From the NCBI GenBank assembly GCA_029780695.1, contig JAKOYD010000147.1:1-64000 (forward strand): a stretch of 64,000 nucleotides of DNA. The letters run 5' to 3'. Every line of letters begins with the position of its first letter. Positions within the stretch are counted from its first letter, which is position 1. This DNA comes from Pseudomonadota bacterium. Lineage in GTDB: Bacteria > Pseudomonadota > Gammaproteobacteria > Burkholderiales > Burkholderiaceae_C. Position numbers and translations under genes: made by a program. Positions 1 to 64,000 of this stretch are shown here, piece by piece. The notes beneath the pieces were generated by a model. The model saw only the letters and a program-made list of their open reading frames with translations, was not told the DNA's origin and did not search any database.

Positions 1-682
<682 letters not shown>

Positions 683-729
683 GATCTTGAAATTTATACT
701 CTTTCGAGTTTACTCATTTAAACGGAATT

Positions 730-746
730 GAAGTGAACTTCACTTC
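730..746 (-). other. Short palindrome in the 16S rRNA leader
   Basis: GAAGTGAA and TTCACTTC form an almost perfect palindrome with one base between the arms. It lies about 50 nucleotides upstream of the mature 16S 5' end. It could form a small hairpin in the pre-rRNA leader; a role in processing is inference. Confidence 0.4.
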
Positions 747-757
747 TGTTCTCATGA

Positions 758-801
758 GCGTTTGATAGTCTGAAAGACTTTGGCAATTCGCCATCAAACG
801 C
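758..801 (-). other. Three-way-junction-like structure in the rRNA leader
   Basis: The outer arms GCGTTTGAT (758-766) and ATCAAACGC (793-801) are perfectly complementary. Between them are two small hairpins, AGTC-TGAAA-GACT (767-779) and TGGC-AATTC-GCCA (781-793, sharing its last base with the outer arm). The result is a closed cloverleaf-like fold between the promoters and 16S. Leader structures of this sort act in rRNA antitermination and processing; the assignment here is from position and pairing only. Confidence 0.5.
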
Positions 802-886
802 CCACGCTTATCGGCTGTATATTTTTAATGAACCGCGCTGAAGTTTTCTTTCTGCGCCGTCTCAGTTGCGATCAACTGAGCCTTGA

Positions 887-916
887 ATTATGACACGCTA
901 TTTAATAACCTGTCAA
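887..916 (-). promoter_or_regulatory. rrn promoter P2 (proximal)
   Basis: On the minus strand TTGACA (911-916) and CATAAT (887-892) are separated by 18 bases, a strong sigma-70 promoter reading toward the 16S gene. The flanking bases (AACCCC upstream of the -35, TTCAAGGC after the -10 core) recur at the distal promoter, so the two look like a duplication. Transcription would start about 200 nucleotides upstream of mature 16S. Confidence 0.75.
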
Positions 917-999
917 CCTTTGGGGTTTTTTCGAATTCGCTGAACTTCGGTTCGGCTAGCTCTTTCAATCCCACCCAGCTGCTTACTGGGAAGCCTTGA

Positions 1000-1029
1000 A
1001 TTATGGCATGTTTTTCAACAACCTGTCAA
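1000..1029 (-). promoter_or_regulatory. rrn promoter P1 (distal)
   Basis: On the minus strand TTGACA (1024-1029) and CATAAT (1000-1005) are again 18 bases apart, exactly 113 bp upstream of P2. Both share the TTGACAGGTT start and the CATAATTCAAGGC end. Tandem strong promoters are usual for rrn operons. The rest of 1030-1282 holds no gene; it must contain the promoter of the divergent uup, but I see no convincing -35/-10 pair for it. Confidence 0.75.
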
Positions 1030-1282
1030 GGCCTGGGGTTTTTACCTTTCGTGCTGCAGACTCTGATGAGCACCTGCGTCACTTTGGGGGACCCTCCGAC
1101 ACGCAAGCGAAGAACGCTGCCTGTCGGCTTCGCCAACTTCTGCCTAAGCAGTGATCAGCGAAGCCCTAGACTATAGCATCGTTTTCGAGCTTTGCGCAAG
1201 TCGGCCAAAAAATTTTTGCAATCCGGTTGCCAACGCGCTCGCGATTGTTCTTGTCTATTGTTTGCCTCAGGCCGGATTTCAC

Positions 1283-4303
<3,021 letters not shown>

Positions 4304-4311
4304 CCGGTCAC

Positions 4312-4362
4312 GCTACTTTTTTGATAGCTGCATGCGCTTGTCCAGAAGGCGCAAGCGGGCTG
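4312..4362 (+). repeat. R1 dispersed repeat
   Basis: The A/T hairpin GCTAC-TTTTTTG-ATAGC is followed by GCGCTTG ... GCGCAAGC. It starts eight bases after the deaminase stop codon. Confidence 0.7.
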
Positions 4363-4468
4363 TTTGAATCGAAATCCGCCGCTGCCGCAGGCGCGTGAGA
4401 AAATCGCCGCCGGCGCCCGTGCTCCGGGGCGCCGCTTTCGTCACCCCGGAGCCATGTAGAGGAACACC

Positions 4469-5539
4469 ATGTACAAAAACCTCGCAGCTGCGTTCGCGGC
4501 CGCCTGTTTTTTCATCCCCGCCCTTGCCCAGACCGCCACGGCGCCGCTGAAAGTCGGCTACGTCTACGTCACGCCCGTCACCCAGGCCGGCTGGACGCGC
4601 CAGCACGACACCGCGCGGCGCGAGGTTGAAGCCGCCTTTGGCCCGCGCGTGGCCACCACCGCCGTGGCCGATGTGCCCGAAGGCGCCGACGCCGAGCGCG
4701 TGCTGCGCGACCTGGCGCAGCGGGGGCACCGCCTGATCTTCACCACCAGCTTCGGCTACGCCCGCCCGGTGCAGAAGGTGGCGCAGGAATTCCCGCAGGT
4801 CAAGTTCGAATGCCTGACCTGCCCGCAAGGCGCGGCCAACGTGGCCACCGCCAACGCGCGCTACTACGAAGGCCGCTACCTGGCCGGCATCGCCGCCGGG
4901 CGCATGAGCCAGAGCCACGTGGCCGGCTACGTGGCGGGCTTTCCCATCCCCGAGGTGCTGCAGGGCATCAACGCCTTCACCCTGGGCATGCGCAGCGTCG
5001 ACCCGAAGGCGCAGGTCAAGGTGGTGTGGCTGAACGAATGGTTCGACCCGGCCCGCGAGCGCGAAGCCGCGCTGACGCTGATCAACCAGGGCGCCGATGT
5101 GCTGGCCTTTCACACCGGGTCGACCGCGGTGATGGGCGCTGCCGAGGAGCGCGGCAAGCTCGCCATTGCCTACCACTCCGACATGCGCGCCGTCGCGCCC
5201 CAGGCGCAGCTGCTGGCGGTGACGCACCACTGGGCCGATTACGAAAAAGGCCGTGTCAAGGCCGCGCTGGACGGCACCTGGCAACCCGCTACCCTGTGGG
5301 GCGGCGTCAAGGAAGGCATGGTGCGCGTGGGCGATTTCGGCCCCAAGGTGCCGCGCGCCGTGCGCGACGAAGTGCTGGCCCGCCAGCGCGACATCGGCGC
5401 CGGGCGGCTGCATCCGTTCACCGGGCCGCTGCTCGACAACACCGGCCGCCCGCAACTGGCGCACGGCCAGCGGCTGAGCGACGCGCAGATCGTGGGCATG
5501 AACTGGCTGGTCGACGGCGTGCAGGGCAAGCTGCCCTGA
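4469..5539 (+). CDS. BMP family ABC transporter substrate-binding protein
   Basis: A 356-residue periplasmic receptor of the BMP/PnrA (Med) family, whose members bind purine nucleosides or related ligands for ABC importers. Residues 1-20 are a signal peptide with an ALA cleavage site before Gln 21. The mature part begins with the strand LKVGYVYVTPV and carries family features such as YYEGRYLAGIAAG and NQGADVLAFHTGS. ATG 4469 has a GAGGAA ribosome site. No permease or ATPase gene is adjacent, so it is an orphan receptor here, or works with components encoded elsewhere. A purine deaminase lies upstream and guanine deaminase downstream, which makes a purine ligand likely. Confidence 0.85.
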   Translation: MYKNLAAAFAAACFFIPALAQTATAPLKVGYVYVTPVTQAGWTRQHDTARREVEAAFGPRVATTAVADVPEGADAERVLRDLAQRGHRLIFTTSFGYARPVQKVAQEFPQVKFECLTCPQGAANVATANARYYEGRYLAGIAAGRMSQSHVAGYVAGFPIPEVLQGINAFTLGMRSVDPKAQVKVVWLNEWFDPAREREAALTLINQGADVLAFHTGSTAVMGAAEERGKLAIAYHSDMRAVAPQAQLLAVTHHWADYEKGRVKAALDGTWQPATLWGGVKEGMVRVGDFGPKVPRAVRDEVLARQRDIGAGRLHPFTGPLLDNTGRPQLAHGQRLSDAQIVGMNWLVDGVQGKLP

Positions 5540-5586
5540 CGCGGGGCCGCGCCTTGCCGCACGAAATCGCGCGCCTGCGCGCCCGC

Positions 5587-6144
5587 TCAGGCCAGCGTGG
5601 CGGCCTGTGTGCGCAGCTGCTCGGCCACGGCATCGAACGGCGCCGGGTCGCCCTCGGCGCGCGCCAGGATGATGGCGCCCTGCACCGACGCCAGCAGCAG
5701 CGTGGCAAACGGCAAAGCGCGCGGCGCGGGGCAATGGCCCGCCTGCAGCGCGTCGGCGAGGGTGTCGCGCCACTGGTGGAAGGCTTCGCGGCAGCTTTCC
5801 TGCAGGCGCATGGAATCGGCCGCGATCGTGATCGCCGCCACCGGGCAGCACGATTCGCAGTCGTTGCGCACCAGCTTGGCGCGCCACAGCGCCAGCGCGC
5901 CGTCCACCACCGCGCCGGCCGAGCGGCCATGCAGCGCGCGCAGCGAATCGTCCAGCCGGGCGCTGAAATCGTCCAGCGCGGCCTCGACCAGTTCGGCCTT
6001 GCCGCCCGGAAAGTGGTGGTAGATGGAGCCGCGCGAAGCGCCGGTCAGCGCCAGCACCTCGGAAAACGCCGTCGCGTGCAACCCACGCCGACCCAGGACC
6101 TCGGTGGCCCCTCGGATCATGCGCTGACGAACACCACCGGTCAT
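5587..6144 (-). CDS. TetR/AcrR family transcriptional regulator
   Basis: A 185-residue repressor. The N-terminal helix-turn-helix (about residues 10-55) has the typical GLHATAFSEVLALTGASRG and IYHHFPGGK segments; the C-terminal ligand-binding part is variable, with a CCPVAA stretch like LmrA/YxaF-type regulators. It is divergent from the acyl-CoA synthetase at 6383, with a 238-base gap holding a 6+4+6 palindrome (6228-6243). This suggests it represses itself and/or the synthetase gene. Ligand unknown; an acyl-CoA or carboxylate is a guess from the neighbours. Confidence 0.85.
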   Translation of the reverse strand: MTGGVRQRMIRGATEVLGRRGLHATAFSEVLALTGASRGSIYHHFPGGKAELVEAALDDFSARLDDSLRALHGRSAGAVVDGALALWRAKLVRNDCESCCPVAAITIAADSMRLQESCREAFHQWRDTLADALQAGHCPAPRALPFATLLLASVQGAIILARAEGDPAPFDAVAEQLRTQAATLA

Positions 6145-6227
6145 TGGCTATTTCGCCCCTCAGACAGAGCCCGAATCCGCTTCAACATCGAAGCCCGGGC
6201 AGCATATCAACCCCTGTGCCAGGGTGT

Positions 6228-6243
6228 TATGTCATACGACATA
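6228..6243. promoter_or_regulatory. Probable TetR operator palindrome
   Basis: TATGTC-ATAC-GACATA is a perfect 6-bp inverted repeat with a 4-bp centre. It lies between the divergent tetR-type gene and the acyl-CoA synthetase gene. Size and position fit a TetR-family operator. A weak R1-like half element follows at about 6266-6297. Confidence 0.5.
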
Positions 6244-6382
6244 GCGCACGACTGGCGCGGCTGTCTAGCTATCAGTTTCAAAGCAGCCCTGGCTTGGGGC
6301 CGCGCGGCGGAGTAACCCGGGCGACGCTGCCAGGGCCACGGCGCGCGAAGGCAGCGCTACGATGGTTGCAAGGAGGCATTCC

Positions 6383-8308
6383 ATGATCACCCACCCCCGT
6401 GCGAGCCTGCCCGCCGCGGCGGCGCCCTTTGCCGCGCAGGCGCCCGTGCGCAGCATGGCCGACGTGCGCCGCATCGAGACCGTGCCGCTTGAGCAGGCGC
6501 TGACGGTGCGCAGCACCTACGAAATCTTTGTCAATTCGGCGCACGCCTTTGGCGACCGGCCGGCGCTGACCTTCCTGCGCACCGCGAACCCGGCTGACGC
6601 GCCGATCCGCTGGTCGTACCAGCAGCTGCTGGCCGGCATCCACCAAACCGCCAACGCGCTGCATGCGCTGGGCGTGGGGCCACAGGATGCCGTGGCCGTG
6701 ATGCTGCCCGGCTGTCTTGAATACCACCTGGCGCTGTGGGGCGGCGAGGCGGCGGGCATCGTGCAGCCGCTCAACCCGTTGCTGACCGACGACAAGCTGG
6801 CCTCGCTGCTGAACGCCGCCGGCGCCAAGGTGCTGATCGCCTGGGGCGACGATGCCGAATCGGGCATCTGGAGCAAGGCGCTGCACCTGCGCACACTCGT
6901 GCCCACGCTGACGCACGTGCTGCGCGTGGCGCCGCTGGATGAAGGCAAGGCGCCCGCGCTGCCCGAGGGCGTGCTGGACTTTGCCGCCACCATCGCTGCG
7001 CAGCCCGACACGCACCTGGTCAGCGGCCGCGACATCGGCCCGGAAGACATCGCTGCCTACTTTCACACCGGTGGCACCACGGGCGCGCCCAAGCTGGCGC
7101 GCCACAGCCACCGCGCGCAGGTGTTCACCGCCTGGGCCTGCGTGCAGATGCAGGCCATGGGGCCGCAGGACGTGATCATCAACGGCTACCCGCTGTTCCA
7201 CGTGGCCGGCACGCTGCCCGGCTCGCTGGCGGCGCTGTCGTGCGGGGTCGAAACGATCATCCCCACCACCGGGCTGTACCGCAACCGCGCGGTGCTGCAG
7301 AACTTCTGGAAGCTGGTCGAAAAGTACCGCGTCACCACGCTGTCGGCCGTGCCCACGGTGCTGGCGGCGCTGGCGCAGGTGCCGCTGGCGGGCGCCGACA
7401 TTTCCAGCGTGCGCTACTGCCGCACGGGCGCGGCCATCCTGCCGCCCGAGCTGGCGGCGCGCTTCGAGCGCGATTACGGCCTGCACATCCACGAAAGCCT
7501 GGGCATGACGGAGATGGCCGGCATTTCCACCATCACGCCGCTGGGCGTGCACGGGCTGCCGGGCTGCGTGGGCTTTCGGCTGCCGCACACGCAGATGCGG
7601 ATCGTGGCGCTGAACGCCGACGGCGGCGCCAGCGACCGCGACGTGGCGCCGGGCGAGCCGGGCATGGTGCTGTTCAAGTCGCCCAACGTGTTCTCGGGCT
7701 TCCTCGACGAGCGCGACAACGCCAACGCCTTCACGCCCGACGGCTGGCTGGTGACGGGCGACCTGGGCTACATCGACCGCGACGAGCGCCTGAACCTGAG
7801 CGGCCGCGCCAAGGACCTGATCATCCGCAGCGGCCACAACATCGACCCCAAGACGATCGAGGACGCCATTGGCGCCCACCCCGCCGTGCAACTGGCCGCC
7901 GCCGTGGGCGCGCCCGATGCCTATGCGGGCGAATTGCCCGTGGTGTTTGCCACGCTGCGCCCCGGCGCGCAGGTGAGCGAGGCCGAGCTGCTGGCCTTCA
8001 CTGCCGAGCGCGTGGACGAAGGCCCGGCCAAGCCCCGACACGTGTACCTGATCGAGCACATGCCCGTCACCAACGTCGGCAAGATCTACAAACCCGAGCT
8101 GCGCGCCCAGGCCGCCGGCCACACGGCGCGCGAACTGATCGCCGCGCTGTGCCAGCCATTGCCGGCCGACCAGCAGCCGCGCGTGCACAGCACCGAAGCC
8201 GGCGGCGTGGTGGTGCACCTGCCGGCCGGCGCGCCCGACGCGCTGGCCGATCAACTGCAGGCGGCGCTGGCGCCTCTGCCGGTCAAGACCCGCGTGGTCC
8301 GCGATTGA
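6383..8308 (+). CDS. Acyl-CoA synthetase (AMP-dependent ligase)
   Basis: A 641-residue member of the adenylate-forming acyl/aryl-CoA synthetase family, which activates a carboxylic acid with ATP and joins it to CoA. The phosphate-binding loop is HTGGTTGAPK (about residue 228); the GMTEMAG motif is near 373; the hinge and C-terminal region contain GWLVTGDLGY and the GRAKDLIIRSGHNI segment. ATG 6383 is preferred over an ATG 21 bases upstream because it sits seven bases after a strong AAGGAGG. The substrate cannot be read from sequence. A Bug-type carboxylate receptor follows 41 bp later and a TetR gene is divergent, suggesting a small uptake and activation operon. Confidence 0.9.
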   Translation: MITHPRASLPAAAAPFAAQAPVRSMADVRRIETVPLEQALTVRSTYEIFVNSAHAFGDRPALTFLRTANPADAPIRWSYQQLLAGIHQTANALHALGVGPQDAVAVMLPGCLEYHLALWGGEAAGIVQPLNPLLTDDKLASLLNAAGAKVLIAWGDDAESGIWSKALHLRTLVPTLTHVLRVAPLDEGKAPALPEGVLDFAATIAAQPDTHLVSGRDIGPEDIAAYFHTGGTTGAPKLARHSHRAQVFTAWACVQMQAMGPQDVIINGYPLFHVAGTLPGSLAALSCGVETIIPTTGLYRNRAVLQNFWKLVEKYRVTTLSAVPTVLAALAQVPLAGADISSVRYCRTGAAILPPELAARFERDYGLHIHESLGMTEMAGISTITPLGVHGLPGCVGFRLPHTQMRIVALNADGGASDRDVAPGEPGMVLFKSPNVFSGFLDERDNANAFTPDGWLVTGDLGYIDRDERLNLSGRAKDLIIRSGHNIDPKTIEDAIGAHPAVQLAAAVGAPDAYAGELPVVFATLRPGAQVSEAELLAFTAERVDEGPAKPRHVYLIEHMPVTNVGKIYKPELRAQAAGHTARELIAALCQPLPADQQPRVHSTEAGGVVVHLPAGAPDALADQLQAALAPLPVKTRVVRD

Positions 8309-8349
8309 CGCAGCGCGCAGCCTTCCCTTTCTTTCACAACGTACCCACC

Positions 8350-9354
8350 ATGAACATCACTTTCAAAAAGAATATGCCCCTGGCGCTTGCCCTGTCTGCG
8401 TCGGCAGCTATTATTTCAATAGCATCGCCAGCCAGCGCGCAAAGCGGTTATCCCAACAAGCCGATCCGGATGGTGGTGCCCTTCCAGGCGGGCGGCGCCA
8501 CCGACGTACTGGCGCGGCTGGTGGGCCAGAAGCTGTCGGCGCAGATGGGTCAGCCGGTGGTGATCGACAACAAGGCCGGGGCGGCCGGCATCATCGGCAC
8601 CGACGCGGTGGCCAAGGCCGCGCCCGATGGCTACACGGTGATGCTGGGCCTGTCCAACTCGCTCATGACCAACCAGTTCCTCTACACCAAGCTGCCCTAC
8701 GACGCGCAGAAGGACCTGGCCATGGTCTACCGCATCGCCATGGCGCCGCTGGTGCTGGTGGTCAACCCCAGCGTGCCGGCCAAGACGGGCCCCGAATTGA
8801 TGAAGTACATCGCCGCCCAAAAGGGCAAGGTGTCGTACGGCTCGTACGGCACCGGCGCCTACCCGCACCTGGCCGGCGCGCACATGAGCCTGACGCAGAA
8901 CGCCGACATGGTGCACGTCGCCTACAAGGGCGAGGCGCCGATGGTGCAGGACCTGCTGGCCGGCCAGATCCAGATGGCGTTTGCCAGCGCGCTGCAGGTC
9001 AAGGGTCACCTCGATTCGGGCAAGCTGCGCGCCATCGGCGTGTCGGGCGACAAGCGCATGGCCGCGCTGCCCAAGGTGCCCACGCTGGTCGAGCAGGGCC
9101 TGAAGGACGAGGCCTACCGCGTCACCGGCTGGCTGGCCGTGGCCGCCCCCGGTGCCACGCCGCAACCCATCATCGACCGGCTGGCCAGCGAAATCCAGAA
9201 GGCCATCCGCTCGCCCGAAGTGCATGAGCGCATCGTCGGCATGGGCTTCGAGGTGCAGGACAACGGCGGCCCCGCGGCCTTCAACGCCGCGTACCGGCAA
9301 GAACTGCCGATCTGGTACCGCCTGATCAAGCAGTCGGGCGCCAAGCTGGACTGA
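8350..9354 (+). CDS. Bug family (tripartite tricarboxylate transporter) substrate-binding protein
   Basis: A 334-residue periplasmic receptor. Residues 1-30 are a signal peptide ending ASPASA before QSGYPNKPIR. YPNKPIRMVVPFQAGG, followed by DVLARLVGQ, IIGTDAVAKAAPDGYT and a GKVSYGSYGTGAYPHLAG segment, is the Bug signature. These receptors bind carboxylates and are very numerous in Burkholderiales, often without their own TctAB membrane partners, as here. It follows the acyl-CoA synthetase closely and is probably co-transcribed. The hydrophobic core of the signal peptide is encoded by an R1-like sequence (about 8403-8428). Confidence 0.9.
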   Translation: MNITFKKNMPLALALSASAAIISIASPASAQSGYPNKPIRMVVPFQAGGATDVLARLVGQKLSAQMGQPVVIDNKAGAAGIIGTDAVAKAAPDGYTVMLGLSNSLMTNQFLYTKLPYDAQKDLAMVYRIAMAPLVLVVNPSVPAKTGPELMKYIAAQKGKVSYGSYGTGAYPHLAGAHMSLTQNADMVHVAYKGEAPMVQDLLAGQIQMAFASALQVKGHLDSGKLRAIGVSGDKRMAALPKVPTLVEQGLKDEAYRVTGWLAVAAPGATPQPIIDRLASEIQKAIRSPEVHERIVGMGFEVQDNGGPAAFNAAYRQELPIWYRLIKQSGAKLD

Positions 9355-9391
9355 GCCAGGCTGCCGCGGCAGGGCGCGGCACAATGCGCCG

Positions 9392-10687
9392 ATGCAATCC
9401 TGGCGCGCTTCCCTGCTGCGGTTCGACGAGCACGGCCACGCCGTGTTCGAGCGCGACGGCCTGCTGGTCATCGGCGCCGGCGCCGACGGACGCACCGTGG
9501 TGCTGGCGGCGGGCGCCTATGACGCGCTGAAAGATCGCCACGCCGACGTGCCCTGCACCCACCTGCCAGGCCGCCTCATCGCGCCCGGTTTTGTGGACAT
9601 GCACATCCACTATCCGCAGATCGACGTCATCGGCTCGCCCGCCGAAGGTCTGCTGCCGTGGCTGGAGCACTACACCTTTCCGCACGAGGCGCAGTTCGCC
9701 GACCCGGCGCACGCGGCCGAAAGCGCGCGCTTCTTCTGCGACGAGCTGCAGCGCAACGGGGTGACGACGGCGCTGAGCTTCTGCACCTCGCATCCGGCGT
9801 CTGTCAATGCTCTGTTTTCAGAAGCGCAAAAACGTGGACTGCGGCTGATTGCCGGCAAGTGCCTGCAAGACCGCCACAGCCCCGACGGCGTGCGCGACGA
9901 GACCGAGCAGAGCCTGATCGACACCGAGGCGTTGATCAAAAAATGGCACGGCGTGGGCCGCCTGGGCTACGCCATCACGCCGCGTTTTGCCCCCAGTTGC
10001 AGCGAGCGGCAGTTGCGCGGCGCGGGCGAGCTGGCGGCCCGATATCCCGACGTGTGGATCCAGTCCCACGTGGCCGAGAACGTCGATGAAATCGCCTGGG
10101 CGCGCGCGCTGTTCCCCGATTCGCGCAGCTACCTCGCCATCTACGCCGACCACGGCCTGATGCGCCGGCGCGCGGTGTACGCGCACTGCATCCACTTTCA
10201 CGACGACGATCGCGCGCTCATGCGCGACACGCACACGGCGGCGGCGGTGTGCCCCACCAGCAACCTGTTTCTGGGCAGCGGCTTCTTCGACTTTGCGGGC
10301 GCAGAGCGCGTGCCGTTTGCGCATGGCCTGGCCAGCGACGTGGGCGGCGGCACCAGCTTTTCGCCCCTCGTCACCATGCGCGCCGCCTACTTTGCCGGCC
10401 GCGCGTCGAGCACCGGCATAGAGCTCAAGCCGGGCGTCAGCCTGTCGCCCGAGCGCCTGTGGTGGCTGCACACGGCAGGCGCGGCGCGGGCGCTGGATCT
10501 GGACGGCGTGGTCGGCAACCTGCAGCCGGGTTGCGAGGCGGATTTCGTGGTGCTCAACCCCGAAGCCACACCGCTGCTGGCGCGCCGCACGCGCGCGGCA
10601 GGCAGCCTGGCCGAGTTGCTGTTCGCGCTGATCGTGCTGGGCGACGACCGGGTGGTCGAGCGCACCGTCATTTCTCAAGCAAAATAG
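9392..10687 (+). CDS. guaD: Guanine deaminase
   Basis: A 431-residue amidohydrolase that converts guanine to xanthine. Metal-binding HIH is in DMHIHYPQ (about residue 70) and is followed by EGLLPWLEHYTFPHE, typical of GuaD. Later motifs are QSHVAENVDEI, AHCIHFHDDD and SDVGGGTSFS (zinc and catalytic residues). ATG 9392 fits family starts. With the purine deaminase at 3245 and the BMP receptor it points to purine-base use. The last codons and the stop TAG lie in an R1 repeat, so the C-terminus SQAK may be repeat-derived. Confidence 0.92.
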   Translation: MQSWRASLLRFDEHGHAVFERDGLLVIGAGADGRTVVLAAGAYDALKDRHADVPCTHLPGRLIAPGFVDMHIHYPQIDVIGSPAEGLLPWLEHYTFPHEAQFADPAHAAESARFFCDELQRNGVTTALSFCTSHPASVNALFSEAQKRGLRLIAGKCLQDRHSPDGVRDETEQSLIDTEALIKKWHGVGRLGYAITPRFAPSCSERQLRGAGELAARYPDVWIQSHVAENVDEIAWARALFPDSRSYLAIYADHGLMRRRAVYAHCIHFHDDDRALMRDTHTAAAVCPTSNLFLGSGFFDFAGAERVPFAHGLASDVGGGTSFSPLVTMRAAYFAGRASSTGIELKPGVSLSPERLWWLHTAGAARALDLDGVVGNLQPGCEADFVVLNPEATPLLARRTRAAGSLAELLFALIVLGDDRVVERTVISQAK

Positions 10688-10732
10688 GGCTCTGGCGCTT
10701 GCCTGACAAGCGCAACCAGCTATCAAAATCAG
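10677..10732 (-). repeat. R1 dispersed repeat (overlaps guaD stop)
   Basis: GGCGCTTG-CCTGA-CAAGCGC is followed by AGCTATCAAAAT. The repeat's AAAATGGG-like end reads AAAATAGGG here and supplies the guaD TAG stop. Confidence 0.7.
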
Positions 10733-10743
10733 AGTAAGCAAAG

Positions 10744-11313
10744 ATGAGCATCAAGAGCGACAAATGGATCCGCCGCATGGCCGAGCAGCACGGCATGATC
10801 GAGCCCTTCGAGCCCGGTCAGGTGCGGCAAAACGCCGCCGGCGAAAAGATCGTCAGCTACGGCACCAGCAGCTACGGCTACGACATCCGCTGCGCGCCCG
10901 AATTCAAGGTCTTCACCAACATCCACAGCACAGTGGTGGACCCGAAGAACTTTGACGAGAAAAGCTTCGTCGACATCCACGCGCCGGTCTGCATCATCCC
11001 GCCCAACAGCTTTGCGCTGGCGCGCACGGTCGAATATTTCCGCATCCCGCGCAACGTGCTGACCATTTGCCTGGGCAAGAGCACCTACGCGCGCTGCGGC
11101 ATCATCGTCAACGTGACACCGTTCGAGCCCGAGTGGGAAGGCTACGTGACGCTCGAATTCAGCAACACCACCCCGCTGCCCGCCAAGATTTACGCCGGCG
11201 AGGGCTGCGCGCAGGTGCTGTTCTTCGAGAGCGATGAGGTCTGCGAGGTCAGCTACAAGGACCGCGGCGGCAAGTACCAGGGCCAGGTCGGCGTGACGCT
11301 GCCCAAGGCCTGA
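10744..11313 (+). CDS. dcd: dCTP deaminase
   Basis: A 189-residue homotrimeric enzyme that deaminates dCTP to dUTP for thymidylate synthesis. Length and motifs match the family: [14 protein letters not shown] near the N-terminus, [16 protein letters not shown], the [11 protein letters not shown] segment, and [17 protein letters not shown] with the catalytic glutamate. ATG 10744 lies 56 bases after the guaD stop, with most of the gap filled by an R1 repeat. It is a housekeeping gene, not an obvious member of the purine cluster upstream. Confidence 0.95.
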
Positions 11314-11425
11314 CGCCGCCAACGCCGCGTCGGCGCCTGGCGACGGCCCGGCTGGGTGGGTTTCCTACGCCATGCGTCGCCGCCGGCTGAATGGCGCCGG
11401 CGGGCGCCGTTCATAGCATCGGCAC

Positions 11426-11770
11426 ATGGCTACCCACCACATTCGCCTCAGCACGCTGGATTCGCCGGACTTCCAGGACACCGTGCCCGCCGGTCACAGG
11501 CCTTCCACGCCCACCATGCGCCGCGCGTCAGCCGCCGATGACGCACTGCCGTGGCTGTCGCCGCAGCGCCTGGTGGTGTTTGCCGCGCTGGCAGCGCTTA
11601 TCTTCGTGCTGGTGGCGGCCATTGCCAGCGTGGCGCAGGCGCAAGTGCGCAAGGGCAACGAGTTTCGTCTCGCGCAGCACACGGCCGCCCCCCAGACCGC
11701 GGCCGCCGAAACGCGGCGCGCCAACTTCGACGTGGCCGCGCTGGGACCGGTGGCGGCGCTGTCGCGCTAA
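11426..11770 (+). CDS. Small single-pass membrane protein, unknown function
   Basis: A predicted 114-residue protein with no family I recognise. A polar N-terminal part (about residues 1-47) is followed by one hydrophobic helix (about 48-70, rich in A, L, V and I) and an Ala/Gln-rich tail. The frame starts with ATG 11426 shortly after dcd and converges on the cyclodeaminase-like gene, whose stop is four bases after this one. Codon use fits the neighbourhood, but support is only frame length and the clear membrane segment. Confidence 0.5.
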   Translation: MATHHIRLSTLDSPDFQDTVPAGHRPSTPTMRRASAADDALPWLSPQRLVVFAALAALIFVLVAAIASVAQAQVRKGNEFRLAQHTAAPQTAAAETRRANFDVAALGPVAALSR

Positions 11771-11773
11771 CGT

Positions 11774-12706
11774 CTACACCGGGTCAGGCGCCAACGCTGA
11801 TCGCCCGGCCAGCCGCGCGGCCGCCAAGTCCCAGCCGGCCCACCCGCAGCTTTTGAACAGCACCGGCCCGCCTTCGTCGCGGGCTTTTTTGTGACCGTTC
11901 ACCACATCGGCCAGTGTGGGCAGTCCACTCACCTCCAGGCCGGCCTGAAGCAGGTCACCCGCCTCGTGCCCGGCATCGGCCGAATCGACCACGATGCGCC
12001 CCTGCGCAGCGATAGCGCGGCACACCGCGGCGTCGATCTCCACCATCCGCGGCGTGAACGCGCCCACGGCGGCGATGAAGGCGTCGGCGCGCGGCTGGCC
12101 GCGCAGCACCACCTCGGTGGCGGGCGTGCAGGTGGCAACCAGGGGGCAATCGGCCAGCGCGGCGTCGGCGTCGCCCACCACCTCGGCCCGCAGGCCCAAC
12201 GCGCGCGCGTGCGCGGCCAGCGACTCGGCGCTGGCGCGGCGGCGCGAGGCGATGCGGAAGTCCGTCACGCCCAGCGCGGCGGCAAATACCTCGACGTGCG
12301 CATAACCCTGCACGCCCGCGCCGACGATGAGCATCGGCCCCGCCAGGTTCGGCGCCAGCCAGCGCGCGGCCAGGGCCGACACGGCGGCGGTGCGCCGGCC
12401 GGTGACCGTGGGCCCGTCCAGGATCAGGCGGCGTTCGCCCGTGGCGACGTCGAACACCGTCACGTCGCCCTGAATGGTCGCCCGGTCGGTGCCTGCGTTG
12501 GCGGGCGTGAAGGTGATGAGCTTGGTCATCGCCGTGCGCTCGTCGCAGCCGGGCATGGCAAACAGGAAGGCGCCCGCGGCCATCGGCAGCACGGTGCGCG
12601 GCGGCACCTGCACCGTGTCGTCGGCCAGCAGGGCCTCGATTTCATCGACCAGCGGCGCCCAGGGCAGGCGCGCGGCGGTGGCGGCAGCGTCGAGCAGGAT
12701 GTTCAT
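11774..12706 (-). CDS. Ornithine cyclodeaminase / mu-crystallin family protein (probable 1-pyrroline-2-carboxylate reductase)
   Basis: A 310-residue NAD(P)-dependent enzyme. The Rossmann motif GAGVQGYAHVEVF (about residue 125) and the family stretches KLITFTPANAG, GDVTVFDVATGERRL and GAFTPRMVEID are clear. Members include ornithine cyclodeaminase, 1-pyrroline-2-carboxylate and 1-piperideine-2-carboxylate reductases and ketimine reductases; the exact substrate is uncertain. ATG 12706 is chosen over upstream in-frame starts because MNILLDAAATA begins like relatives. It is downstream of pcp on the same strand, so both could be involved in proline or glutamate-type amino acid breakdown. Confidence 0.85.
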   Translation of the reverse strand: MNILLDAAATAARLPWAPLVDEIEALLADDTVQVPPRTVLPMAAGAFLFAMPGCDERTAMTKLITFTPANAGTDRATIQGDVTVFDVATGERRLILDGPTVTGRRTAAVSALAARWLAPNLAGPMLIVGAGVQGYAHVEVFAAALGVTDFRIASRRRASAESLAAHARALGLRAEVVGDADAALADCPLVATCTPATEVVLRGQPRADAFIAAVGAFTPRMVEIDAAVCRAIAAQGRIVVDSADAGHEAGDLLQAGLEVSGLPTLADVVNGHKKARDEGGPVLFKSCGWAGWDLAAARLAGRSALAPDPV

Positions 12707-12756
12707 GCGGGACATTCTGGCAGCCGCCGGGCCGGACGCTGGCGACACCACGTCTT

Positions 12757-12815
12757 AGCTATCATAAAAATAGCTGCTCGCGCTGCCACGGCAAGCGCCA
12801 GACCCACTTTTTGTC
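12757..12815 (+). repeat. R1 dispersed repeat (long copy)
   Basis: AGCTAT-CATAAAA-ATAGCT, then CGCGCTG-CCACG-GCAAGCGC, then CAGACCC and ACTTTTTGTC. It lies between pcp and the cyclodeaminase-like gene and is the best match for the copy inside uup. Confidence 0.75.
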
Positions 12816-13500
12816 AATCAATGGCACCGCCAGTGGCACGCACGTCATCTTGCACCGTCAGCGCGGTGCGCAGGCCCACGCGCACGCCTTCAACCATCGC
12901 ATCCAGCGGCAAACTGGGCGCGCCCTGCTCGGGCAACAGGGGCACATGGATGAAGCCGCCGCGCGTGCCCGAGAAGCCGCGCGCCGTGGCCAGGCGGTGC
13001 ATCAGACCATAGAACACGTGGTTGCAGACGAAGGTGCCAGCGGTCTGCGAAATTTCGGCCGGCACGCCGGCGGCCTGAATGGCCTGCTGCATGGCCTTGA
13101 TGGGCAGCGTGCTGAAATAGGCCGCGGGCGCACCGGCGACCACCGGCGTGTCGATCGGCTGCGCGCCGGCGTTGTCGGCGATGCGTGCGTCGTCGACGTT
13201 GATGGCGATGCGTTCCAGCGACAGCGCGGCGCGCGTGGCCGCCAGGCCCAGGCAGACGATCAGCGCGGGCCGGTGCGCGGCCATCAACGCCCGCAAGTGC
13301 TGGAGCGATGCGCCGAACTCGGTCGGCAACTGCGCGGCGACGATGCGGTGGCCGGCCACGCGCTTGCCGTGCAGCGCCTGGGCGATGAGCCAGCTGGGGT
13401 TGAGCGCGTCGCCGCCAAACGGGTCAAACCCTGTCAGCAACACGCGGGGTGGTTTGTGGCGCTTGTCTGACGGGCGCCGGGGGGTGGGGGCAGCTACCAT
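12814..13500 (-). CDS. pcp: Pyroglutamyl-peptidase I
   Basis: A 228-residue cysteine peptidase that removes N-terminal pyroglutamate from peptides. The PGFDPFGG-like start is present as LLTGFDPFGGDALNPS. The catalytic triad is recognisable: Glu in LSLERIAIN, Cys in GTFVCNHVFYG, and His in GFIHVPLLPEQ. ATG 13500 gives an N-terminal extension of about 18 residues relative to typical Pcp; a later start is possible but none is obvious. Its last bases overlap the end of an R1 repeat. Cytoplasmic. Confidence 0.92.
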   Translation of the reverse strand: MVAAPTPRRPSDKRHKPPRVLLTGFDPFGGDALNPSWLIAQALHGKRVAGHRIVAAQLPTEFGASLQHLRALMAAHRPALIVCLGLAATRAALSLERIAINVDDARIADNAGAQPIDTPVVAGAPAAYFSTLPIKAMQQAIQAAGVPAEISQTAGTFVCNHVFYGLMHRLATARGFSGTRGGFIHVPLLPEQGAPSLPLDAMVEGVRVGLRTALTVQDDVRATGGAID

Positions 13501-13539
13501 AGCGGCAATTTAGCGCAGCGGCGCGGCAGGAGCGACACG

Positions 13540-14418
13540 ATGAGATGGGAAGGCGAACGGCAGTCGGACAACGTGGAAGATCGGCGCGCCGGCGGTGGCG
13601 GAGGCGGCGGCGGGTTCGGCTTTGGTGGCCGCAGCATCGGCATTGGCACCATCGTCATCGCGTTGCTGGCGTGGGGGGTGTTCGGCATCAACCCGCTGAC
13701 GACGATTGGCGTGCTGGGTGGGGCCGGTTCGCCGCAGGTGGTGCAGCAAGGGCCGGCGCAGAAGCCGCCGGCCAATGACGCGGGCGCGGCGTTTGTGTCC
13801 ACCGTGCTGGCGTCCACCGAAGACGCGTGGACGCAGGTGTTTCGCCAAGGCGGCGCGCAGTACCGGCCGCCCAAGCTGGTGCTGTTCCGCGGTGTGACGC
13901 CCACGGCCTGCGGCACCGGCCAGGCAGCCATGGGGCCGTTTTATTGCCCCGGCGACCAGAAGGTCTACCTGGACATGAACTTCTTCGACACGCTCAGCCG
14001 CCAGTTGGGCGCGCCGGGCGAATTCGCGCGCGCCTACGTGGTGGCGCACGAGGTGGGGCACCACGTGCAGACGCTGCTGGGCACCACCGCCAAGGTGGAC
14101 GGCTTGCGCGGCCGCGTCAGCGAGCGCGAAAACAACGCCCTGTCGGTGCGCATGGAACTGCAGGCCGACTGCTTTGCCGGCATCTGGGCCAACAAGTCGC
14201 AGCAAGCCAAGAACTGGCTGGATCAGGGCGACATCGAATCGGCCATGAATGCGGCCGCGCGCATCGGCGACGACACGCTGCAACGTCAGCAGACCGGCGC
14301 GGTGCGTCCCGATTCCTTCACCCACGGCAGCAGCGCCCAGCGCCAACGCTGGTTCATGCAGGGGCTGAAGACGGGCAGCGTGCAGGCGTGCGATACCTTC
14401 AACGCGCAGAGTTTGTAA
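13540..14418 (+). CDS. Neutral zinc metallopeptidase, YpfJ family
   Basis: A 292-residue protein of the YpfJ/KPN_02809 family. A polar start with a glycine-rich stretch (about residues 15-30) is followed by one membrane helix (about 33-60). The putative peptidase domain carries the zinc motif HEVGHHVQ (about residue 170), preceded by FYCPGDQKVYLDMNFF and followed by the MELQADCFAG segment that supplies the third ligand. Family length and domain order are normal. It is divergent from pcp with a 39-base gap. Function of the family is poorly known. An R2 repeat begins directly after its TAA stop. Confidence 0.9.
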   Translation: MRWEGERQSDNVEDRRAGGGGGGGGFGFGGRSIGIGTIVIALLAWGVFGINPLTTIGVLGGAGSPQVVQQGPAQKPPANDAGAAFVSTVLASTEDAWTQVFRQGGAQYRPPKLVLFRGVTPTACGTGQAAMGPFYCPGDQKVYLDMNFFDTLSRQLGAPGEFARAYVVAHEVGHHVQTLLGTTAKVDGLRGRVSERENNALSVRMELQADCFAGIWANKSQQAKNWLDQGDIESAMNAAARIGDDTLQRQQTGAVRPDSFTHGSSAQRQRWFMQGLKTGSVQACDTFNAQSL

Positions 14419-14518
14419 CCCCCTGAGTCGGCCTGCGGCCGCCATCCCCCAAAGGGGACAACGCCAGTCGCCGGCACAGGTCCGGCGATGGCGTTCTGGC
14501 GCGGCCTGCTTCGCGGCC
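14419..14518 (-). repeat. R2 dispersed repeat, copy A
   Basis: Begins with CCCCCTGAG at the base after the YpfJ-family TAA stop and ends GCGGCC. It contains CCCCCAAAGGGG and CCGGCACAGGTCCGG hairpins. Copies A, R1 (14567-14612) and B fill the gene-free stretch 14419-14774; I see nothing else there except the start of rhlE. Confidence 0.75.
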
Positions 14519-14566
14519 ACTGGAAGGCGGCTTGCTGCGCAGCCGCTTTTTATGGGCGGTTTGTGG

Positions 14567-14612
14567 GGCTAGCGCTTGACTGACGTGCGGCTGTCACTAT
14601 TAAAAATGTAGT
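14567..14612 (-). repeat. R1 dispersed repeat
   Basis: AGCGCTTGA ... with a poor second arm, then CACTATTAAAAATGTAG. It sits between two oppositely oriented R2 copies. Confidence 0.6.
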
Positions 14613-14649
14613 TCCCGTCGTTTTCAGGTCGCTGGCAAGAGGTATCTGT

Positions 14650-14747
14650 GGCCGCGCAGCAGGCCATTTCGGGCCGGCGCGGAGCGGGCTTGGCCCGGCC
14701 GCTGACGGCGTCCCCTTGGGGAAGCCGCGACAGCGGCACAGGGGTGG
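14650..14747 (+). repeat. R2 dispersed repeat, copy B
   Basis: GGCCGCGCAGCAGGCC at the start; CCCCTTGGGG and GCCGCGACAGCGGC hairpins at the end. It is 28 bases upstream of the rhlE start and is the one copy not next to a stop codon. Confidence 0.75.
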
Positions 14748-14774
14748 CCCATTTCTTGCGACAATACGGGGTTG

Positions 14775-16232
14775 ATGACTGAAACCGCTTTACAACCCTA
14801 TTCCTCCCTCGCGCTGGCCGAGCCGCTGAAGCGCGCCGTGGCCGACATGGGCTACGAGAACATGACGCCGATCCAGGCGCAGGCCATTCCGGTGGTGCTG
14901 GCGGGGCAGGACGTGATGGGCGCGGCCCAGACGGGCACCGGCAAGACGGCCGCCTTCTCGCTGCCGCTGCTGCAGCGCCTGCTCAAGCACGAAACGGCCT
15001 CGCTGTCGCCCGCCCGCCACCCGGTGCGCGCGCTGGTGCTGCTGCCCACGCGCGAGCTGGCGGTGCAGGTGGCCGACCAGGTCAAGCAGTACGCCAAGTA
15101 CACGCACCTGCGCAGCGCGGTGGTGTTCGGCGGCATGGACATGAAGCCGCAGACCGAGGAGCTGCGCAAGGGCGTCGAGGTGCTGGTGGCCACGCCCGGC
15201 CGCCTGCTGGACCACATCGAGGCCAAGACGGCGGTGCTGAACCAAGTCGAATACGTGGTGCTGGACGAAGCCGACCGCATGCTGGACATCGGCTTTTTGC
15301 CCGATCTGCAGCGCATCCTGAACTACCTGCCGCGAAGCCGCACCACGCTGCTGTTCAGCGCCACCTTCTCGCCCGAGATCAAGCGCCTGGCCGAAAGCTA
15401 CCTGCAGAACCCGGTGCTGATCGAAGTCGCGCGGCCCAACGCCACCGCGGCCACGGTCGAGCAGCACTTCTACCTGCTGGACGACGACGACAAGCGCCGC
15501 GCCATCCGCCAGGTGCTGAAAGACAAGCAGTTGCGCCAGGCCTTCGTGTTCTGCAACAGCAAGCTGGGCACGGCGCGGCTGGCGCGTGCGCTGGAGCGCG
15601 ATGGCCTGAAAACCACTGCCCTGCACGGCGACAAGAGCCAGGACGAGCGGCTGAAGTCGCTCGAAGCATTCAAGCAGGGCGAGGTCGACCTGCTGGTGGC
15701 CACCGACGTGGCGGCGCGCGGGCTGGATATCAAGGACGTGCCGGCTGTCTTCAACTACGACGTGCCCTTCCACGCCGAAGACTACGTGCACCGCATCGGC
15801 CGCACGGGCCGCGCCGGCGCCTCGGGCGTGGCGGTGACGCTGGTCACCAAGGCCGACCAGCGCCTGATGGGCGAGCTCGAAAAGCTGCTCAAGACCAAGA
15901 TCGAGGTTGAGCACCTGCAGTTCGAGGAAGAGCGCCCGCGTGGCCGCCAGAACGACGGCCGCCGCCGCTGGCAGGGCGAAGAAACCGGCGACGTGCGCGA
16001 CGACGTGCGACGCGAACGCAGCGAACGCCGCTACCCCGAGCGCCGCGCTGCCGCGCCCGCGCCGGTCGATCCGTTCTTCAACCAGCCCTACGAGGCGCCC
16101 GAGGCGCAGGAAGAAGCGCCCGCGTGGGAGCAAAAAGGCCGCCCGGCCCGTGCCGGCGTGTCGGCCAACATCAAGCCCAAGCGCAAGGTGGCCGCGCTGT
16201 TCAAGGCGCCCGACAGCACGCCGCAGACGTGA
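14775..16232 (+). CDS. rhlE: ATP-dependent RNA helicase RhlE (DEAD-box)
   Basis: A 485-residue DEAD-box helicase. The motifs appear in order: TPIQAQAIP (Q motif), AQTGTGKT (I), PTRELAVQ (Ia), DEAD (II), SATF (III), ARGLDIKDV (V) and HRIGRTGR (VI). A basic, Arg-rich tail from about residue 385 is typical of RhlE and helps bind RNA. It unwinds RNA during ribosome assembly and degradation in the cytoplasm. ATG 14775 is chosen over a TTG three bases upstream. It converges with the DUF445 gene. Confidence 0.93.
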   Translation: MTETALQPYSSLALAEPLKRAVADMGYENMTPIQAQAIPVVLAGQDVMGAAQTGTGKTAAFSLPLLQRLLKHETASLSPARHPVRALVLLPTRELAVQVADQVKQYAKYTHLRSAVVFGGMDMKPQTEELRKGVEVLVATPGRLLDHIEAKTAVLNQVEYVVLDEADRMLDIGFLPDLQRILNYLPRSRTTLLFSATFSPEIKRLAESYLQNPVLIEVARPNATAATVEQHFYLLDDDDKRRAIRQVLKDKQLRQAFVFCNSKLGTARLARALERDGLKTTALHGDKSQDERLKSLEAFKQGEVDLLVATDVAARGLDIKDVPAVFNYDVPFHAEDYVHRIGRTGRAGASGVAVTLVTKADQRLMGELEKLLKTKIEVEHLQFEEERPRGRQNDGRRRWQGEETGDVRDDVRRERSERRYPERRAAAPAPVDPFFNQPYEAPEAQEEAPAWEQKGRPARAGVSANIKPKRKVAALFKAPDSTPQT

Positions 16233-16260
16233 GGCCCGCGCCGCCCCGGCGGCAGCGAAT

Positions 16261-16309
16261 CACTATCAAAAACGTAGCTGTCGGCGCTTTATGGGCCAGC
16301 GCGGTAGCC
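16261..16309 (+). repeat. R1 dispersed repeat
   Basis: CACTATCAAAAACGTAGCTG followed by GGCGCT ... AGCGCGG. It lies 28 bases after the rhlE stop. Confidence 0.65.
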
Positions 16310-16318
16310 TGATTCTTT

Positions 16319-16372
16319 GCTGAAACCGGCGCGTGGCCAGCGCGGCCGGTCTGCGGCGCATGTGGCTTCAGC
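16319..16372. terminator. Nested inverted repeat between convergent rhlE and DUF445 gene
   Basis: GCTGAA ... TTCAGC encloses ACCGGC ... GCCGGT. The structure lies exactly between the two converging genes and covers the DUF445 stop region. A terminator role is inferred from position; no clear T-run follows. Confidence 0.4.
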
Positions 16373-17636
16373 GCCAAGCGTGCGTGGCCGTGTGAATCAG
16401 CAGCCCCACCAGCCCGCCCACCAGCGTGCCGTTGATGCGGATGAACTGCAGGTCGCGCCCGATGTGGCGCTCCAGCTCATCGGTCATTTCGCGCGCATCC
16501 CAGGCCTGCACGCGCGCCACGATGTAGCGGCGGATGTCGTCGCGGTAACGCTCGATCAGCCGCGGCGCGGCGGCCTGCAGTTCGCCATTGATCCAGCCGC
16601 GGATGTCGGCGTCGCCCGTCAGCCGCTCGCCCAGCGTGCGCGCCGCCTGCGTGATGGTGCGGCGGATCGACGAGTCGTGGTGCGCCATGTCGGCCTGCAG
16701 CCAGGCCAGCAATTCGCCCCACAGCTGGTGGATGTAGCTGCCGAGCGCGGGGTTGTCGATCAACTCGCGCTTGAGCCGCTCGCCCCGCGCCTGCAGCGCC
16801 GCGTCGTCCTTCAGCCGCGCCACGAAGCCGTCCACCATGTCGTCAAAGCGCCGGCGCAGGCGGTGCGCGGGGTCGTCGGCCATGTCGATGATGGTCTTGG
16901 CGACGATCACCACCACCTTGCGCGTGGCCAGGCGCGCGGCCACCTGGTCGAGGCCGACGTACTTCAGCGCCTTGACCTCGCGCGCGATGGCCTCGGCGAT
17001 GGTGTCCTGCACGCTGTCTTCGCCCAGCAGGCGGGCCAGCTGCACCAGCACGCCGTCCAGCAGCTCCTGGTGGCGGCGCTCGTGGGTCATGGCCTCCAGC
17101 ACCTGACCGGACAGGCGGGTCACGTCGACCTGCGCCAGGCCACGCCGCGCCAGATCGGCCACGAAGGTGCGCACGCGCTCGTCGTCCAGCGCGCCGACGG
17201 CCCAGCGGCCCACGTCCAGCAGGCGCGCCGCCACGCGGTCGGCGTTGGCCGGATGCGACAGCCAGTCGGCCACGCGGCCGGCGGCGTCGAAGTCGCGCAC
17301 CTTGGCCAGCACCTGGTCGGTCGCCAGGAAGTGCGTGGCGATGAAGCTGCCCAGGTTGTCGCCGATGCGGTTCTTGTTGGCCGGGATGATGGCGGTGTGC
17401 GGAATCGGCAGCCCGAGCGGGTGGCGAAACAGCGCCACCACGGCAAACCAGTCGGCCACGGCGCCGACCATGGCGGCTTCGGCAAAGGCGGCGACGTAGC
17501 CCCATGCGGCGTGGCGCGGCGCCATCGCCGTGGCCAGCGCATACAGGCAGGCCGCGCCCACCAGCAGGCCCAGCGCCAGCCGTTTCATGCCGGCGGCGTC
17601 GCGCGGGCGCCCCAGCAGCGCGTGCGGCACCTTCAT
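16368..17636 (-). CDS. DUF445 domain-containing membrane protein
   Basis: A 422-residue protein of the DUF445 (YjiN-like) family. Two N-terminal hydrophobic segments (about residues 18-60) include the family stretch AAMVGAVADWFAVVALFRHP, followed by IPHTAIIPANKNRIGDNLG. The long middle is helical and charged, and a final hydrophobic segment is near the C-terminus. Function is unknown. The start overlaps the apaH stop as ATGA (17633-17636), so translation is probably coupled to apaH. Confidence 0.88.
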   Translation of the reverse strand: MKVPHALLGRPRDAAGMKRLALGLLVGAACLYALATAMAPRHAAWGYVAAFAEAAMVGAVADWFAVVALFRHPLGLPIPHTAIIPANKNRIGDNLGSFIATHFLATDQVLAKVRDFDAAGRVADWLSHPANADRVAARLLDVGRWAVGALDDERVRTFVADLARRGLAQVDVTRLSGQVLEAMTHERRHQELLDGVLVQLARLLGEDSVQDTIAEAIAREVKALKYVGLDQVAARLATRKVVVIVAKTIIDMADDPAHRLRRRFDDMVDGFVARLKDDAALQARGERLKRELIDNPALGSYIHQLWGELLAWLQADMAHHDSSIRRTITQAARTLGERLTGDADIRGWINGELQAAAPRLIERYRDDIRRYIVARVQAWDAREMTDELERHIGRDLQFIRINGTLVGGLVGLLIHTATHAWR

Positions 17637-18475
17637 GCGGCGCCGCCGGGCTTTTGCGCCTGCGGGCAGCGCACCTGAAACAACTCGATGTCGCGCGGCG
17701 TGGCGCCCACGCGCACGGCGCTCAGCGCGCCGCCCCACACGCAGCCGGTGTCGAGCGAGAGCACGTCGGGCCGGTCCATCCAGCCCAGCATCGACCAGTG
17801 GCCGAACGCCACCACGTCGCTGGCCGTGCGCCGGCCGGGCACGTCAAACCACGGCATGAAGCCCAGCGGCGCACTGGCGCCGGCGGCGTCCTTGGACTCG
17901 AACTCCATCCGGCCGTCGGCGCTGCAAAAGCGCAGCCGCGTCAGGGCGTTGACGATCACGCGCAGCCGCGCCGCGCCCTGCAGGCCGTCGTGCCACTGGT
18001 CGGGCTGGTTGCCATACATCTGGTGCATGAAGACATGCCAGTCGGCGCCTTGCAGCACCCGTTCGACCTCGCCCGCCAGCCGCAGCGCCTGCCCGGCCGT
18101 CCACTGCGGCAGCACGCCGGCATGCACCATCAGCACGCCGCGCTCCTGCAGTGCCAGCGGCCGGTGGCGCAGCCAGTCGAGCAGCGCGTCGCGGTCGGGC
18201 GCGGCCAGGATATCGCCCACCGTGTCGCTGCGATGCGGCTTGCGCACGCCCTGCGCCACGGCCAGCAGGTGCAGGTCGTGGTTGCCCAGCAGGCAGGCCG
18301 CCGCATCGCCCAGCGCCATCGCGCGGCGCAGCACGGCCAGCGAGGCCGGGCCGCGGTTGACCAGGTCGCCCAGCAGCACCAGCCGGTCGCGGCTGGGCGA
18401 AAAGGCCACGGCGTCCAGCAGTCGTTCGAGCGCGCCGTCGCAGCCCTGCACGTCGCCGATCAGATAAAGTGCCAT
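17633..18475 (-). CDS. apaH: Symmetrical bis(5'-nucleosyl)-tetraphosphatase
   Basis: A 280-residue PPP-family phosphoesterase that splits Ap4A into two ADP. Metal-binding motifs are in order: GDVQGC near residue 8, GDLVNRGP, GNHDLHLLAV and a later VHAGVLPQW, with FGHWSMLGW near the C-terminal third. Length is normal. ATG 18475 gives the standard MALYLIGDVQG start; longer frames upstream do not look like the family. The next gene on this strand (DUF445) overlaps it by four bases. The N-terminal codons of the oppositely directed CNNM gene start 44 bp away. Confidence 0.93.
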   Translation of the reverse strand: MALYLIGDVQGCDGALERLLDAVAFSPSRDRLVLLGDLVNRGPASLAVLRRAMALGDAAACLLGNHDLHLLAVAQGVRKPHRSDTVGDILAAPDRDALLDWLRHRPLALQERGVLMVHAGVLPQWTAGQALRLAGEVERVLQGADWHVFMHQMYGNQPDQWHDGLQGAARLRVIVNALTRLRFCSADGRMEFESKDAAGASAPLGFMPWFDVPGRRTASDVVAFGHWSMLGWMDRPDVLSLDTGCVWGGALSAVRVGATPRDIELFQVRCPQAQKPGGAA

Positions 18476-18519
18476 TTCTTCATTTTCCACCGGGCAGCCC
18501 TCTCCCTGGCCCGGCATGC

Positions 18520-19827
18520 ATGGATTTACTGCTGATTGTTTTTCTGACCCTGCTCAACGGCCTGTTCGCCATGTCGGAACTCGCCATCGCCTCGTCGCGC
18601 CGGGCGCGGCTGGCGGCGATGGAAGAAAGCGGCGACAGCGGCGCCGGCGCGGCGTTGCGGCTGATGGACCGGCCCACGCAGTTTCTGTCGACCGTGCAGG
18701 TCGGCATCACGTCCATCGGCATGCTCAACGGCATCGTCGGCGAGGCGGCCTTCAGCGGCCCCGTGGCGGACTGGCTGGGCGGGCTGGGGCTGAGCGAGAA
18801 GGTGGCCGCTTTCGTGGCCACCGCGCTGGTGGTGACCGCGATCACCTTCACCACCATCATTTTTGGCGAACTGGTGCCCAAGCGCATCGGCCAGATGTTT
18901 CCCGAAGCCGTGGCGCGCTGGATTGCGCAGCCCATGACCTGGCTGGCCACGGCGGCCAAACCTTTTGTGGCCCTGCTTTCGCTATGCACGCAGGCTATTT
19001 TGAAGCTGCTGCGAATCGATGAATCGCACGCGCGCGCGGTGACGGCAGAAGAAATATCGGCCAGCCTGGAAGAAGGCGTGGACGCCGGCCTGATCGAAAA
19101 GCACGAACACCAGATGGTGCGCAACGTGTTTCACCTGGACGACCGCTCGCTGACGTCGCTGATGGTGCCGCGTGGCGAAATCGAATGGCTCGATGCCGAT
19201 CTCACCGTGAAGCAGGCGCTGGATTATGTGGCGGCGCAGGGCGAAAGCGGCGCGCATTCGTGGTATCCGGTGTGCCACGGCAGCCTGGACGACGTGGTTG
19301 GCGTAATTGCCGCGGCCCGCCTGATTGAATTGGGCCACGCCTCGGAAGAGCGGGTGCAAGACCATGCCGTGGCGGCCGTATTCGTGCCGGAAACGCTGAG
19401 CGGCATGGAATTGCTGGAGCAGTTGCGCGCCAAATCCGGCCGCATGGTGTTCGTGGTGGACGAATATGGCGTGGTGCAGGGCCTGATGACGCCGCGCGAC
19501 CTGCTTGAAGCGATTACCGGCGAACTCAAACCCGGCGCCCACGTGGACGCCTGGGCCACGCCGCAAGGCGACGGCAGCTGGTTGCTGGACGGCTTGATGC
19601 CGGTCAACGAAATGAAGGCGCGGCTGGATATTGACGAATTGCCGCACGAGGACAAAGGCCGCTACAACACAGTGGCCGGGCTGCTGCTGTCCGTGGCGGG
19701 GCATTTGCCCGAAGTAGGTGCCGTGATCGAAGCGGCGGACTGGGATTTCGAGGTGCTGAAAATGGAGGGCCGGCGTATCGAACGGGTTTTGGCTCGCCCC
19801 GCGCCACCCCCTGATCCGGGTGACTGA
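18520..19827 (+). CDS. CNNM/CorC-like (hemolysin-family) membrane protein, first paralogue
   Basis: A 435-residue protein with an N-terminal DUF21/CNNM transmembrane domain (about residues 1-190), a CBS-domain pair (about 205-330), and a C-terminal CorC_HlyC domain (about 345-430). NGLFAMSELAIASSRRARL and FTTIIFGELVPKRIGQ are family signatures. Related proteins (YtfL, YfjD, CorB/CNNM) are linked to Mg/Co export or divalent cation tolerance; a true haemolysin role is unlikely. ATG 18520 begins the first helix MDLLLIVFL. A second paralogue is encoded at 22442, only 2.6 kb away. Confidence 0.9.
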   Translation: MDLLLIVFLTLLNGLFAMSELAIASSRRARLAAMEESGDSGAGAALRLMDRPTQFLSTVQVGITSIGMLNGIVGEAAFSGPVADWLGGLGLSEKVAAFVATALVVTAITFTTIIFGELVPKRIGQMFPEAVARWIAQPMTWLATAAKPFVALLSLCTQAILKLLRIDESHARAVTAEEISASLEEGVDAGLIEKHEHQMVRNVFHLDDRSLTSLMVPRGEIEWLDADLTVKQALDYVAAQGESGAHSWYPVCHGSLDDVVGVIAAARLIELGHASEERVQDHAVAAVFVPETLSGMELLEQLRAKSGRMVFVVDEYGVVQGLMTPRDLLEAITGELKPGAHVDAWATPQGDGSWLLDGLMPVNEMKARLDIDELPHEDKGRYNTVAGLLLSVAGHLPEVGAVIEAADWDFEVLKMEGRRIERVLARPAPPPDPGD

Positions 19828-19904
19828 ACGCCGCGCACTGGATTATGGTGACCGAATGATCGAATGGTGCTACATTTCCATCCATCATTTCAAAAGGTGG
19901 ATTC

Positions 19905-20198
19905 ATGGCGACCTATAAAGAATTGCTGCAGCAACAACAGGCACTGGCGATTGAAGTTGAAAACGCGCGCCGGCGCGAGATTTCCGATGCCGTCACGCAG
20001 GTGCGAAACCTGATCAGTGAATTCGGTTTGAGCGAGCGCGACGTATTCCCGGCTGGCCGCAAGACCAGTGGTCCGCGCGCTGGCGGCAAAGTGCCCCCCA
20101 AATACCGTGATCCGTCTACCGGCCAGACCTGGACCGGGCGCGGCAAAGCCCCGAAATGGATCGACGGCAAGGACCGCAACAAATTCCTGATCGCGTGA
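19905..20198 (+). CDS. H-NS family nucleoid-associated protein
   Basis: A 97-residue DNA-binding protein of the H-NS/Bph3/BpH-like group common in Burkholderiales. The N-terminal half is a helical dimerisation region (about residues 1-45). The C-terminal half has the DNA-binding core: PPKYRDP, TWTGRGKAPKW (the H-NS loop that contacts the minor groove) and the KFLI end. ATG 19905 has an AAAGGTGG ribosome site. A Rho-independent terminator follows at 20225-20247. It silences AT-rich DNA; the targets cannot be read from here. Confidence 0.93.
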   Translation: MATYKELLQQQQALAIEVENARRREISDAVTQVRNLISEFGLSERDVFPAGRKTSGPRAGGKVPPKYRDPSTGQTWTGRGKAPKWIDGKDRNKFLIA

Positions 20199-20224
20199 AT
20201 CGGCGGGTTTCGTCGCCCTCCCCC

Positions 20225-20247
20225 AGGCGCCTGCGAGGCGCCTTTTT
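20225..20247 (+). terminator. Rho-independent terminator of the H-NS gene
   Basis: AGGCGCC and GGCGCCT form a 7-bp stem around TGCGA, followed by TTTTT. It is 27 bases after the H-NS stop. Confidence 0.8.
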
Positions 20248-20289
20248 CATGCCTGGAACCGGTGCGCGGCGCGGGCCATCCAAGCGGAC

Positions 20290-20727
20290 ATGATGCGACG
20301 CGCCTGGCGATATGTATGGCCCTTGCCCTGGACGTTGGCGGGCATGGCGGCGGCCACGCTGGCCGGCGTGCTGGGCGCCCGCTGGCAGTGGCGCCACGGC
20401 GTGCTCGAAGTGCATGGCGGCCTGGTGGCCCGGTGGTGCGGCCGCCTGCCGCCACCGTGCCGCTTCGACGCCATGACGCTGGGCCACGTCATTCTGGGCA
20501 TCGACGGCGCCTGCCTGGAACAGGCACGCGCGCATGAACACGTGCATGTGCGACAGTACGAGCGCTGGGGTCCGCTGTTCGTGCCAGCCTATCTGGCCTG
20601 CAGTGCCTGGCAATGGGCGCGGGGCGCCCCCGCCTACCGCGCCAATCCGTTTGAGCGCGAAGCCTACCGACTGGCGCCGCTGTGCCATCTCCCCGCCGCC
20701 GACAATGGCAGGATGAAGATGGAATAA
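20290..20727 (+). CDS. Small putative membrane metalloprotease-like protein with HExxH motif, unknown
   Basis: A 145-residue protein I cannot assign to a named family. A hydrophobic N-terminal segment (about residues 12-30) is followed by a short folded region with HEHVHVRQYERWG at 82-94. H82-E83-x-x-H86 fits a zinc-binding HExxH helix, and E122 or E124 in NPFEREAY could be the third ligand of a gluzincin. A second hydrophobic stretch is near 94-104. The ATG at 20290 is immediately followed by another ATG; no clear ribosome site is seen. grxD follows 30 bases later and may be co-transcribed. Protease activity is inference. Confidence 0.7.
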   Translation: MMRRAWRYVWPLPWTLAGMAAATLAGVLGARWQWRHGVLEVHGGLVARWCGRLPPPCRFDAMTLGHVILGIDGACLEQARAHEHVHVRQYERWGPLFVPAYLACSAWQWARGAPAYRANPFEREAYRLAPLCHLPAADNGRMKME

Positions 20728-20757
20728 TCGGCGCCACTGCAACGAAGGACCACGACC

Positions 20758-21084
20758 ATGGATCAGAACACCCAGCAGCGCATCGACGATCTCGTCAAGC
20801 AGAACGACATCGTGCTGTTCATGAAGGGCAACGCCAGCTTCCCGATGTGCGGCTTCTCCGGCCGCGCCATCCAGATTCTCAAGGCCTGCGGCGTCGAGCC
20901 GCGCGCCGTGACCACGGTAAACGTGCTGGAAGACGAGGCGGTGCGCCAAGGCATCAAGGAATACAGCCAGTGGCCCACCATCCCCCAGTTGTACGTCAAG
21001 GGCGAATTCATCGGTGGCTCGGACATCATGATGGAGATGTATGAGTCGGGCGAATTGCAATCGCTGGTGGCTGGCAACGCCTGA
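20758..21084 (+). CDS. grxD: Monothiol glutaredoxin, Grx4 family
   Basis: A 108-residue monothiol glutaredoxin. The active site is CGFS within FPMCGFSGRA; KGNASFPMCG, WPTIPQLYVKGEFIGGSDI and the final EL are standard. These proteins carry and deliver [2Fe-2S] clusters in the cytoplasm, usually with BolA-type partners. Length is normal. It ends before a strong terminator at 21098-21131 that it shares with the convergent DUF937-OmpA gene. Confidence 0.95.
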   Translation: MDQNTQQRIDDLVKQNDIVLFMKGNASFPMCGFSGRAIQILKACGVEPRAVTTVNVLEDEAVRQGIKEYSQWPTIPQLYVKGEFIGGSDIMMEMYESGELQSLVAGNA

Positions 21085-21097
21085 AATCACCAGGCAC

Positions 21098-21131
21098 AAA
21101 AAAACGGACGCCGAGGCGTCCGTTTTTTTTT
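21098..21131. terminator. Bidirectional Rho-independent terminator
   Basis: AAAAAAACGGACGC and GCGTCCGTTTTTTT pair around a 5-base loop. The A-run and T-run make it a good terminator for both grxD (+) and the convergent OmpA-domain gene (-). Confidence 0.85.
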
Positions 21132-21174
21132 GGCCGAAGGCCAGGCAAATGCCCGGCCTGCAAGCGGGCGGTGC

Positions 21175-22236
21175 TTACTTGCGCACCACCACTTCGACGC
21201 GGCGCGAAGCTGCGTTGGTCGCGCCAGTGCCGGAAGTTTCGGCCGGCTTTTCGAGCACGGTCCGGTCATGCGCGATGCCCTGGGCTTCCAGCGCGGCTTG
21301 AACGGCCTTGGCACGGTTCTTGGACAGCTCGGCGTTGGCGGCGGCGTTGCCCGTCGGGTCGTTGAAGCCGGAGATGACGGCCTTGGCGTCGCTGTTGGCC
21401 TTCAGGTAAGCCACCAGATCGGCCGACTTTGCGGCGAAGTCGCCGTGCACGTCGGTCTTGCCGGAGTCAAAGTACACCTTGAGGGCCGGCACGGTATCGA
21501 CCATCCAGCTCACCACGGCGGAGCCAGCAGGCTCGTCGGCGGCAGCGGCAGATGCGGCGGCGGCAGGTTCGCTGGCGGGCGCGGTGACCGCAGCGGCACT
21601 GCTGGACGCGGCCTCAGGCGCCGGTGCGCTAGAGACGGTTGCCGGAGCGGATGCGGGCGCGGTGGCGGCGGGCGGGGTGGCCTCGGTCGCGGTGCGGTTC
21701 TTGTTGCAGTACGACAGGCCGAACAGCGCGGCGGCGGCCACGACCAGCCACGGCAGCCACTTCATGGCACCGCCACTGCTGGCGGCAGCAGCGGGAGCCG
21801 CCACGGCAGCAGCGGCCGGCGCGGCCAGCAGACGCTGGCCAGCAGCGGCCAGGCCCGTCACCTCGGCCGGCAGAGCGGCAGGAATGCTGCCACCGGGCGT
21901 CAGGCGGCCGACCATGGCCGGCAGCAGGTAGCCGATGGCCGAAGTGGCGTTGTCGCGGTTCACGCCCAGGCGCGAAGTGATCATCGACAGCAGCCCGCCC
22001 GACGCGCCAAGCACGGTCTCGACTTGGCTGTTGCTGATGGGCTGAGCGCTGGGGCCGCCGCCCAGCCAGGACTGGATGATGGGGCCCAGGCCCGCGACCT
22101 TGAATTTTTCAAGGAAGCCGGCCAGGCCGCCGGTGTCACGGTTGGTCATGTAGGCCAGCAACATCTGGGCCAGGGGCAGGGCTTTGTCGCCCAGGCCGAA
22201 GCGCGCGGCGGCTTCGCGGATCAAAACGTCAAACAT
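21175..22236 (-). CDS. DUF937 (YidB-like) protein fused to an OmpA-type C-terminal domain
   Basis: A 353-residue protein with three parts. Residues 1-135 resemble YidB/DUF937 (VLGASGGLLSMITSRLG, IGYLLPAMVGRLTP). A membrane helix follows at about 158-177. Then comes a long Ala/Pro/Ser-rich linker (about 180-245) and an OmpA-like peptidoglycan-binding domain to the end (LKVYFDSGKTDVHGDF, the ISGFNDPTGNAAANAELSKNRA segment, and a final RRVEVVVRK). The predicted layout puts the DUF937 domain in the cytoplasm and the OmpA domain in the periplasm. A TATAAT-like box lies upstream at about 22317-22325 without a clear -35. Function unknown. Confidence 0.85.
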   Translation of the reverse strand: MFDVLIREAAARFGLGDKALPLAQMLLAYMTNRDTGGLAGFLEKFKVAGLGPIIQSWLGGGPSAQPISNSQVETVLGASGGLLSMITSRLGVNRDNATSAIGYLLPAMVGRLTPGGSIPAALPAEVTGLAAAGQRLLAAPAAAAVAAPAAAASSGGAMKWLPWLVVAAAALFGLSYCNKNRTATEATPPAATAPASAPATVSSAPAPEAASSSAAAVTAPASEPAAAASAAAADEPAGSAVVSWMVDTVPALKVYFDSGKTDVHGDFAAKSADLVAYLKANSDAKAVISGFNDPTGNAAANAELSKNRAKAVQAALEAQGIAHDRTVLEKPAETSGTGATNAASRRVEVVVRK

Positions 22237-22441
22237 GGTGAATTACCTTTCTGATTGTGGAGAGGAGCGCGTGCGGCCGCAGGATTGGTGCCCGGCGCAG
22301 TGCTGCTTACGCCCAAAAATTATAGAAAGCCTGGTGAAAGCTGGATGTCGGCTGACTCCTACAGAGCACCCTTTTTCCCCAAAAAGTTCACATATGCACC
22401 TGTAAACTGCCTCGCAGCGCCCGGCGCGCTACCCTGTGTCC

Positions 22442-23740
22442 ATGAGTTTCACGCAAAACCTGCTGCTGATCGCCCTGCTGATCGCGGCCAGCGCCTTCTT
22501 TTCGGTGGCCGAAATTTCGCTGGCCGCTTCGCGCCGGCTGCGCCTGCGCCAGCTGTCGGACGACGGCGACCCGCGGGCGCTGCGCGTGCTGCGCGTGCAA
22601 GAGCAACCGGGCTTTTACTTCACGGCCGTGCAGATCGGCCTGAACGCCATCGCGATTTTGGGCGGCATCGTCGGTGAGGGCTTGCTCAGCCCTTACCTGG
22701 CCGTGGCGCTGCAGCCCTGGCTGCCCGAGCGCACGGCGGCCAGCGTGGCGTTTGCCGGCTCGGTGGCGGTGGTGACGTCGCTGTTCGTGGTGTTCGCGGA
22801 CCTGGTGCCCAAGCGCCTGAGCATGGCCGAGCCGGAGCGCGTAGCGATGGCCGTGGTCGGGCCCATGGACCGCTTTTTGCTGGTGTTCAAACCCATCGTG
22901 TGGCTGTACACGCGCTGCGCCGATCTGATCATGCGCCTGTTCGGCCTGCCCAGCCAGCGCGACGACCGCATCACGCCCGACGACATCCTGGCGCTGGCCG
23001 AGGCCGGCACGCAGGCCGGCGTGCTGGACCGGCCGGAGCAGCAGGTGATCGAAAACGTGTTCGAACTGGACACCCGCACCGTGAGCAGCGCCATGACGCC
23101 GCGCGACCGCGTGGCCTGGCTGCGGCGCGACGCCAGCGATGGCGAGATCCGCGCGCTGATTGCGGCCCAGCCGTTCTCGACCTACCCGGTGTGCGACGGC
23201 GAGCTGGACCGCGTGCTGGGCTACGTCGACGCCAAGGACCTGTTCCAGCGCGTGCTCAACCAGCGCCCCATCGACCTGAAGGACGAGCAGCTGCTGCACA
23301 AGCTGGTGGTGGTGCCCGACAGCTTGAGCCTGTCCGAAGTGTTGCACCAGTTCCGCCAGCAGCACGAGGACTTTGCGCTGATCGTCAACGAATACAGCAC
23401 CGTGGTGGGCGTGGTGACGCTCAACGACGTGATGAGCACCGTGATGGGCGAGTTGGTAACCCCGCAGGACGAGGAATTGATCGTGCGGCGCGGCGACGGC
23501 TCGTGGCTGGCCGACGGCCACACGCCGATGGCCGACGTACAGCGCGCGCTGGTGCTGGACGAGTTGCCCAGCCCCGATCAGTACGACACGCTGGCCGGCT
23601 TTCTGATGGTGATGCTGCGCCGCGTACCGCGCCGCACCGACAGCGTGGTGTGGGGCGGCCACCGCTTCGAGGTAATGGACGTGGACAACTACCGCATCGA
23701 CCAGGTGCTGGTGACGCGGACCGAGGAGGCGGGCGCGTAA
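22442..23740 (+). CDS. CNNM/CorC-like (hemolysin-family) membrane protein, second paralogue
   Basis: A 432-residue protein with the same layout as the 18520 gene: a DUF21 membrane domain (AASAFFSVAEISLAASRRLRL, VVFADLVPKRLSMAEPERV), paired CBS domains (about residues 210-335) and a C-terminal CorC_HlyC domain. Members act in divalent cation handling. The ATG at 22442 follows GTGTCC; a GTG six bases upstream is less likely. An R1 repeat begins at the base after its TAA stop. Confidence 0.9.
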   Translation: MSFTQNLLLIALLIAASAFFSVAEISLAASRRLRLRQLSDDGDPRALRVLRVQEQPGFYFTAVQIGLNAIAILGGIVGEGLLSPYLAVALQPWLPERTAASVAFAGSVAVVTSLFVVFADLVPKRLSMAEPERVAMAVVGPMDRFLLVFKPIVWLYTRCADLIMRLFGLPSQRDDRITPDDILALAEAGTQAGVLDRPEQQVIENVFELDTRTVSSAMTPRDRVAWLRRDASDGEIRALIAAQPFSTYPVCDGELDRVLGYVDAKDLFQRVLNQRPIDLKDEQLLHKLVVVPDSLSLSEVLHQFRQQHEDFALIVNEYSTVVGVVTLNDVMSTVMGELVTPQDEELIVRRGDGSWLADGHTPMADVQRALVLDELPSPDQYDTLAGFLMVMLRRVPRRTDSVVWGGHRFEVMDVDNYRIDQVLVTRTEEAGA

Positions 23741-23800
23741 GCTAGCTTTTTTATAGCTTCAAGCGCTTTTCTGGCAAGCGCTAGGCAGCAAAAATCCATT
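23741..23800 (+). repeat. R1 dispersed repeat
   Basis: GCTAGCTTTTTTATAGC, then AAGCGCTT-TTCTGGC-AAGCGCT. It starts directly after a CNNM-gene stop and reaches into the 3' end of the convergent lytic transglycosylase gene. Confidence 0.75.
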
Positions 23801-24430
23801 TTTTCTGCGCGCCCAGCACCGCGTTGGGATACTGCGGCTTGCCGCGCGAGCCGTTGTAGCGGCCCAGCGTCATGAACAGGTCGCCGCGCTCGCGGTCCAG
23901 GTAGTGGCGCAGGATGACGCATCCAAAGCGCAGGTTGGTCTGCATGTGGAACAGCTTGCCGGCATCGCCGTCGCCGATCACGCGCGTCCAGAACGGCATC
24001 ACCTGCATGTAGCCCCGCGCACCCACGCTGGAGACGGCGTACTTGCGGAAAGCGCTTTCGACCTGCACCAGCCCCAGCACCAGCGAAGGCTCCAGCCCCG
24101 CGCGCTTGCTTTCGTACCAGATCGTCTGCAGGAATTCGGTGCGCTCGGTAAAGTCCTTCTTGCGCGGGTACAGCCGATCGCTCATGGCCGACAGCCAGCG
24201 CAGATAGGCTAGGCGCGCTTCGGTGCTGCTGAAGTGCGGCACCGGCGGCGCGCTGTTGGCGATGGCCGAGCTGAGGGCGCTGCGCACCGAGTCTGCCAGC
24301 GGTTCTTCCAGCTGGCCGCCGGCGCTTGCATGCTCATGAAATGAGAGCGCTATCGGCAATGCCAGCGCGCGCTGAAGCACCTTTCTTCTATCGAGAAAGG
24401 CGTCGCGGCGAGGCCGCGCGGCAGACGCCG

Positions 24431-24434
<4 letters not shown>
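23781..24434 (-). CDS. Lytic transglycosylase (SLT domain)
   Basis: A 217-residue protein with an N-terminal segment that may be a membrane anchor or signal (about residues 18-38) and a C-terminal SLT goose-lysozyme-like domain. The catalytic glutamate is E126 in [18 protein letters not shown], followed by YMQVMPFW. It cleaves peptidoglycan glycan strands to 1,6-anhydro ends. ATG 24434 overlaps the proS stop by four bases (ATGA), so it is translationally coupled to proS, as in other Burkholderiales. The last codons lie next to, or inside, an R1 repeat. Confidence 0.88.
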
Positions 24435-26176
<1,742 letters not shown>

Positions 26177-26225
26177 GGGGGGTGCGGCGCGCGAAGTCCA
26201 CGCCGTGCATGGGGTTTGTGCCCAC

Positions 26226-26253
26226 TTGCCGCGCCAGGCGCGCGGTGCATAAT
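26226..26253 (+). promoter_or_regulatory. Probable rppH promoter
   Basis: TTGCCG (26226-26231) and CATAAT (26248-26253) are separated by 16 bases in the proS-rppH divergent gap. The -10 is 31 bases before the rppH ATG. Confidence 0.45.
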
Positions 26254-26284
26254 GGTTGCAACTTATTGAATTTGGGGTTTGATT

Positions 26285-26935
26285 ATGCTTGACCGGGAAG
26301 GCTTTCGCCCGAACGTCGGCATCATCCTGCTCAACCAGAAGAATCAGGTATTTTGGGGCAAACGCATACGCACCCATTCCTGGCAGTTTCCGCAGGGTGG
26401 CATTGACCGGGGTGAATCGCCCGAGCAGGCCATGTACCGTGAACTGCATGAGGAAGTCGGCCTGCAGCCGGAGCATGTGCGCATTGTGGCCCGAACCCGC
26501 GACTGGTTGCGCTACGAGGTGCCAGACCGGTTCATCCGCCGCGACGCGCGCGGCCACTACCGGGGTCAGAAGCAGATTTGGTATCTGCTGCAATTGATCG
26601 CGCACGACTGGAACCTGAACCTGCGTGCCACCAGCCGCCCAGAATTCGACGCCTGGCGCTGGAACGACTACTGGGTGCCGCTGGACGTGGTGGTCGAGTT
26701 CAAGCGTGGCGTCTACGAAATGGCGCTGACCGAGCTGGCGCGCTTTTTGCCGCGGCAAGAACATCGCAATCGCTATTTGCGCGGCGGCATGCGTTCGCGC
26801 GACAACGGCGAATTCGCGCCCATCCACACACACGATCGGCCGGCGCCACCGCCCATGGTGATGGCCATGGCGCCCGGCGCGTCGGCTGGTGACAGCGTGC
26901 CGCGCATGCCCTTTGCGCCGCGGGACGATTCATGA
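26285..26935 (+). CDS. rppH: RNA pyrophosphohydrolase (Nudix)
   Basis: A 216-residue Nudix hydrolase that removes pyrophosphate from the 5' end of mRNA and so triggers decay. The start [15 protein letters not shown] and the Nudix box (GG at about residue 38 through REL and EEVG) are typical of RppH. The C-terminal 50 residues are a Pro/Met-rich extension longer than E. coli RppH, as in relatives. ATG 26285 is chosen over a TTG six bases upstream. It overlaps the next gene by four bases. Confidence 0.93.
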
Positions 26936-27471
26936 ACCGTTTTGCCAGCTCATGGCGCGCCAGCGGCGCGGCCGTGCTGGCGGCGGCCAACCTGTTCGTC
27001 GGGGCGATCCCCGCCTTTGCCCAGTACGCCGACCTGGATCGCGCCGACTGGAAGGAAGACGTGGCGCCGCCACCACCCGCCTACAGCACCCAGCGGTTGA
27101 TCGACATCGACATGCCGCGCGCTTCGTCGGTGCGCATGGGCATTGATCCGGCCACCATCACCATCAACCACCAGACCGGCATCGTGCGCTACGTGGCGGT
27201 GGCGCGCGGGCCGTCGGCGGTCAACGCCACCTACGAGGGCATTCGCTGCGCCACCGGCGAATACCGCGTGTACGCTCGCCAGGTGCAGGGCGGCGACTGG
27301 TCGCCCAACACCGACGAGCGCTGGCTCAGCATGCGCGGGCAAACCGCCGTGATGGTGCAGCACCCCGGCCGGCTGGCCCAGGGTGGCTTGTGCATCGGCA
27401 CCGGCACGCGCCAAACGGTGCCGGAAATGGTGCGCGAGCTGAAGTCGGGCAACCAGTCGCTCTATTATTGA
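26932..27471 (+). CDS. CNP1-like family protein, secreted
   Basis: A 179-residue protein of the CNP1-like family, named after a Neisseria/Burkholderiales cryptic protein. A signal peptide (residues 1-30, ending AFAQ) is followed by [10 protein letters not shown], a Pro-rich link and a beta-rich domain with conserved [15 protein letters not shown] and a Cys in [11 protein letters not shown] second Cys is in GGLCIGTG. Predicted periplasmic; function unknown. ATG overlaps the rppH stop (ATGA), so the two are coupled. Confidence 0.85.
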
Positions 27472-27502
27472 TAGCGCTGTGCGGCGTAGACACGGCGCAT
27501 CA

Positions 27503-27516
27503 GCCCTATTGAGGGC
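27503..27516. terminator. Small hairpin between convergent genes
   Basis: GCCCT-ATTG-AGGGC lies between the CNP1-like gene and proB, which converge. The stem is short and has no T-run. Confidence 0.25.
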
Positions 27517-27521
27517 ACATT

Positions 27522-28667
27522 TCAGCGCGTAAGCACCAGGTTGTCGCGGTGCACCATCTCCGGCTCGGCCGCGTAGCCCAGTAGCGCGCCAATCTCGCTG
27601 GACGGCTTGCGGCAAAGCAGCCGCGCCTCGGCGCTCGAATAGTTGGCCAGGCCGCGCGCTATTTCGGCGCCCCCGGCGTCGCGAATGGCCACCACGTCGC
27701 CGCGCGCAAACACGCCGTCGACCTGCGTCATGCCGATGGGCAGCAGGCTGGTGCCCGCGCCACGCAGCTTGGCGACGGCGCCGTCGTCCACCACCAGCGC
27801 GCCGCGCAGCTGCAGATGGTCTGCCATCCACTGCTTGCGCGCCTGCATCTTCTGCGTCGGCGCCACCAGCAGCGTGCCAATGCGCTCGCCGCGCGACAGG
27901 CGGATCAGCACGTCAGGCTCGCGGCCCCAGGCGATCACGGTGGACGCGCCCGAGCCGGCCGCGCGCTTGGCGGCCAGGATCTTGGTCAGCATGCCGCCCT
28001 TGCCGATGCTGGAGCCGGCGCCGCCGGCCATGCGCTCCAGTGCCAGGTCGCCGGCGCGGGCTTCGTGCACGAATTCGGCCGCCGGGTTGCTGCGCGGATC
28101 GGCGGTGTACAGGCCCTTCTGGTCGGTCAGGATGATCAGCAGGTCGGCCTCGATCAGGTTGGCCACCAGCGCGCCCAGGGTGTCGTTGTCGCCGACCTTG
28201 ATTTCGTCGGTGACCACCGTGTCGTTTTCATTGATGACGGGCAGCACCTTGAACTGCAGCAGCGTCAGCAGCGTGGAACGCGCGTTGAGGTAGCGCTCGC
28301 GGTCGGCCAGGTCGGCGTGCGTCAGCAACACCTGCGCGCTGCGCAGGCCCTGCTCGCGCAACTTGGTCTCGTACATCTGCGCCAGCCCCATCTGGCCCAC
28401 GGCGGCGGCGGCCTGCAGTTCGTTGACTTCATGCGGCCGCTTGGTCCAGCCCAGCCGCTTCATGCCCTCGGCAATGGCGCCGCTGGACACCATGATCACC
28501 TCGCGCTGCGCGCCGGGTTCGTTCTCCAGCAGCGCCATCTGGCGGCACCACTCACCAATGGCCGCCTCGTCAAGGCCTCGCCCTTCGTTGGTCACTAGGC
28601 TGGAGCCCACCTTGATGACGATGCGGCGCGCCTGACGCAACACCTCGGAGATCGGTTGTTCGTTCAT
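27522..28667 (-). CDS. proB: Glutamate 5-kinase
   Basis: A 381-residue enzyme that phosphorylates glutamate at the first step of proline synthesis. The N-terminal amino acid kinase domain (about residues 1-265) has [13 protein letters not shown], the [15 protein letters not shown] segment, VINENDTV and [11 protein letters not shown]. The C-terminal PUA domain (about 285-370) begins at [10 protein letters not shown]-like sequence. Length is normal for the PUA form. It lies in the conserved rplU-rpmA-obgE-proB cluster, 56 bases after obgE, the gap being filled by a half R1 element. Confidence 0.95.
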
Positions 28668-28700
28668 TTCAGGGTTCAGCGCACGGCTGGCGCGCGCCAG

Positions 28701-28720
28701 TAGCTATTTTTTTAGTAGCG
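28701..28720. repeat. R1 half element
   Basis: TAGCTATTTTTTTAGTAGCG is only the A/T hairpin part. It lies in the obgE-proB gap next to a GCTGGCGCGCGCCAG palindrome (28686-28700). Confidence 0.5.
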
Positions 28721-28723
28721 ATC

Positions 28724-30462
<1,739 letters not shown>

Positions 30463-30517
30463 GGGAATCCTCTTCGATTCGATATCTCCACCGGACGGAT
30501 TTCCGGCAGAACTGCGC

Positions 30518-30546
30518 ATTATAGCCACGGCAGCCCATTGCCGCAA
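30518..30546 (-). promoter_or_regulatory. rplU promoter
   Basis: On the minus strand TTGCGG (30541-30546) and TATAAT (30518-30523) are 17 bases apart. Predicted start near 30511, giving a leader of about 50 bases before rplU. On the other strand a TATAAT at 30599-30604 may serve ispB but lacks a good -35. Confidence 0.65.
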
Positions 30547-30640
30547 ATGAGTCGCCTGGCCCCGCGCCAGCGGGCAACCCAGCGCGGCAGGCCAATCCTA
30601 TAATCGAAGCAGCCCGCGACGGCAGAGTGCGCATCGCGGC

Positions 30641-31639
30641 GTGTCCAGCGTTTCAGCCTTGACTTCCTCCACCCCCACCCACCGTGCCTTGGCGCTGGCC
30701 GCCGACGACATGCGAGAGGTCGACGCGACCATCCTGCGCCGCCTCGAATCGGACGTGCCCCTGGTCGGCCAGGTGGCGAGCTACATCATTTCGGCCGGCG
30801 GCAAGCGCTTGCGGCCCGTGCTGCTGACACTGATGTGCAACGCGCTGGGCTGCACGCACCCGCAGCGCCACAGCATGGCGGCGGTGGTCGAGTTCATTCA
30901 CACGGCAACGCTGCTGCACGACGACGTGGTGGACGAGTCCACCCTGCGGCGCGGCCGTGCCACGGCGAACGAAACCTTCGGCAACCCCGCCAGCGTGCTG
31001 GTGGGAGACTTTCTGTACTCCCGGGCTTTCCAGATGATGGTCGAGACCGGGAACATGCGCGTCATGCAGGTGCTGGCCGACGCCACCAACATCATTGCCG
31101 AAGGCGAAGTCCTGCAGCTGATGAACATGCACGACGCCTCGCTGGATGAAGCTGCCTACCTGCGCGTCATCCGATCCAAGACCGCCAAGCTGTTCGAAGC
31201 CAGTTGCCGGCTGGCCGCCATCCTCGCCAACGCCGCGCCCGACGTTGAAGCCGCGTGCAGCGCCTATGGCCAGTCGCTGGGCACTGCCTTCCAGGTCATC
31301 GACGACGTGCTCGACTACGACGGCGACAGCGCCGAAATGGGCAAGAACCTGGGCGACGACCTGCGCGAAGGCAAGGCGACGCTGCCGCTTATCCTGGCCA
31401 TGCAACTGGGCAGCAGCCAGGACGCCGCGCTGGTGCGCCAGGCCATCGAGACCGGCAGCACCGATGAGTTGCCGCGCATCATTGAAATCGTCCGCCGCAC
31501 CGGCGCGCTGGAACGCACCCGCGAGGCGGCGGCCGCGCAGGCCCAGCTGGCGGTCGAGGCCGCCCGCGCGCTGCCGGTCAATGCCTACTCAAACAGTTTG
31601 ATAGAATTGGCGGCTCAGCTATTGCAGCGGCGCTCGTGA
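30641..31639 (+). CDS. ispB: Octaprenyl diphosphate synthase (polyprenyl synthetase)
   Basis: A 332-residue trans-prenyltransferase that builds the ubiquinone side chain. First Asp-rich motif HDDVVDES and second VIDDVLDYDGD are present, with GGKRLRPVL near residue 50 and GDFLYSRAF. The start is GTG 30641; a later start would leave out little, so the N-terminal 20 residues are uncertain. It is divergent from rplU, the standard arrangement in proteobacteria. The C-terminal end has a weak R1-like patch. Confidence 0.94.
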   Translation: MSSVSALTSSTPTHRALALAADDMREVDATILRRLESDVPLVGQVASYIISAGGKRLRPVLLTLMCNALGCTHPQRHSMAAVVEFIHTATLLHDDVVDESTLRRGRATANETFGNPASVLVGDFLYSRAFQMMVETGNMRVMQVLADATNIIAEGEVLQLMNMHDASLDEAAYLRVIRSKTAKLFEASCRLAAILANAAPDVEAACSAYGQSLGTAFQVIDDVLDYDGDSAEMGKNLGDDLREGKATLPLILAMQLGSSQDAALVRQAIETGSTDELPRIIEIVRRTGALERTREAAAAQAQLAVEAARALPVNAYSNSLIELAAQLLQRRS

Positions 31640-31659
31640 ACTTCACCCGCTCTGCACAT

Positions 31660-31736
31660 CGGGGTGTAGCTTAGCCTGGTAGAGCGCTACGTTCGGGACG
31701 TAGAGGCCGGAGGTTCGAATCCTCTCACCCCGACCA
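31660..31736 (+). tRNA. tRNA-Pro (anticodon CGG)
   Basis: A 77-nucleotide cloverleaf. Acceptor stem CGGGGTG/CACCCCG, anticodon stem CTACG/CGTAG with loop TTCGGGA (anticodon CGG), T loop TTCGAAT and encoded CCA (31734-31736). It lies between ispB and pilB. The 276 bases from here to pilB (31737-32012) hold no gene or repeat that I can recognise. Confidence 0.96.
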
Positions 31737-32012
31737 ATCCACAGCATCTTCCGTTCATCCCTGCCACAGGGGATGCCGCGTGCTGGCTGGCAAGCGCGGC
31801 GGGCACATCGGCCTTCATATAGGCACATCGTCTGACGTGATGTGGCGCGGCAGTGAGCGCGGCTGGATATTTCGACGCAAAGCCGCTTGCCCGTGCAAGC
31901 CCGTTGTCGAATGGCACCCACGAACCACCCGATGCGGACTGCATCATCATTTACACGATTTCACCGATCGGCGATGATCGCACCGCTGTCCCAGCCCGTC
32001 TGAATACCCGAT

Positions 32013-33749
32013 ATGGCCATTGCCGATCCCGCTCGACCCCTCGCGCCCGCCGCCCTGCCCGGCGTGGGCCGGGCGTTGGTCATGGTCGGCAAGCTCAGCC
32101 AGGAGACGGCCGACGACGTGCATCGCCGCGCCCGCGCGGCCAACCGCAGCTACATGGCCGAGTTGACCGCGTCCGGCGTGGTTTCTCCGTTCGAGCTTGC
32201 GCACATCCTGTCGCGCGCCTTCTCGGTGCCACTGCTGGACGTTGACGCACTCGACGTCGAGCGTCTGCCCAAGGGACTGCTCGACCCCAAGCTCGCGGCC
32301 ACCCACCGCATACTGGCGCTCAGCAAGCGAAGCGGTCGCTTGATCGTGGTGACGGCGGATCCGTCCGATCACGACGCGGCGGAAAAGGTGAAGTTCGCCA
32401 CCCAGATGGGCATCGAATGGGTCATCGGAGAGTTCGACAAGCTGTCGCATCTCATCGAGACGCACACCAAGGCCACGACCGATCCGCACGATTACGTCGC
32501 TGGCGATGGCTTCGAGTTTGACGAAGCGTCGCTCGCCTCCGACGTGCCTGCCGAAGACACGGAGGCGCTGCAGGCAGAGGTCGAGGACGCGCCCATCGTC
32601 CGGTTCCTGCACAGGGTGCTTGTCGAAGCGTTCAGGCTGCGTGCATCGGACATTCACTTCGAGCCCTACGAGCATCATTACCGCGTGCGCTTTCGCGTGG
32701 ATGGCGAGTTGCGCGAAATCGTTACACCACCGGTCGGCATCAAGGAAAAACTGGCCTCGCGCATCAAGGTGCTGTCGCGGCTGGACATTTCCGAGAAGCG
32801 GGTGCCTCAGGACGGCCGCATGAAGCTGCGGCTGGACGCCGACAGGGTGATCGACTTTCGTGTCAGCACCTTGCCCACGCTGTTCGGCGAGAAGATCGTC
32901 ATTCGTCTGCTCGACGCCAGCAGCGCGCGCGTCGGCATCGATGCGCTGGGCTACGAACCGGACGAAAAGGCGCGCTTGCTGAAAGCCATCGAGCGCCCTT
33001 ACGGCATGGTGCTGGTGACCGGTCCCACCGGCTCGGGCAAGACGGTATCGCTCTATACCTGTCTGAACCTGCTCAACAAGCCGGGCGTCAACATCGCCAC
33101 GGCCGAAGACCCCTCGGAGATCTACCTGCCGGGCGTCAACCAGGTCAATGTCAACGAAAAGGCCGGACTGACCTTTGCCGCCGCGCTGCGGGCCTTTCTG
33201 CGCCAGGACCCCGACATCATCATGGTCGGCGAAATCCGCGACCTCGAAACCGCCGACATTTCCATCAAGGCCGCGCAGACCGGGCACCTGGTGCTATCGA
33301 CACTGCACACCAACGATGCCCCGACCACGCTCACGCGCATGCGCAACATGGGCATCGCGCCGTTCAACATCGCGTCCAGCGTGATCCTGATCACTGCGCA
33401 GCGGCTGGCGCGGCGGCTGTGCGTGCAATGCAAGGCGCCCGTCGACATCCCGCGCGACAGCCTGCTTGAAGCGGGCTTCGACGAAGCCGATCTCGACGGC
33501 AGCTGGTCGCCTTACAGGCCGGTGGGTTGCGCGGCGTGCAACAACGGCTACAAGGGGCGCGTTGGCATCTACCAGGTCATGCCCATCAGCGAGGAAATCC
33601 AGCGCATCATCCTGGCCGATGGCAACGCGCTCGAAATAGCCGAGCAGGCAAGCCGCGAGGGCGTTCGGTCGCTGCGCGAATCGGGCCTGCAGAAAGTGCG
33701 GGCGGGCATCACGTCGCTGGAAGAAGTGTTGGCCGTCACCAACGATTGA
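32013..33749 (+). CDS. pilB: Type IV pilus assembly ATPase PilB
   Basis: A 578-residue secretion ATPase of the GspE/PilB family that powers pilus extension at the inner membrane. The N-terminal MshEN-type domain covers about residues 1-160. The ATPase part has GPTGSGKTVSLY (Walker A), the Asp box with AEDPSEI, MVGEIRD (Walker B) and the His box HLVLSTLHTND. Near residue 470 CVQC and CAAC form the usual tetracysteine zinc site. Start MAIADPARPL is ATG 32013. pilC and pilD follow directly; no pilin gene is in the window. Confidence 0.95.
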   Translation: MAIADPARPLAPAALPGVGRALVMVGKLSQETADDVHRRARAANRSYMAELTASGVVSPFELAHILSRAFSVPLLDVDALDVERLPKGLLDPKLAATHRILALSKRSGRLIVVTADPSDHDAAEKVKFATQMGIEWVIGEFDKLSHLIETHTKATTDPHDYVAGDGFEFDEASLASDVPAEDTEALQAEVEDAPIVRFLHRVLVEAFRLRASDIHFEPYEHHYRVRFRVDGELREIVTPPVGIKEKLASRIKVLSRLDISEKRVPQDGRMKLRLDADRVIDFRVSTLPTLFGEKIVIRLLDASSARVGIDALGYEPDEKARLLKAIERPYGMVLVTGPTGSGKTVSLYTCLNLLNKPGVNIATAEDPSEIYLPGVNQVNVNEKAGLTFAAALRAFLRQDPDIIMVGEIRDLETADISIKAAQTGHLVLSTLHTNDAPTTLTRMRNMGIAPFNIASSVILITAQRLARRLCVQCKAPVDIPRDSLLEAGFDEADLDGSWSPYRPVGCAACNNGYKGRVGIYQVMPISEEIQRIILADGNALEIAEQASREGVRSLRESGLQKVRAGITSLEEVLAVTND

Positions 33750-33780
33750 AGCACGCAGGGCAGATCACCAGGTACTGGAC

Positions 33781-35004
33781 ATGACAACCCAAGTCGCTGG
33801 CGCCAAGGGCGTCAAGGAATTCGTCTTCGAGTGGGAAGGCAAGGACCGCAACGGCAAGATCGTCCGTGGCGAGACGCGCGCCTTCGGCGAACACCAGGTG
33901 CTGGTCACGCTGCGCCGCCAGGGCATCTACGCCACCAAGATCAAGAAGCGCCGCATGCGCTCGGGCAAAAAGATCAAGCCCAAGGACATCGCGATCTTCA
34001 CGCGCCAGTTGGCCACCATGATGAAGGCCGGCGTGCCGCTGCTGCAGTCCTTTGACATCGTGGCGCGCGGCAACCCCAACCGCAGTGTCACCAAGCTGCT
34101 GAACGACATCCGCGCCGACGTCGAAACCGGCACCTCGCTGTCCGCCGCGTTCCGCAAATACCCGATGCACTTCAACAGCCTGTACTGCAACCTGGTCGAA
34201 GCCGGCGAAGCGGCCGGCATTCTCGAAAGCCTGCTCGACCGGCTGGCCACCTACATGGAAAAGACGGAGGCGATCAAATCCAAGATCAAGTCCGCGCTGA
34301 TGTACCCAATTTCCGTCATCGTCGTGGCGTTCGTGGTGGTTTCGGTGATCATGATCTTCGTGATCCCGGCCTTCAAGGAAGTGTTCTCCTCGTTCGGCGC
34401 CGACTTGCCCGCGCCCACGCTGTTCGTCATTGCCGTGAGCGAATTCTTCGTCAACTGGTGGTGGCTGATCTTCGGCGGCCTGGGCTTTGGCTTCTACTTC
34501 TTCATGCAAGCCTGGAAGCGAAGCGAGAAGATGCAGATGTTCATGGACCGCCTTCTACTCAAGATACCCATCTTCGGCGAGTTGGTCGAAAAAGCCGTGG
34601 TGGCACGCTGGACGCGCACACTGTCGACCATGTTCGCCGCCGGCGTGCCGCTGGTCGAATCGCTCGACTCGGTGGGTGGCGCCGCCGGCAATTCGGTCTA
34701 CAGACAGGCGACCGACAAGATCCAGAGCGAGGTCGCCACCGGCGCCAGCCTGACGTCCGCCATGACCAACGCCAACGTGTTCCCGAGCATGGTGCTGCAG
34801 ATGACCGCCATTGGCGAGGAATCCGGCGCGCTCGACCACATGCTGGGCAAGGCGGCCGACTTCTACGAGGCCGAGGTCGACGAAATGGTGGCGGGCCTGT
34901 CGAGCCTGATGGAACCCATCATCATCGTGGTGCTGGGCACCCTCATCGGCGGCATCGTGGTGTCGATGTACCTGCCGATCTTCAAGCTCGGCCAGGTGGT
35001 TTGA
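33781..35004 (+). CDS. pilC: Type IV pilus inner membrane platform protein PilC
   Basis: A 407-residue polytopic protein with two GspF domains (about residues 70-195 and 275-400), each holding paired helices. FTRQLATMMKAGVPLLQSFDI and WTRTLSTMFAAGVPLVESLD are the matching repeat signatures. It is the platform on which PilB acts. It follows pilB by 31 bases and its stop overlaps the pilD start (TGATG). Confidence 0.95.
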   Translation: MTTQVAGAKGVKEFVFEWEGKDRNGKIVRGETRAFGEHQVLVTLRRQGIYATKIKKRRMRSGKKIKPKDIAIFTRQLATMMKAGVPLLQSFDIVARGNPNRSVTKLLNDIRADVETGTSLSAAFRKYPMHFNSLYCNLVEAGEAAGILESLLDRLATYMEKTEAIKSKIKSALMYPISVIVVAFVVVSVIMIFVIPAFKEVFSSFGADLPAPTLFVIAVSEFFVNWWWLIFGGLGFGFYFFMQAWKRSEKMQMFMDRLLLKIPIFGELVEKAVVARWTRTLSTMFAAGVPLVESLDSVGGAAGNSVYRQATDKIQSEVATGASLTSAMTNANVFPSMVLQMTAIGEESGALDHMLGKAADFYEAEVDEMVAGLSSLMEPIIIVVLGTLIGGIVVSMYLPIFKLGQVV

Positions 35005-35846
35005 TGCCCGAGGCAGTCGCCGTGCTGGCCGCGATGGGCGGCGTGTTGGGCCTGATGGTCGGCAGCTTTCTGAACGTGGTGATCTACCGGCTGCCCCGAA
35101 TGATGGAGCACCAGTGGGCCGCCGAATGCGCCGCGCTGGCCGGCCAGCCCGTGGCCGCGCAAGAACGGTTCAACCTGCTGGTACCGCGCTCGCGCTGCCA
35201 GGCCTGCGGCCACCCGATCCGCTGGTACGAGAACATCCCCGTCCTGAGCTACCTCTTCCTGCGCGGCAAGTGCTCGGCCTGCGGCGTGCCAATCAGCCCG
35301 CGCTACCCCTTGGTCGAGTTGGTCACCGGGCTGCTGTTTGCCTGGTGCGTGTGGCGCTGGGGCTGGTCGTGGACGGCCGCCGCCTGGTGCGCCTTTTCGG
35401 CCACGCTGGTCGCGCTGACGCTGATCGACTGGGACACCACCCTGCTGCCCGACGACATGACCCTGCCCCTGCTGTGGCTGGGCCTGATCGCCGCCGCCCT
35501 GCACGTGACTGCCGTGCCGCTGGCCGACGCGGTATGGGGCGCGGTGGCCGGCTACCTGTCGCTGTGGCTGGTGTACTGGGCGTTCCGGCTGGCAACCGGC
35601 AAGGAAGGCATGGGCTTTGGCGACTTCAAGCTGTTTGCCGCACTGGGTGCCTGGTTCGGCTGGCCGGCGCTGGTGCCCATCATCCTCATGGCCTCGGTGA
35701 TTGGCGCCCTGGTGGGTATCGGCATGAAGCTGACCGATTCACTGCGCGAAGGCGGCGTGGTGCCCTTTGGCCCATTCCTGGCCATGGCCGGCCTCACCGC
35801 CATGGTGTTCGGCCCGGCAACCATGCTGCGCGTGATCGGGCTCTGA
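35004..35846 (+). CDS. pilD: Prepilin peptidase / N-methyltransferase PilD
   Basis: A 280-residue membrane aspartic protease that cleaves prepilin leaders and methylates the new N-terminus. The cytoplasmic zinc site C65-x-x-C68 ... C90-x-x-C93 is intact. Catalytic aspartates are in [12 protein letters not shown] and [12 protein letters not shown]. About eight hydrophobic segments fit the family. ATG 35004 shares its A with the pilC stop, so the two are coupled. coaE follows four bases after its stop. Confidence 0.95.
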
Positions 35847-35850
35847 CGCC

Positions 35851-36459
35851 ATGGCGGCATTGCTCGGCTTGACCGGCGGCATCGGCAGCGGCAAGAGCAC
35901 CGTGGCACGCGTGCTTGCCGGGCTGGGCGCCGCCGTCATTGACGCCGACGCCATTTCGCGCGCCATGACGGCCGCCAACGGCCCCGCGCTGCCGGCCATT
36001 GCCGAAGCCTTTGGCCCCACCATGATCGGCACCGACGGCGCGCTCGACCGCGCGGCGATGCGCGCGCAGGTTTTCCACGACGACGGCGCGCGGCGCCGAC
36101 TGGAAGCCATCATCCACCCTCTGGTCGCCGCCGAGACCGACCGCCAAACGCGCGGCGCGCTCGACACCGGCCACGCGCTGCTGGTCTATGACGTGCCATT
36201 GCTGGTCGAATCGGGCACGCGCTGGCGCGCCAAGGTGGACCGGGTCCTGGTGGTCGACTGCGAACCGGCGACCCAGATCGAGCGCGTGATGGCGCGCAAC
36301 GGCTTGCCCCGGGCGCAGGTCGAGCAAATCGTGGCCGCGCAGGCAACGCGCGCGCAGCGACTGGCGGCAGCCGACCTGGTGTTGTTCAACGGCGCCGGCG
36401 TCACGCTGGAGGCATTGCAGGCCCAGGCGCGCCAGGCCGCCGCGGCCTTCAAGCTATGA
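35851..36459 (+). CDS. coaE: Dephospho-CoA kinase
   Basis: A 202-residue P-loop kinase for the last step of coenzyme A synthesis. [12 protein letters not shown] (about residues 6-17), DADAISR and the IHPLV segment followed by [10 protein letters not shown] are standard. Position after pilD and before zapD is conserved in beta- and gammaproteobacteria. Confidence 0.95.
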
Positions 36460-36487
36460 TGCGCCGTCCCCCTGAAGGCGCCATCGC

Positions 36488-37243
36488 TTGATCCTGTACG
36501 AGTACCCCTTCAACGAACGCGTCCGCACCTACCTGCGGCTGGAGCACCTCGTCGACCGCCTCGGCCAATTGATGGCACGCGACAGCGCGCTCGACCACCA
36601 CTTCGCGCTCATCACCCTGTTCGAGGTCATGGACGTTTCCGGCCGGGCCGACCTGAAATCCGACGTGCTCAAGGACCTGGAGCGGCAGCGCACGCACATG
36701 GCGGCGTTTCGCGGCAACCCGGCCATTTCCGAAGCCTCGCTCGACGCCTTTCTGGGGCGCGTGGACGACGCCTTCCAGCAGCTCAGCCAGCAACTGGGCA
36801 AACCGGGTCACGAAATGTCCGAAAACGAGTGGCTGATGGGCATCCGCAGCCGCGCCGTCATTCCGGCCGGCACCTGCAGCTTCGACCTGCCCGCCTACCA
36901 CGCCTGGCAGCACGGCCCCGCCGCCGCGCGGCGCGCCGACCTGCAAGGCTGGGCGGCATCGCTCGCGCCCATGGCGCAGGCCGTGATGCTGTTGCTGCAG
37001 ATCCTGCGCGACTCGGGCCGACCGCAGAAAATGGTGGCGACCGCCGGGCAATTTCAGCAAACGTTGCCGCAAAACCGCGCGTTCCAACTGCTGCGTCTGC
37101 GCGTCGACGAAGCGCTGCAACTGGTGCCCGAAATCAGCGGCAACCGGCTTGTCGCCTCGGTACGCCTGATGCGGCAGGACGAAGACGGCAAGCTGCAGCT
37201 GGCGCGCGAAGACGCGCCCTTCGAGCTGGCTCTTTGCGCATGA
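36488..37243 (+). CDS. zapD: Cell division protein ZapD
   Basis: A 251-residue FtsZ-binding protein (formerly YacF) that bundles FtsZ filaments at the division ring. MILYEYPFNERVRTYLRLEHL is the family N-terminus, followed by FRGNPAISEASLDAF and a beta-rich C-terminal half. It starts with TTG at 36488, which is the only start that keeps the conserved beginning. The next gene, yacG, overlaps by four bases. Confidence 0.93.
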   Translation: MILYEYPFNERVRTYLRLEHLVDRLGQLMARDSALDHHFALITLFEVMDVSGRADLKSDVLKDLERQRTHMAAFRGNPAISEASLDAFLGRVDDAFQQLSQQLGKPGHEMSENEWLMGIRSRAVIPAGTCSFDLPAYHAWQHGPAAARRADLQGWAASLAPMAQAVMLLLQILRDSGRPQKMVATAGQFQQTLPQNRAFQLLRLRVDEALQLVPEISGNRLVASVRLMRQDEDGKLQLAREDAPFELALCA

Positions 37244-37458
37244 CCGACCGTCCCGCACCACCCGCTGCCCCGGCGCGCACGGTGCGCTGCCCCGCTTGCG
37301 GCGGCCCCAGCGTATTCGCTCCGCAAAACCCGTATCGCCCTTTCTGCAGCGAACGCTGCAAGCTGCAGGACCTGGGTGCATGGGCCAGCGAAAGCTTTCG
37401 GGTCGAAGCGCAGGAAGCCGATGGCGCCGCAGGCGATTCGCCGCCACCGCTGCAGTAG
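37240..37458 (+). CDS. yacG: DNA gyrase inhibitor YacG
   Basis: A 72-residue zinc-finger protein. Zinc ligands C17, C20, C36 and C40 lie in VRCPACGGPS and PFCSERCKLQDLGAW. The family binds GyrB and inhibits gyrase. ATG 37240 overlaps the zapD stop (ATGA). The arrangement coaE-zapD-yacG is conserved. Confidence 0.93.
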   Translation: MTDRPAPPAAPARTVRCPACGGPSVFAPQNPYRPFCSERCKLQDLGAWASESFRVEAQEADGAAGDSPPPLQ

Positions 37459-37475
37459 GCCGATTCAGCCATTTA

Positions 37476-37530
37476 TTGGCGTCTGGCGCCCGACTGGCAA
37501 GCGCCAGAGGCTACCAATTCAATAGCGCCC
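37476..37530 (-). repeat. R1 dispersed repeat
   Basis: GTCTGGCGCC-CGACTG-GCAAGCGCCAGA is followed by GGCTACCAATTCAATAGC. It fills the gap between convergent yacG and mutT and reaches the mutT stop. Confidence 0.7.
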
Positions 37531-37985
37531 TAGGCAACCGCCTCATCGCCCAGCCATTGCAGTACCGGCAAGGCGCCGGGCAGCACGGGCGCCACCTGCA
37601 CCGGCAGCCGCGACCAGACGAAGGACTGGCCCTCGCGCATTTGCAGCGCGCCGCGCCATGCCCGCACCTTGCAGAAATGCAGCCGCACCAGCGCGTGGGG
37701 GTAATCCACCACCTGCTCGCGCCAGCGCTGGACGCCGGGCAGCGAAATCTCGATCCCCAGCTCCTCGTGCAACTCGCGCGCCAGCGCCTGCTCCACGCTC
37801 TCGCCCGGCTCCAGCTTGCCGCCCGGAAACTCCCAGTAGCCCGCATACACCTTGCCCTGCGGCCGCGACGTCAGCAAAAAACGCCCGTCCGGCATGAGCA
37901 ACACGCCCACCGCCACATCGACCACCGGCCGATCACCCGCCGTCTCGCGCTGCACATGCCCATCGGCGGTCAAGATCCCCGTCAT
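37530..37985 (-). CDS. mutT: Nudix hydrolase MutT (8-oxo-dGTP diphosphatase)
   Basis: A 151-residue Nudix protein. VDVAVGVLLMPDGRFLL leads into YAGYWEFPGGKLEPGES and a complete Nudix box ending RELHEELGI. It hydrolyses 8-oxo-dGTP so that the damaged base is not inserted into DNA. ATG 37985 is chosen because earlier in-frame codons run into an R2 repeat and do not resemble MutT. It is close to the pilD-coaE-yacG block, as in many proteobacteria. Confidence 0.9.
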   Translation of the reverse strand: MTGILTADGHVQRETAGDRPVVDVAVGVLLMPDGRFLLTSRPQGKVYAGYWEFPGGKLEPGESVEQALARELHEELGIEISLPGVQRWREQVVDYPHALVRLHFCKVRAWRGALQMREGQSFVWSRLPVQVAPVLPGALPVLQWLGDEAVA

Positions 37986-38005
37986 GTCACATTCCAAAGC
38001 GAAGG

Positions 38006-38106
38006 GGCCGCGGAGCAGGCCAGGCGAGGGCGCCATGGCCGGACCTGTGCCGGCCATCGGCGCCGTCCCCCAGTGGGGGAAGGCGGCCGCAGGCCGACTC
38101 AGGGGG
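38006..38106 (+). repeat. R2 dispersed repeat, copy C
   Basis: GGCCGCGGAGCAGGCC, a CCGGACCTGTGCCGG hairpin, CCCCCAGTGGGGG and a final GACTCAGGGGG. The TCA in this end is the (reverse) stop codon of the DUF815 gene. Confidence 0.75.
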
Positions 38107-38974
38107 CGTCATTTCTTCCCATGTAATCCCGCGCAAACTGATACGCCACCCGTCCAGAGCGCGAGCCGCGCTCCAGCGCCCAGACCAGCGATTCCGGCCC
38201 CGCCGCCTCGATCTGCGCAGGCGTGGCCCCCAGCGCGCGCATCCACTGCGCGACGATGGCCAAGTATTCGTCCTGACTGAACGGGTAGAAGCTGACCCAC
38301 AGCCCGAAGCGCTCGGACAAGGAAATCTTTTCTTCGATCACCTCGCCGGGATGCACCTCGCCATCGTCGGTGTGCGTGTAGCTCAGGTTGTCCTTCATGT
38401 ACTCGGGCAGCAGGTGCCGGCGGTTGCTGGTGGCGTACACCAGCACATTGGGCGTGCTGGCGGCCACGCTGCCGTCCAGAATGCTCTTGAGCGCCTTGTA
38501 CCCCGGCTCGCCCTCGTCAAAGCTCAGGTCGTCGCAGTAGATGATGAATTTTTCCGGCCGCCCGGCCACCACATCCACGATGTCGGGCAGGTCGGTCAGT
38601 TCAGCCTTGTCGACTTCGATCAGCCGCAGCCCCTGCGGCGCGTACGTGTTCAGGCAGGCTTTGATGAGCGACGACTTGCCCGTGCCGCGCGCTCCCGTCA
38701 GCAGCACGTTGTTGGCCGGCCGCCCTTCAACGAACTGGCGCGTGTTGCGCTCGATCTTGTCCTTCTGCGCGTCGATTTCCTTCAAATCGGAAAGCGCAAT
38801 GCTGCCCACGTGGCGCACCGGCTCCAGCACGCCGTGGCCGCTGGCGCGCTTGCGATAGCGCCACGCCACCGACTGCGACCAGTCGGGCGCGCCCAAGGGC
38901 TGCGGCAGCACCGCTTCGATGCGTTCGATCAGTTGTTCGGCCTTTTCGATCAGGCGTGCAAAGTATTCAGTCAT
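38099..38974 (-). CDS. DUF815 family AAA+ ATPase
   Basis: A 291-residue ATP-binding protein. The Walker A motif is GARGTGKSSL (about residue 93) and Walker B is IIYCDDLSFD; YATSNRRHLLPE looks like sensor 1. The N-terminal 80 residues form a helical, charged region. DUF815 proteins are widespread in proteobacteria, and I know of no established function. The stop codon and last two residues are encoded by the end of an R2 repeat. Upstream lie an R1 and a second R2, so the gene sits between direct R2 copies. Confidence 0.88.
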   Translation of the reverse strand: MTEYFARLIEKAEQLIERIEAVLPQPLGAPDWSQSVAWRYRKRASGHGVLEPVRHVGSIALSDLKEIDAQKDKIERNTRQFVEGRPANNVLLTGARGTGKSSLIKACLNTYAPQGLRLIEVDKAELTDLPDIVDVVAGRPEKFIIYCDDLSFDEGEPGYKALKSILDGSVAASTPNVLVYATSNRRHLLPEYMKDNLSYTHTDDGEVHPGEVIEEKISLSERFGLWVSFYPFSQDEYLAIVAQWMRALGATPAQIEAAGPESLVWALERGSRSGRVAYQFARDYMGRNDAP

Positions 38975-38984
38975 TTCGGCACCC

Positions 38985-39028
38985 AGCGCTTGCTGGTTAA
39001 GCGCGCGCAGCTATTGTTTTCATAGAAA
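38985..39028 (-). repeat. R1 dispersed repeat upstream of the DUF815 gene
   Basis: AGCGCTTG-CTGGTT-AAGCGC precedes CAGCTATTGTTTTCATAG. Its G/C hairpin ends 10 bases before the DUF815 start codon. Confidence 0.65.
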
Positions 39029-39036
39029 CACCCCAT

Positions 39037-39148
39037 GGCTGCGGAGCAAGCCACGCCAGTAAACGTCGTGCCCGGACCTGCGCCGGGCACTGGCGTTGTC
39101 CACCTTCGCGCAGCAAGAAGGGGGAAGCCGCGTGAGCGGCTCAGGGGG
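39037..39148 (+). repeat. R2 dispersed repeat, copy D
   Basis: GGCTGCGGAGCAAGCC, CCCGGACCTGCGCCGGG, and GCCGCGTGAGCGGC followed by TCAGGGGG. It lies 29 bases downstream of the argJ stop, with a second short CTCAGGGGG at about 39165-39173. Confidence 0.7.
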
Positions 39149-39177
39149 TTGTTCCGAATCCAGCTCAGGGGGATGCA

Positions 39178-40407
39178 TCAAGACCTGTAATCGGCGTTGA
39201 TGCTCACATAGTCGTGGCTCAGGTCGCAGGTCCACACCGTATCGCTGGCGCTGCCGCGGCCCAGGTTCACGCGCACGGTGATTTCGGACTGCTTCATCAC
39301 GCGCTGGCCGTCTTCCTCGCGGTAAGCCGGGTTGCGCCCGCCCTGCACCGCCACGTGCACGTCGTCCAGATGCAGGTCGATCCGGGTCTGGTCCAGATCG
39401 TCGATGCCGGCATAGCCGACCGCCGCCAGGATGCGGCCCAGGTTAGGGTCGCTGGCGAAGAACGCCGTTTTGACCAGCGGCGAATGCGCAATCGCGTAGG
39501 CCACCTGACGGCATTCCGCGGCGGTCTTGCCGCCGTTGACCTGGATGGTGATGAACTTGGTCGCCCCTTCACCATCGCGCACGATGGCCTGCGCCAGCTG
39601 GCGTGCCACGCCCAGCATCGCGGCCTTCAGCGCCTGGCCGTCGGGCGAGTCGAGCGAGGTGACGGGAGCATTGGCGGCCTGCTGCGTGGCGATGACGACA
39701 AACGAGTCGTTGGTCGAGGTGTCGCCGTCGATGGTGACGCGGTTGAACGAGCCGTCCGCCAGCTCCAGCGCCAATTGGTTCATCAGCGACGGATCGATGC
39801 GCGCGTCGGTCGCCAGGAAGCCCAGCATCGTCGCCATGTTGGGGCGGATCATGCCCGCGCCCTTGCTGATGCCGGTGACCGTGATCTCGACACCGCCCAC
39901 CTGGGCCTTGGCGCTGGCGGCTTTGGGCACGGTGTCGGTGGTCATGATGCCTTCGGCGGCGCGCGCCCAGTGGGCGGGTTGTGCGTCGGCGATGGCGGCG
40001 GGCAGGCCGGCGACGATGCGGTCGACGGGCAGCGGCTCCATGATCACGCCGGTCGAGAACGGCAGCACCTGGGCGGCGTCGAGCTTGAGCAGCCCCGCCA
40101 GTGCATCGCAGGTCTGGCGTGCGCGGGCCAGGCCGTCTTCACCCGTGCCGGCGTTGGCGTTGCCGGTGTTCACCACCAGCGCGCGAATCGGCGCGCCACC
40201 TGCCAGCCGTTCGCGGCAGATCTGCACTGGCGCGGCGCAAAAGCGATTGCGCGTGAACACACCGCCAACGCTGGCGCCTTCGTCCAGCAGGAACACCGTC
40301 AGGTCCTTGCGGTGGGCCTTGCGCACACCCGCTTCGGCCACGCCGATTCGGACACCGGCGACAGGGTGCAGTTGCGTGGGATCGGGGGCCTGCAGGTTCA
40401 CGGGCAT
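39178..40407 (-). CDS. argJ: Bifunctional glutamate N-acetyltransferase / amino-acid acetyltransferase ArgJ
   Basis: A 409-residue Ntn-type enzyme of arginine synthesis that transfers acetyl from N-acetylornithine to glutamate and cleaves itself into alpha and beta chains. The self-cleavage site is in [16 protein letters not shown], where the Thr after MA becomes the N-terminus of the beta chain. [12 protein letters not shown] and [14 protein letters not shown] are standard. Start [10 protein letters not shown] is ATG 40407. It is downstream of secA on the same strand, separated by a terminator and an R1 repeat. Confidence 0.95.
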
Positions 40408-40439
40408 GGTGCGTCCTTCCGGTCGATGAGTTGAATGAA

Positions 40440-40495
40440 AAATCAGGCTCGGGCGCTTGCCAGAAGCCCGCGGTTAGCTATCTTAATAATAGCAA
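40440..40495 (-). repeat. R1 dispersed repeat upstream of argJ
   Basis: GGGCGCTTGCCAGAAGCCCG followed by TTAGCTATCTTAATAATAGC. The G/C arm is imperfect; the A/T hairpin is good. Confidence 0.65.
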
Positions 40496-40502
40496 CGTCG
40501 CC

Positions 40503-40531
40503 AAAAGAAAACACGGGCCCGAAGCCCGTGT
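40503..40531 (-). terminator. Rho-independent terminator of secA
   Basis: On the minus strand CACGGGC-TTCGG-GCCCGTG is followed by TTTTCTTTTGG. It starts 20 bases after the secA stop. Confidence 0.8.
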
Positions 40532-40551
40532 GGCGCAACGCCGGTCCGCCG

Positions 40552-43341
<2,790 letters not shown>

Positions 43342-43561
43342 GCGTGCGCGGTCATCGCGATGCCCACGAGGGCGCACCGAACGACGATCGACTATCCAGA
43401 AAAAATCCAGTGACGTGAAGCTGGGGGCTGTGCGGCCGCATGCAAGGCTCGAACAAACGCCCACATGCCCAAACCGCCCGCGCTTCGCGGGACAACCATG
43501 CATTTTAACTGGCCCGGCATGCGCATAATGAGCCGGTCGGCTTCCCGCCCCATGCACTCTC

Positions 43562-43876
43562 ATGACCTTTACCCTGCCTCGATCCGCCCTCACGCTGCAA
43601 CAGGCCGCCGCACAGGCGCCGGTGCTGGCGCGGCTGAGCGAACTGGCTGTTGAATCGAAAGCGCGCCTGGCGGTGGTGCTGCCCCTGCTGCCGCCCGCGT
43701 TGCGCCCGCTGGTGCGCGCGGGCGCGCCGGATGCCGACACCTGGACCTTGCTGGTGCCGCACAACGCCGCGGCGGCCAAGCTGCGGCAGTTGACGCCAGC
43801 GCTGGTTTCAGCCCTGGCGACAGCGGGCCACCCCGTGACCACCATCCGCGTCAAGGTGGCGCGTCCCACCCCTTGA
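43562..43876 (+). CDS. dciA: DciA family protein (DUF721)
   Basis: A 104-residue protein of the DciA/DUF721 family, which assists loading of the replicative helicase DnaB. The predicted fold starts at about residue 20, with [22 protein letters not shown] typical of the KH-like part. It is short but within the betaproteobacterial range. ATG 43562 follows a CATAAT box at 43524-43529 with no convincing -35. Divergent from secA across 220 bases with nothing else recognised. Confidence 0.75.
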
Positions 43877-43885
43877 ACAACAGAA

Positions 43886-43915
43886 AGCCCGCATCCCCTG
43901 GAGGCGATGCGGGCT
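43886..43915. terminator. Hairpin between dciA and tRNA-Thr
   Basis: AGCCCGCATC and GATGCGGGCT form a 10-bp stem between two converging genes. T-runs on either side are short (TTTC on the minus strand). Confidence 0.55.
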
Positions 43916-43919
43916 GAAA

Positions 43920-43995
43920 TGGTGCCGGCTGTCGGATTCGAACTGACGACCTACCGCTTACAAGGCGGGTGCTCTACCAACTGAGCTAAGCCGGC
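43920..43995 (-). tRNA. tRNA-Thr (anticodon TGT)
   Basis: A 76-nucleotide cloverleaf. On the minus strand the acceptor stem starts GCCGGCT and ends AGCCGGC; the D arm is AGCTCAGTTGGTAGAGC. The anticodon stem CCCGC/GCGG(T) surrounds CTTGTAA (anticodon TGT), the T loop is TTCGAAT, and CCA is encoded. It lies 34 bases downstream of sspB. Confidence 0.95.
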
Positions 43996-44029
43996 GCAAA
44001 CAGGTGGGATTCTAGCGATATGCGTCGCA

Positions 44030-44545
44030 TCACTTGATGCGCTTGAGCGCCGGTCGCTGGCGCTGCGGGGGCGGCGGCGGATCGGTGGGCTGGTCATCGT
44101 CTGAATCGGCGCTGGGCACCAGCTGCATGCCGCCGCGCGGGGCCGCTTCGACCACTGGCGGTGCGTCGGGGTGGGCCGGAGCATCGGCGTCGTCCGCGAC
44201 GCCATCGTCGGCCACCTGAGGCACGGGCACCGGAAAGGCCATGCCCTGCCCGTTTTCACGCGCATAGATGGCGATGACGCGGTCCATCGGCACCATGATG
44301 TCGCGCGGCACGCCGCCAAAGCGCGCCTTGAACTCGACGAACTCGTTGCCGAGCTTGAGGCCGCTGGTGGCGTCAAAGCTGATGTTGAGCACGATCTCGC
44401 CGTTTTGCACGTACTCGCGCGGCACCTGCACCGTGTCGTCGGCCAGCACGGCGATGTAGGGCGTCAGCGCGTTGTCGGTGCACCACTCGTACAGCGCCCG
44501 AATCAGGTACGGGCGGGTCGAACTGGATTCGAGCGCGTTCATCAT
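44030..44545 (-). CDS. sspB: ClpXP protease specificity-enhancing factor SspB
   Basis: A 171-residue adaptor that tethers ssrA-tagged proteins to ClpXP. The folded N-terminal part (about residues 1-112) has RPYLIRALYEWCTDN, YIAVLADDTVQVPREYV and FGGVPRDIMVPMDRVIAIYA. The acidic, Pro-rich tail is flexible and ends in a short basic ClpX-binding peptide. Encoded with sspA, 12 bases downstream of it. Confidence 0.93.
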   Translation of the reverse strand: MMNALESSSTRPYLIRALYEWCTDNALTPYIAVLADDTVQVPREYVQNGEIVLNISFDATSGLKLGNEFVEFKARFGGVPRDIMVPMDRVIAIYARENGQGMAFPVPVPQVADDGVADDADAPAHPDAPPVVEAAPRGGMQLVPSADSDDDQPTDPPPPPQRQRPALKRIK

Positions 44546-44557
44546 CGGCGGCGGCCT

Positions 44558-45169
44558 TTACTTGCGCATCACCTTTTCGGATGGCGTCAGGGCTTCGATG
44601 TAGGCAGGACGCGAGAAGATGCGTTCGGCGTACTTCAGCAGCGGCGCGGCGTTCTTCGACAGGTCGATGCCGTAGTAGTCGAGGCGCCACAGCAGCGGTG
44701 CCAGCGCGACGTCCAGCATCGAGAAGTTCTCGCCCAGGATGTACTTGTTCTTGAGGAACACGGGCGCCATCTGCGTCAGGCGGTCGCGGATGTTGGCGCG
44801 CGCTTTCTCCAGCGCTTTTTCGTTGCTCTTGCTGGCACGGTTTTCCAGCGTCGACACGTGGGTGAACAGTTCCTTCTCGAAGTTGAGCAGGAACAGTCGC
44901 ACCCGCGCGCGATCCACCGGGTCGCCCGGCATCAGCTGAGGGTGGGGGAAGCGCTCATCGATGTACTCGTTGATGATGTTCGACTCGTACAGGATCAGGT
45001 CGCGCTCGACCAGGATCGGCACCTGGCCGTACGGGTTCATCACCCCGATGTCCTCGGGCTTGTTGTAGAGGTCCACATCGCGGATCTCGAAATCCATGCC
45101 CTTCTCGAACAGCACGAAGCGGCAGCGATGGGAAAAGGGGCAGGTCGTACCGGAATACAGCACCATCAT
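44558..45169 (-). CDS. sspA: Stringent starvation protein A (GST fold)
   Basis: A 203-residue glutathione-transferase-fold protein that binds RNA polymerase in stationary phase. MMVLYSGTTCPFSHRCRFVLFEKGM, NPYGQVPILVERDLILYESNII and a helical C-terminal half with LDVALAPLLWRLDYYGI are typical. The order petA-petB-petC-sspA-sspB is conserved in Burkholderiales. Confidence 0.94.
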   Translation of the reverse strand: MMVLYSGTTCPFSHRCRFVLFEKGMDFEIRDVDLYNKPEDIGVMNPYGQVPILVERDLILYESNIINEYIDERFPHPQLMPGDPVDRARVRLFLLNFEKELFTHVSTLENRASKSNEKALEKARANIRDRLTQMAPVFLKNKYILGENFSMLDVALAPLLWRLDYYGIDLSKNAAPLLKYAERIFSRPAYIEALTPSEKVMRK

Positions 45170-45193
45170 GTCGGCAGGCTCCTTAAAACCGAA

Positions 45194-45230
45194 GGAGTGG
45201 GGAAGCGCCCGTCGGGCGCCTCGCCACTCC
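45194..45230 (-). terminator. Long hairpin between petC and sspA
   Basis: GGAGTGG ... CCACTCC encloses GCGCCCG and GGGCGC arms. On the minus strand it is followed by TTCGGTTTTAAGG. It could partly terminate the petABC transcript or protect its 3' end. Confidence 0.55.
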
Positions 45231-45268
45231 GCAACCCCGGCTGGCGCCGGGGCGTGATCGAGAAAAGA

Positions 45269-46033
45269 TTATTTGACGTCTTTCCAGTACGCGGCGTTCA
45301 GGCGCCACGCCACCAGGGTGAACAGCAGCAGGAACAGCAGCACCCACACGCCGATGGCGATGCGGTTGTTCTGCGCCGGCTCGCCCATCCACTGCAGGAA
45401 GTTCACCAAGTCACCGACGGCAGTGTCGTACTCCTGCGGCGTCATGGCGCCAGCGGTGACCTGCTCCCAGCGGCCGGTGAATGCGTGGACTTCGTGCCCG
45501 TGCTCCTCACGCGTTTCGTACACGGGCTTGCGCTCGCCCTGCAGTTGCCACAGCGGGTGCGGCATGCCGATGTTGGGGAACGCCAGATTGTTCCAGCCGG
45601 TGGGCTTGACCGGGTCGCGGTAGTAGCTGCGCAGCAACGTGTAGAGATAGTCGGCCCCCGAGCCGTTGGCGCCCGCGCGCGAGCGCGCGACCAGCGTCAG
45701 GTCAGGTGGGTTGGCGCCAAACCAGGCCTTGGCCTGCGCGGGGTCGATGGCCGACTTCATCATGTCGCCAACCTTGTCGGACGTGAACAGCAGGTTGTCC
45801 TTGATTTGCTGGTCATTCAGCCCCAGGTCGCGCAGGCGGTTGTAGCGCATGAAGGTGGCCGAGTGGCAGCTGAGACAGTAGTTGACGAAGATCTTTGCAC
45901 CGTTCTGCAACGAGGCCTGATCGGTCAACTTGCCCGGCGCCTTGTCCCATGCAATGCCGCCGCCGGCTGCGTGCGCAGCGGCGATGTTCATGGCCAGCGC
46001 CAGCCCGAGAAGCAGTTTCTTCCAGAGGTTCAT
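45269..46033 (-). CDS. petC: Cytochrome c1 (ubiquinol-cytochrome c reductase)
   Basis: A 254-residue haem protein of the bc1 complex. Residues 1-23 are a signal peptide; the haem-binding motif is C53-LS-C56-H57. The distal ligand methionine is likely in IGMPHPLW. A C-terminal helix (about residues 226-245) anchors it in the membrane. ATG 46033 starts the signal peptide; upstream frame overlaps petB and is not used. Passes electrons from the Rieske centre to soluble cytochrome c. Confidence 0.95.
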   Translation of the reverse strand: MNLWKKLLLGLALAMNIAAAHAAGGGIAWDKAPGKLTDQASLQNGAKIFVNYCLSCHSATFMRYNRLRDLGLNDQQIKDNLLFTSDKVGDMMKSAIDPAQAKAWFGANPPDLTLVARSRAGANGSGADYLYTLLRSYYRDPVKPTGWNNLAFPNIGMPHPLWQLQGERKPVYETREEHGHEVHAFTGRWEQVTAGAMTPQEYDTAVGDLVNFLQWMGEPAQNNRIAIGVWVLLFLLLFTLVAWRLNAAYWKDVK

Positions 46034-46053
46034 TTTGCTTTTCTCCCGGGTGC

Positions 46054-47529
46054 TCAGTGCGGCTTGAAGGTAACGCGGTCCGGCACCGGCTTGGGCTCGC
46101 CCTGCTGGCTCCACCAAGGCATCAGCAGGAAGAAGCCGAAGTAGAACAGCGTGCCGATCATGGCGACCAGTTCGTTGGTGAGCCAGGCCAGCGACGGCGT
46201 GGCGAAGATCGGGCCCGGCACCATGATGCCAAGCACCATCAGGATCAGGAACCACACCACGAACACGGCGTACAGCCACTTGTGCCAGTCAGGTCGGTAG
46301 CGGATGGAGCGCGCCGGGCTGCGGTCGAGCCAAGGCAGGAAGAACAGGATGATGACGGCGCCGCCCATGACGACCACGCCCCAGAATTTGGCGTCGAAGG
46401 TCTTGAGCAGCGCGATGGCCACCACGCCGGCCACGGCCAGCCCCACTTTCAGCGCCATCGAGCAGCGGCACTTCAGGAAGGCCAGCACCACGCCCAGCGC
46501 GATGATGGCGCACAGCACGTTGACCATCACACCGTTGGTGGCGCGCAGCATCGAGTAGAAGGGCGTGAAATACCACACCGGCGCGATGTGCAGCGGCGTC
46601 ACCAACGGGTCGGCCGGCACGAAGTTGTTGTACTCGAGGAAGTAGCCACCCATCTCCGGCGCGAAGAACACCACGGCGAAGAACACCATGAGGAACACGC
46701 CCACGCCCATGATGTCGTGCACCGAGTAGTAGGGATGGAACGGGATGCCGTCGGCCGGGGCGTCGGGCGACCAGCGGTTGCCCTTGGGGCCCTTCTTGAT
46801 TTCGATGCCGTCGGGGTTGTTCGAGCCCACGTCGTGCAGCGCCAGCAGGTGCGCCACGATCAGGCCGATCAGCACCAGCGGCACGGCGATGACGTGGAAG
46901 CTGAAGAAGCGGTTCAGCGTGGCGTCACCCACCACGTAGTCGCCGCGGATCAGCAGCGCCAGATCGGGGCCGATGAAGGGAATGGCGGAGAACAGGTTCA
47001 CGATCACCTGCGCGCCCCAGTAGGACATCTGACCCCAGGGCAGCAGATAGCCCATGAAGGCCTCGGCCATCAGCGCCAGGAAGATGGCGCAGCCGAAGAT
47101 CCAGACCAGTTCGCGCGGCTTGCGGTAACTGCCGTACAGCAGGCCGCGGAACATGTGCAGATAGACGACGATGAAAAACGCCGATGCGCCCGTGGAGTGC
47201 ATGTAGCGAATGAACCAGCCACCCGGCACGTCGCGCATGATGTATTCGACCGAGGCAAAGGCAATGGGCGGCGCGCCCAAAATGCCGCCCACGGGGCCGG
47301 CGTCCGGCTTGTAGTGCATCACCAGGAAGATGCCGGTGACGATCTGGATCACCAGCACCAGCATGGCCAGCGAGCCGAAGAAATACCAGAAGTTGAAGTT
47401 CTTCGGCGCGTAGTACTCCGACATGTGCTTGCGGTATTCCGCAAACGCGGTCGGAAAGCGATTCTCGAACCAGTTGGTTACCTTGGCGCCCAAGGGCGCG
47501 TTGGGGGAGATTTCCTTGAACTCTGCCAT
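46054..47529 (-). CDS. petB: Cytochrome b (ubiquinol-cytochrome c reductase)
   Basis: A 491-residue polytopic protein with the eight core helices of cytochrome b plus extra C-terminal segments. Haem-ligating histidines are in RYMHSTGASAFFIVVYLHM and FHVIAVPLVLIGLIVAHLLA. The Qo-site motif appears as PAD-type sequence in VPADPLVTPLHIAP (PEWY is replaced by PVWY, which is common in relatives). Length is somewhat longer than mitochondrial forms. Middle gene of petABC. Confidence 0.95.
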   Translation of the reverse strand: MAEFKEISPNAPLGAKVTNWFENRFPTAFAEYRKHMSEYYAPKNFNFWYFFGSLAMLVLVIQIVTGIFLVMHYKPDAGPVGGILGAPPIAFASVEYIMRDVPGGWFIRYMHSTGASAFFIVVYLHMFRGLLYGSYRKPRELVWIFGCAIFLALMAEAFMGYLLPWGQMSYWGAQVIVNLFSAIPFIGPDLALLIRGDYVVGDATLNRFFSFHVIAVPLVLIGLIVAHLLALHDVGSNNPDGIEIKKGPKGNRWSPDAPADGIPFHPYYSVHDIMGVGVFLMVFFAVVFFAPEMGGYFLEYNNFVPADPLVTPLHIAPVWYFTPFYSMLRATNGVMVNVLCAIIALGVVLAFLKCRCSMALKVGLAVAGVVAIALLKTFDAKFWGVVVMGGAVIILFFLPWLDRSPARSIRYRPDWHKWLYAVFVVWFLILMVLGIMVPGPIFATPSLAWLTNELVAMIGTLFYFGFFLLMPWWSQQGEPKPVPDRVTFKPH

Positions 47530-47539
47530 GGCCGCCTCT

Positions 47540-48160
47540 TTATGCCTTCTTGTCTTCGCCGATCAGCAGCTTGCTGTCGGACAGGTACATGTGGGGCGGC
47601 ACCTCCAGGTTGTCGGGCGCCGGCTTGTTCTTGAACACGCGTCCCGCCAGGTCGAAGGTGGAGCCGTGGCAGGCGCACAGAAAGCCGCCTTGCCAGTTGT
47701 CGGGCAGCGACGGCTGCGCGCCGGTTGCAAACTTGTCGCCGGGCGAGCAGCCCAGGTGCGTGCAGATGCCAATGACCACCAGCAGCTCGGGCTTGATGGA
47801 GCGGGTCTCGTTCTTGGCGTATTCGGGCGTCGGGAACGCGGTGCGCTCGGAATTCGGGTCCGCCACCTCGGCGTCGGTTTTCTTCAGCGAGGCCAGCTGC
47901 TCGGGCGTGCGGCGCATGATCCATACCGGCTTGCCGCGCCATTCGACGGTGACTTTCTCGCCCGGCTTGACCGAGGAGATGTCCACCTCGACGGCGGCGC
48001 CGGCGGCCTTGGCCTTTTCGGACGGCGCGAAGCTGCTGACGAAGGGCGTGGCCAGTGCCACGGCGCCGGCGGCACCGACGCAACTCGAGGCGATCAGCCA
48101 GGTGCGCTTGGTGCCGTCTAGGGGCGCGGGGGTGAAGTTGCTGGACGGTGCGTCGCTCAT
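47540..48160 (-). CDS. petA: Rieske iron-sulfur protein (ubiquinol-cytochrome c reductase)
   Basis: A 206-residue [2Fe-2S] protein. Cluster boxes are CTHLGC (133-138) and CACHGS (162-167). The N-terminal anchor (about residues 20-45) follows TKRTWLIAS, a Tat-like signal with Lys-Arg in place of Arg-Arg. ATG 48160 has a GAGGACA ribosome site. Export and anchoring would use the TatABC system encoded at 53575-55253. First gene of petABC, 10 bases before petB. Confidence 0.95.
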   Translation of the reverse strand: MSDAPSSNFTPAPLDGTKRTWLIASSCVGAAGAVALATPFVSSFAPSEKAKAAGAAVEVDISSVKPGEKVTVEWRGKPVWIMRRTPEQLASLKKTDAEVADPNSERTAFPTPEYAKNETRSIKPELLVVIGICTHLGCSPGDKFATGAQPSLPDNWQGGFLCACHGSTFDLAGRVFKNKPAPDNLEVPPHMYLSDSKLLIGEDKKA

Positions 48161-48251
48161 GGCTGTCCTCTGCGGATGATTTTTCGTGCTCGAATCAATC
48201 AAGGATTGTAGCGGAGCGCAACAAGCGTTCTTGGCGCGCGGCGGGGTGGGA

Positions 48252-48279
48252 TTGACAGCGCGCGAGCAGCGAGAATACT
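48252..48279 (+). promoter_or_regulatory. Probable mscL promoter
   Basis: TTGACA (48252-48257) and AATACT (48274-48279) are 16 bases apart, 36 bases before the mscL ATG. Confidence 0.5.
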
Positions 48280-48314
48280 GGCGGTCTGTTCACCACCCTT
48301 TGGAGGAAAAATAC

Positions 48315-48724
<410 letters not shown>

Positions 48725-48728
<4 letters not shown>

Positions 48729-48748
48729 TAGCTATCTAAACAGTAGCC
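48725..48748 (+). repeat. R1 half element after mscL
   Basis: TGATAGCTATCTAAACAGTAGCC is only the A/T hairpin part. It contains the mscL stop codon. Confidence 0.5.
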
Positions 48749-48752
48749 ACAA

Positions 48753-48785
48753 ACGCCCGCCAGCCCAGCGCTGCGGGCGTTTTTT
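48753..48785 (+). terminator. Rho-independent terminator of mscL
   Basis: ACGCCCGC and GCGGGCGT pair around 12 bases, followed by TTTTTT. It lies between convergent mscL and pdxA. Confidence 0.8.
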
Positions 48786-49830
48786 ATTGCGACAGCTGGC
48801 GCGCCATGCGGGTGGCGGCGATCAGGCTCGACGCATCGGCCACGCCGCGCCCGGCGATGTCGAAGGCGGTACCGTGGTCGGGGCTGGTGCGCACCAGCGG
48901 CAGGCCCAGCGTCACGTTCACGCCCTGCTCCACGCCCAGGTATTTCACGGGAATCAGCCCCTGGTCGTGGTACATCGCCACCACCACGTCGAATTCGGCA
49001 AAACCGCGCGCCCGCATGAACACCGTGTCGGGCGCAAACGGGCCGCGTGCGTCGATGCCTTCGGCGCGCGCCTGCGCGATGGCGGGGGCAATGACGTCGG
49101 CCTCTTCGGTGCCAAACAAACCGCCCTCGCCCGCATGAGGGTTCAGCCCGGCGACCGCGATGCGCGGCGTTTTTTGTAGCGCCGCACCAACAGATTGATG
49201 CGTAATGCGCAGGGTCTGAAGAATATTTTCAGCCGTCACCTGCTCGATGGCGCGGCGCAACGAGAGGTGAATGCTGACCAGCACGGTGCGCAGTTCGTCG
49301 TTGGCCAGCATCATGCGCACCGGCACTTGGCTGACCGGGCGGCCCCCGTGTTCGGCCGCCACGGCCTGCAGCAGTTCGGTGTGGCCGGGGTAGCGCGCAT
49401 ACGGATCGCCAGCGGCGGCCAGCGCCTCCTTGTGCAGGGGCGCGGTCACCAGGGCCGCGATGTCGCCGCGCAGCGCGGCCCGGGCGGCCCAGAACACGGC
49501 ATCGCCCGCCAGCCGGCCGCCGTCGGCACTGACCTGCCCCAGCGGCACCGGCTGCGGCGGCGGCTCGACCACCTGCAGCACCGGCACGCAGCGCGGCGGC
49601 GCGCACAAGGCGTCGGCGGGCTGTTCGATGGCGGCCACCGGCAGCGCCACGCCCTCGCCCGTCACCCCAGCGGCGGCGCGCCGCAGGGTGGCCACGTCAC
49701 CGGCGACGAAGCAGCCGCGCATGACGTCGGGCGCGTCGCGGAAGGCCTTGGCGATGATCTCGGGGCCGATGCCGGCCGGGTCGCCCATGGTCACGGCCAG
49801 CGGCCGCAGGCCGGGCGGGGTTTCAAGCAA
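48784..49830 (-). CDS. pdxA: 4-hydroxythreonine-4-phosphate dehydrogenase
   Basis: A 348-residue enzyme of the DXP-dependent vitamin B6 pathway. MGDPAGIGPEII near residue 15 is diagnostic. Metal-binding histidines are in RYPGHTELL, GLNPHAGEGG and MYHDQGLIPVK, followed by LGLPLVRTSPDHGTAFDIAG. The start is taken as TTG 49830, seven bases after GGAGG; no ATG lies between it and the conserved VTMGDP. The GGAGG itself is the tail of an R1 repeat (49836-49886). Confidence 0.92.
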   Translation of the reverse strand: MLETPPGLRPLAVTMGDPAGIGPEIIAKAFRDAPDVMRGCFVAGDVATLRRAAAGVTGEGVALPVAAIEQPADALCAPPRCVPVLQVVEPPPQPVPLGQVSADGGRLAGDAVFWAARAALRGDIAALVTAPLHKEALAAAGDPYARYPGHTELLQAVAAEHGGRPVSQVPVRMMLANDELRTVLVSIHLSLRRAIEQVTAENILQTLRITHQSVGAALQKTPRIAVAGLNPHAGEGGLFGTEEADVIAPAIAQARAEGIDARGPFAPDTVFMRARGFAEFDVVVAMYHDQGLIPVKYLGVEQGVNVTLGLPLVRTSPDHGTAFDIAGRGVADASSLIAATRMARQLSQ

Positions 49831-49835
49831 TTTCA

Positions 49836-49886
49836 GCCTCCAGCGCTTGTCCAGACAGCGCAATCAGCTACCTTTTCAGTAGCATT
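49836..49886 (-). repeat. R1 dispersed repeat carrying the pdxA ribosome site
   Basis: On the minus strand: GCTACTGAAAAGGTAGCTG, GCGCTG-TCTGGA-CAAGCGC, then TGGAGGC. The GGAGG lies just before the TTG start of pdxA. Confidence 0.7.
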
Positions 49887-49888
49887 CG

Positions 49889-50662
49889 TCACGCCGGGTT
49901 GTCGATCTCGATGAATTCGTGGGCGATGCCCAACTGCGCCGCCACGTGCGCCGCCAACGCAGGCGCGCCGTAGCGTTCGGTGGCGTGGTGGCCGCAGGCG
50001 TAGAACACCACGCCGCATTCGCGCGCCAGGTGGGCCTGCGGCTCGGAAATCTCGCCCGTGATGAAGGCCTGCGCCCCCGCGGCGATGGCCGATTCAAAAT
50101 AACCCTGCGCGCCGCCACTGCACCACGCTATTTTGTTGATAGCTTCATGCGCTTGCCCCACCTGCGTGACGGGGCGATGCAGCACGTGCTCCAGCTGCCA
50201 CGCCAGCACGTCGGCGTCTGCAAAGGCTTCGCCGTCGGCGCGGTGGCCGATAAAGCCCAGGTCCTGCTCGCCGAAGCGCCCCGTGGCCTGCAGCCCCAGT
50301 CGCTGGCCCAGTTGCGCGTTGTTGCCCAGCGTGGGGTGCGCGTCCAGCGGCAGGTGGTAGGCCAGCAGGTTGATGTCGTGCGCCAGCAGGCGCTTCAGGC
50401 GCTCCTTCATCCACCCCGTGACGGTCCCGTCCTGCCCGCGCCAGAACAGCCCGTGGTGCACCAAGATGGCGTCGGCCCCGGCGGCGATGGCGGCGTCGAT
50501 CAGCGCGCGGCTGGCCGTCACGCCGCTGACCAGCTTGGCGATGCGCGGCTTGCCCTCGACCTGCAGGCCATTGGGGCCGTAGTCCTTGAAGCGCTCGGGC
50601 TGCAGCTCGGCGTGGCAGGCGGCCAGCAGCGCGGCGCGGTCGATGGCGGTGGCAGAAGACAT
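49889..50662 (-). CDS. Nif3-like dinuclear metal-centre hexameric protein
   Basis: A 257-residue member of the Nif3/YbgI family. Metal-binding motifs: VHHGLFWRG, HLPLDAHPTLGN and the C-terminal GHHATERYG. Family proteins assemble as rings with two metals per subunit; proposed roles include GTP cyclohydrolase-like activity, but no general function is established. ATG 50662 is chosen over a TTG 18 bases upstream. An R1 copy (50125-50165) encodes residues around GQAHEAINKIA without breaking the frame. Confidence 0.88.
   Translation of the reverse strand: MSSATAIDRAALLAACHAELQPERFKDYGPNGLQVEGKPRIAKLVSGVTASRALIDAAIAAGADAILVHHGLFWRGQDGTVTGWMKERLKRLLAHDINLLAYHLPLDAHPTLGNNAQLGQRLGLQATGRFGEQDLGFIGHRADGEAFADADVLAWQLEHVLHRPVTQVGQAHEAINKIAWCSGGAQGYFESAIAAGAQAFITGEISEPQAHLARECGVVFYACGHHATERYGAPALAAHVAAQLGIAHEFIEIDNPA
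50125..50165 (+). repeat. R1 repeat copy inside the nif3-like coding sequence
   Basis: GCTATTTTGTTGATAGC, then TTCATGCGCTTGCC with a poor second arm. It is read in frame on the minus strand. Confidence 0.6.
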
Positions 50663-50828
50663 GGCCGCATTTTCGGCCAATCGTGCGGCCGCCGCGCACG
50701 GGGCGGATCTGCGTCCCCAGTCGCTTTACCCGCGATTTACGGGGTCTTCAGTTGGCTTTCAGATAACGCATGGACACTTATGGTCACACAGCTCACGCAT
50801 GACGCGTGAGGCAGAGCGGAGAGTGAAG

Positions 50829-52163
50829 ATGAAAAAAATCCATTGGAGTTTCTGGGGCTTGCTGCTGGCGCTGACCGGCCTGTGGCTGCTGGCCGATACC
50901 TGGTGGCCCGCGCAGGGCGGCTTTTTTGCCTTTCGCACCGTGTGGGTGCAATACAGCGGCGTGCTGGCCATGGCCATGATGTCGGTGGCGATGGTGCTGG
51001 CCACGCGGCCCCGCTGGCTCGAGCCGCACCTGGACGGTCTGGACAAGATGTACCGTCTGCACAAGTGGCTGGGCATTGGCGCGCTGGTGGTGGGCATCGT
51101 GCACTGGCTGTGGGCCAAGGGTGCCAAGTGGGCGGTTGGCTGGGGTTGGCTGCAAAAGCCGGCGCGCGGCGGCACGCCGCCCGAATTCACCGGCCTGGAA
51201 GCCGTGCTGCGCGGCTGGCGCGGGCTGGCCGAAGGGCTGGGTGAATGGGCCTTTTACGCCGCCGTGGTGCTGATCGCGCTGGCGCTGATCAAGCGCTTTC
51301 CGTACCGCCTGTTCGCCAAGACGCACCAGCTGCTGGCCGTGGCTTATCTGGTGCTGGCCTTCCACACCGTGGTGCTGGTCAAGTTCGATTACTGGACGCA
51401 GCCCGTCGGCTGGGTGATGGCGCTGCTGACGGCGGCGGGCACGGTGTCGGCGCTGTGGGTGCTGGCCGGCCGCGTGGGCGCGGCGCGCAAGGTCGGCGGC
51501 CAGATCGAGGCGCTGCAACCCTACCCCGCGCTGGGCGTGCTGGAAACCACGCTGCGCCTGGATGAAGGCTGGCGCGGCCACCGCGCGGGTCAGTTCGCCT
51601 TCGTCACCTCCAGCCGCGCCGAGGGCGCGCACCCCTACACCATCGCCTCGGCGTGGGACGCGCAGACGCGGCGCATCACCTTCATCACCAAGGCACTGGG
51701 CGACCACACCTCCGCGCTGCCGCAAAAGCTGCGCACGGGCCAGGCCGTGACGGTGGAAGGCCCCTACGGCTGCTTTACCTTCGACAGCCCCGAAGCGCGG
51801 CAGATCTGGATTGGCGCCGGCATTGGCATCACACCCTTCATCGCCCGCATGAAGCAGCTGGCGCGCGAAGGCGCCCTGCCGCGCGAGATTGACCTGTTCC
51901 ACCCCACCGCCGTGGCCGACCCGATCGCGCTGGACAAGCTGCGCGCCGACGCGGCCGCCGCCGGCGTGCGCCTGCACGTGCTGGTGGACGGGCGCGACGA
52001 CCGCCTGTCGGGCGAGCGCCTGCGCGCGGCCGTGCCAGGCTGGCGCGACGCCAGCGTGTGGTTCTGCGGCCCAGCCCGCTTTGGCCAGGCGCTGCGCGCC
52101 GATTTGCTGGCGCAGGGCGTGCCAGCCACCGCGTTTCATCAGGAGTTGTTCGAAATGCGCTGA
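50829..52163 (+). CDS. Ferric reductase-like transmembrane protein with ferredoxin-reductase domain
   Basis: A 444-residue membrane flavoprotein of the ferric reductase/NADPH oxidase superfamily. The N-terminal half has six hydrophobic segments (about residues 1-215) with histidines in KMYRLHKWLGI, VGIVHWLW, FAKTHQLLAV and AFHTVVLVKF that can hold two haems. The C-terminal half binds FAD (HPYTIAS near residue 279) and NAD(P)H (IGAGIGITPFIARMK, the WFCGPARFG segment). It probably passes electrons from NAD(P)H across the membrane to a metal or quinone; the substrate is unknown. ATG 50829 has a GAGAGTGAAG ribosome site. Confidence 0.88.
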   Translation: MKKIHWSFWGLLLALTGLWLLADTWWPAQGGFFAFRTVWVQYSGVLAMAMMSVAMVLATRPRWLEPHLDGLDKMYRLHKWLGIGALVVGIVHWLWAKGAKWAVGWGWLQKPARGGTPPEFTGLEAVLRGWRGLAEGLGEWAFYAAVVLIALALIKRFPYRLFAKTHQLLAVAYLVLAFHTVVLVKFDYWTQPVGWVMALLTAAGTVSALWVLAGRVGAARKVGGQIEALQPYPALGVLETTLRLDEGWRGHRAGQFAFVTSSRAEGAHPYTIASAWDAQTRRITFITKALGDHTSALPQKLRTGQAVTVEGPYGCFTFDSPEARQIWIGAGIGITPFIARMKQLAREGALPREIDLFHPTAVADPIALDKLRADAAAAGVRLHVLVDGRDDRLSGERLRAAVPGWRDASVWFCGPARFGQALRADLLAQGVPATAFHQELFEMR

Positions 52164-52308
52164 GGCAGGCCAACGCTGGCTGGCTGGCGGCCGGGCGGAT
52201 AGCTTGCGCGCGCCCGCGCCTTGTCTTTGCGCCCCTCGCCCTAAAATTTGCACCCTGTCCGCCGTGCGCCAGCGCCGGGTCTCCGTTCCAACGAAAGCCT
52301 CCCCCCCG

Positions 52309-53469
<1,161 letters not shown>

Positions 53470-53520
53470 AAACTATCAAATTCATAGCTAAAAGCGCTTT
53501 CACATCAAGCGCTGCGGGCC
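53470..53520 (+). repeat. R1 dispersed repeat (good full copy)
   Basis: ACTATCAAATTCATAGCT, AAAGCGCTT-TCACAT-CAAGCGCT, then GCGGGCC. It starts one base after the protease stop and lies between two convergent genes. Confidence 0.75.
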
Positions 53521-53574
53521 AATTCAACTGATTGTTGCGCGCGCAGGCGTGGCCGCGCGGCGTGCACCGGCCAC

Positions 53575-54381
53575 TCAGGGCTTGGCTGGCGATTCGGTCT
53601 CGCTGTCCTCGGGGGCCTGGGTGTGCTGGATGAATATCCGCGCTGCCCAGATGCCCACTTCGTACAGCAGGCACATGGGAATGGCCAGCGCCAGCTGCGA
53701 CACCACGTCGGGCGGCGTGACGATGGCGGCGATGACGAAGGCCAGCACGATGAAGTAGCCGCGAAAAGCCTTGAGCTGATCGATACTCACCATGCCCAGC
53801 CGCGCCAGCACCACCACGGCGATCGGCACCTCGAACGCCAGGCCAAAGGCCAGGAACATGGTCAGCACGAAGCTCAGGTAAGCCTCGATATCGGGCGCGG
53901 CGGTGATGCTCTTGGGCGCAAAGCTCTGGATGAAGGTGAACACCTTGCCAAAGACGAAGAAATAGCAAAACGCCACGCCCATGAAGAACAGCACGGTGCT
54001 GGAGATGACCAGCGGCAACACCAGCTTTTTTTCGTGCGAATACAGCCCTGGCGCGACGAACGCCCACACCTGGTAGAGCACCACCGGCAGCGCGATGAGG
54101 AAGGCCGCCATCAGCAAAATCTTCAGCGGCACCATGAAGGGCGAGATGACCGAGGTGGCGATCATGGTGGCGCCGGCCGGCAGGTGCGCCACCAGCGGCT
54201 GCGCCAGCAGGTCGTACAGCGCGCCGGGGCCGGGGTACAGCGCCAGTGCGCCCGCCACCACGCCGATGGCCACCAGCGCCTTGATCAGCCGGTCGCGCAG
54301 CTCCATCAGGTGCGCGACGAAGGGCTGCTCGGTGCCGGCCAATTCGTCTTCGGATTCGGGCTTGGAAGTGGGGTCGTTCAT
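53575..54381 (-). CDS. tatC: Sec-independent protein translocase TatC
   Basis: A 268-residue six-helix membrane protein, the signal-binding core of the Tat pathway. HLMELRDRLIKAL near residue 24, PFMVPLKILLMAA, YQVWAFVAPGLYSHEKK, and FAFGLAFEVP-like FLAFGLAFEVPI are standard. ATG 54381 is the family start. Third gene of tatABC on this strand. Confidence 0.96.
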   Translation of the reverse strand: MNDPTSKPESEDELAGTEQPFVAHLMELRDRLIKALVAIGVVAGALALYPGPGALYDLLAQPLVAHLPAGATMIATSVISPFMVPLKILLMAAFLIALPVVLYQVWAFVAPGLYSHEKKLVLPLVISSTVLFFMGVAFCYFFVFGKVFTFIQSFAPKSITAAPDIEAYLSFVLTMFLAFGLAFEVPIAVVVLARLGMVSIDQLKAFRGYFIVLAFVIAAIVTPPDVVSQLALAIPMCLLYEVGIWAARIFIQHTQAPEDSETESPAKP

Positions 54382-54436
54382 GAGAACAGCGATTGTCGCT
54401 GACGGCTCGCGCCGGTGTGCAGGGGCGGCCGGCGCG

Positions 54437-54928
54437 TCACGCGCCCGGCTTGCGCGGACGGAAGCGCGCCACGCGCGCCGCGCCCGACTGCACCTGCCGC
54501 CGCACGCCGTGGCGCACCTTGTACCACTGCGGCGTGGCGCCACGCTTGAGGCGCCAGTTCTTGTTGGGACGGCGGTATTCGGGCGGCGGCGGCTCCCACG
54601 CGGGGGTGGTGGCGTCACCCGACGACGTGTCAGCGCTGCCGTCCAGGCCGGCGGTCACGCTGCTCCAGTCCTTTTCGAAGTCGGCCTTGGTGGAGTAGAT
54701 GCCTTTTTCGACCTCTCGGCCGGCCTCTTCCACCGATTCCTTCATCTTCTTGAGTTCGTCCAGGTCCATTGCCCGGTTGACCTCGGCCTTGACGTCGGCC
54801 ACGTAGCGCTGCGCCTTGCCCAGCAGCGTGCCCACCGTGCGGGCCACGCGCGGCAGCTTTTCGGGGCCGATGACGATCAGCGCGACGGCGCCGATCAGCG
54901 CCATCTTCGAAATACCGAGGTCCAGCAT
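54437..54928 (-). CDS. tatB: Sec-independent protein translocase TatB
   Basis: A 163-residue protein with an N-terminal membrane helix ([20 protein letters not shown]), then [13 protein letters not shown] and an amphipathic helix. The tail is long, and the last 40 residues are strongly basic with many Arg. TatB passes substrates from TatC to TatA. It is separated from tatA by a short R3 repeat region, and from tatC by 55 bases with nothing notable. Confidence 0.94.
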
Positions 54929-54932
54929 GGAA

Positions 54933-55016
54933 TGGTTGAGCGTTAAGCGTTGAGCGTTCGGCGAAAACCGCCTGCATCACGCTCAACGCCGGACGTCGAA
55001 CGCTCAACCGGAAAAA
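54933..55016. repeat. R3 inverted repeat region between tatB and tatA
   Basis: GGTTGAGCGTT and GCGTTGAGCGTTCGG on the left face GCTCAACGCC and CGAACGCTCAACC on the right. It may form a long imperfect hairpin. Similar units lie at 63154-63183. Confidence 0.6.
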
Positions 55017-55019
55017 CCG

Positions 55020-55253
55020 TCAGGTTTTTTCCTTGGCCTGCACGTCAATGGTTTCCTTGGCGGCGGTGGCCGTGTTGGTCACCTGGCCGGCAGGGGCCTT
55101 GTCGGCTTCGGAAGAACCTTCCTTCATGCCGTCCTTGAAGCCCTTGACGGCGCCGCCCAGGTCGGTGCCGATGTTCTTCAGCTTCTTGGTGCCGAAAATC
55201 ATCACCACGATCAACAGCACGATCAGCCAGTGCCAAATGGAAAAACTACCCAT
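55020..55253 (-). CDS. tatA: Sec-independent protein translocase TatA
   Basis: A 77-residue pore-forming Tat component. [20 protein letters not shown] forms the short helix, followed by [20 protein letters not shown], the amphipathic helix. ATG 55253 has a GGAGAATG ribosome site. First tat gene; hinT lies upstream on the same strand. Its stop lies in a GGAAAAACC/GGTTTTTTCC palindrome. Confidence 0.96.
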
Positions 55254-55356
55254 GTCATTCTCCTTGGCGCGGCTCGATGCGCACCGTTCGAGTCATTTTA
55301 GACGGCGGGCGTGACCGCAGGTTCCCCCGCCCCGCAATCCCGCCGCGGCGCGAAGC

Positions 55357-55725
55357 TCAACCCCTCACCCACGGCCGCGGGCCGCCCATCACGTGCACGT
55401 GCAGGTGGTGCACTTCCTGCCCGCCTTCGGCACCGGTGTTGACGACGATGCGGTAGCCGCCGTCCGGGTAGGGGTTGCAGCCCTGCTCCAGCGCCAGCCG
55501 CGGCGCCAGCGCCATGAGGCGGCCCAGCAGCGCCTCGTGCTCGGGGCCCACGTGCGCCATCGACACGATGTGCGCCTTGGGCACGATGAGAAAGTGCACC
55601 GGCGCCCAAGGATGGATGTCGTGAAAGGCAAACAGCTCATCGTCTTCGTAGACCTTCTTTGACGGAATCTGGCCGGCGACGATCTTGCAGAAGATGCAGT
55701 TCGGGTCGTGGGCGGGAGCACTCAT
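55357..55725 (-). CDS. hinT: HIT family hydrolase HinT
   Basis: A 122-residue purine nucleoside phosphoramidase-type protein. The HIT triad motif is H107-L-H109-V-H111-V in EVHHLHVHVMGG. NCIFCKIVAGQIPSKKVYE is the typical start with C10 and C13. ATG 55725 overlaps the stop of the upstream patatin gene (ATGA), so translation is coupled. Position in the his-tat block is common in relatives. Confidence 0.94.
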   Translation of the reverse strand: MSAPAHDPNCIFCKIVAGQIPSKKVYEDDELFAFHDIHPWAPVHFLIVPKAHIVSMAHVGPEHEALLGRLMALAPRLALEQGCNPYPDGGYRIVVNTGAEGGQEVHHLHVHVMGGPRPWVRG

Positions 55726-56777
55726 GGCTTGGCTTTCTCGGCAGGTTGAATCTTGGCGCGGCTGACCTTTTCGACGCTGGAGCGCACACCGACGTCGTCG
55801 AAGTGCGCCTGCAGCCAGGCAGCTGCGGCCTCGCGCCCCAGCTGGAACAGGCGGCGCAGAAACGCCACGTCGGCGCGCGCCTTGCTGGCGGCGCCGAATT
55901 CGGCCAGCGCCGCGCCGCCGTCCACGCGGTGCAGCAGCACGTCCTTGTAGCGCGCCGGGTCCAGGCGCCCCTCGGCCAGCAGGCGGCTGACGAATTCCAT
56001 GGCGCGCATCTCGGCCAGCAACGGGGCGTTGAAGGTGATTTCGTTCACGCGCTCCATGATCTCGGGCGCGCTGGCGCCGGGCTTGTAGGGCGACTCGATC
56101 GGGTTGATCTGCACCAGCAGCATGTCGGCGCTGCGGGTTTCGTAGATCAGCGGATAGATGGCCGGGTTGCCCGAATAGCCGCCGTCCCAGTAGAACTCGT
56201 CGCCCACCTGCACGGCCTGATACAGCGACGGCAGGCAGGCCGAGGCCATCACGGCGTCGGCCGACACCTGGGCGCCGCTGAAGATGTCGCCGCGCCCGGT
56301 GCGGATGTTGGTGGCCGTGATGAACAGCTTGAGCTGGCGCTGGCGCGCCAGCAGCTCGAAGTCCACTTCGCGGCGCAGCAGCTCGCGCAGCGGGTTCACG
56401 CCGAACGGGTTGGCCTGGTAGGGCGAAATCCACTGCGCGAACCACGGGCCCAGCATCTGCACGCCCGCCAGCGGCAGGCCGGTCATGAAGCTGCCCATGA
56501 CGCCCACGCCGTCCCAGAAGCGCGACAGCGCGGCGCGCGCGGCTTCGCGCGCATCGCCGCCTTTCAGCCCGTCCTCATGCGCGCGGGCCAAGGCGTGCGC
56601 CAGCACCACGCCATTCATGGCACCGGCGCTGGTGCCGCTGGCGCCTTCAAAGCGCAGGCGGCCGTCTTCCAGCAGCGCGTCGAGCACGCCCCAGGTAAAG
56701 GCCCCGTGCGAGCCGCCGCCCTGCAGCGCGAGGTTGATGGTTTTGCCTGCCGCGCGGCCGTTGCCGTTTTTTGTCAT
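55722..56777 (-). CDS. Patatin-like phospholipase family protein
   Basis: A 351-residue lipid acyl hydrolase of the patatin family. GGGSHGAFTWG (about residues 20-30) is the oxyanion loop, the nucleophile is S50 in GTSAG, and the catalytic Asp is D198 in WDGGYSG. There is no signal peptide, so it is probably cytoplasmic or membrane-associated. Substrate unknown. The following hinT overlaps by four bases. Confidence 0.9.
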   Translation of the reverse strand: MTKNGNGRAAGKTINLALQGGGSHGAFTWGVLDALLEDGRLRFEGASGTSAGAMNGVVLAHALARAHEDGLKGGDAREAARAALSRFWDGVGVMGSFMTGLPLAGVQMLGPWFAQWISPYQANPFGVNPLRELLRREVDFELLARQRQLKLFITATNIRTGRGDIFSGAQVSADAVMASACLPSLYQAVQVGDEFYWDGGYSGNPAIYPLIYETRSADMLLVQINPIESPYKPGASAPEIMERVNEITFNAPLLAEMRAMEFVSRLLAEGRLDPARYKDVLLHRVDGGAALAEFGAASKARADVAFLRRLFQLGREAAAAWLQAHFDDVGVRSSVEKVSRAKIQPAEKAKP

Positions 56778-56860
56778 GCGCCGATTATGCGGAGGTCACA
56801 AGACAACGCCGCGAACCGCCGGCCAGCATGGCACACGGTTGGCGGCGTTTCAGGCGTGCG

Positions 56861-57271
56861 TCAGGCCGTCACGGCGCGCCCGGCGTTCATGCGCACCATG
56901 CCCTTGACGATGCGGTAGAGGAACCAGATGGAAATGATGGCCCAGGCCACCGCGCCCGGCAGGTACAGCAGCAGATACAGCGGCAGCGTCGCCACGTACA
57001 GCACGCCGGCCCACAGCACCGAGCTGATGCGCCACTTGAAGTGGCTTTCTTGCCAGGTGCCGACGGCTTCGTCCTTCTTCACCAGGTCCATCACCAGCGC
57101 GATGATGAGCAGCGCAATGCTGACCTGCGCGCCCGGCACCACCGCGGCCACGGCCACGATCAGGTGCAGGATGTAGCTCACCCATCCCCAGGTCTTGAGC
57201 GAATCGGCCTTGCCGCCCGCCGGACCGCGCCCGCCAATCGGTTCCACGTCGATGACGTCGTTGTTGCTCAT
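56861..57271 (-). CDS. DUF4870-like small membrane protein
   Basis: A 136-residue protein. About 24 polar residues are followed by three or four hydrophobic segments (about residues 28-125), with KTWGWVSYILHLIVAVAAVVP and a conserved HFKWRISSVLW between helices, typical of DUF4870-like proteins. Function unknown. Encoded 28 bases after hisE on the same strand. The start at 57271 (MSNNDVIDVEPIGG) follows a GAGCCG weak ribosome site. Confidence 0.82.
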   Translation of the reverse strand: MSNNDVIDVEPIGGRGPAGGKADSLKTWGWVSYILHLIVAVAAVVPGAQVSIALLIIALVMDLVKKDEAVGTWQESHFKWRISSVLWAGVLYVATLPLYLLLYLPGAVAWAIISIWFLYRIVKGMVRMNAGRAVTA

Positions 57272-57299
57272 GATGCGGCTCCTTTCGTCGCGTATCGGG

Positions 57300-57662
57300 T
57301 CATCCGCCTTCGCGCTCGCGCACCTTGCGCAGCGCTTTTTCCTCGATGCCTGAGAGTCCCTCGCGGCGCGCCAGTTCCGCCACCACGTCGGCGGCGGACA
57401 GGCCGTAGTGCGCCAGCGCCACCATGCCGTGGAACCACAGGTCGGCCATCTCGGCGACGATCTTGTCGCGCGCGCCGCCGTGGTCGGCATCCTTGGCCGC
57501 CATCACGACTTCGGTGGCTTCCTCGCCAATTTTCTTGAGGAACGCGTCCGGCCCCTTGTGCAGCAGGCGCGCCACATAGCTCTTTTCCGGATCGCCGCCG
57601 GCCGAGGGCTTGCGGCTTTCGATGACGGCCGTCAGCCGCGCCAGGGTGTCTTCAGAAGGCAT
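57300..57662 (-). CDS. hisE: Phosphoribosyl-ATP diphosphatase
   Basis: A 120-residue all-helical enzyme for the second step of histidine synthesis. [30 protein letters not shown] contains the metal-binding EE-x-x-E, and [17 protein letters not shown] follows. It lies six bases after hisI, the usual separate-gene form. Confidence 0.95.
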
Positions 57663-57668
57663 ACGCAG

Positions 57669-58058
57669 TTATTTGTAGATCGATTCCGGGTCTTTCAAGA
57701 CCGGCTCCACCACGTGCCACGCGCCGTCCTTCAGCACGCTGAAAAAGCAGCTGTGGCGCCCGGTGTGGCAGGCAATGCCGGGGTCGTGCCCCAGTTGGGT
57801 GACTTTCAGCAGCACTACGTCGGCGTCGCAGTCGATGCGGATGTCGTGCACCTGCTGCACGTGGCCCGATTCCTCGCCCTTGAACCACAGTTTGCCGCGC
57901 GAGCGGCTGAAATACACCGCGCGGCCCAGTTCAGCCGTCTTGGCCAGCGCCTCGCGGTTCATCCACGCGAACATCAGCACGTCGCCCGTGCCCTGCTCCT
58001 GCGCGATCACGGGCACCAGGCCCTGCGCGTCCCATTTGACTTCGTCCAGCCAGTTCAT
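57669..58058 (-). CDS. hisI: Phosphoribosyl-AMP cyclohydrolase
   Basis: A 129-residue enzyme for the third step of histidine synthesis. [31 protein letters not shown] and [12 protein letters not shown] (with Asp and Cys metal ligands) are diagnostic; [13 protein letters not shown] is the cysteine-containing end. ATG 58058. It is followed by hisE; upstream lie an R1 and an R2 repeat, then gdhA. Confidence 0.95.
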
Positions 58059-58094
58059 GGAAGGATTGTCGGGGATTCGCGCAAGCGCTCTGGC

Positions 58095-58144
58095 ACTACG
58101 TTTTTGATAGCTGATTGCGCTTGTCCATCAAGCGCTGGAGGCCC
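58095..58144 (+). repeat. R1 dispersed repeat
   Basis: ACTACGTTTTTGATAGCTG, TGCGCTTG-TCCAT-CAAGCGCT, then GGAGGCCC. A full copy with both hairpins. Confidence 0.75.
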
Positions 58145-58169
58145 ATTGCACTCAAATCAGCGATCGAAC

Positions 58170-58279
58170 GGCCGCGCAGCAGGCCCTGCCAGATCACCCC
58201 GGCCGGGCTTGCACCGGCCGTCGGTGATGCCCCCTGAGGGGGTGGCGGAGCATGGCGAAGCCCCTGGAGCCTGGGGTGG
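58170..58279 (+). repeat. R2 dispersed repeat, copy E
   Basis: GGCCGCGCAGCAGGCC, CCGGCCGGGCTTGCACCGG, CCCCCTGAGGGGG, ending CCTGGGGTGG. The next base begins the (reverse) stop codon of gdhA. This copy is the most diverged. Confidence 0.7.
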
Positions 58280-59623
58280 TCAGAGCACGCCCTGCGCCAG
58301 CATGGCGTCGGCAATCTTCACGAAGCCGGCGACGTTGGCGCCTTCGACGTAGTTGACGCTGCCATCGCTCTTTTCGCCGTGGCGCACGCAGTTGCCGTGA
58401 ATGTCCTTCATGATTTCGTGCAGGCGCAGGTCCACTTCGCTGTGCGTCCACGACAGGCGCATGGCGTTCTGGCTCATCTCCAGGCCCGAGGTGGCCACGC
58501 CGCCCGCGTTGCTGGCCTTGCCCGGCGCGTACAGCGTGCCGGCGGCCAAGAAGCAATCCACCGCCTCCAGCGTGCTGGGCATGTTGGCGCCTTCGGCCAC
58601 GCAGACCACGCCGTTGGCGATCAGGTGCTTGGCATCCTGTGCGTCCAGCTCGTTCTGCGTGGCGCAGGGCAGCGCAATGTCGACCGGCACGTGCCAGGGG
58701 CGCTTGCCGGCCTCGAACTTCAGCTTGTGCTGCGTGGCAAAGTCCTTCAGGCGGCCGCGCTGCACGTTCTTGAAATCCATCACGTCCTTCAGCAGGCCTT
58801 CGGTCATGCCGGCTTCGCACACCAGGGTGCCGTCGGAGTCGGACAGCGTGACGACCTTGGCGCCCAGTTCCATGGCCTTGTCGGCCGCGTACTGCGCCAC
58901 GTTGCCCGAGCCGGAGATGCTGACGCTGCGGCCCTCGAAGCCCATCTGCTTGCGGCGCAGCATCTCCTGCGCGAAGTACACCGTGCCGTAGCCGGTGGCC
59001 TCGGGGCGCATCAGGCTGCCGCCGTAGGACATGCCCTTCCCGGTGAACACGCTGCCGGCGTCGTTGGCCAGCTTTTTCATCATGCCGGCCATGAAGCCGA
59101 CTTCGCGCGCGCCCACGCCGATGTCGCCGGCGGGCACGTCGGTGTCGGCGCCCAGGTGGCGGTACAGCTCGGTCATCAGCGCCTGGCAGAAGCGCATCAC
59201 CTCGCCATCGCTCTTGCCCTTGGGGTCGAAGTCGCTGCCGCCCTTGCCGCCGCCCATGGGCAGCGTGGTCAGCGCATTTTTCAGCGTCTGCTCGAAGCCC
59301 AAAAATTTCAGGATCGACAGGTTCACGCTGGGGTGAAAGCGCATGCCGCCCTTGTACGGGCCGATGGCCATGCTGTGCTGCACGCGGAAGGCGCGGTTGA
59401 CCTGCGTCTGCCCCTTGTCATCCACCCAGGCCACGCGGAACTGGATCACGCGGTCGGGCTCGACCAGGCGCTCCAGCAGACCGTGCTCGCGATAGCGCGG
59501 GTGCCGGTCCAGAAACGGCCACAGCGAGGTCATCACTTCGCGCACGGCTTGCAGGAACTCGGGCTGCTGCGGATCGCGCCGCTGCACGGCACTCAGAAAT
59601 TCTTCAAGGCTGGTGGCGCTCAC
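58280..59623 (-). CDS. gdhA: NADP-type glutamate dehydrogenase
   Basis: A 447-residue enzyme that makes glutamate from 2-oxoglutarate and ammonia. PYKGGMRFHPSVNLSILKFLGFEQ, PMGGGKGGSDFDPKGKSDGE (substrate site) and SISGSGNVAQYAADKAMELG (nucleotide site) are typical of the NADP-dependent, roughly 447-residue hexameric type. The start is GTG 59623, with AAGGAG upstream. It interrupts the his gene order between hisF and hisI. Confidence 0.95.
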   Translation of the reverse strand: MSATSLEEFLSAVQRRDPQQPEFLQAVREVMTSLWPFLDRHPRYREHGLLERLVEPDRVIQFRVAWVDDKGQTQVNRAFRVQHSMAIGPYKGGMRFHPSVNLSILKFLGFEQTLKNALTTLPMGGGKGGSDFDPKGKSDGEVMRFCQALMTELYRHLGADTDVPAGDIGVGAREVGFMAGMMKKLANDAGSVFTGKGMSYGGSLMRPEATGYGTVYFAQEMLRRKQMGFEGRSVSISGSGNVAQYAADKAMELGAKVVTLSDSDGTLVCEAGMTEGLLKDVMDFKNVQRGRLKDFATQHKLKFEAGKRPWHVPVDIALPCATQNELDAQDAKHLIANGVVCVAEGANMPSTLEAVDCFLAAGTLYAPGKASNAGGVATSGLEMSQNAMRLSWTHSEVDLRLHEIMKDIHGNCVRHGEKSDGSVNYVEGANVAGFVKIADAMLAQGVL

Positions 59624-59713
59624 TCAACGGGCTCCTTGCAAGGTGGACTGTGAACCAAACGGTCAATGATGCACCAAAAAAAGGCGCAGGCGGTTGCGCT
59701 GCGGCAAGAAAGT

Positions 59714-59765
59714 TTGCTCTATTTTTAATAGCTATCAGCGCAGTCTGGTCAAGCGCCAGCGGTCG
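59714..59765 (+). repeat. R1 dispersed repeat
   Basis: TGCTCTATTTTTAATAGCTATC, AGCGCAG-TCTGGT-CAAGCGCC, then AGCGG. It lies in the hisF-gdhA gap. Confidence 0.7.
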
Positions 59766-59782
59766 ATTAGACTTAAAAACCA

Positions 59783-60562
59783 TCAGCGCCGAACCGTGAT
59801 GCCGCGCTCGGCCATGCGCTGCTTGGCCTGCGCCACCGTGTATTCGCCGTAGTGAAAGATGCTGGCCGCCAGCACGGCATCGGCCAGGCCGTATTGCACG
59901 CCGTCGGCCAGATGGTCCAGGTTGCCCACGCCGCCCGAGGCGATCACGGGCACCGTCACGGCCTCGGCCACGGTGCGAGTAAGCTCCAGGTCGAAGCCGC
60001 TCTTGGTGCCGTCCTTGTCCATGCTGGTCAGCAAAATCTCGCCGGCGCCGTGCTCGGCCATCTGCTTGGCCCACTCGATGGCGTCGAGCCCGGTGTTCTT
60101 GCGGCCACCGTGGCTGTACACGTCCCAGCCCTCGCCGCGCGCCATCAGGTCGTCGCCAAAGCGGCGCTTGGCGTCGATGGCCACCACGATGCACTGCGAG
60201 CCGTACTTGGCCGAGGCGTCGCGGATCACCTGCGGGTTGGCAATCGCGGCCGAGTTGAAACTGGTCTTGTCGGCGCCGGCATTCAGCAGCCGCCGCACAT
60301 CGTCCACCGTGCGCACGCCGCCGCCCACCGTGAGGGGTATGAAAACCTGGCTGGCGACCGCCTCGATGATGTGCAGGATCACGTCGCGCCCGTCGCTGGT
60401 GGCCGTGATGTCGAGGAAGGTGAGTTCGTCCGCGCCCTGCTCGTTGTAGCGCGCGGCAATTTCGACCGGGTCGCCGGCGTCGCGCAGTTCGACGAAGTTG
60501 ACGCCTTTGACGACGCGGCCGCCGGTGACGTCAAGGCAGGGGATGATGCGTTTGGCAAGCAT
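59783..60562 (-). CDS. hisF: Imidazole glycerol phosphate synthase subunit HisF
   Basis: A 259-residue TIM-barrel cyclase. [18 protein letters not shown] has the catalytic Asp near residue 11; the second, in [12 protein letters not shown], is near 130. [19 protein letters not shown] and [13 protein letters not shown] are standard. It works with HisH, which supplies ammonia. ATG 60562 is 10 bases from the promoter of the divergent VapBC-like pair. Confidence 0.96.
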
Positions 60563-60571
60563 TGGGTTTTT

Positions 60572-60611
60572 TTGACAATTTCGGTTTATCTGTCAGAATT
60601 AAATTTCTGAC
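60572..60611 (+). promoter_or_regulatory. Promoter and palindromic operator of the VapBC-like pair
   Basis: TTGACA (60572-60577) stands 16-17 bases before an AGAATT/CAGAAT -10 (about 60594-60600). GTCAGAA (60592-60598) and TTCTGAC (60605-60611) are perfect inverted arms with a 6-base AT centre, lying over the -10 and start site. This is the usual place for VapB autorepression. A second TGACA/TGTCA pair spans 60573-60595. Confidence 0.65.
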
Positions 60612-60625
60612 CTATGGAGGCATTC

Positions 60626-60883
60626 ATGACCAGCCTTGCCATTTCCGACAACGGCCGCGTGCTGATTCCGGCAGCGCTGCGCGAGCAACTGGGCTTCAAG
60701 CCCGGCAGCCGAATTTACGCCGAAGTCAAGGACGGCAGCCTGGTGCTTACCTCGGCCGCCCAGCGCACCGCGCAGCGGCGCGCTTACTTTGCCGACCTGA
60801 TGAAGCGCCTGAACGTGCCAGACGACGTGAGTCTAGTGGACGAATTCATCGCCGAACGCCGCGCAGAAGCCGCGCGGGACTGA
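60626..60883 (+). CDS. AbrB/MazE-fold antitoxin (VapB-like)
   Basis: An 85-residue protein with an N-terminal swapped-hairpin DNA-binding domain (about residues 1-45): LAISDNGRVLIPAALREQLG, then FKPGSRIYAEVKDGSLVL. The charged C-terminal half, with DLMKRLNVPDDVSLVDEF, would bind the toxin. ATG 60626 is five bases after GGAGG; an ATG 12 bases upstream is less well placed. The PIN-domain toxin gene starts 12 bases after its stop. Confidence 0.88.
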   Translation: MTSLAISDNGRVLIPAALREQLGFKPGSRIYAEVKDGSLVLTSAAQRTAQRRAYFADLMKRLNVPDDVSLVDEFIAERRAEAARD

Positions 60884-60895
60884 CGGAGCGCGGAC

Positions 60896-61291
60896 GTGCT
60901 GTACGTGCTGGACGCCTCCGCGCTGCTGGCGGTGATGCAAAGCGAGCCCGGTGCCGAGGTCGTCGACGCGTTGCTCGAAGACCAGGAATGCGTCGCCAGC
61001 AGCGTCAACATCGCCGAAGTGGGCACCAAACTGGTGGACAAGGGTCTACCGCCTGAGCAGTTCAGTCGCGTGCTGAAGCAGATCGACGTGCAGCCCATCG
61101 ACTTCGACGCCGAACAAGCCACCGCCTGCGCCGCGCTGCGTGCCGTCACGCGTGAGTACGGCCTGTCGCTGGGCGACCGCGCCTGTCTGGCGCTGGCGCG
61201 CGGCATGCAGGGCGTGGCGGTGACCGCCGATCGCGCCTGGGGGGATTTGGACGCGGCGGCCATCGGCGTGCGCGTGCAATTGATTCGCTGA
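60896..61291 (+). CDS. PIN-domain toxin (VapC-like ribonuclease)
   Basis: A 131-residue PIN-domain protein. The four acidic active-site residues are all visible: D6 (YVLDASALL), E41 (NIAEVGTK), D94 (SLGDRACLAL) and D112 (TADRAW). VapC toxins cut specific RNAs, often tRNA or rRNA loops. The start is GTG 60896. It follows its AbrB-type antitoxin and runs against the surrounding his genes. Inserted between hisF and the mutarotase gene. Confidence 0.88.
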   Translation: MLYVLDASALLAVMQSEPGAEVVDALLEDQECVASSVNIAEVGTKLVDKGLPPEQFSRVLKQIDVQPIDFDAEQATACAALRAVTREYGLSLGDRACLALARGMQGVAVTADRAWGDLDAAAIGVRVQLIR

Positions 61292-61325
61292 CAGACAGCC
61301 TGCGGTTCGCGCCCAAAAAACGAAA

Positions 61326-61424
61326 GGCCGCGCAGCAGGCCGTGTCAGGACGCCGTCGAAAGGGCTTGGCCCGGCCACTGGCGTCGTCCCCCTTTGGGGG
61401 AAGCCGCGCCAGCGGCACAGGGGG
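61326..61424 (+). repeat. R2 dispersed repeat, copy F
   Basis: GGCCGCGCAGCAGGCC, GGGCTTGGCCCGGCC, CCCCCTTTGGGGG and GCCGCGCCAGCGGC, ending CACAGGGGG. The next base begins the (reverse) stop codon of the mutarotase gene. Confidence 0.75.
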
Positions 61425-62279
61425 TCATCTCTGCAACGTGATCGCCTGCCAGCCAATCCACTCGGCGCCGGGCGCCAGCGTCACCGGCACGTCCACGGCA
61501 GCCGCCTCCACACACACAAACTGGCGCCATTCGTCTTCGGCCAAGTCGGCGATGCCCGCGTCCGGTCCCGGGTTCCACACCACCACGTCGGGCAGCGTGT
61601 CGCTCTGGCGCAGCGTGAGCGTGCGCGCCGGCGTGGTCAAGGTCCACTGCAACTCATGGAAGGTGTCGTCATCGGCGGGGGGCGGCACATGATGGACGCG
61701 GTCCACCGCGGCGCCGAAGCGCGGAGGCTGAAAAGCGCTGCGGGTCGTGGCCTGTCCGTCTGACATCAGGGTGCGTTCCAGCCCGCTCAGCTGGGCTTGC
61801 GCTACGTCCGCCACGCGCAGGTACGTGTGCAGCGCGGTGGTGAAGTCAAACGGCGCCTGGCCCAGGTTGCTGACGTCCAGCGTCACGGTGAGTTGCCCCG
61901 GCGCCAGGTCGATCTTCTGGCGCAGCTGAAATTCGTGCGGCCAGGCGGCGCGCTCGGCCTCGGTCAGATCGGCGGGCGTCAACTCCAGCAGCAGACTGGT
62001 GTCGTCGCGGCCATGCAGCCGCCACGTGGCATGGCGCGCAAAGCCGTGCTTGGGCAACGGCCCGCGCATGTTGAACTGGGGCCAGCAGACGGGGATGCCG
62101 CCGCGAATCGCCTGTCCGTCCGACGCCGACGCGGCGGGGCTGAGGTACAGCAGTTCCTCGACGTCGTCCACGCGCCAGTGCAGCACCTGGCCGCCGTGGG
62201 ACGAAACGGCAACGCGATCGCCCGTGGGCAACTCAAGGGTATGGTCGGCAAGGCCGCCGAACAGGCTGGCAAGGTTCAT
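61425..62279 (-). CDS. D-hexose-6-phosphate mutarotase (YeaD-like)
   Basis: A 284-residue aldose-1-epimerase-fold protein. GGIPVCWPQFNMRGPLPKHGFAR contains the sugar- and phosphate-binding segment typical of YeaD, and HTYLRVADVAQ holds the conserved His and Tyr; the Glu is in VCVEAAAV. It interconverts glucose-6-phosphate anomers. ATG 62279 fits the family start MNLASLFGGLADH. It is 87 bases after hisA on the same strand. Its stop abuts an R2 repeat. Confidence 0.9.
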   Translation of the reverse strand: MNLASLFGGLADHTLELPTGDRVAVSSHGGQVLHWRVDDVEELLYLSPAASASDGQAIRGGIPVCWPQFNMRGPLPKHGFARHATWRLHGRDDTSLLLELTPADLTEAERAAWPHEFQLRQKIDLAPGQLTVTLDVSNLGQAPFDFTTALHTYLRVADVAQAQLSGLERTLMSDGQATTRSAFQPPRFGAAVDRVHHVPPPADDDTFHELQWTLTTPARTLTLRQSDTLPDVVVWNPGPDAGIADLAEDEWRQFVCVEAAAVDVPVTLAPGAEWIGWQAITLQR

Positions 62280-62366
62280 GGTGACGGCATTGTTCCAGCG
62301 CACCGGCGCGCTGCACGTCAGCCAAAGGCGCGTCTTGAGGACGCGGCTTGACAGACCTGGCGGTGC

Positions 62367-63113
62367 TCAGGCGCCGCCGTTCAACTGGTCGGCGCGCGCC
62401 TGCGCCTGCGCGAAATCGAGGTGGCCCGAATAGATGGCGCGCCCGCAGATCACGCCTTCGATGCCCTCGCCCTCGACGGCGCACAGCGCCTCGATATCGG
62501 TCATGTTGCTGAGGCCGCCCGAGGCGATGACCGGGATGGTCAGCGCCTGCGCCAGCTTGACCGTGGCGTCGACGTTGATGCCGCTGAGCATGCCGTCGCG
62601 GCCGATGTCGGTGTAGATGATGGATTCGACGCCCCAGTCCTGGAACTTGCGGGCCAGGTCGACCACCTCGTGGCCGGTGAGCTTGCTCCAGCCATCGGTG
62701 GCGACCTTGCCGTCTTTCGCATCCAGCCCGACGATGACGTGGCCGCCGAAGGCGGTGCACGCGTCTTTCAAAAAGCCTGGGTTCTTGACCGCCGCGGTGC
62801 CGATGATGACGTAGCGCAGGCCGGCGTCGATGTACTGCTCGATGGTGTCGAGGTCGCGAATGCCGCCGCCCAGCTGCACCGGAATGTCGTCGCCCACGGC
62901 TTTCAGGATGGCCTTGATGGCCGACAGGTTCTGCGGCTTGCCGGCAAAGGCGCCGTTCAGGTCCACCAGGTGCAGGCGCCGCGCGCCCTGCGCCAGCCAG
63001 TGCGCGGCCATGTCGGCGGGCGACTCGCTGAAGGTGGTGGCCTGGTCCATGTCGCCCTGTTTCAGGCGCACGCAGTGGCCGTCTTTCAAGTCGATGGCGG
63101 GAATCAACAACAT
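62367..63113 (-). CDS. hisA: Phosphoribosylformimino-5-aminoimidazole carboxamide ribotide isomerase
   Basis: A 248-residue TIM-barrel isomerase, the fourth step of histidine synthesis. [21 protein letters not shown] holds the first catalytic Asp, and [17 protein letters not shown] the second. [20 protein letters not shown] and [13 protein letters not shown] are standard. Usually encoded between hisH and hisF; here a mutarotase and the VapBC-like pair intervene before hisF. Confidence 0.96.
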
Positions 63114-63153
63114 ACCGATGGAGCCTCAAGCGTTGGCAATGGAAGTCGCACTC

Positions 63154-63183
63154 ACGCTGAACGTTGAACGCTCAACGCCGAAC
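63154..63183. repeat. R3 repeat unit between hisH and hisA
   Basis: ACGCTGAACGTTGAACGCTC, then AACGCCGAACC. The AACGCTCAACG unit is shared with the tatB-tatA repeat at 54933-55016. Confidence 0.5.
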
Positions 63184-63187
63184 CTCT

Positions 63188-63850
63188 TCAGGGGTTCCAG
63201 TGCAGGAAGTTGCGGTACAGGGCCAGGCCCTGATCGGCACTTTTTTCGGGGTGGAACTGGGTGGCGAAAATATTATCGCGCGCCACGGCCGAGGTAAAGC
63301 GGCCGCCGTAGTCCGTCTCGCCCACACTGTGACGTGCATCCAGCGGGCGGGCGTAGAAGCTGTGCACGAAGTAGAACCATTCGCCGTCGGCCACATCGCC
63401 CCACACGGGGTGCGGGCGGCTCTGGTGCACGCGGTTCCAGCCCATCTGCGGCACCTTGTAGCGGCTGCCATCCGGCGCCGACTGGCCCGCCAGGTCGAAC
63501 CGGATCACTTCGCCGCCGATCAGCCCCAGGCCCGGCGTGCCCTCGGCCGTGCGGCCTTCGGCGCTGTGGTCCAGCAGCATCTGCATGCCGACGCAGACGC
63601 CGAACAGCGGCTTCGTAGCCGCCGCCTCCAGCACCGATTCGAGCAGCCCGGATTCGCGCAGTTCACGCATGCAGTCGGCCATGGCGCCCTGCCCCGGCAA
63701 CACCACACGGTGCGCGTCGCGCACCACGCGCGGGTCTTGCGTGATGACGGCGTTGACGCGCGTGTCGGTGGTGGCATGAATCACCGCCTGCGCCACCGAG
63801 CGCAGGTTGCCCATGCCGTAATCCACCACCGCCACCGTACCGGATGCCAC
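63188..63850 (-). CDS. hisH: Imidazole glycerol phosphate synthase subunit HisH
   Basis: A glutamine amidotransferase subunit of about 220 residues that feeds ammonia to His[18 protein letters not shown] starts the domain; the nucleophile is Cys 86 in LFGVCVGMQ, and His and Glu are in FHPEKS near the C-terminus. The start is uncertain. GTG 63850 is preferred, seven bases after GGTGAAG; a farther ATG at 63916 lies inside a terminator hairpin. Confidence 0.93.
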
Positions 63851-63906
63851 TTTTGTCTTCACCCCAGCAAACAAAAGGGCGATTGTAATGAGCGGCGCCA
63901 AATTGA

Positions 63907-63937
63907 AAGCCCGCAAGGCACTTGACCTTGCGGGCTT
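63907..63937 (-). terminator. Rho-independent terminator upstream of hisH
   Basis: AAGCCCGCAAGG and CCTTGCGGGCTT form a perfect 12-bp stem around seven bases. On the minus strand it is followed by TCAATTT. It closes the gene at the right edge and separates it from hisH. Confidence 0.85.
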
Positions 63938-63958
63938 GCCGCGACGCTGCGTTGGCGC

Positions 63959-64000
63959 TCAGCGGCGCTGCCGCGCCCGGCGCGAAGCCCAGCCGGCCGC
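63959..64000 (-). CDS. 3' end of an unidentified gene (partial)
   Basis: On the minus strand the frame AAGWASRRARQRR ends in TGA at 63959-63961. Only 13 codons are visible. A strong terminator begins 22 bases downstream. In relatives hisB or a MarC-like membrane protein often precedes hisH, but the visible residues are too few to identify it. Confidence 0.4.
   Translation of the reverse strand, partial: AAGWASRRARQRR

Follow-up and report, generated by a model that had tools for sequence, protein, structure and literature searches.

The question raised by this locus is what the short repeat, here named R1, represents that recurs throughout the window, a 64-kb stretch of an Ottowia MAG (G000, the host genome). 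The first-pass annotation described it as a dispersed two-hairpin repeat and proposed selection on structure or REP/BIME-like spread by a transposase acting in trans. R1 proved to be about 66 bp long. An A/T part is followed by a linker, then by a middle of 19 bp, and last by a tail rich in A and T. This tail, about GGCCnATTTnnCtnnAAA, lies 3' of the G/C part and is a third component overlooked in the first pass. The element is directional, with the A/T part first, and copies are carried by both strands.

A weight matrix trained on the host genome, window included, was compared with the same DNA reversed, for which the maximum score was 21.4 bits over 616.7 kb. All 15 copies listed earlier, given as a minimum number, exceed this control, and the window total is 18 (Table 1), ranging from 28 bits (2892–2957) to 72 bits (10670–10735). 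Two supposed 'A/T-hairpin halves' also lie above the control. The one at 28701 is really a full copy (46 bits); at 48725 a stretch resembling a copy (35 bits) overlaps an ordinary terminator-like hairpin with its T run. The supposed excess over control sequence was borne out: across 617 kb of host DNA, 175 copies score above the best reversed-DNA match, which scales up to about 1,100 copies per genome. A model was also built from the 15 window copies and recovered its own training copies at E ≤ 3.4e-11. At E ≤ 0.01 it gave 111 matches over 464 kb of sequence, of which 400 kb lie beyond the window; a few of these matches are one copy matched on both strands. No Rfam match to R1 was obtained at gathering score in the 64-kb window, where only rRNA and two tRNAs were matched.

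Table 1. R1 copies in the 64-kb window, scored with the host-genome weight matrix, and the state of their sites in other genomes.
Feature	Position	Strand	Score (bits)	Site in host and other genomes
R1 copy, weak, inside called gene 1151–3166	2892–2957	−	28.3 (reversed maximum 21.4)	
R1 copy	4312–4377	+	65.7	Junction 165 bp in host; without copy 72 (G006), 105 bp (G015)
R1 copy, overlooked in the first pass	8358–8423	−	61.1	
R1 copy, tail enters 3' end of gene 9392–10687	10670–10735	−	71.8	Also occupied in G001, G002, G004, G015, G027
R1 copy	12758–12823	+	57.7	Junction 107 bp in host; without copy −1 (G005), 4 (G006), 68 (G015), 227 (G008), 315 bp (G001)
R1 copy	14547–14612	−	46.4	
R1 copy	16262–16327	+	53.4	
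R1 copy, immediately 3' of stop codon of gene 22442–23740	23741–23806	+	50.5	Also occupied in G001, G002, G004, G005, G006, G007, G018, G027
R1 copy, full length (listed earlier as 'half')	28654–28719	−	45.9	
R1 copy	37461–37526	−	46.8	Copy in G025 only 55% identical, flanks still similar
R1 copy	38961–39026	−	57.0	Empty in G025, occupied in G027
R1 copy	40428–40493	−	53.9	
R1-like copy overlapping terminator-like hairpin and T run	48731–48796	+	35.2	Terminator half also present in G001, G002, G004, G027
R1 copy	49818–49883	−	65.7	
R1 copy within called gene 49889–50662, open frame	50127–50192	+	36.0	
R1 copy, immediately 3' of stop codon	53472–53537	+	56.5	Copy in G025 53% identical, flanks diverged too
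R1 copy	58095–58160	+	67.6	
R1 copy	59716–59781	+	66.4	

Copies above 30 bits have a median G+C content of 50%. The information is distributed across the 66 columns, which vary almost independently of one another; nevertheless, mutual information between columns is slightly but clearly above that of shuffles (0.0351 vs 0.0314, sd 0.0003), with a larger excess in G003 and G027, so the copies are not fully independent. R1 is also present in other Comamonadaceae, as had been suggested in the first pass. Within the genus, 16 genomes were sampled; the 13 that have R1 carry it at a similar density, 25–42 per 100 kb. A generic model, R2, has matches at E ≤ 0.01 in 24 of 29 genomes, some with only 1–5. 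Copy numbers refer here to the retrieved sequence stretches, and matches to the best-scoring candidates, of which a genome yields at most 150, 26 or 34. The low-copy genomes suggested by model R1 were rejected as such, since R2 finds G003, G007 and G015 full of the element; counts from model R1, which is tuned to one middle type, are therefore unusable as presence or absence.

The earlier view that pairing is largely kept, which had suggested selection on structure, did not withstand comparison with shuffled copies. Paired cells are as frequent as in shuffles in the window set of 15 (71.7 vs 71.9%) and not more frequent among 184 genome copies (0.703 vs 0.710 and 0.637 vs 0.640), and compensatory changes in the stems were looked for in both sets, with no covariation found. 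Most copies in G003 are unable to form full stems. Among 14 genome-by-stem tests in seven genomes, three exceeded shuffles, all by small amounts: the G/C stem in G027 (0.666 vs 0.647; 4/500 shuffles), the A/T part in G003 (0.625 vs 0.617; 0/500) and the G/C stem in G007 (0.518 vs 0.472; 17/500, with 22 copies); the others showed nothing or the reverse. Structure selection was thus rejected as a general property of R1.

The main comparative result beyond the single-window view is that R1 occupies fixed, inherited sites, while its middle differs species by species. Other Ottowia species carry copies at matching gene junctions, and the strand agrees in almost every case (152 of the 163 pairs with a single copy each, summed over overlapping species pairs); shared sites exceed chance in all 21 species pairs compared. 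The best pair is G002/G004, whose fourfold-degenerate sites are 64% identical: 22 of 93 gene junctions are occupied in both and two in one only, with 5.7 expected, and the strand is the same at 19 shared sites and different at one. Even in the weakest pair, G002/G001, five of 51 junctions are occupied in both and nine in one only (1.7 expected). Between G003 and G000, 12 junctions could be compared, one being occupied in each genome and none in both, so the G003 variant may be a separate expansion. In G000/G025, at least 86 of 99 copies are at shared places, a lower bound because two of the 13 'empty' places (items 3 and 44) show a copy when aligned; 18 of the 86 are less than 75% identical. 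Across 47 comparisons of an occupied with an empty junction, the length difference ranges between −99 and +267 bp, with a median of +24, and no clean target-site duplication of the MITE kind was seen at empty sites in the alignments inspected.

The 19-bp middle differs between most sampled genomes, being alike in G000, G025, G027 and G013. Its fit to own-species and other-species models was calculated at shared sites, leaving one copy out each time. The own-species middle was found in 17/19 G002 copies and 19/19 G004 copies at sites shared by these two species (36/38), with a mean advantage of 7–8 bits, and in 142/156 cases over all seven (overlapping) pairs of unlike species, the lowest counts being 6/8 and, for G002 copies compared with G000 and G025, 5/8 and 6/9. 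For the A/T part and tail, the mean own-species advantage was only −0.8 to 1.4 bits. When the comparison is limited to columns that no called gene covers, tails at orthologous sites resemble each other more than tails paired at random between species do (0.559 vs 0.425), the A/T loop barely so (0.435 vs 0.384) and linkers not at all (0.438 vs 0.436); orthologous middles differ little from random cross-species pairs (0.591 vs 0.527), random copies within a species scoring 0.592. The joint change of the middle in most copies, in several species, points to a cellular factor that reads R1.

Occupied junctions comprise 30 convergent, 83 tandem and 7 divergent ones, compared with 60, 211 and 70, respectively, among all junctions of at least 60 bp. 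In tandem junctions, 36 copies have the same strand as transcription and 47 the opposite, which is no bias, and R1 starts at a median of 8 bp past the stop codon for same-strand copies and 24 bp for opposite-strand copies. The reported start near a stop codon therefore applies to many intergenic copies, but called genes contain the copies at 2892 and 50127, and also 43 of 164 strong copies. Genes were called with a simple purpose-written caller, and some starts are wrong; the called start at 8374, within the copy at 8358–8423, is probably set too far upstream. Lower-scoring in-gene matches (33–45 bits) lie in what we take to be TsaD, LysS and a quinone oxidoreductase, presumably of ordinary protein length, and may reflect coincidence or overwriting rather than insertion. 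The single in-gene case compared across genomes is the ParB gene, where the match scores 43 bits in G000 and 11 bits in G025, other genomes being compared by eye; the ParB linker is variable.

We give nearly an even chance to the reading of R1 as a DNA recognition element of 66 bp, dispersed and probably mobile in origin, with a middle that tracks a putative trans-acting factor. R1 would then keep many of its genomic sites over species divergence and be read as a sequence, not as a hairpin, by a putative DNA-binding factor contacting at least the 19-bp middle. If the preference of this factor changed in a lineage, most copies resident there would acquire a middle to match, through selection on the sites or through biased replacement, with other copies or incoming DNA as the source. 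The A/T part and tail would meanwhile stay closer to their inherited state. Speaking for this reading are the shared sites and strand, the own-species middles, the tails that still resemble their orthologues, the near independence of columns, the similar density among genomes and, in the copies polarised with G027, the slow loss of consensus bases at strong columns. Counted against the recognition element are that no reader protein was found and that in G013 and G017 the RAYT-like gene is bracketed by inverted R1 copies, as expected of REP. The slight linkage between columns, the A/T loops, the G003 variant and the lack of a significant difference between strong and weak columns in G000/G025 weigh against it too, as do the low-identity copies at shared places, since a copy inserted anew at an old place would look like one with a switched middle. 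More tentatively, and clearly short of an even chance, one could propose a Comamonadaceae 'dialect' system: each genome would hold about 1,000 fixed sites of 66 bp whose frame is constant, while the 19-bp middle is exchangeable and, in most sites of a lineage, can be switched in place together with the putative factor. If so, this factor might select self DNA in uptake or recombination, or organise the chromosome. These observations bear on how short repeats persist for long in bacterial genomes and on whether the cell makes use of them. Species whose R1 differs in one defined module can be compared at sites that they have inherited in common, and thereby what reads R1, and how a thousand copies change together, become testable; open-frame copies, such as that in ParB, are insertions whose presence can likewise be compared between species.

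The main rival reading, which we consider unlikely but worth serious weight, is that R1 belongs to the REP/REPIN-like elements, as a non-autonomous family mobilised by a RAYT in trans, its middles resulting from RAYT coevolution and continuing re-insertion. The RAYT gene envisaged in the first pass has a counterpart in the host genome, a single RAYT-like Y1_Tnp gene of about 244 aa with a degenerate R1 copy at its stop codon, and Y1_Tnp matches were found in 21 of 29 genus genomes, G000 included (20 over the cut-off; some short, IS200-like). The 23 Y1_Tnp loci were scanned with the G000 matrix only: an inverted R1 pair is close to the gene at two (L056 in G017, L066 in G013), with one copy just upstream, and a copy is present downstream only at three (L001 in G000, L058 in G002, L061 in G025), giving five with R1 at the downstream end; six have other or distant copies, and 12, which speak against this rival, have none above 14 bits. 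Six columns before the 19-bp palindrome, 135 of 184 copies have ATAG and 22 have GTAG, which comes fairly near to a REP head; the GTAG/GTGG-type heads in Table 1 of PMC2817692, which also reports RAYT/REP coevolution, directly adjoin the palindrome. The variable ParB linker and the much shorter length of certain empty junctions are consistent with mobility as well. However, the family occurs in G003 (complete, with a homogeneous family), G006 and G007, in which there is no Y1_Tnp match and no candidate; RAYT-type genes do not follow the distribution of R1 over the genus and were rejected as a clean correlate. Sites and strand common to several species also argue against this rival, and REPs keep their palindromes, which suggests complementary changes (PMC2817692), whereas R1 lacks covariation. 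The proposed REP/BIME likeness holds for high copy number, dispersal, REP-like placement and the RAYT-like gene, but not for hairpin selection.

DNA-uptake signals of the DUS/USS type are about 9–12 bp long, and some of their copies lie inside genes. R1, 66 bp long and diffuse, departs from such a short core, and we find it rather improbable that it is an uptake-type signal with species dialects, transformation favouring the recipient's own version. Its copy number, dialects and in-gene copies do recall DUS/USS, and its species-specific middles are genome-wide and found at shared sites too. Eight DUS dialects are described in Neisseriaceae (PMC3630211), and Verminephrobacter eiseniae, a member of the Comamonadaceae, is naturally transformable with seemingly sequence-limited DNA binding, although the passages of PMC4212676 describing this name no uptake sequence. 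ComEC is present in 26 of 29 genus genomes, but it failed as a discriminator, since it also occurs in genomes without an R1 match (G008, G011, G021); G010 and G026, both incomplete, have neither.

That R1 copies are neutral, functionless fossils of an ancient expansion, slowly decaying, appears very improbable, because a new middle shared at old sites is beyond the reach of decay. With G027 as the outgroup (18 sites), the consensus base was lost at strong columns in 29/977 site-lineages, compared with 34/356 changes at weak columns, about one third of the weak-column rate (10/492 vs 10/192 in the G001 lineage; 10/368 vs 14/176 in the G002 and G004 lineages). The larger G000/G025 analysis used weak columns alone to decide on orthology, which left 37 of 54 intergenic pairs; in these, no significant difference separated strong from weak columns (0.925 vs 0.903, CI of the difference −0.009 to 0.053), and we estimate that neutral decay fits these substitutions about as well as constraint. 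The two analyses disagree, and in-place purifying selection is not claimed. The fossil reading is also in line with some linkage between columns and the few copies in divergent junctions, as expected of deleterious insertions. Finally, R1 can hardly represent transcription terminators or 3' mRNA stability hairpins, despite the orientation of the occupied junctions, given the lack of stem covariation, the missing full stems in G003, the many in-gene copies, the unbiased strand and a consensus with no T run right after the G/C part. The Rho-independent pattern of a GC-rich stem and then a T run is thus missing from the consensus; the window copy at 48731 does overlap a terminator of this kind.

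Among known systems, Rickettsia palindromic elements are palindrome-like, keep an open frame inside protein genes and are longer than R1; their description sets them apart, since the host is different and most R1 copies are intergenic. REP/REPIN sequences, as characterised in PMC2817692 and PMC3116915, resemble R1 in being short, high-copy, mostly intergenic and palindrome-like, and R1 shares with them a RAYT-like gene in the genome and ATAG/GTAG near the palindrome. R1 differs in its greater length, three-part architecture and lack of covariation, in its presence in three genomes without a Y1_Tnp match, and in long-lived orthologous sites with switched middles. High copy number and species dialects are shared with DUS as described in PMC3630211, which are about 10 bp long compared with 66 bp for R1. 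The BRE of Bordetella and further Betaproteobacteria, according to its description in PMC3110155, is dispersed and mostly intergenic, with some copies in genes, and is reported in Comamonadaceae too; it is set apart by its 75–91 bp length and 69% G+C in Bordetella, tandem arrangement at some loci and at most 29 copies per genome, while R1 is mostly single.

A literature search for a described repeat found parts of R1 in PMC5217627 alone; in the text of PMC3733652, on palindromic repeats, none of six Comamonadaceae and class names was found. Table 7 of PMC5217627 lists the motif pairs GCTTAT(N)5AAGCG in Acidovorax ebreus (114 copies) and ATAGCT(N)22CAAAAG in Polaromonas naphthalenivorans (125 copies), so the first-pass suspicion that the family may have been seen was justified for these two fragments. 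The former has 44 copies in convergent, 4 in divergent and 59 in co-oriented positions and 5 in genes; the latter has 101 intergenic copies, 34 convergent and 18 in genes; their function was left open in that account (2017). By our own reading, the first pair fits R1 columns 25–30 with 36–40 and the second columns 13–18 with 41–46, both at exact spacing, the last AAAAG differing from the Ottowia consensus. In that description they are two separate motif pairs of single genomes, whereas R1 is a whole element with a tail, a species-specific middle and sites shared between species.

The R1 weight matrix, seeded with the 15 window copies and iterated over 616.7 kb of the host genome (G000; 3.9 Mb in 180 contigs), detected 175 copies scoring above the best match in the same DNA reversed (21.4 bits), with 18 copies above the reversed-control maximum in the window. 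At a threshold of 10 bits, 190 copies were found versus 2 in the reversed control, and a later count above 20 bits gave 178 copies, or 28.9 per 100 kb; scaled up, the total is about 1,100 per genome. The dispersed, high-copy repeat recognised in the first-pass annotation was thus borne out and extended. Its consensus is GCTATnaATTTgATAGC-TGCtt-GCGCTTGncnGGCAAGCGC-tgGnGGCc-nATTTgaCtcnnAAncc, that is, an A/T part, a linker, a 19-bp middle (the G/C part) and an A/T-rich tail, and the information is at background beyond column 66 and about five columns ahead of column 1.

The same annotation had taken pairing in the two hairpins to be largely kept, with selection on structure as one suggested cause, which the larger set of copies did not bear out. 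Among 184 copies from G000, the fraction of paired cells was 0.703 in the A/T part versus 0.710 expected from independent columns, and 0.637 versus 0.640 in the G/C part; the 15 window copies gave the same result, and six further genomes showed small excesses at most. The apparent complementarity of the arms comes from that of the consensus. In G003, another member of the genus, just three pairs of the A/T part, the outermost, form in the majority of copies, and the middle, GTCCTAGTGGAAactGCGC, has no palindromic symmetry. A search of Rfam returned no match to R1. Given the independent-column level of pairing and the middle of G003, R1 was rejected as a conserved RNA or single-stranded DNA structure.

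According to gene calls made by our own caller, 122 of the 190 copies in the G000 sample are intergenic. Occupied junctions comprise 30 convergent, 83 tandem and 7 divergent ones, the available junctions of at least 60 bp in the same sample being 60, 211 and 70, respectively. At tandem junctions, 47 copies lie opposite to the strand of the genes and 36 on it, the latter starting at a median of 8 bp past the stop codon. Called genes fully enclose 43 of the 164 copies that score above 30 bits, with 60 bp or more left on both sides, and the frames of these 43 are uneven: 21 are in phase 2 on the opposite strand and 11 in phase 0 on the same strand, with 6, 3 and 2 in the rest, the two most frequent frames being the two stop-free frames of the consensus. 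One R1 match (43 bits) lies in the ParB gene of G000 between QPILVR and YEIIAGERR, in a stretch of 23 residues; a stretch of similar length with R1-like letters, as judged by eye, is present in G027, G001, G006, G004, G002 and G005, and one of 6–13 residues in G018, G019, G020 and G024. Since further linker lengths exist, and the linker of G003 is long with no recognisable R1, this linker is variable in any case.

Features at and around R1 copies (L, fetched stretches of the genus genomes; G000:C51, contig of the host genome; Y1_Tnp, transposase domain family; RAYT, REP-associated tyrosine transposase)
Location	Feature	Observation
Window 1-682	16S rRNA gene, minus strand	Window begins inside the gene
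Window 12706-12814	Gene junction	107 bp in G000; copy-free in G005 (-1 bp), G006 (4 bp), G008 (227 bp) and G001 (315 bp)
Window 37461-37526	R1 copy	G025 occupied at same junction and strand, element 53-55% identical (level of unrelated copies), flanks similar
Window 53472-53537	R1 copy	As preceding row, flanks diverged
Window 48754-48785	Ordinary terminator-like hairpin and T run within R1-like copy	Terminator half at same site in G001, G002, G004, G027
L037:13826-13991 (G000:C51:73826-73991)	166-bp MITE-like repeat, distinct from R1	97% identical copy elsewhere in G025; orthologous G025 site apparently empty (2 bp between flanks)
L037:6451-6549 (G000:C51:66451-66549)	Repeat of about 100 bp near R1 copy at 6581	More than 30 G025 matches, mostly 80-91% identical
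L033:14675-14917	Patchwork of short repeats (about 30-170 bp)	Several G025 matches each; runs into R1 copy at 14845
L001:1435-2169	RAYT-like gene	Degenerate R1 copy across its stop codon, TGTCCCCAATTAA-type letters behind; downstream frame presumably glutamate-synthase-like
L130-L133, L138-L144 (G003)	R1, more homogeneous	Conserved about 18 bases past column 66, with second GCTCCTnTTTTTGATG-like end
L093-L094 (G018), some G001 sites	Inverted R1 pairs in one junction	Linked by TTCAGAT-type tails
G027	20 Y1_Tnp matches	Four are 153-aa IS200-like frames with near-identical scores; five pairs split across two frames at one position

A generic model of R1 (R2) matched 24 of the 29 genomes of the genus at E<=0.01 and, at E<=1e-4, 82 of 200 genomes and 55 of 115 genera of the family, many reaching the ceiling of 26 scored candidates per genome and some with a single match; at the level of the order, 3 of 150 matched, namely G000 itself and two of the same family. 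Among the matches listed in a letter-pattern scan were Ottowia, Acidovorax, Comamonas, Polaromonas, Ramlibacter, Diaphorobacter, Simplicispira, Giesbergeria and Paenacidovorax. No R1 match above 10 bits was found in the 20 kb sampled from each of G008, G010 and G028.

Sites of R1 are inherited between species. G025 is 90–94% identical to window positions 4001-20000 across most of the stretch, and of 112 copies on three G000 contigs, 99 could be placed in G025 and at least 86 are common to both. Occupancy was further compared, for 21 species pairs, at gene junctions conserved in both genomes; where each species had a single copy, 152 of 163 comparisons, not independent of one another, agreed in strand. 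G002 and G004 are 64% identical at fourfold-degenerate sites. Across 47 comparisons of occupied and empty junctions, the difference in length was broadly spread (median +24 bp), empty alleles sometimes held other repeats, and no clean target duplication was found.

R1 occupancy of conserved junctions and own-species fit of the middle in pairs of genus genomes
Pair	Junctions	Both occupied	Single	Expected	Strand same:opposite	Own-species middle
G002/G004	93	22	1 and 1	5.7	19:1	17/19 and 19/19 (mean 7.1 and 8.0 bits)
G000/G027	49	14	0 and 3	4.9	14:0	
G004/G027	63	15	0 and 5	4.8	13:1	13/13 and 12/13
G025/G027 (less shared)		17	0 and 11			
G002/G001 (less shared)		5	6 and 3	1.7		
G004/G001 (less shared)		6	4 and 4			
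G002/G027						10/12 and 12/12
G000/G002						8/8 and 5/8
G000/G004						8/9 and 9/9
G025/G002						9/9 and 6/9
G025/G004						6/8 and 8/8

R1 was present in 13 of 16 sampled genomes at 25–42 copies per 100 kb. The A/T part and the tail, and mostly also TGC, are seen again from genome to genome, while the middle differs: it is GCGCTTGnnnnnCAAGCGC-like in G000, G025, G027 and G013, GCGCAGgTgGnTcTAGGGC in G002 and GCGCaGGTncnaCggGCGC in G004, with further types in G001, G003, G007, G015 and G018. In this survey the consensus came from just 5–8 copies for G002, G004, G005, G006, G013 and G015; larger sets gave the middles of G002 (58 copies) and G004 (66 copies). Such differences could stem from separate expansions or from change at old sites. 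When copies at orthologous sites on the same strand were scored by models from which the copy itself had been omitted, 142 of 156 middles in seven pairs fitted their own species, and the same mean scores for the A/T part and the tail were -0.8 to 1.4 bits. Identities were calculated for these seven pairs together, which are not independent, as species and sites recur, over columns that lie in no called gene of either species. Orthologous copies exceeded random cross-species pairs in the tails (0.559 versus 0.425), columns 42-50 (0.529 versus 0.434), the A/T parts (0.695 versus 0.625) and the A/T loop alone (0.435 versus 0.384). The linker has no memory of orthology (0.438 versus 0.436) and the middle little (0.591 versus 0.527, with 0.592 for random same-species copies). 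These identities and the own-species fit indicate that the tails were inherited and the middles moved together. The observation that deserves follow-up is this species-specific middle, which is concerted across sites that were inherited.

At 18 sites polarised with G027 as the outgroup, the consensus base was lost in 29 of 977 site-lineages of strong columns, and weak columns changed in 34 of 356; smaller sets with other outgroups gave the same direction, strong columns changing less. Non-consensus site-lineages showed 11 gains in 189, somewhat inflated by mis-polarisation, and 6 changes to another base. Between G000 and G025, strong and weak columns did not differ significantly in 37 of 54 intergenic pairs, picked by weak columns only, a result that neutral decay could also give. 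There is therefore a moderate case that R1 is constrained in place, and a stronger one that the middle underwent directed change, since a new shared motif cannot arise by decay.

The simplest account would be a trans-acting factor that reads R1 with a specificity varying from lineage to lineage. The thousand middles could have changed through site-by-site selection, or through a biased process that replaces them with sequence from other copies or from incoming DNA. Of the 86 G000/G025 pairs, 18 are less than 75% identical, and in some it looks as if the entire element had been exchanged at its site. Such replacement of whole copies could be performed by a RAYT transposase, and it is possible that R1 is moved in this way: RAYT-like genes flanked by inverted R1 copies occur in G013 and G017, and ATAG/GTAG lies near the R1 palindrome. 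However, no Y1_Tnp match was found in the complete genome of G003, despite its homogeneous and longer version of R1, nor was there a candidate in G006 and G007, and of four REP/RAYT features tested, one, a palindrome maintained through complementary changes, failed and three gave mixed results.

The whole element, its species types and its shared sites were not found described in the literature searched, mostly outside subscription journals. PMC5217627 presents two unexplained spaced motifs, biased to convergent and co-oriented junctions like R1, and their letters and spacing suggest a reading as fragments of R1. Besides a factor reading R1, a role as a DNA-uptake signal would account for both the dialects and molecular drive, although ComEC occurs with or without R1 in genomes of the genus. 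PMC4212676 describes Verminephrobacter eiseniae, of the same family, as transformable, its DNA binding showing signs of a limit set by sequence; the available part of that paper names no uptake sequence.
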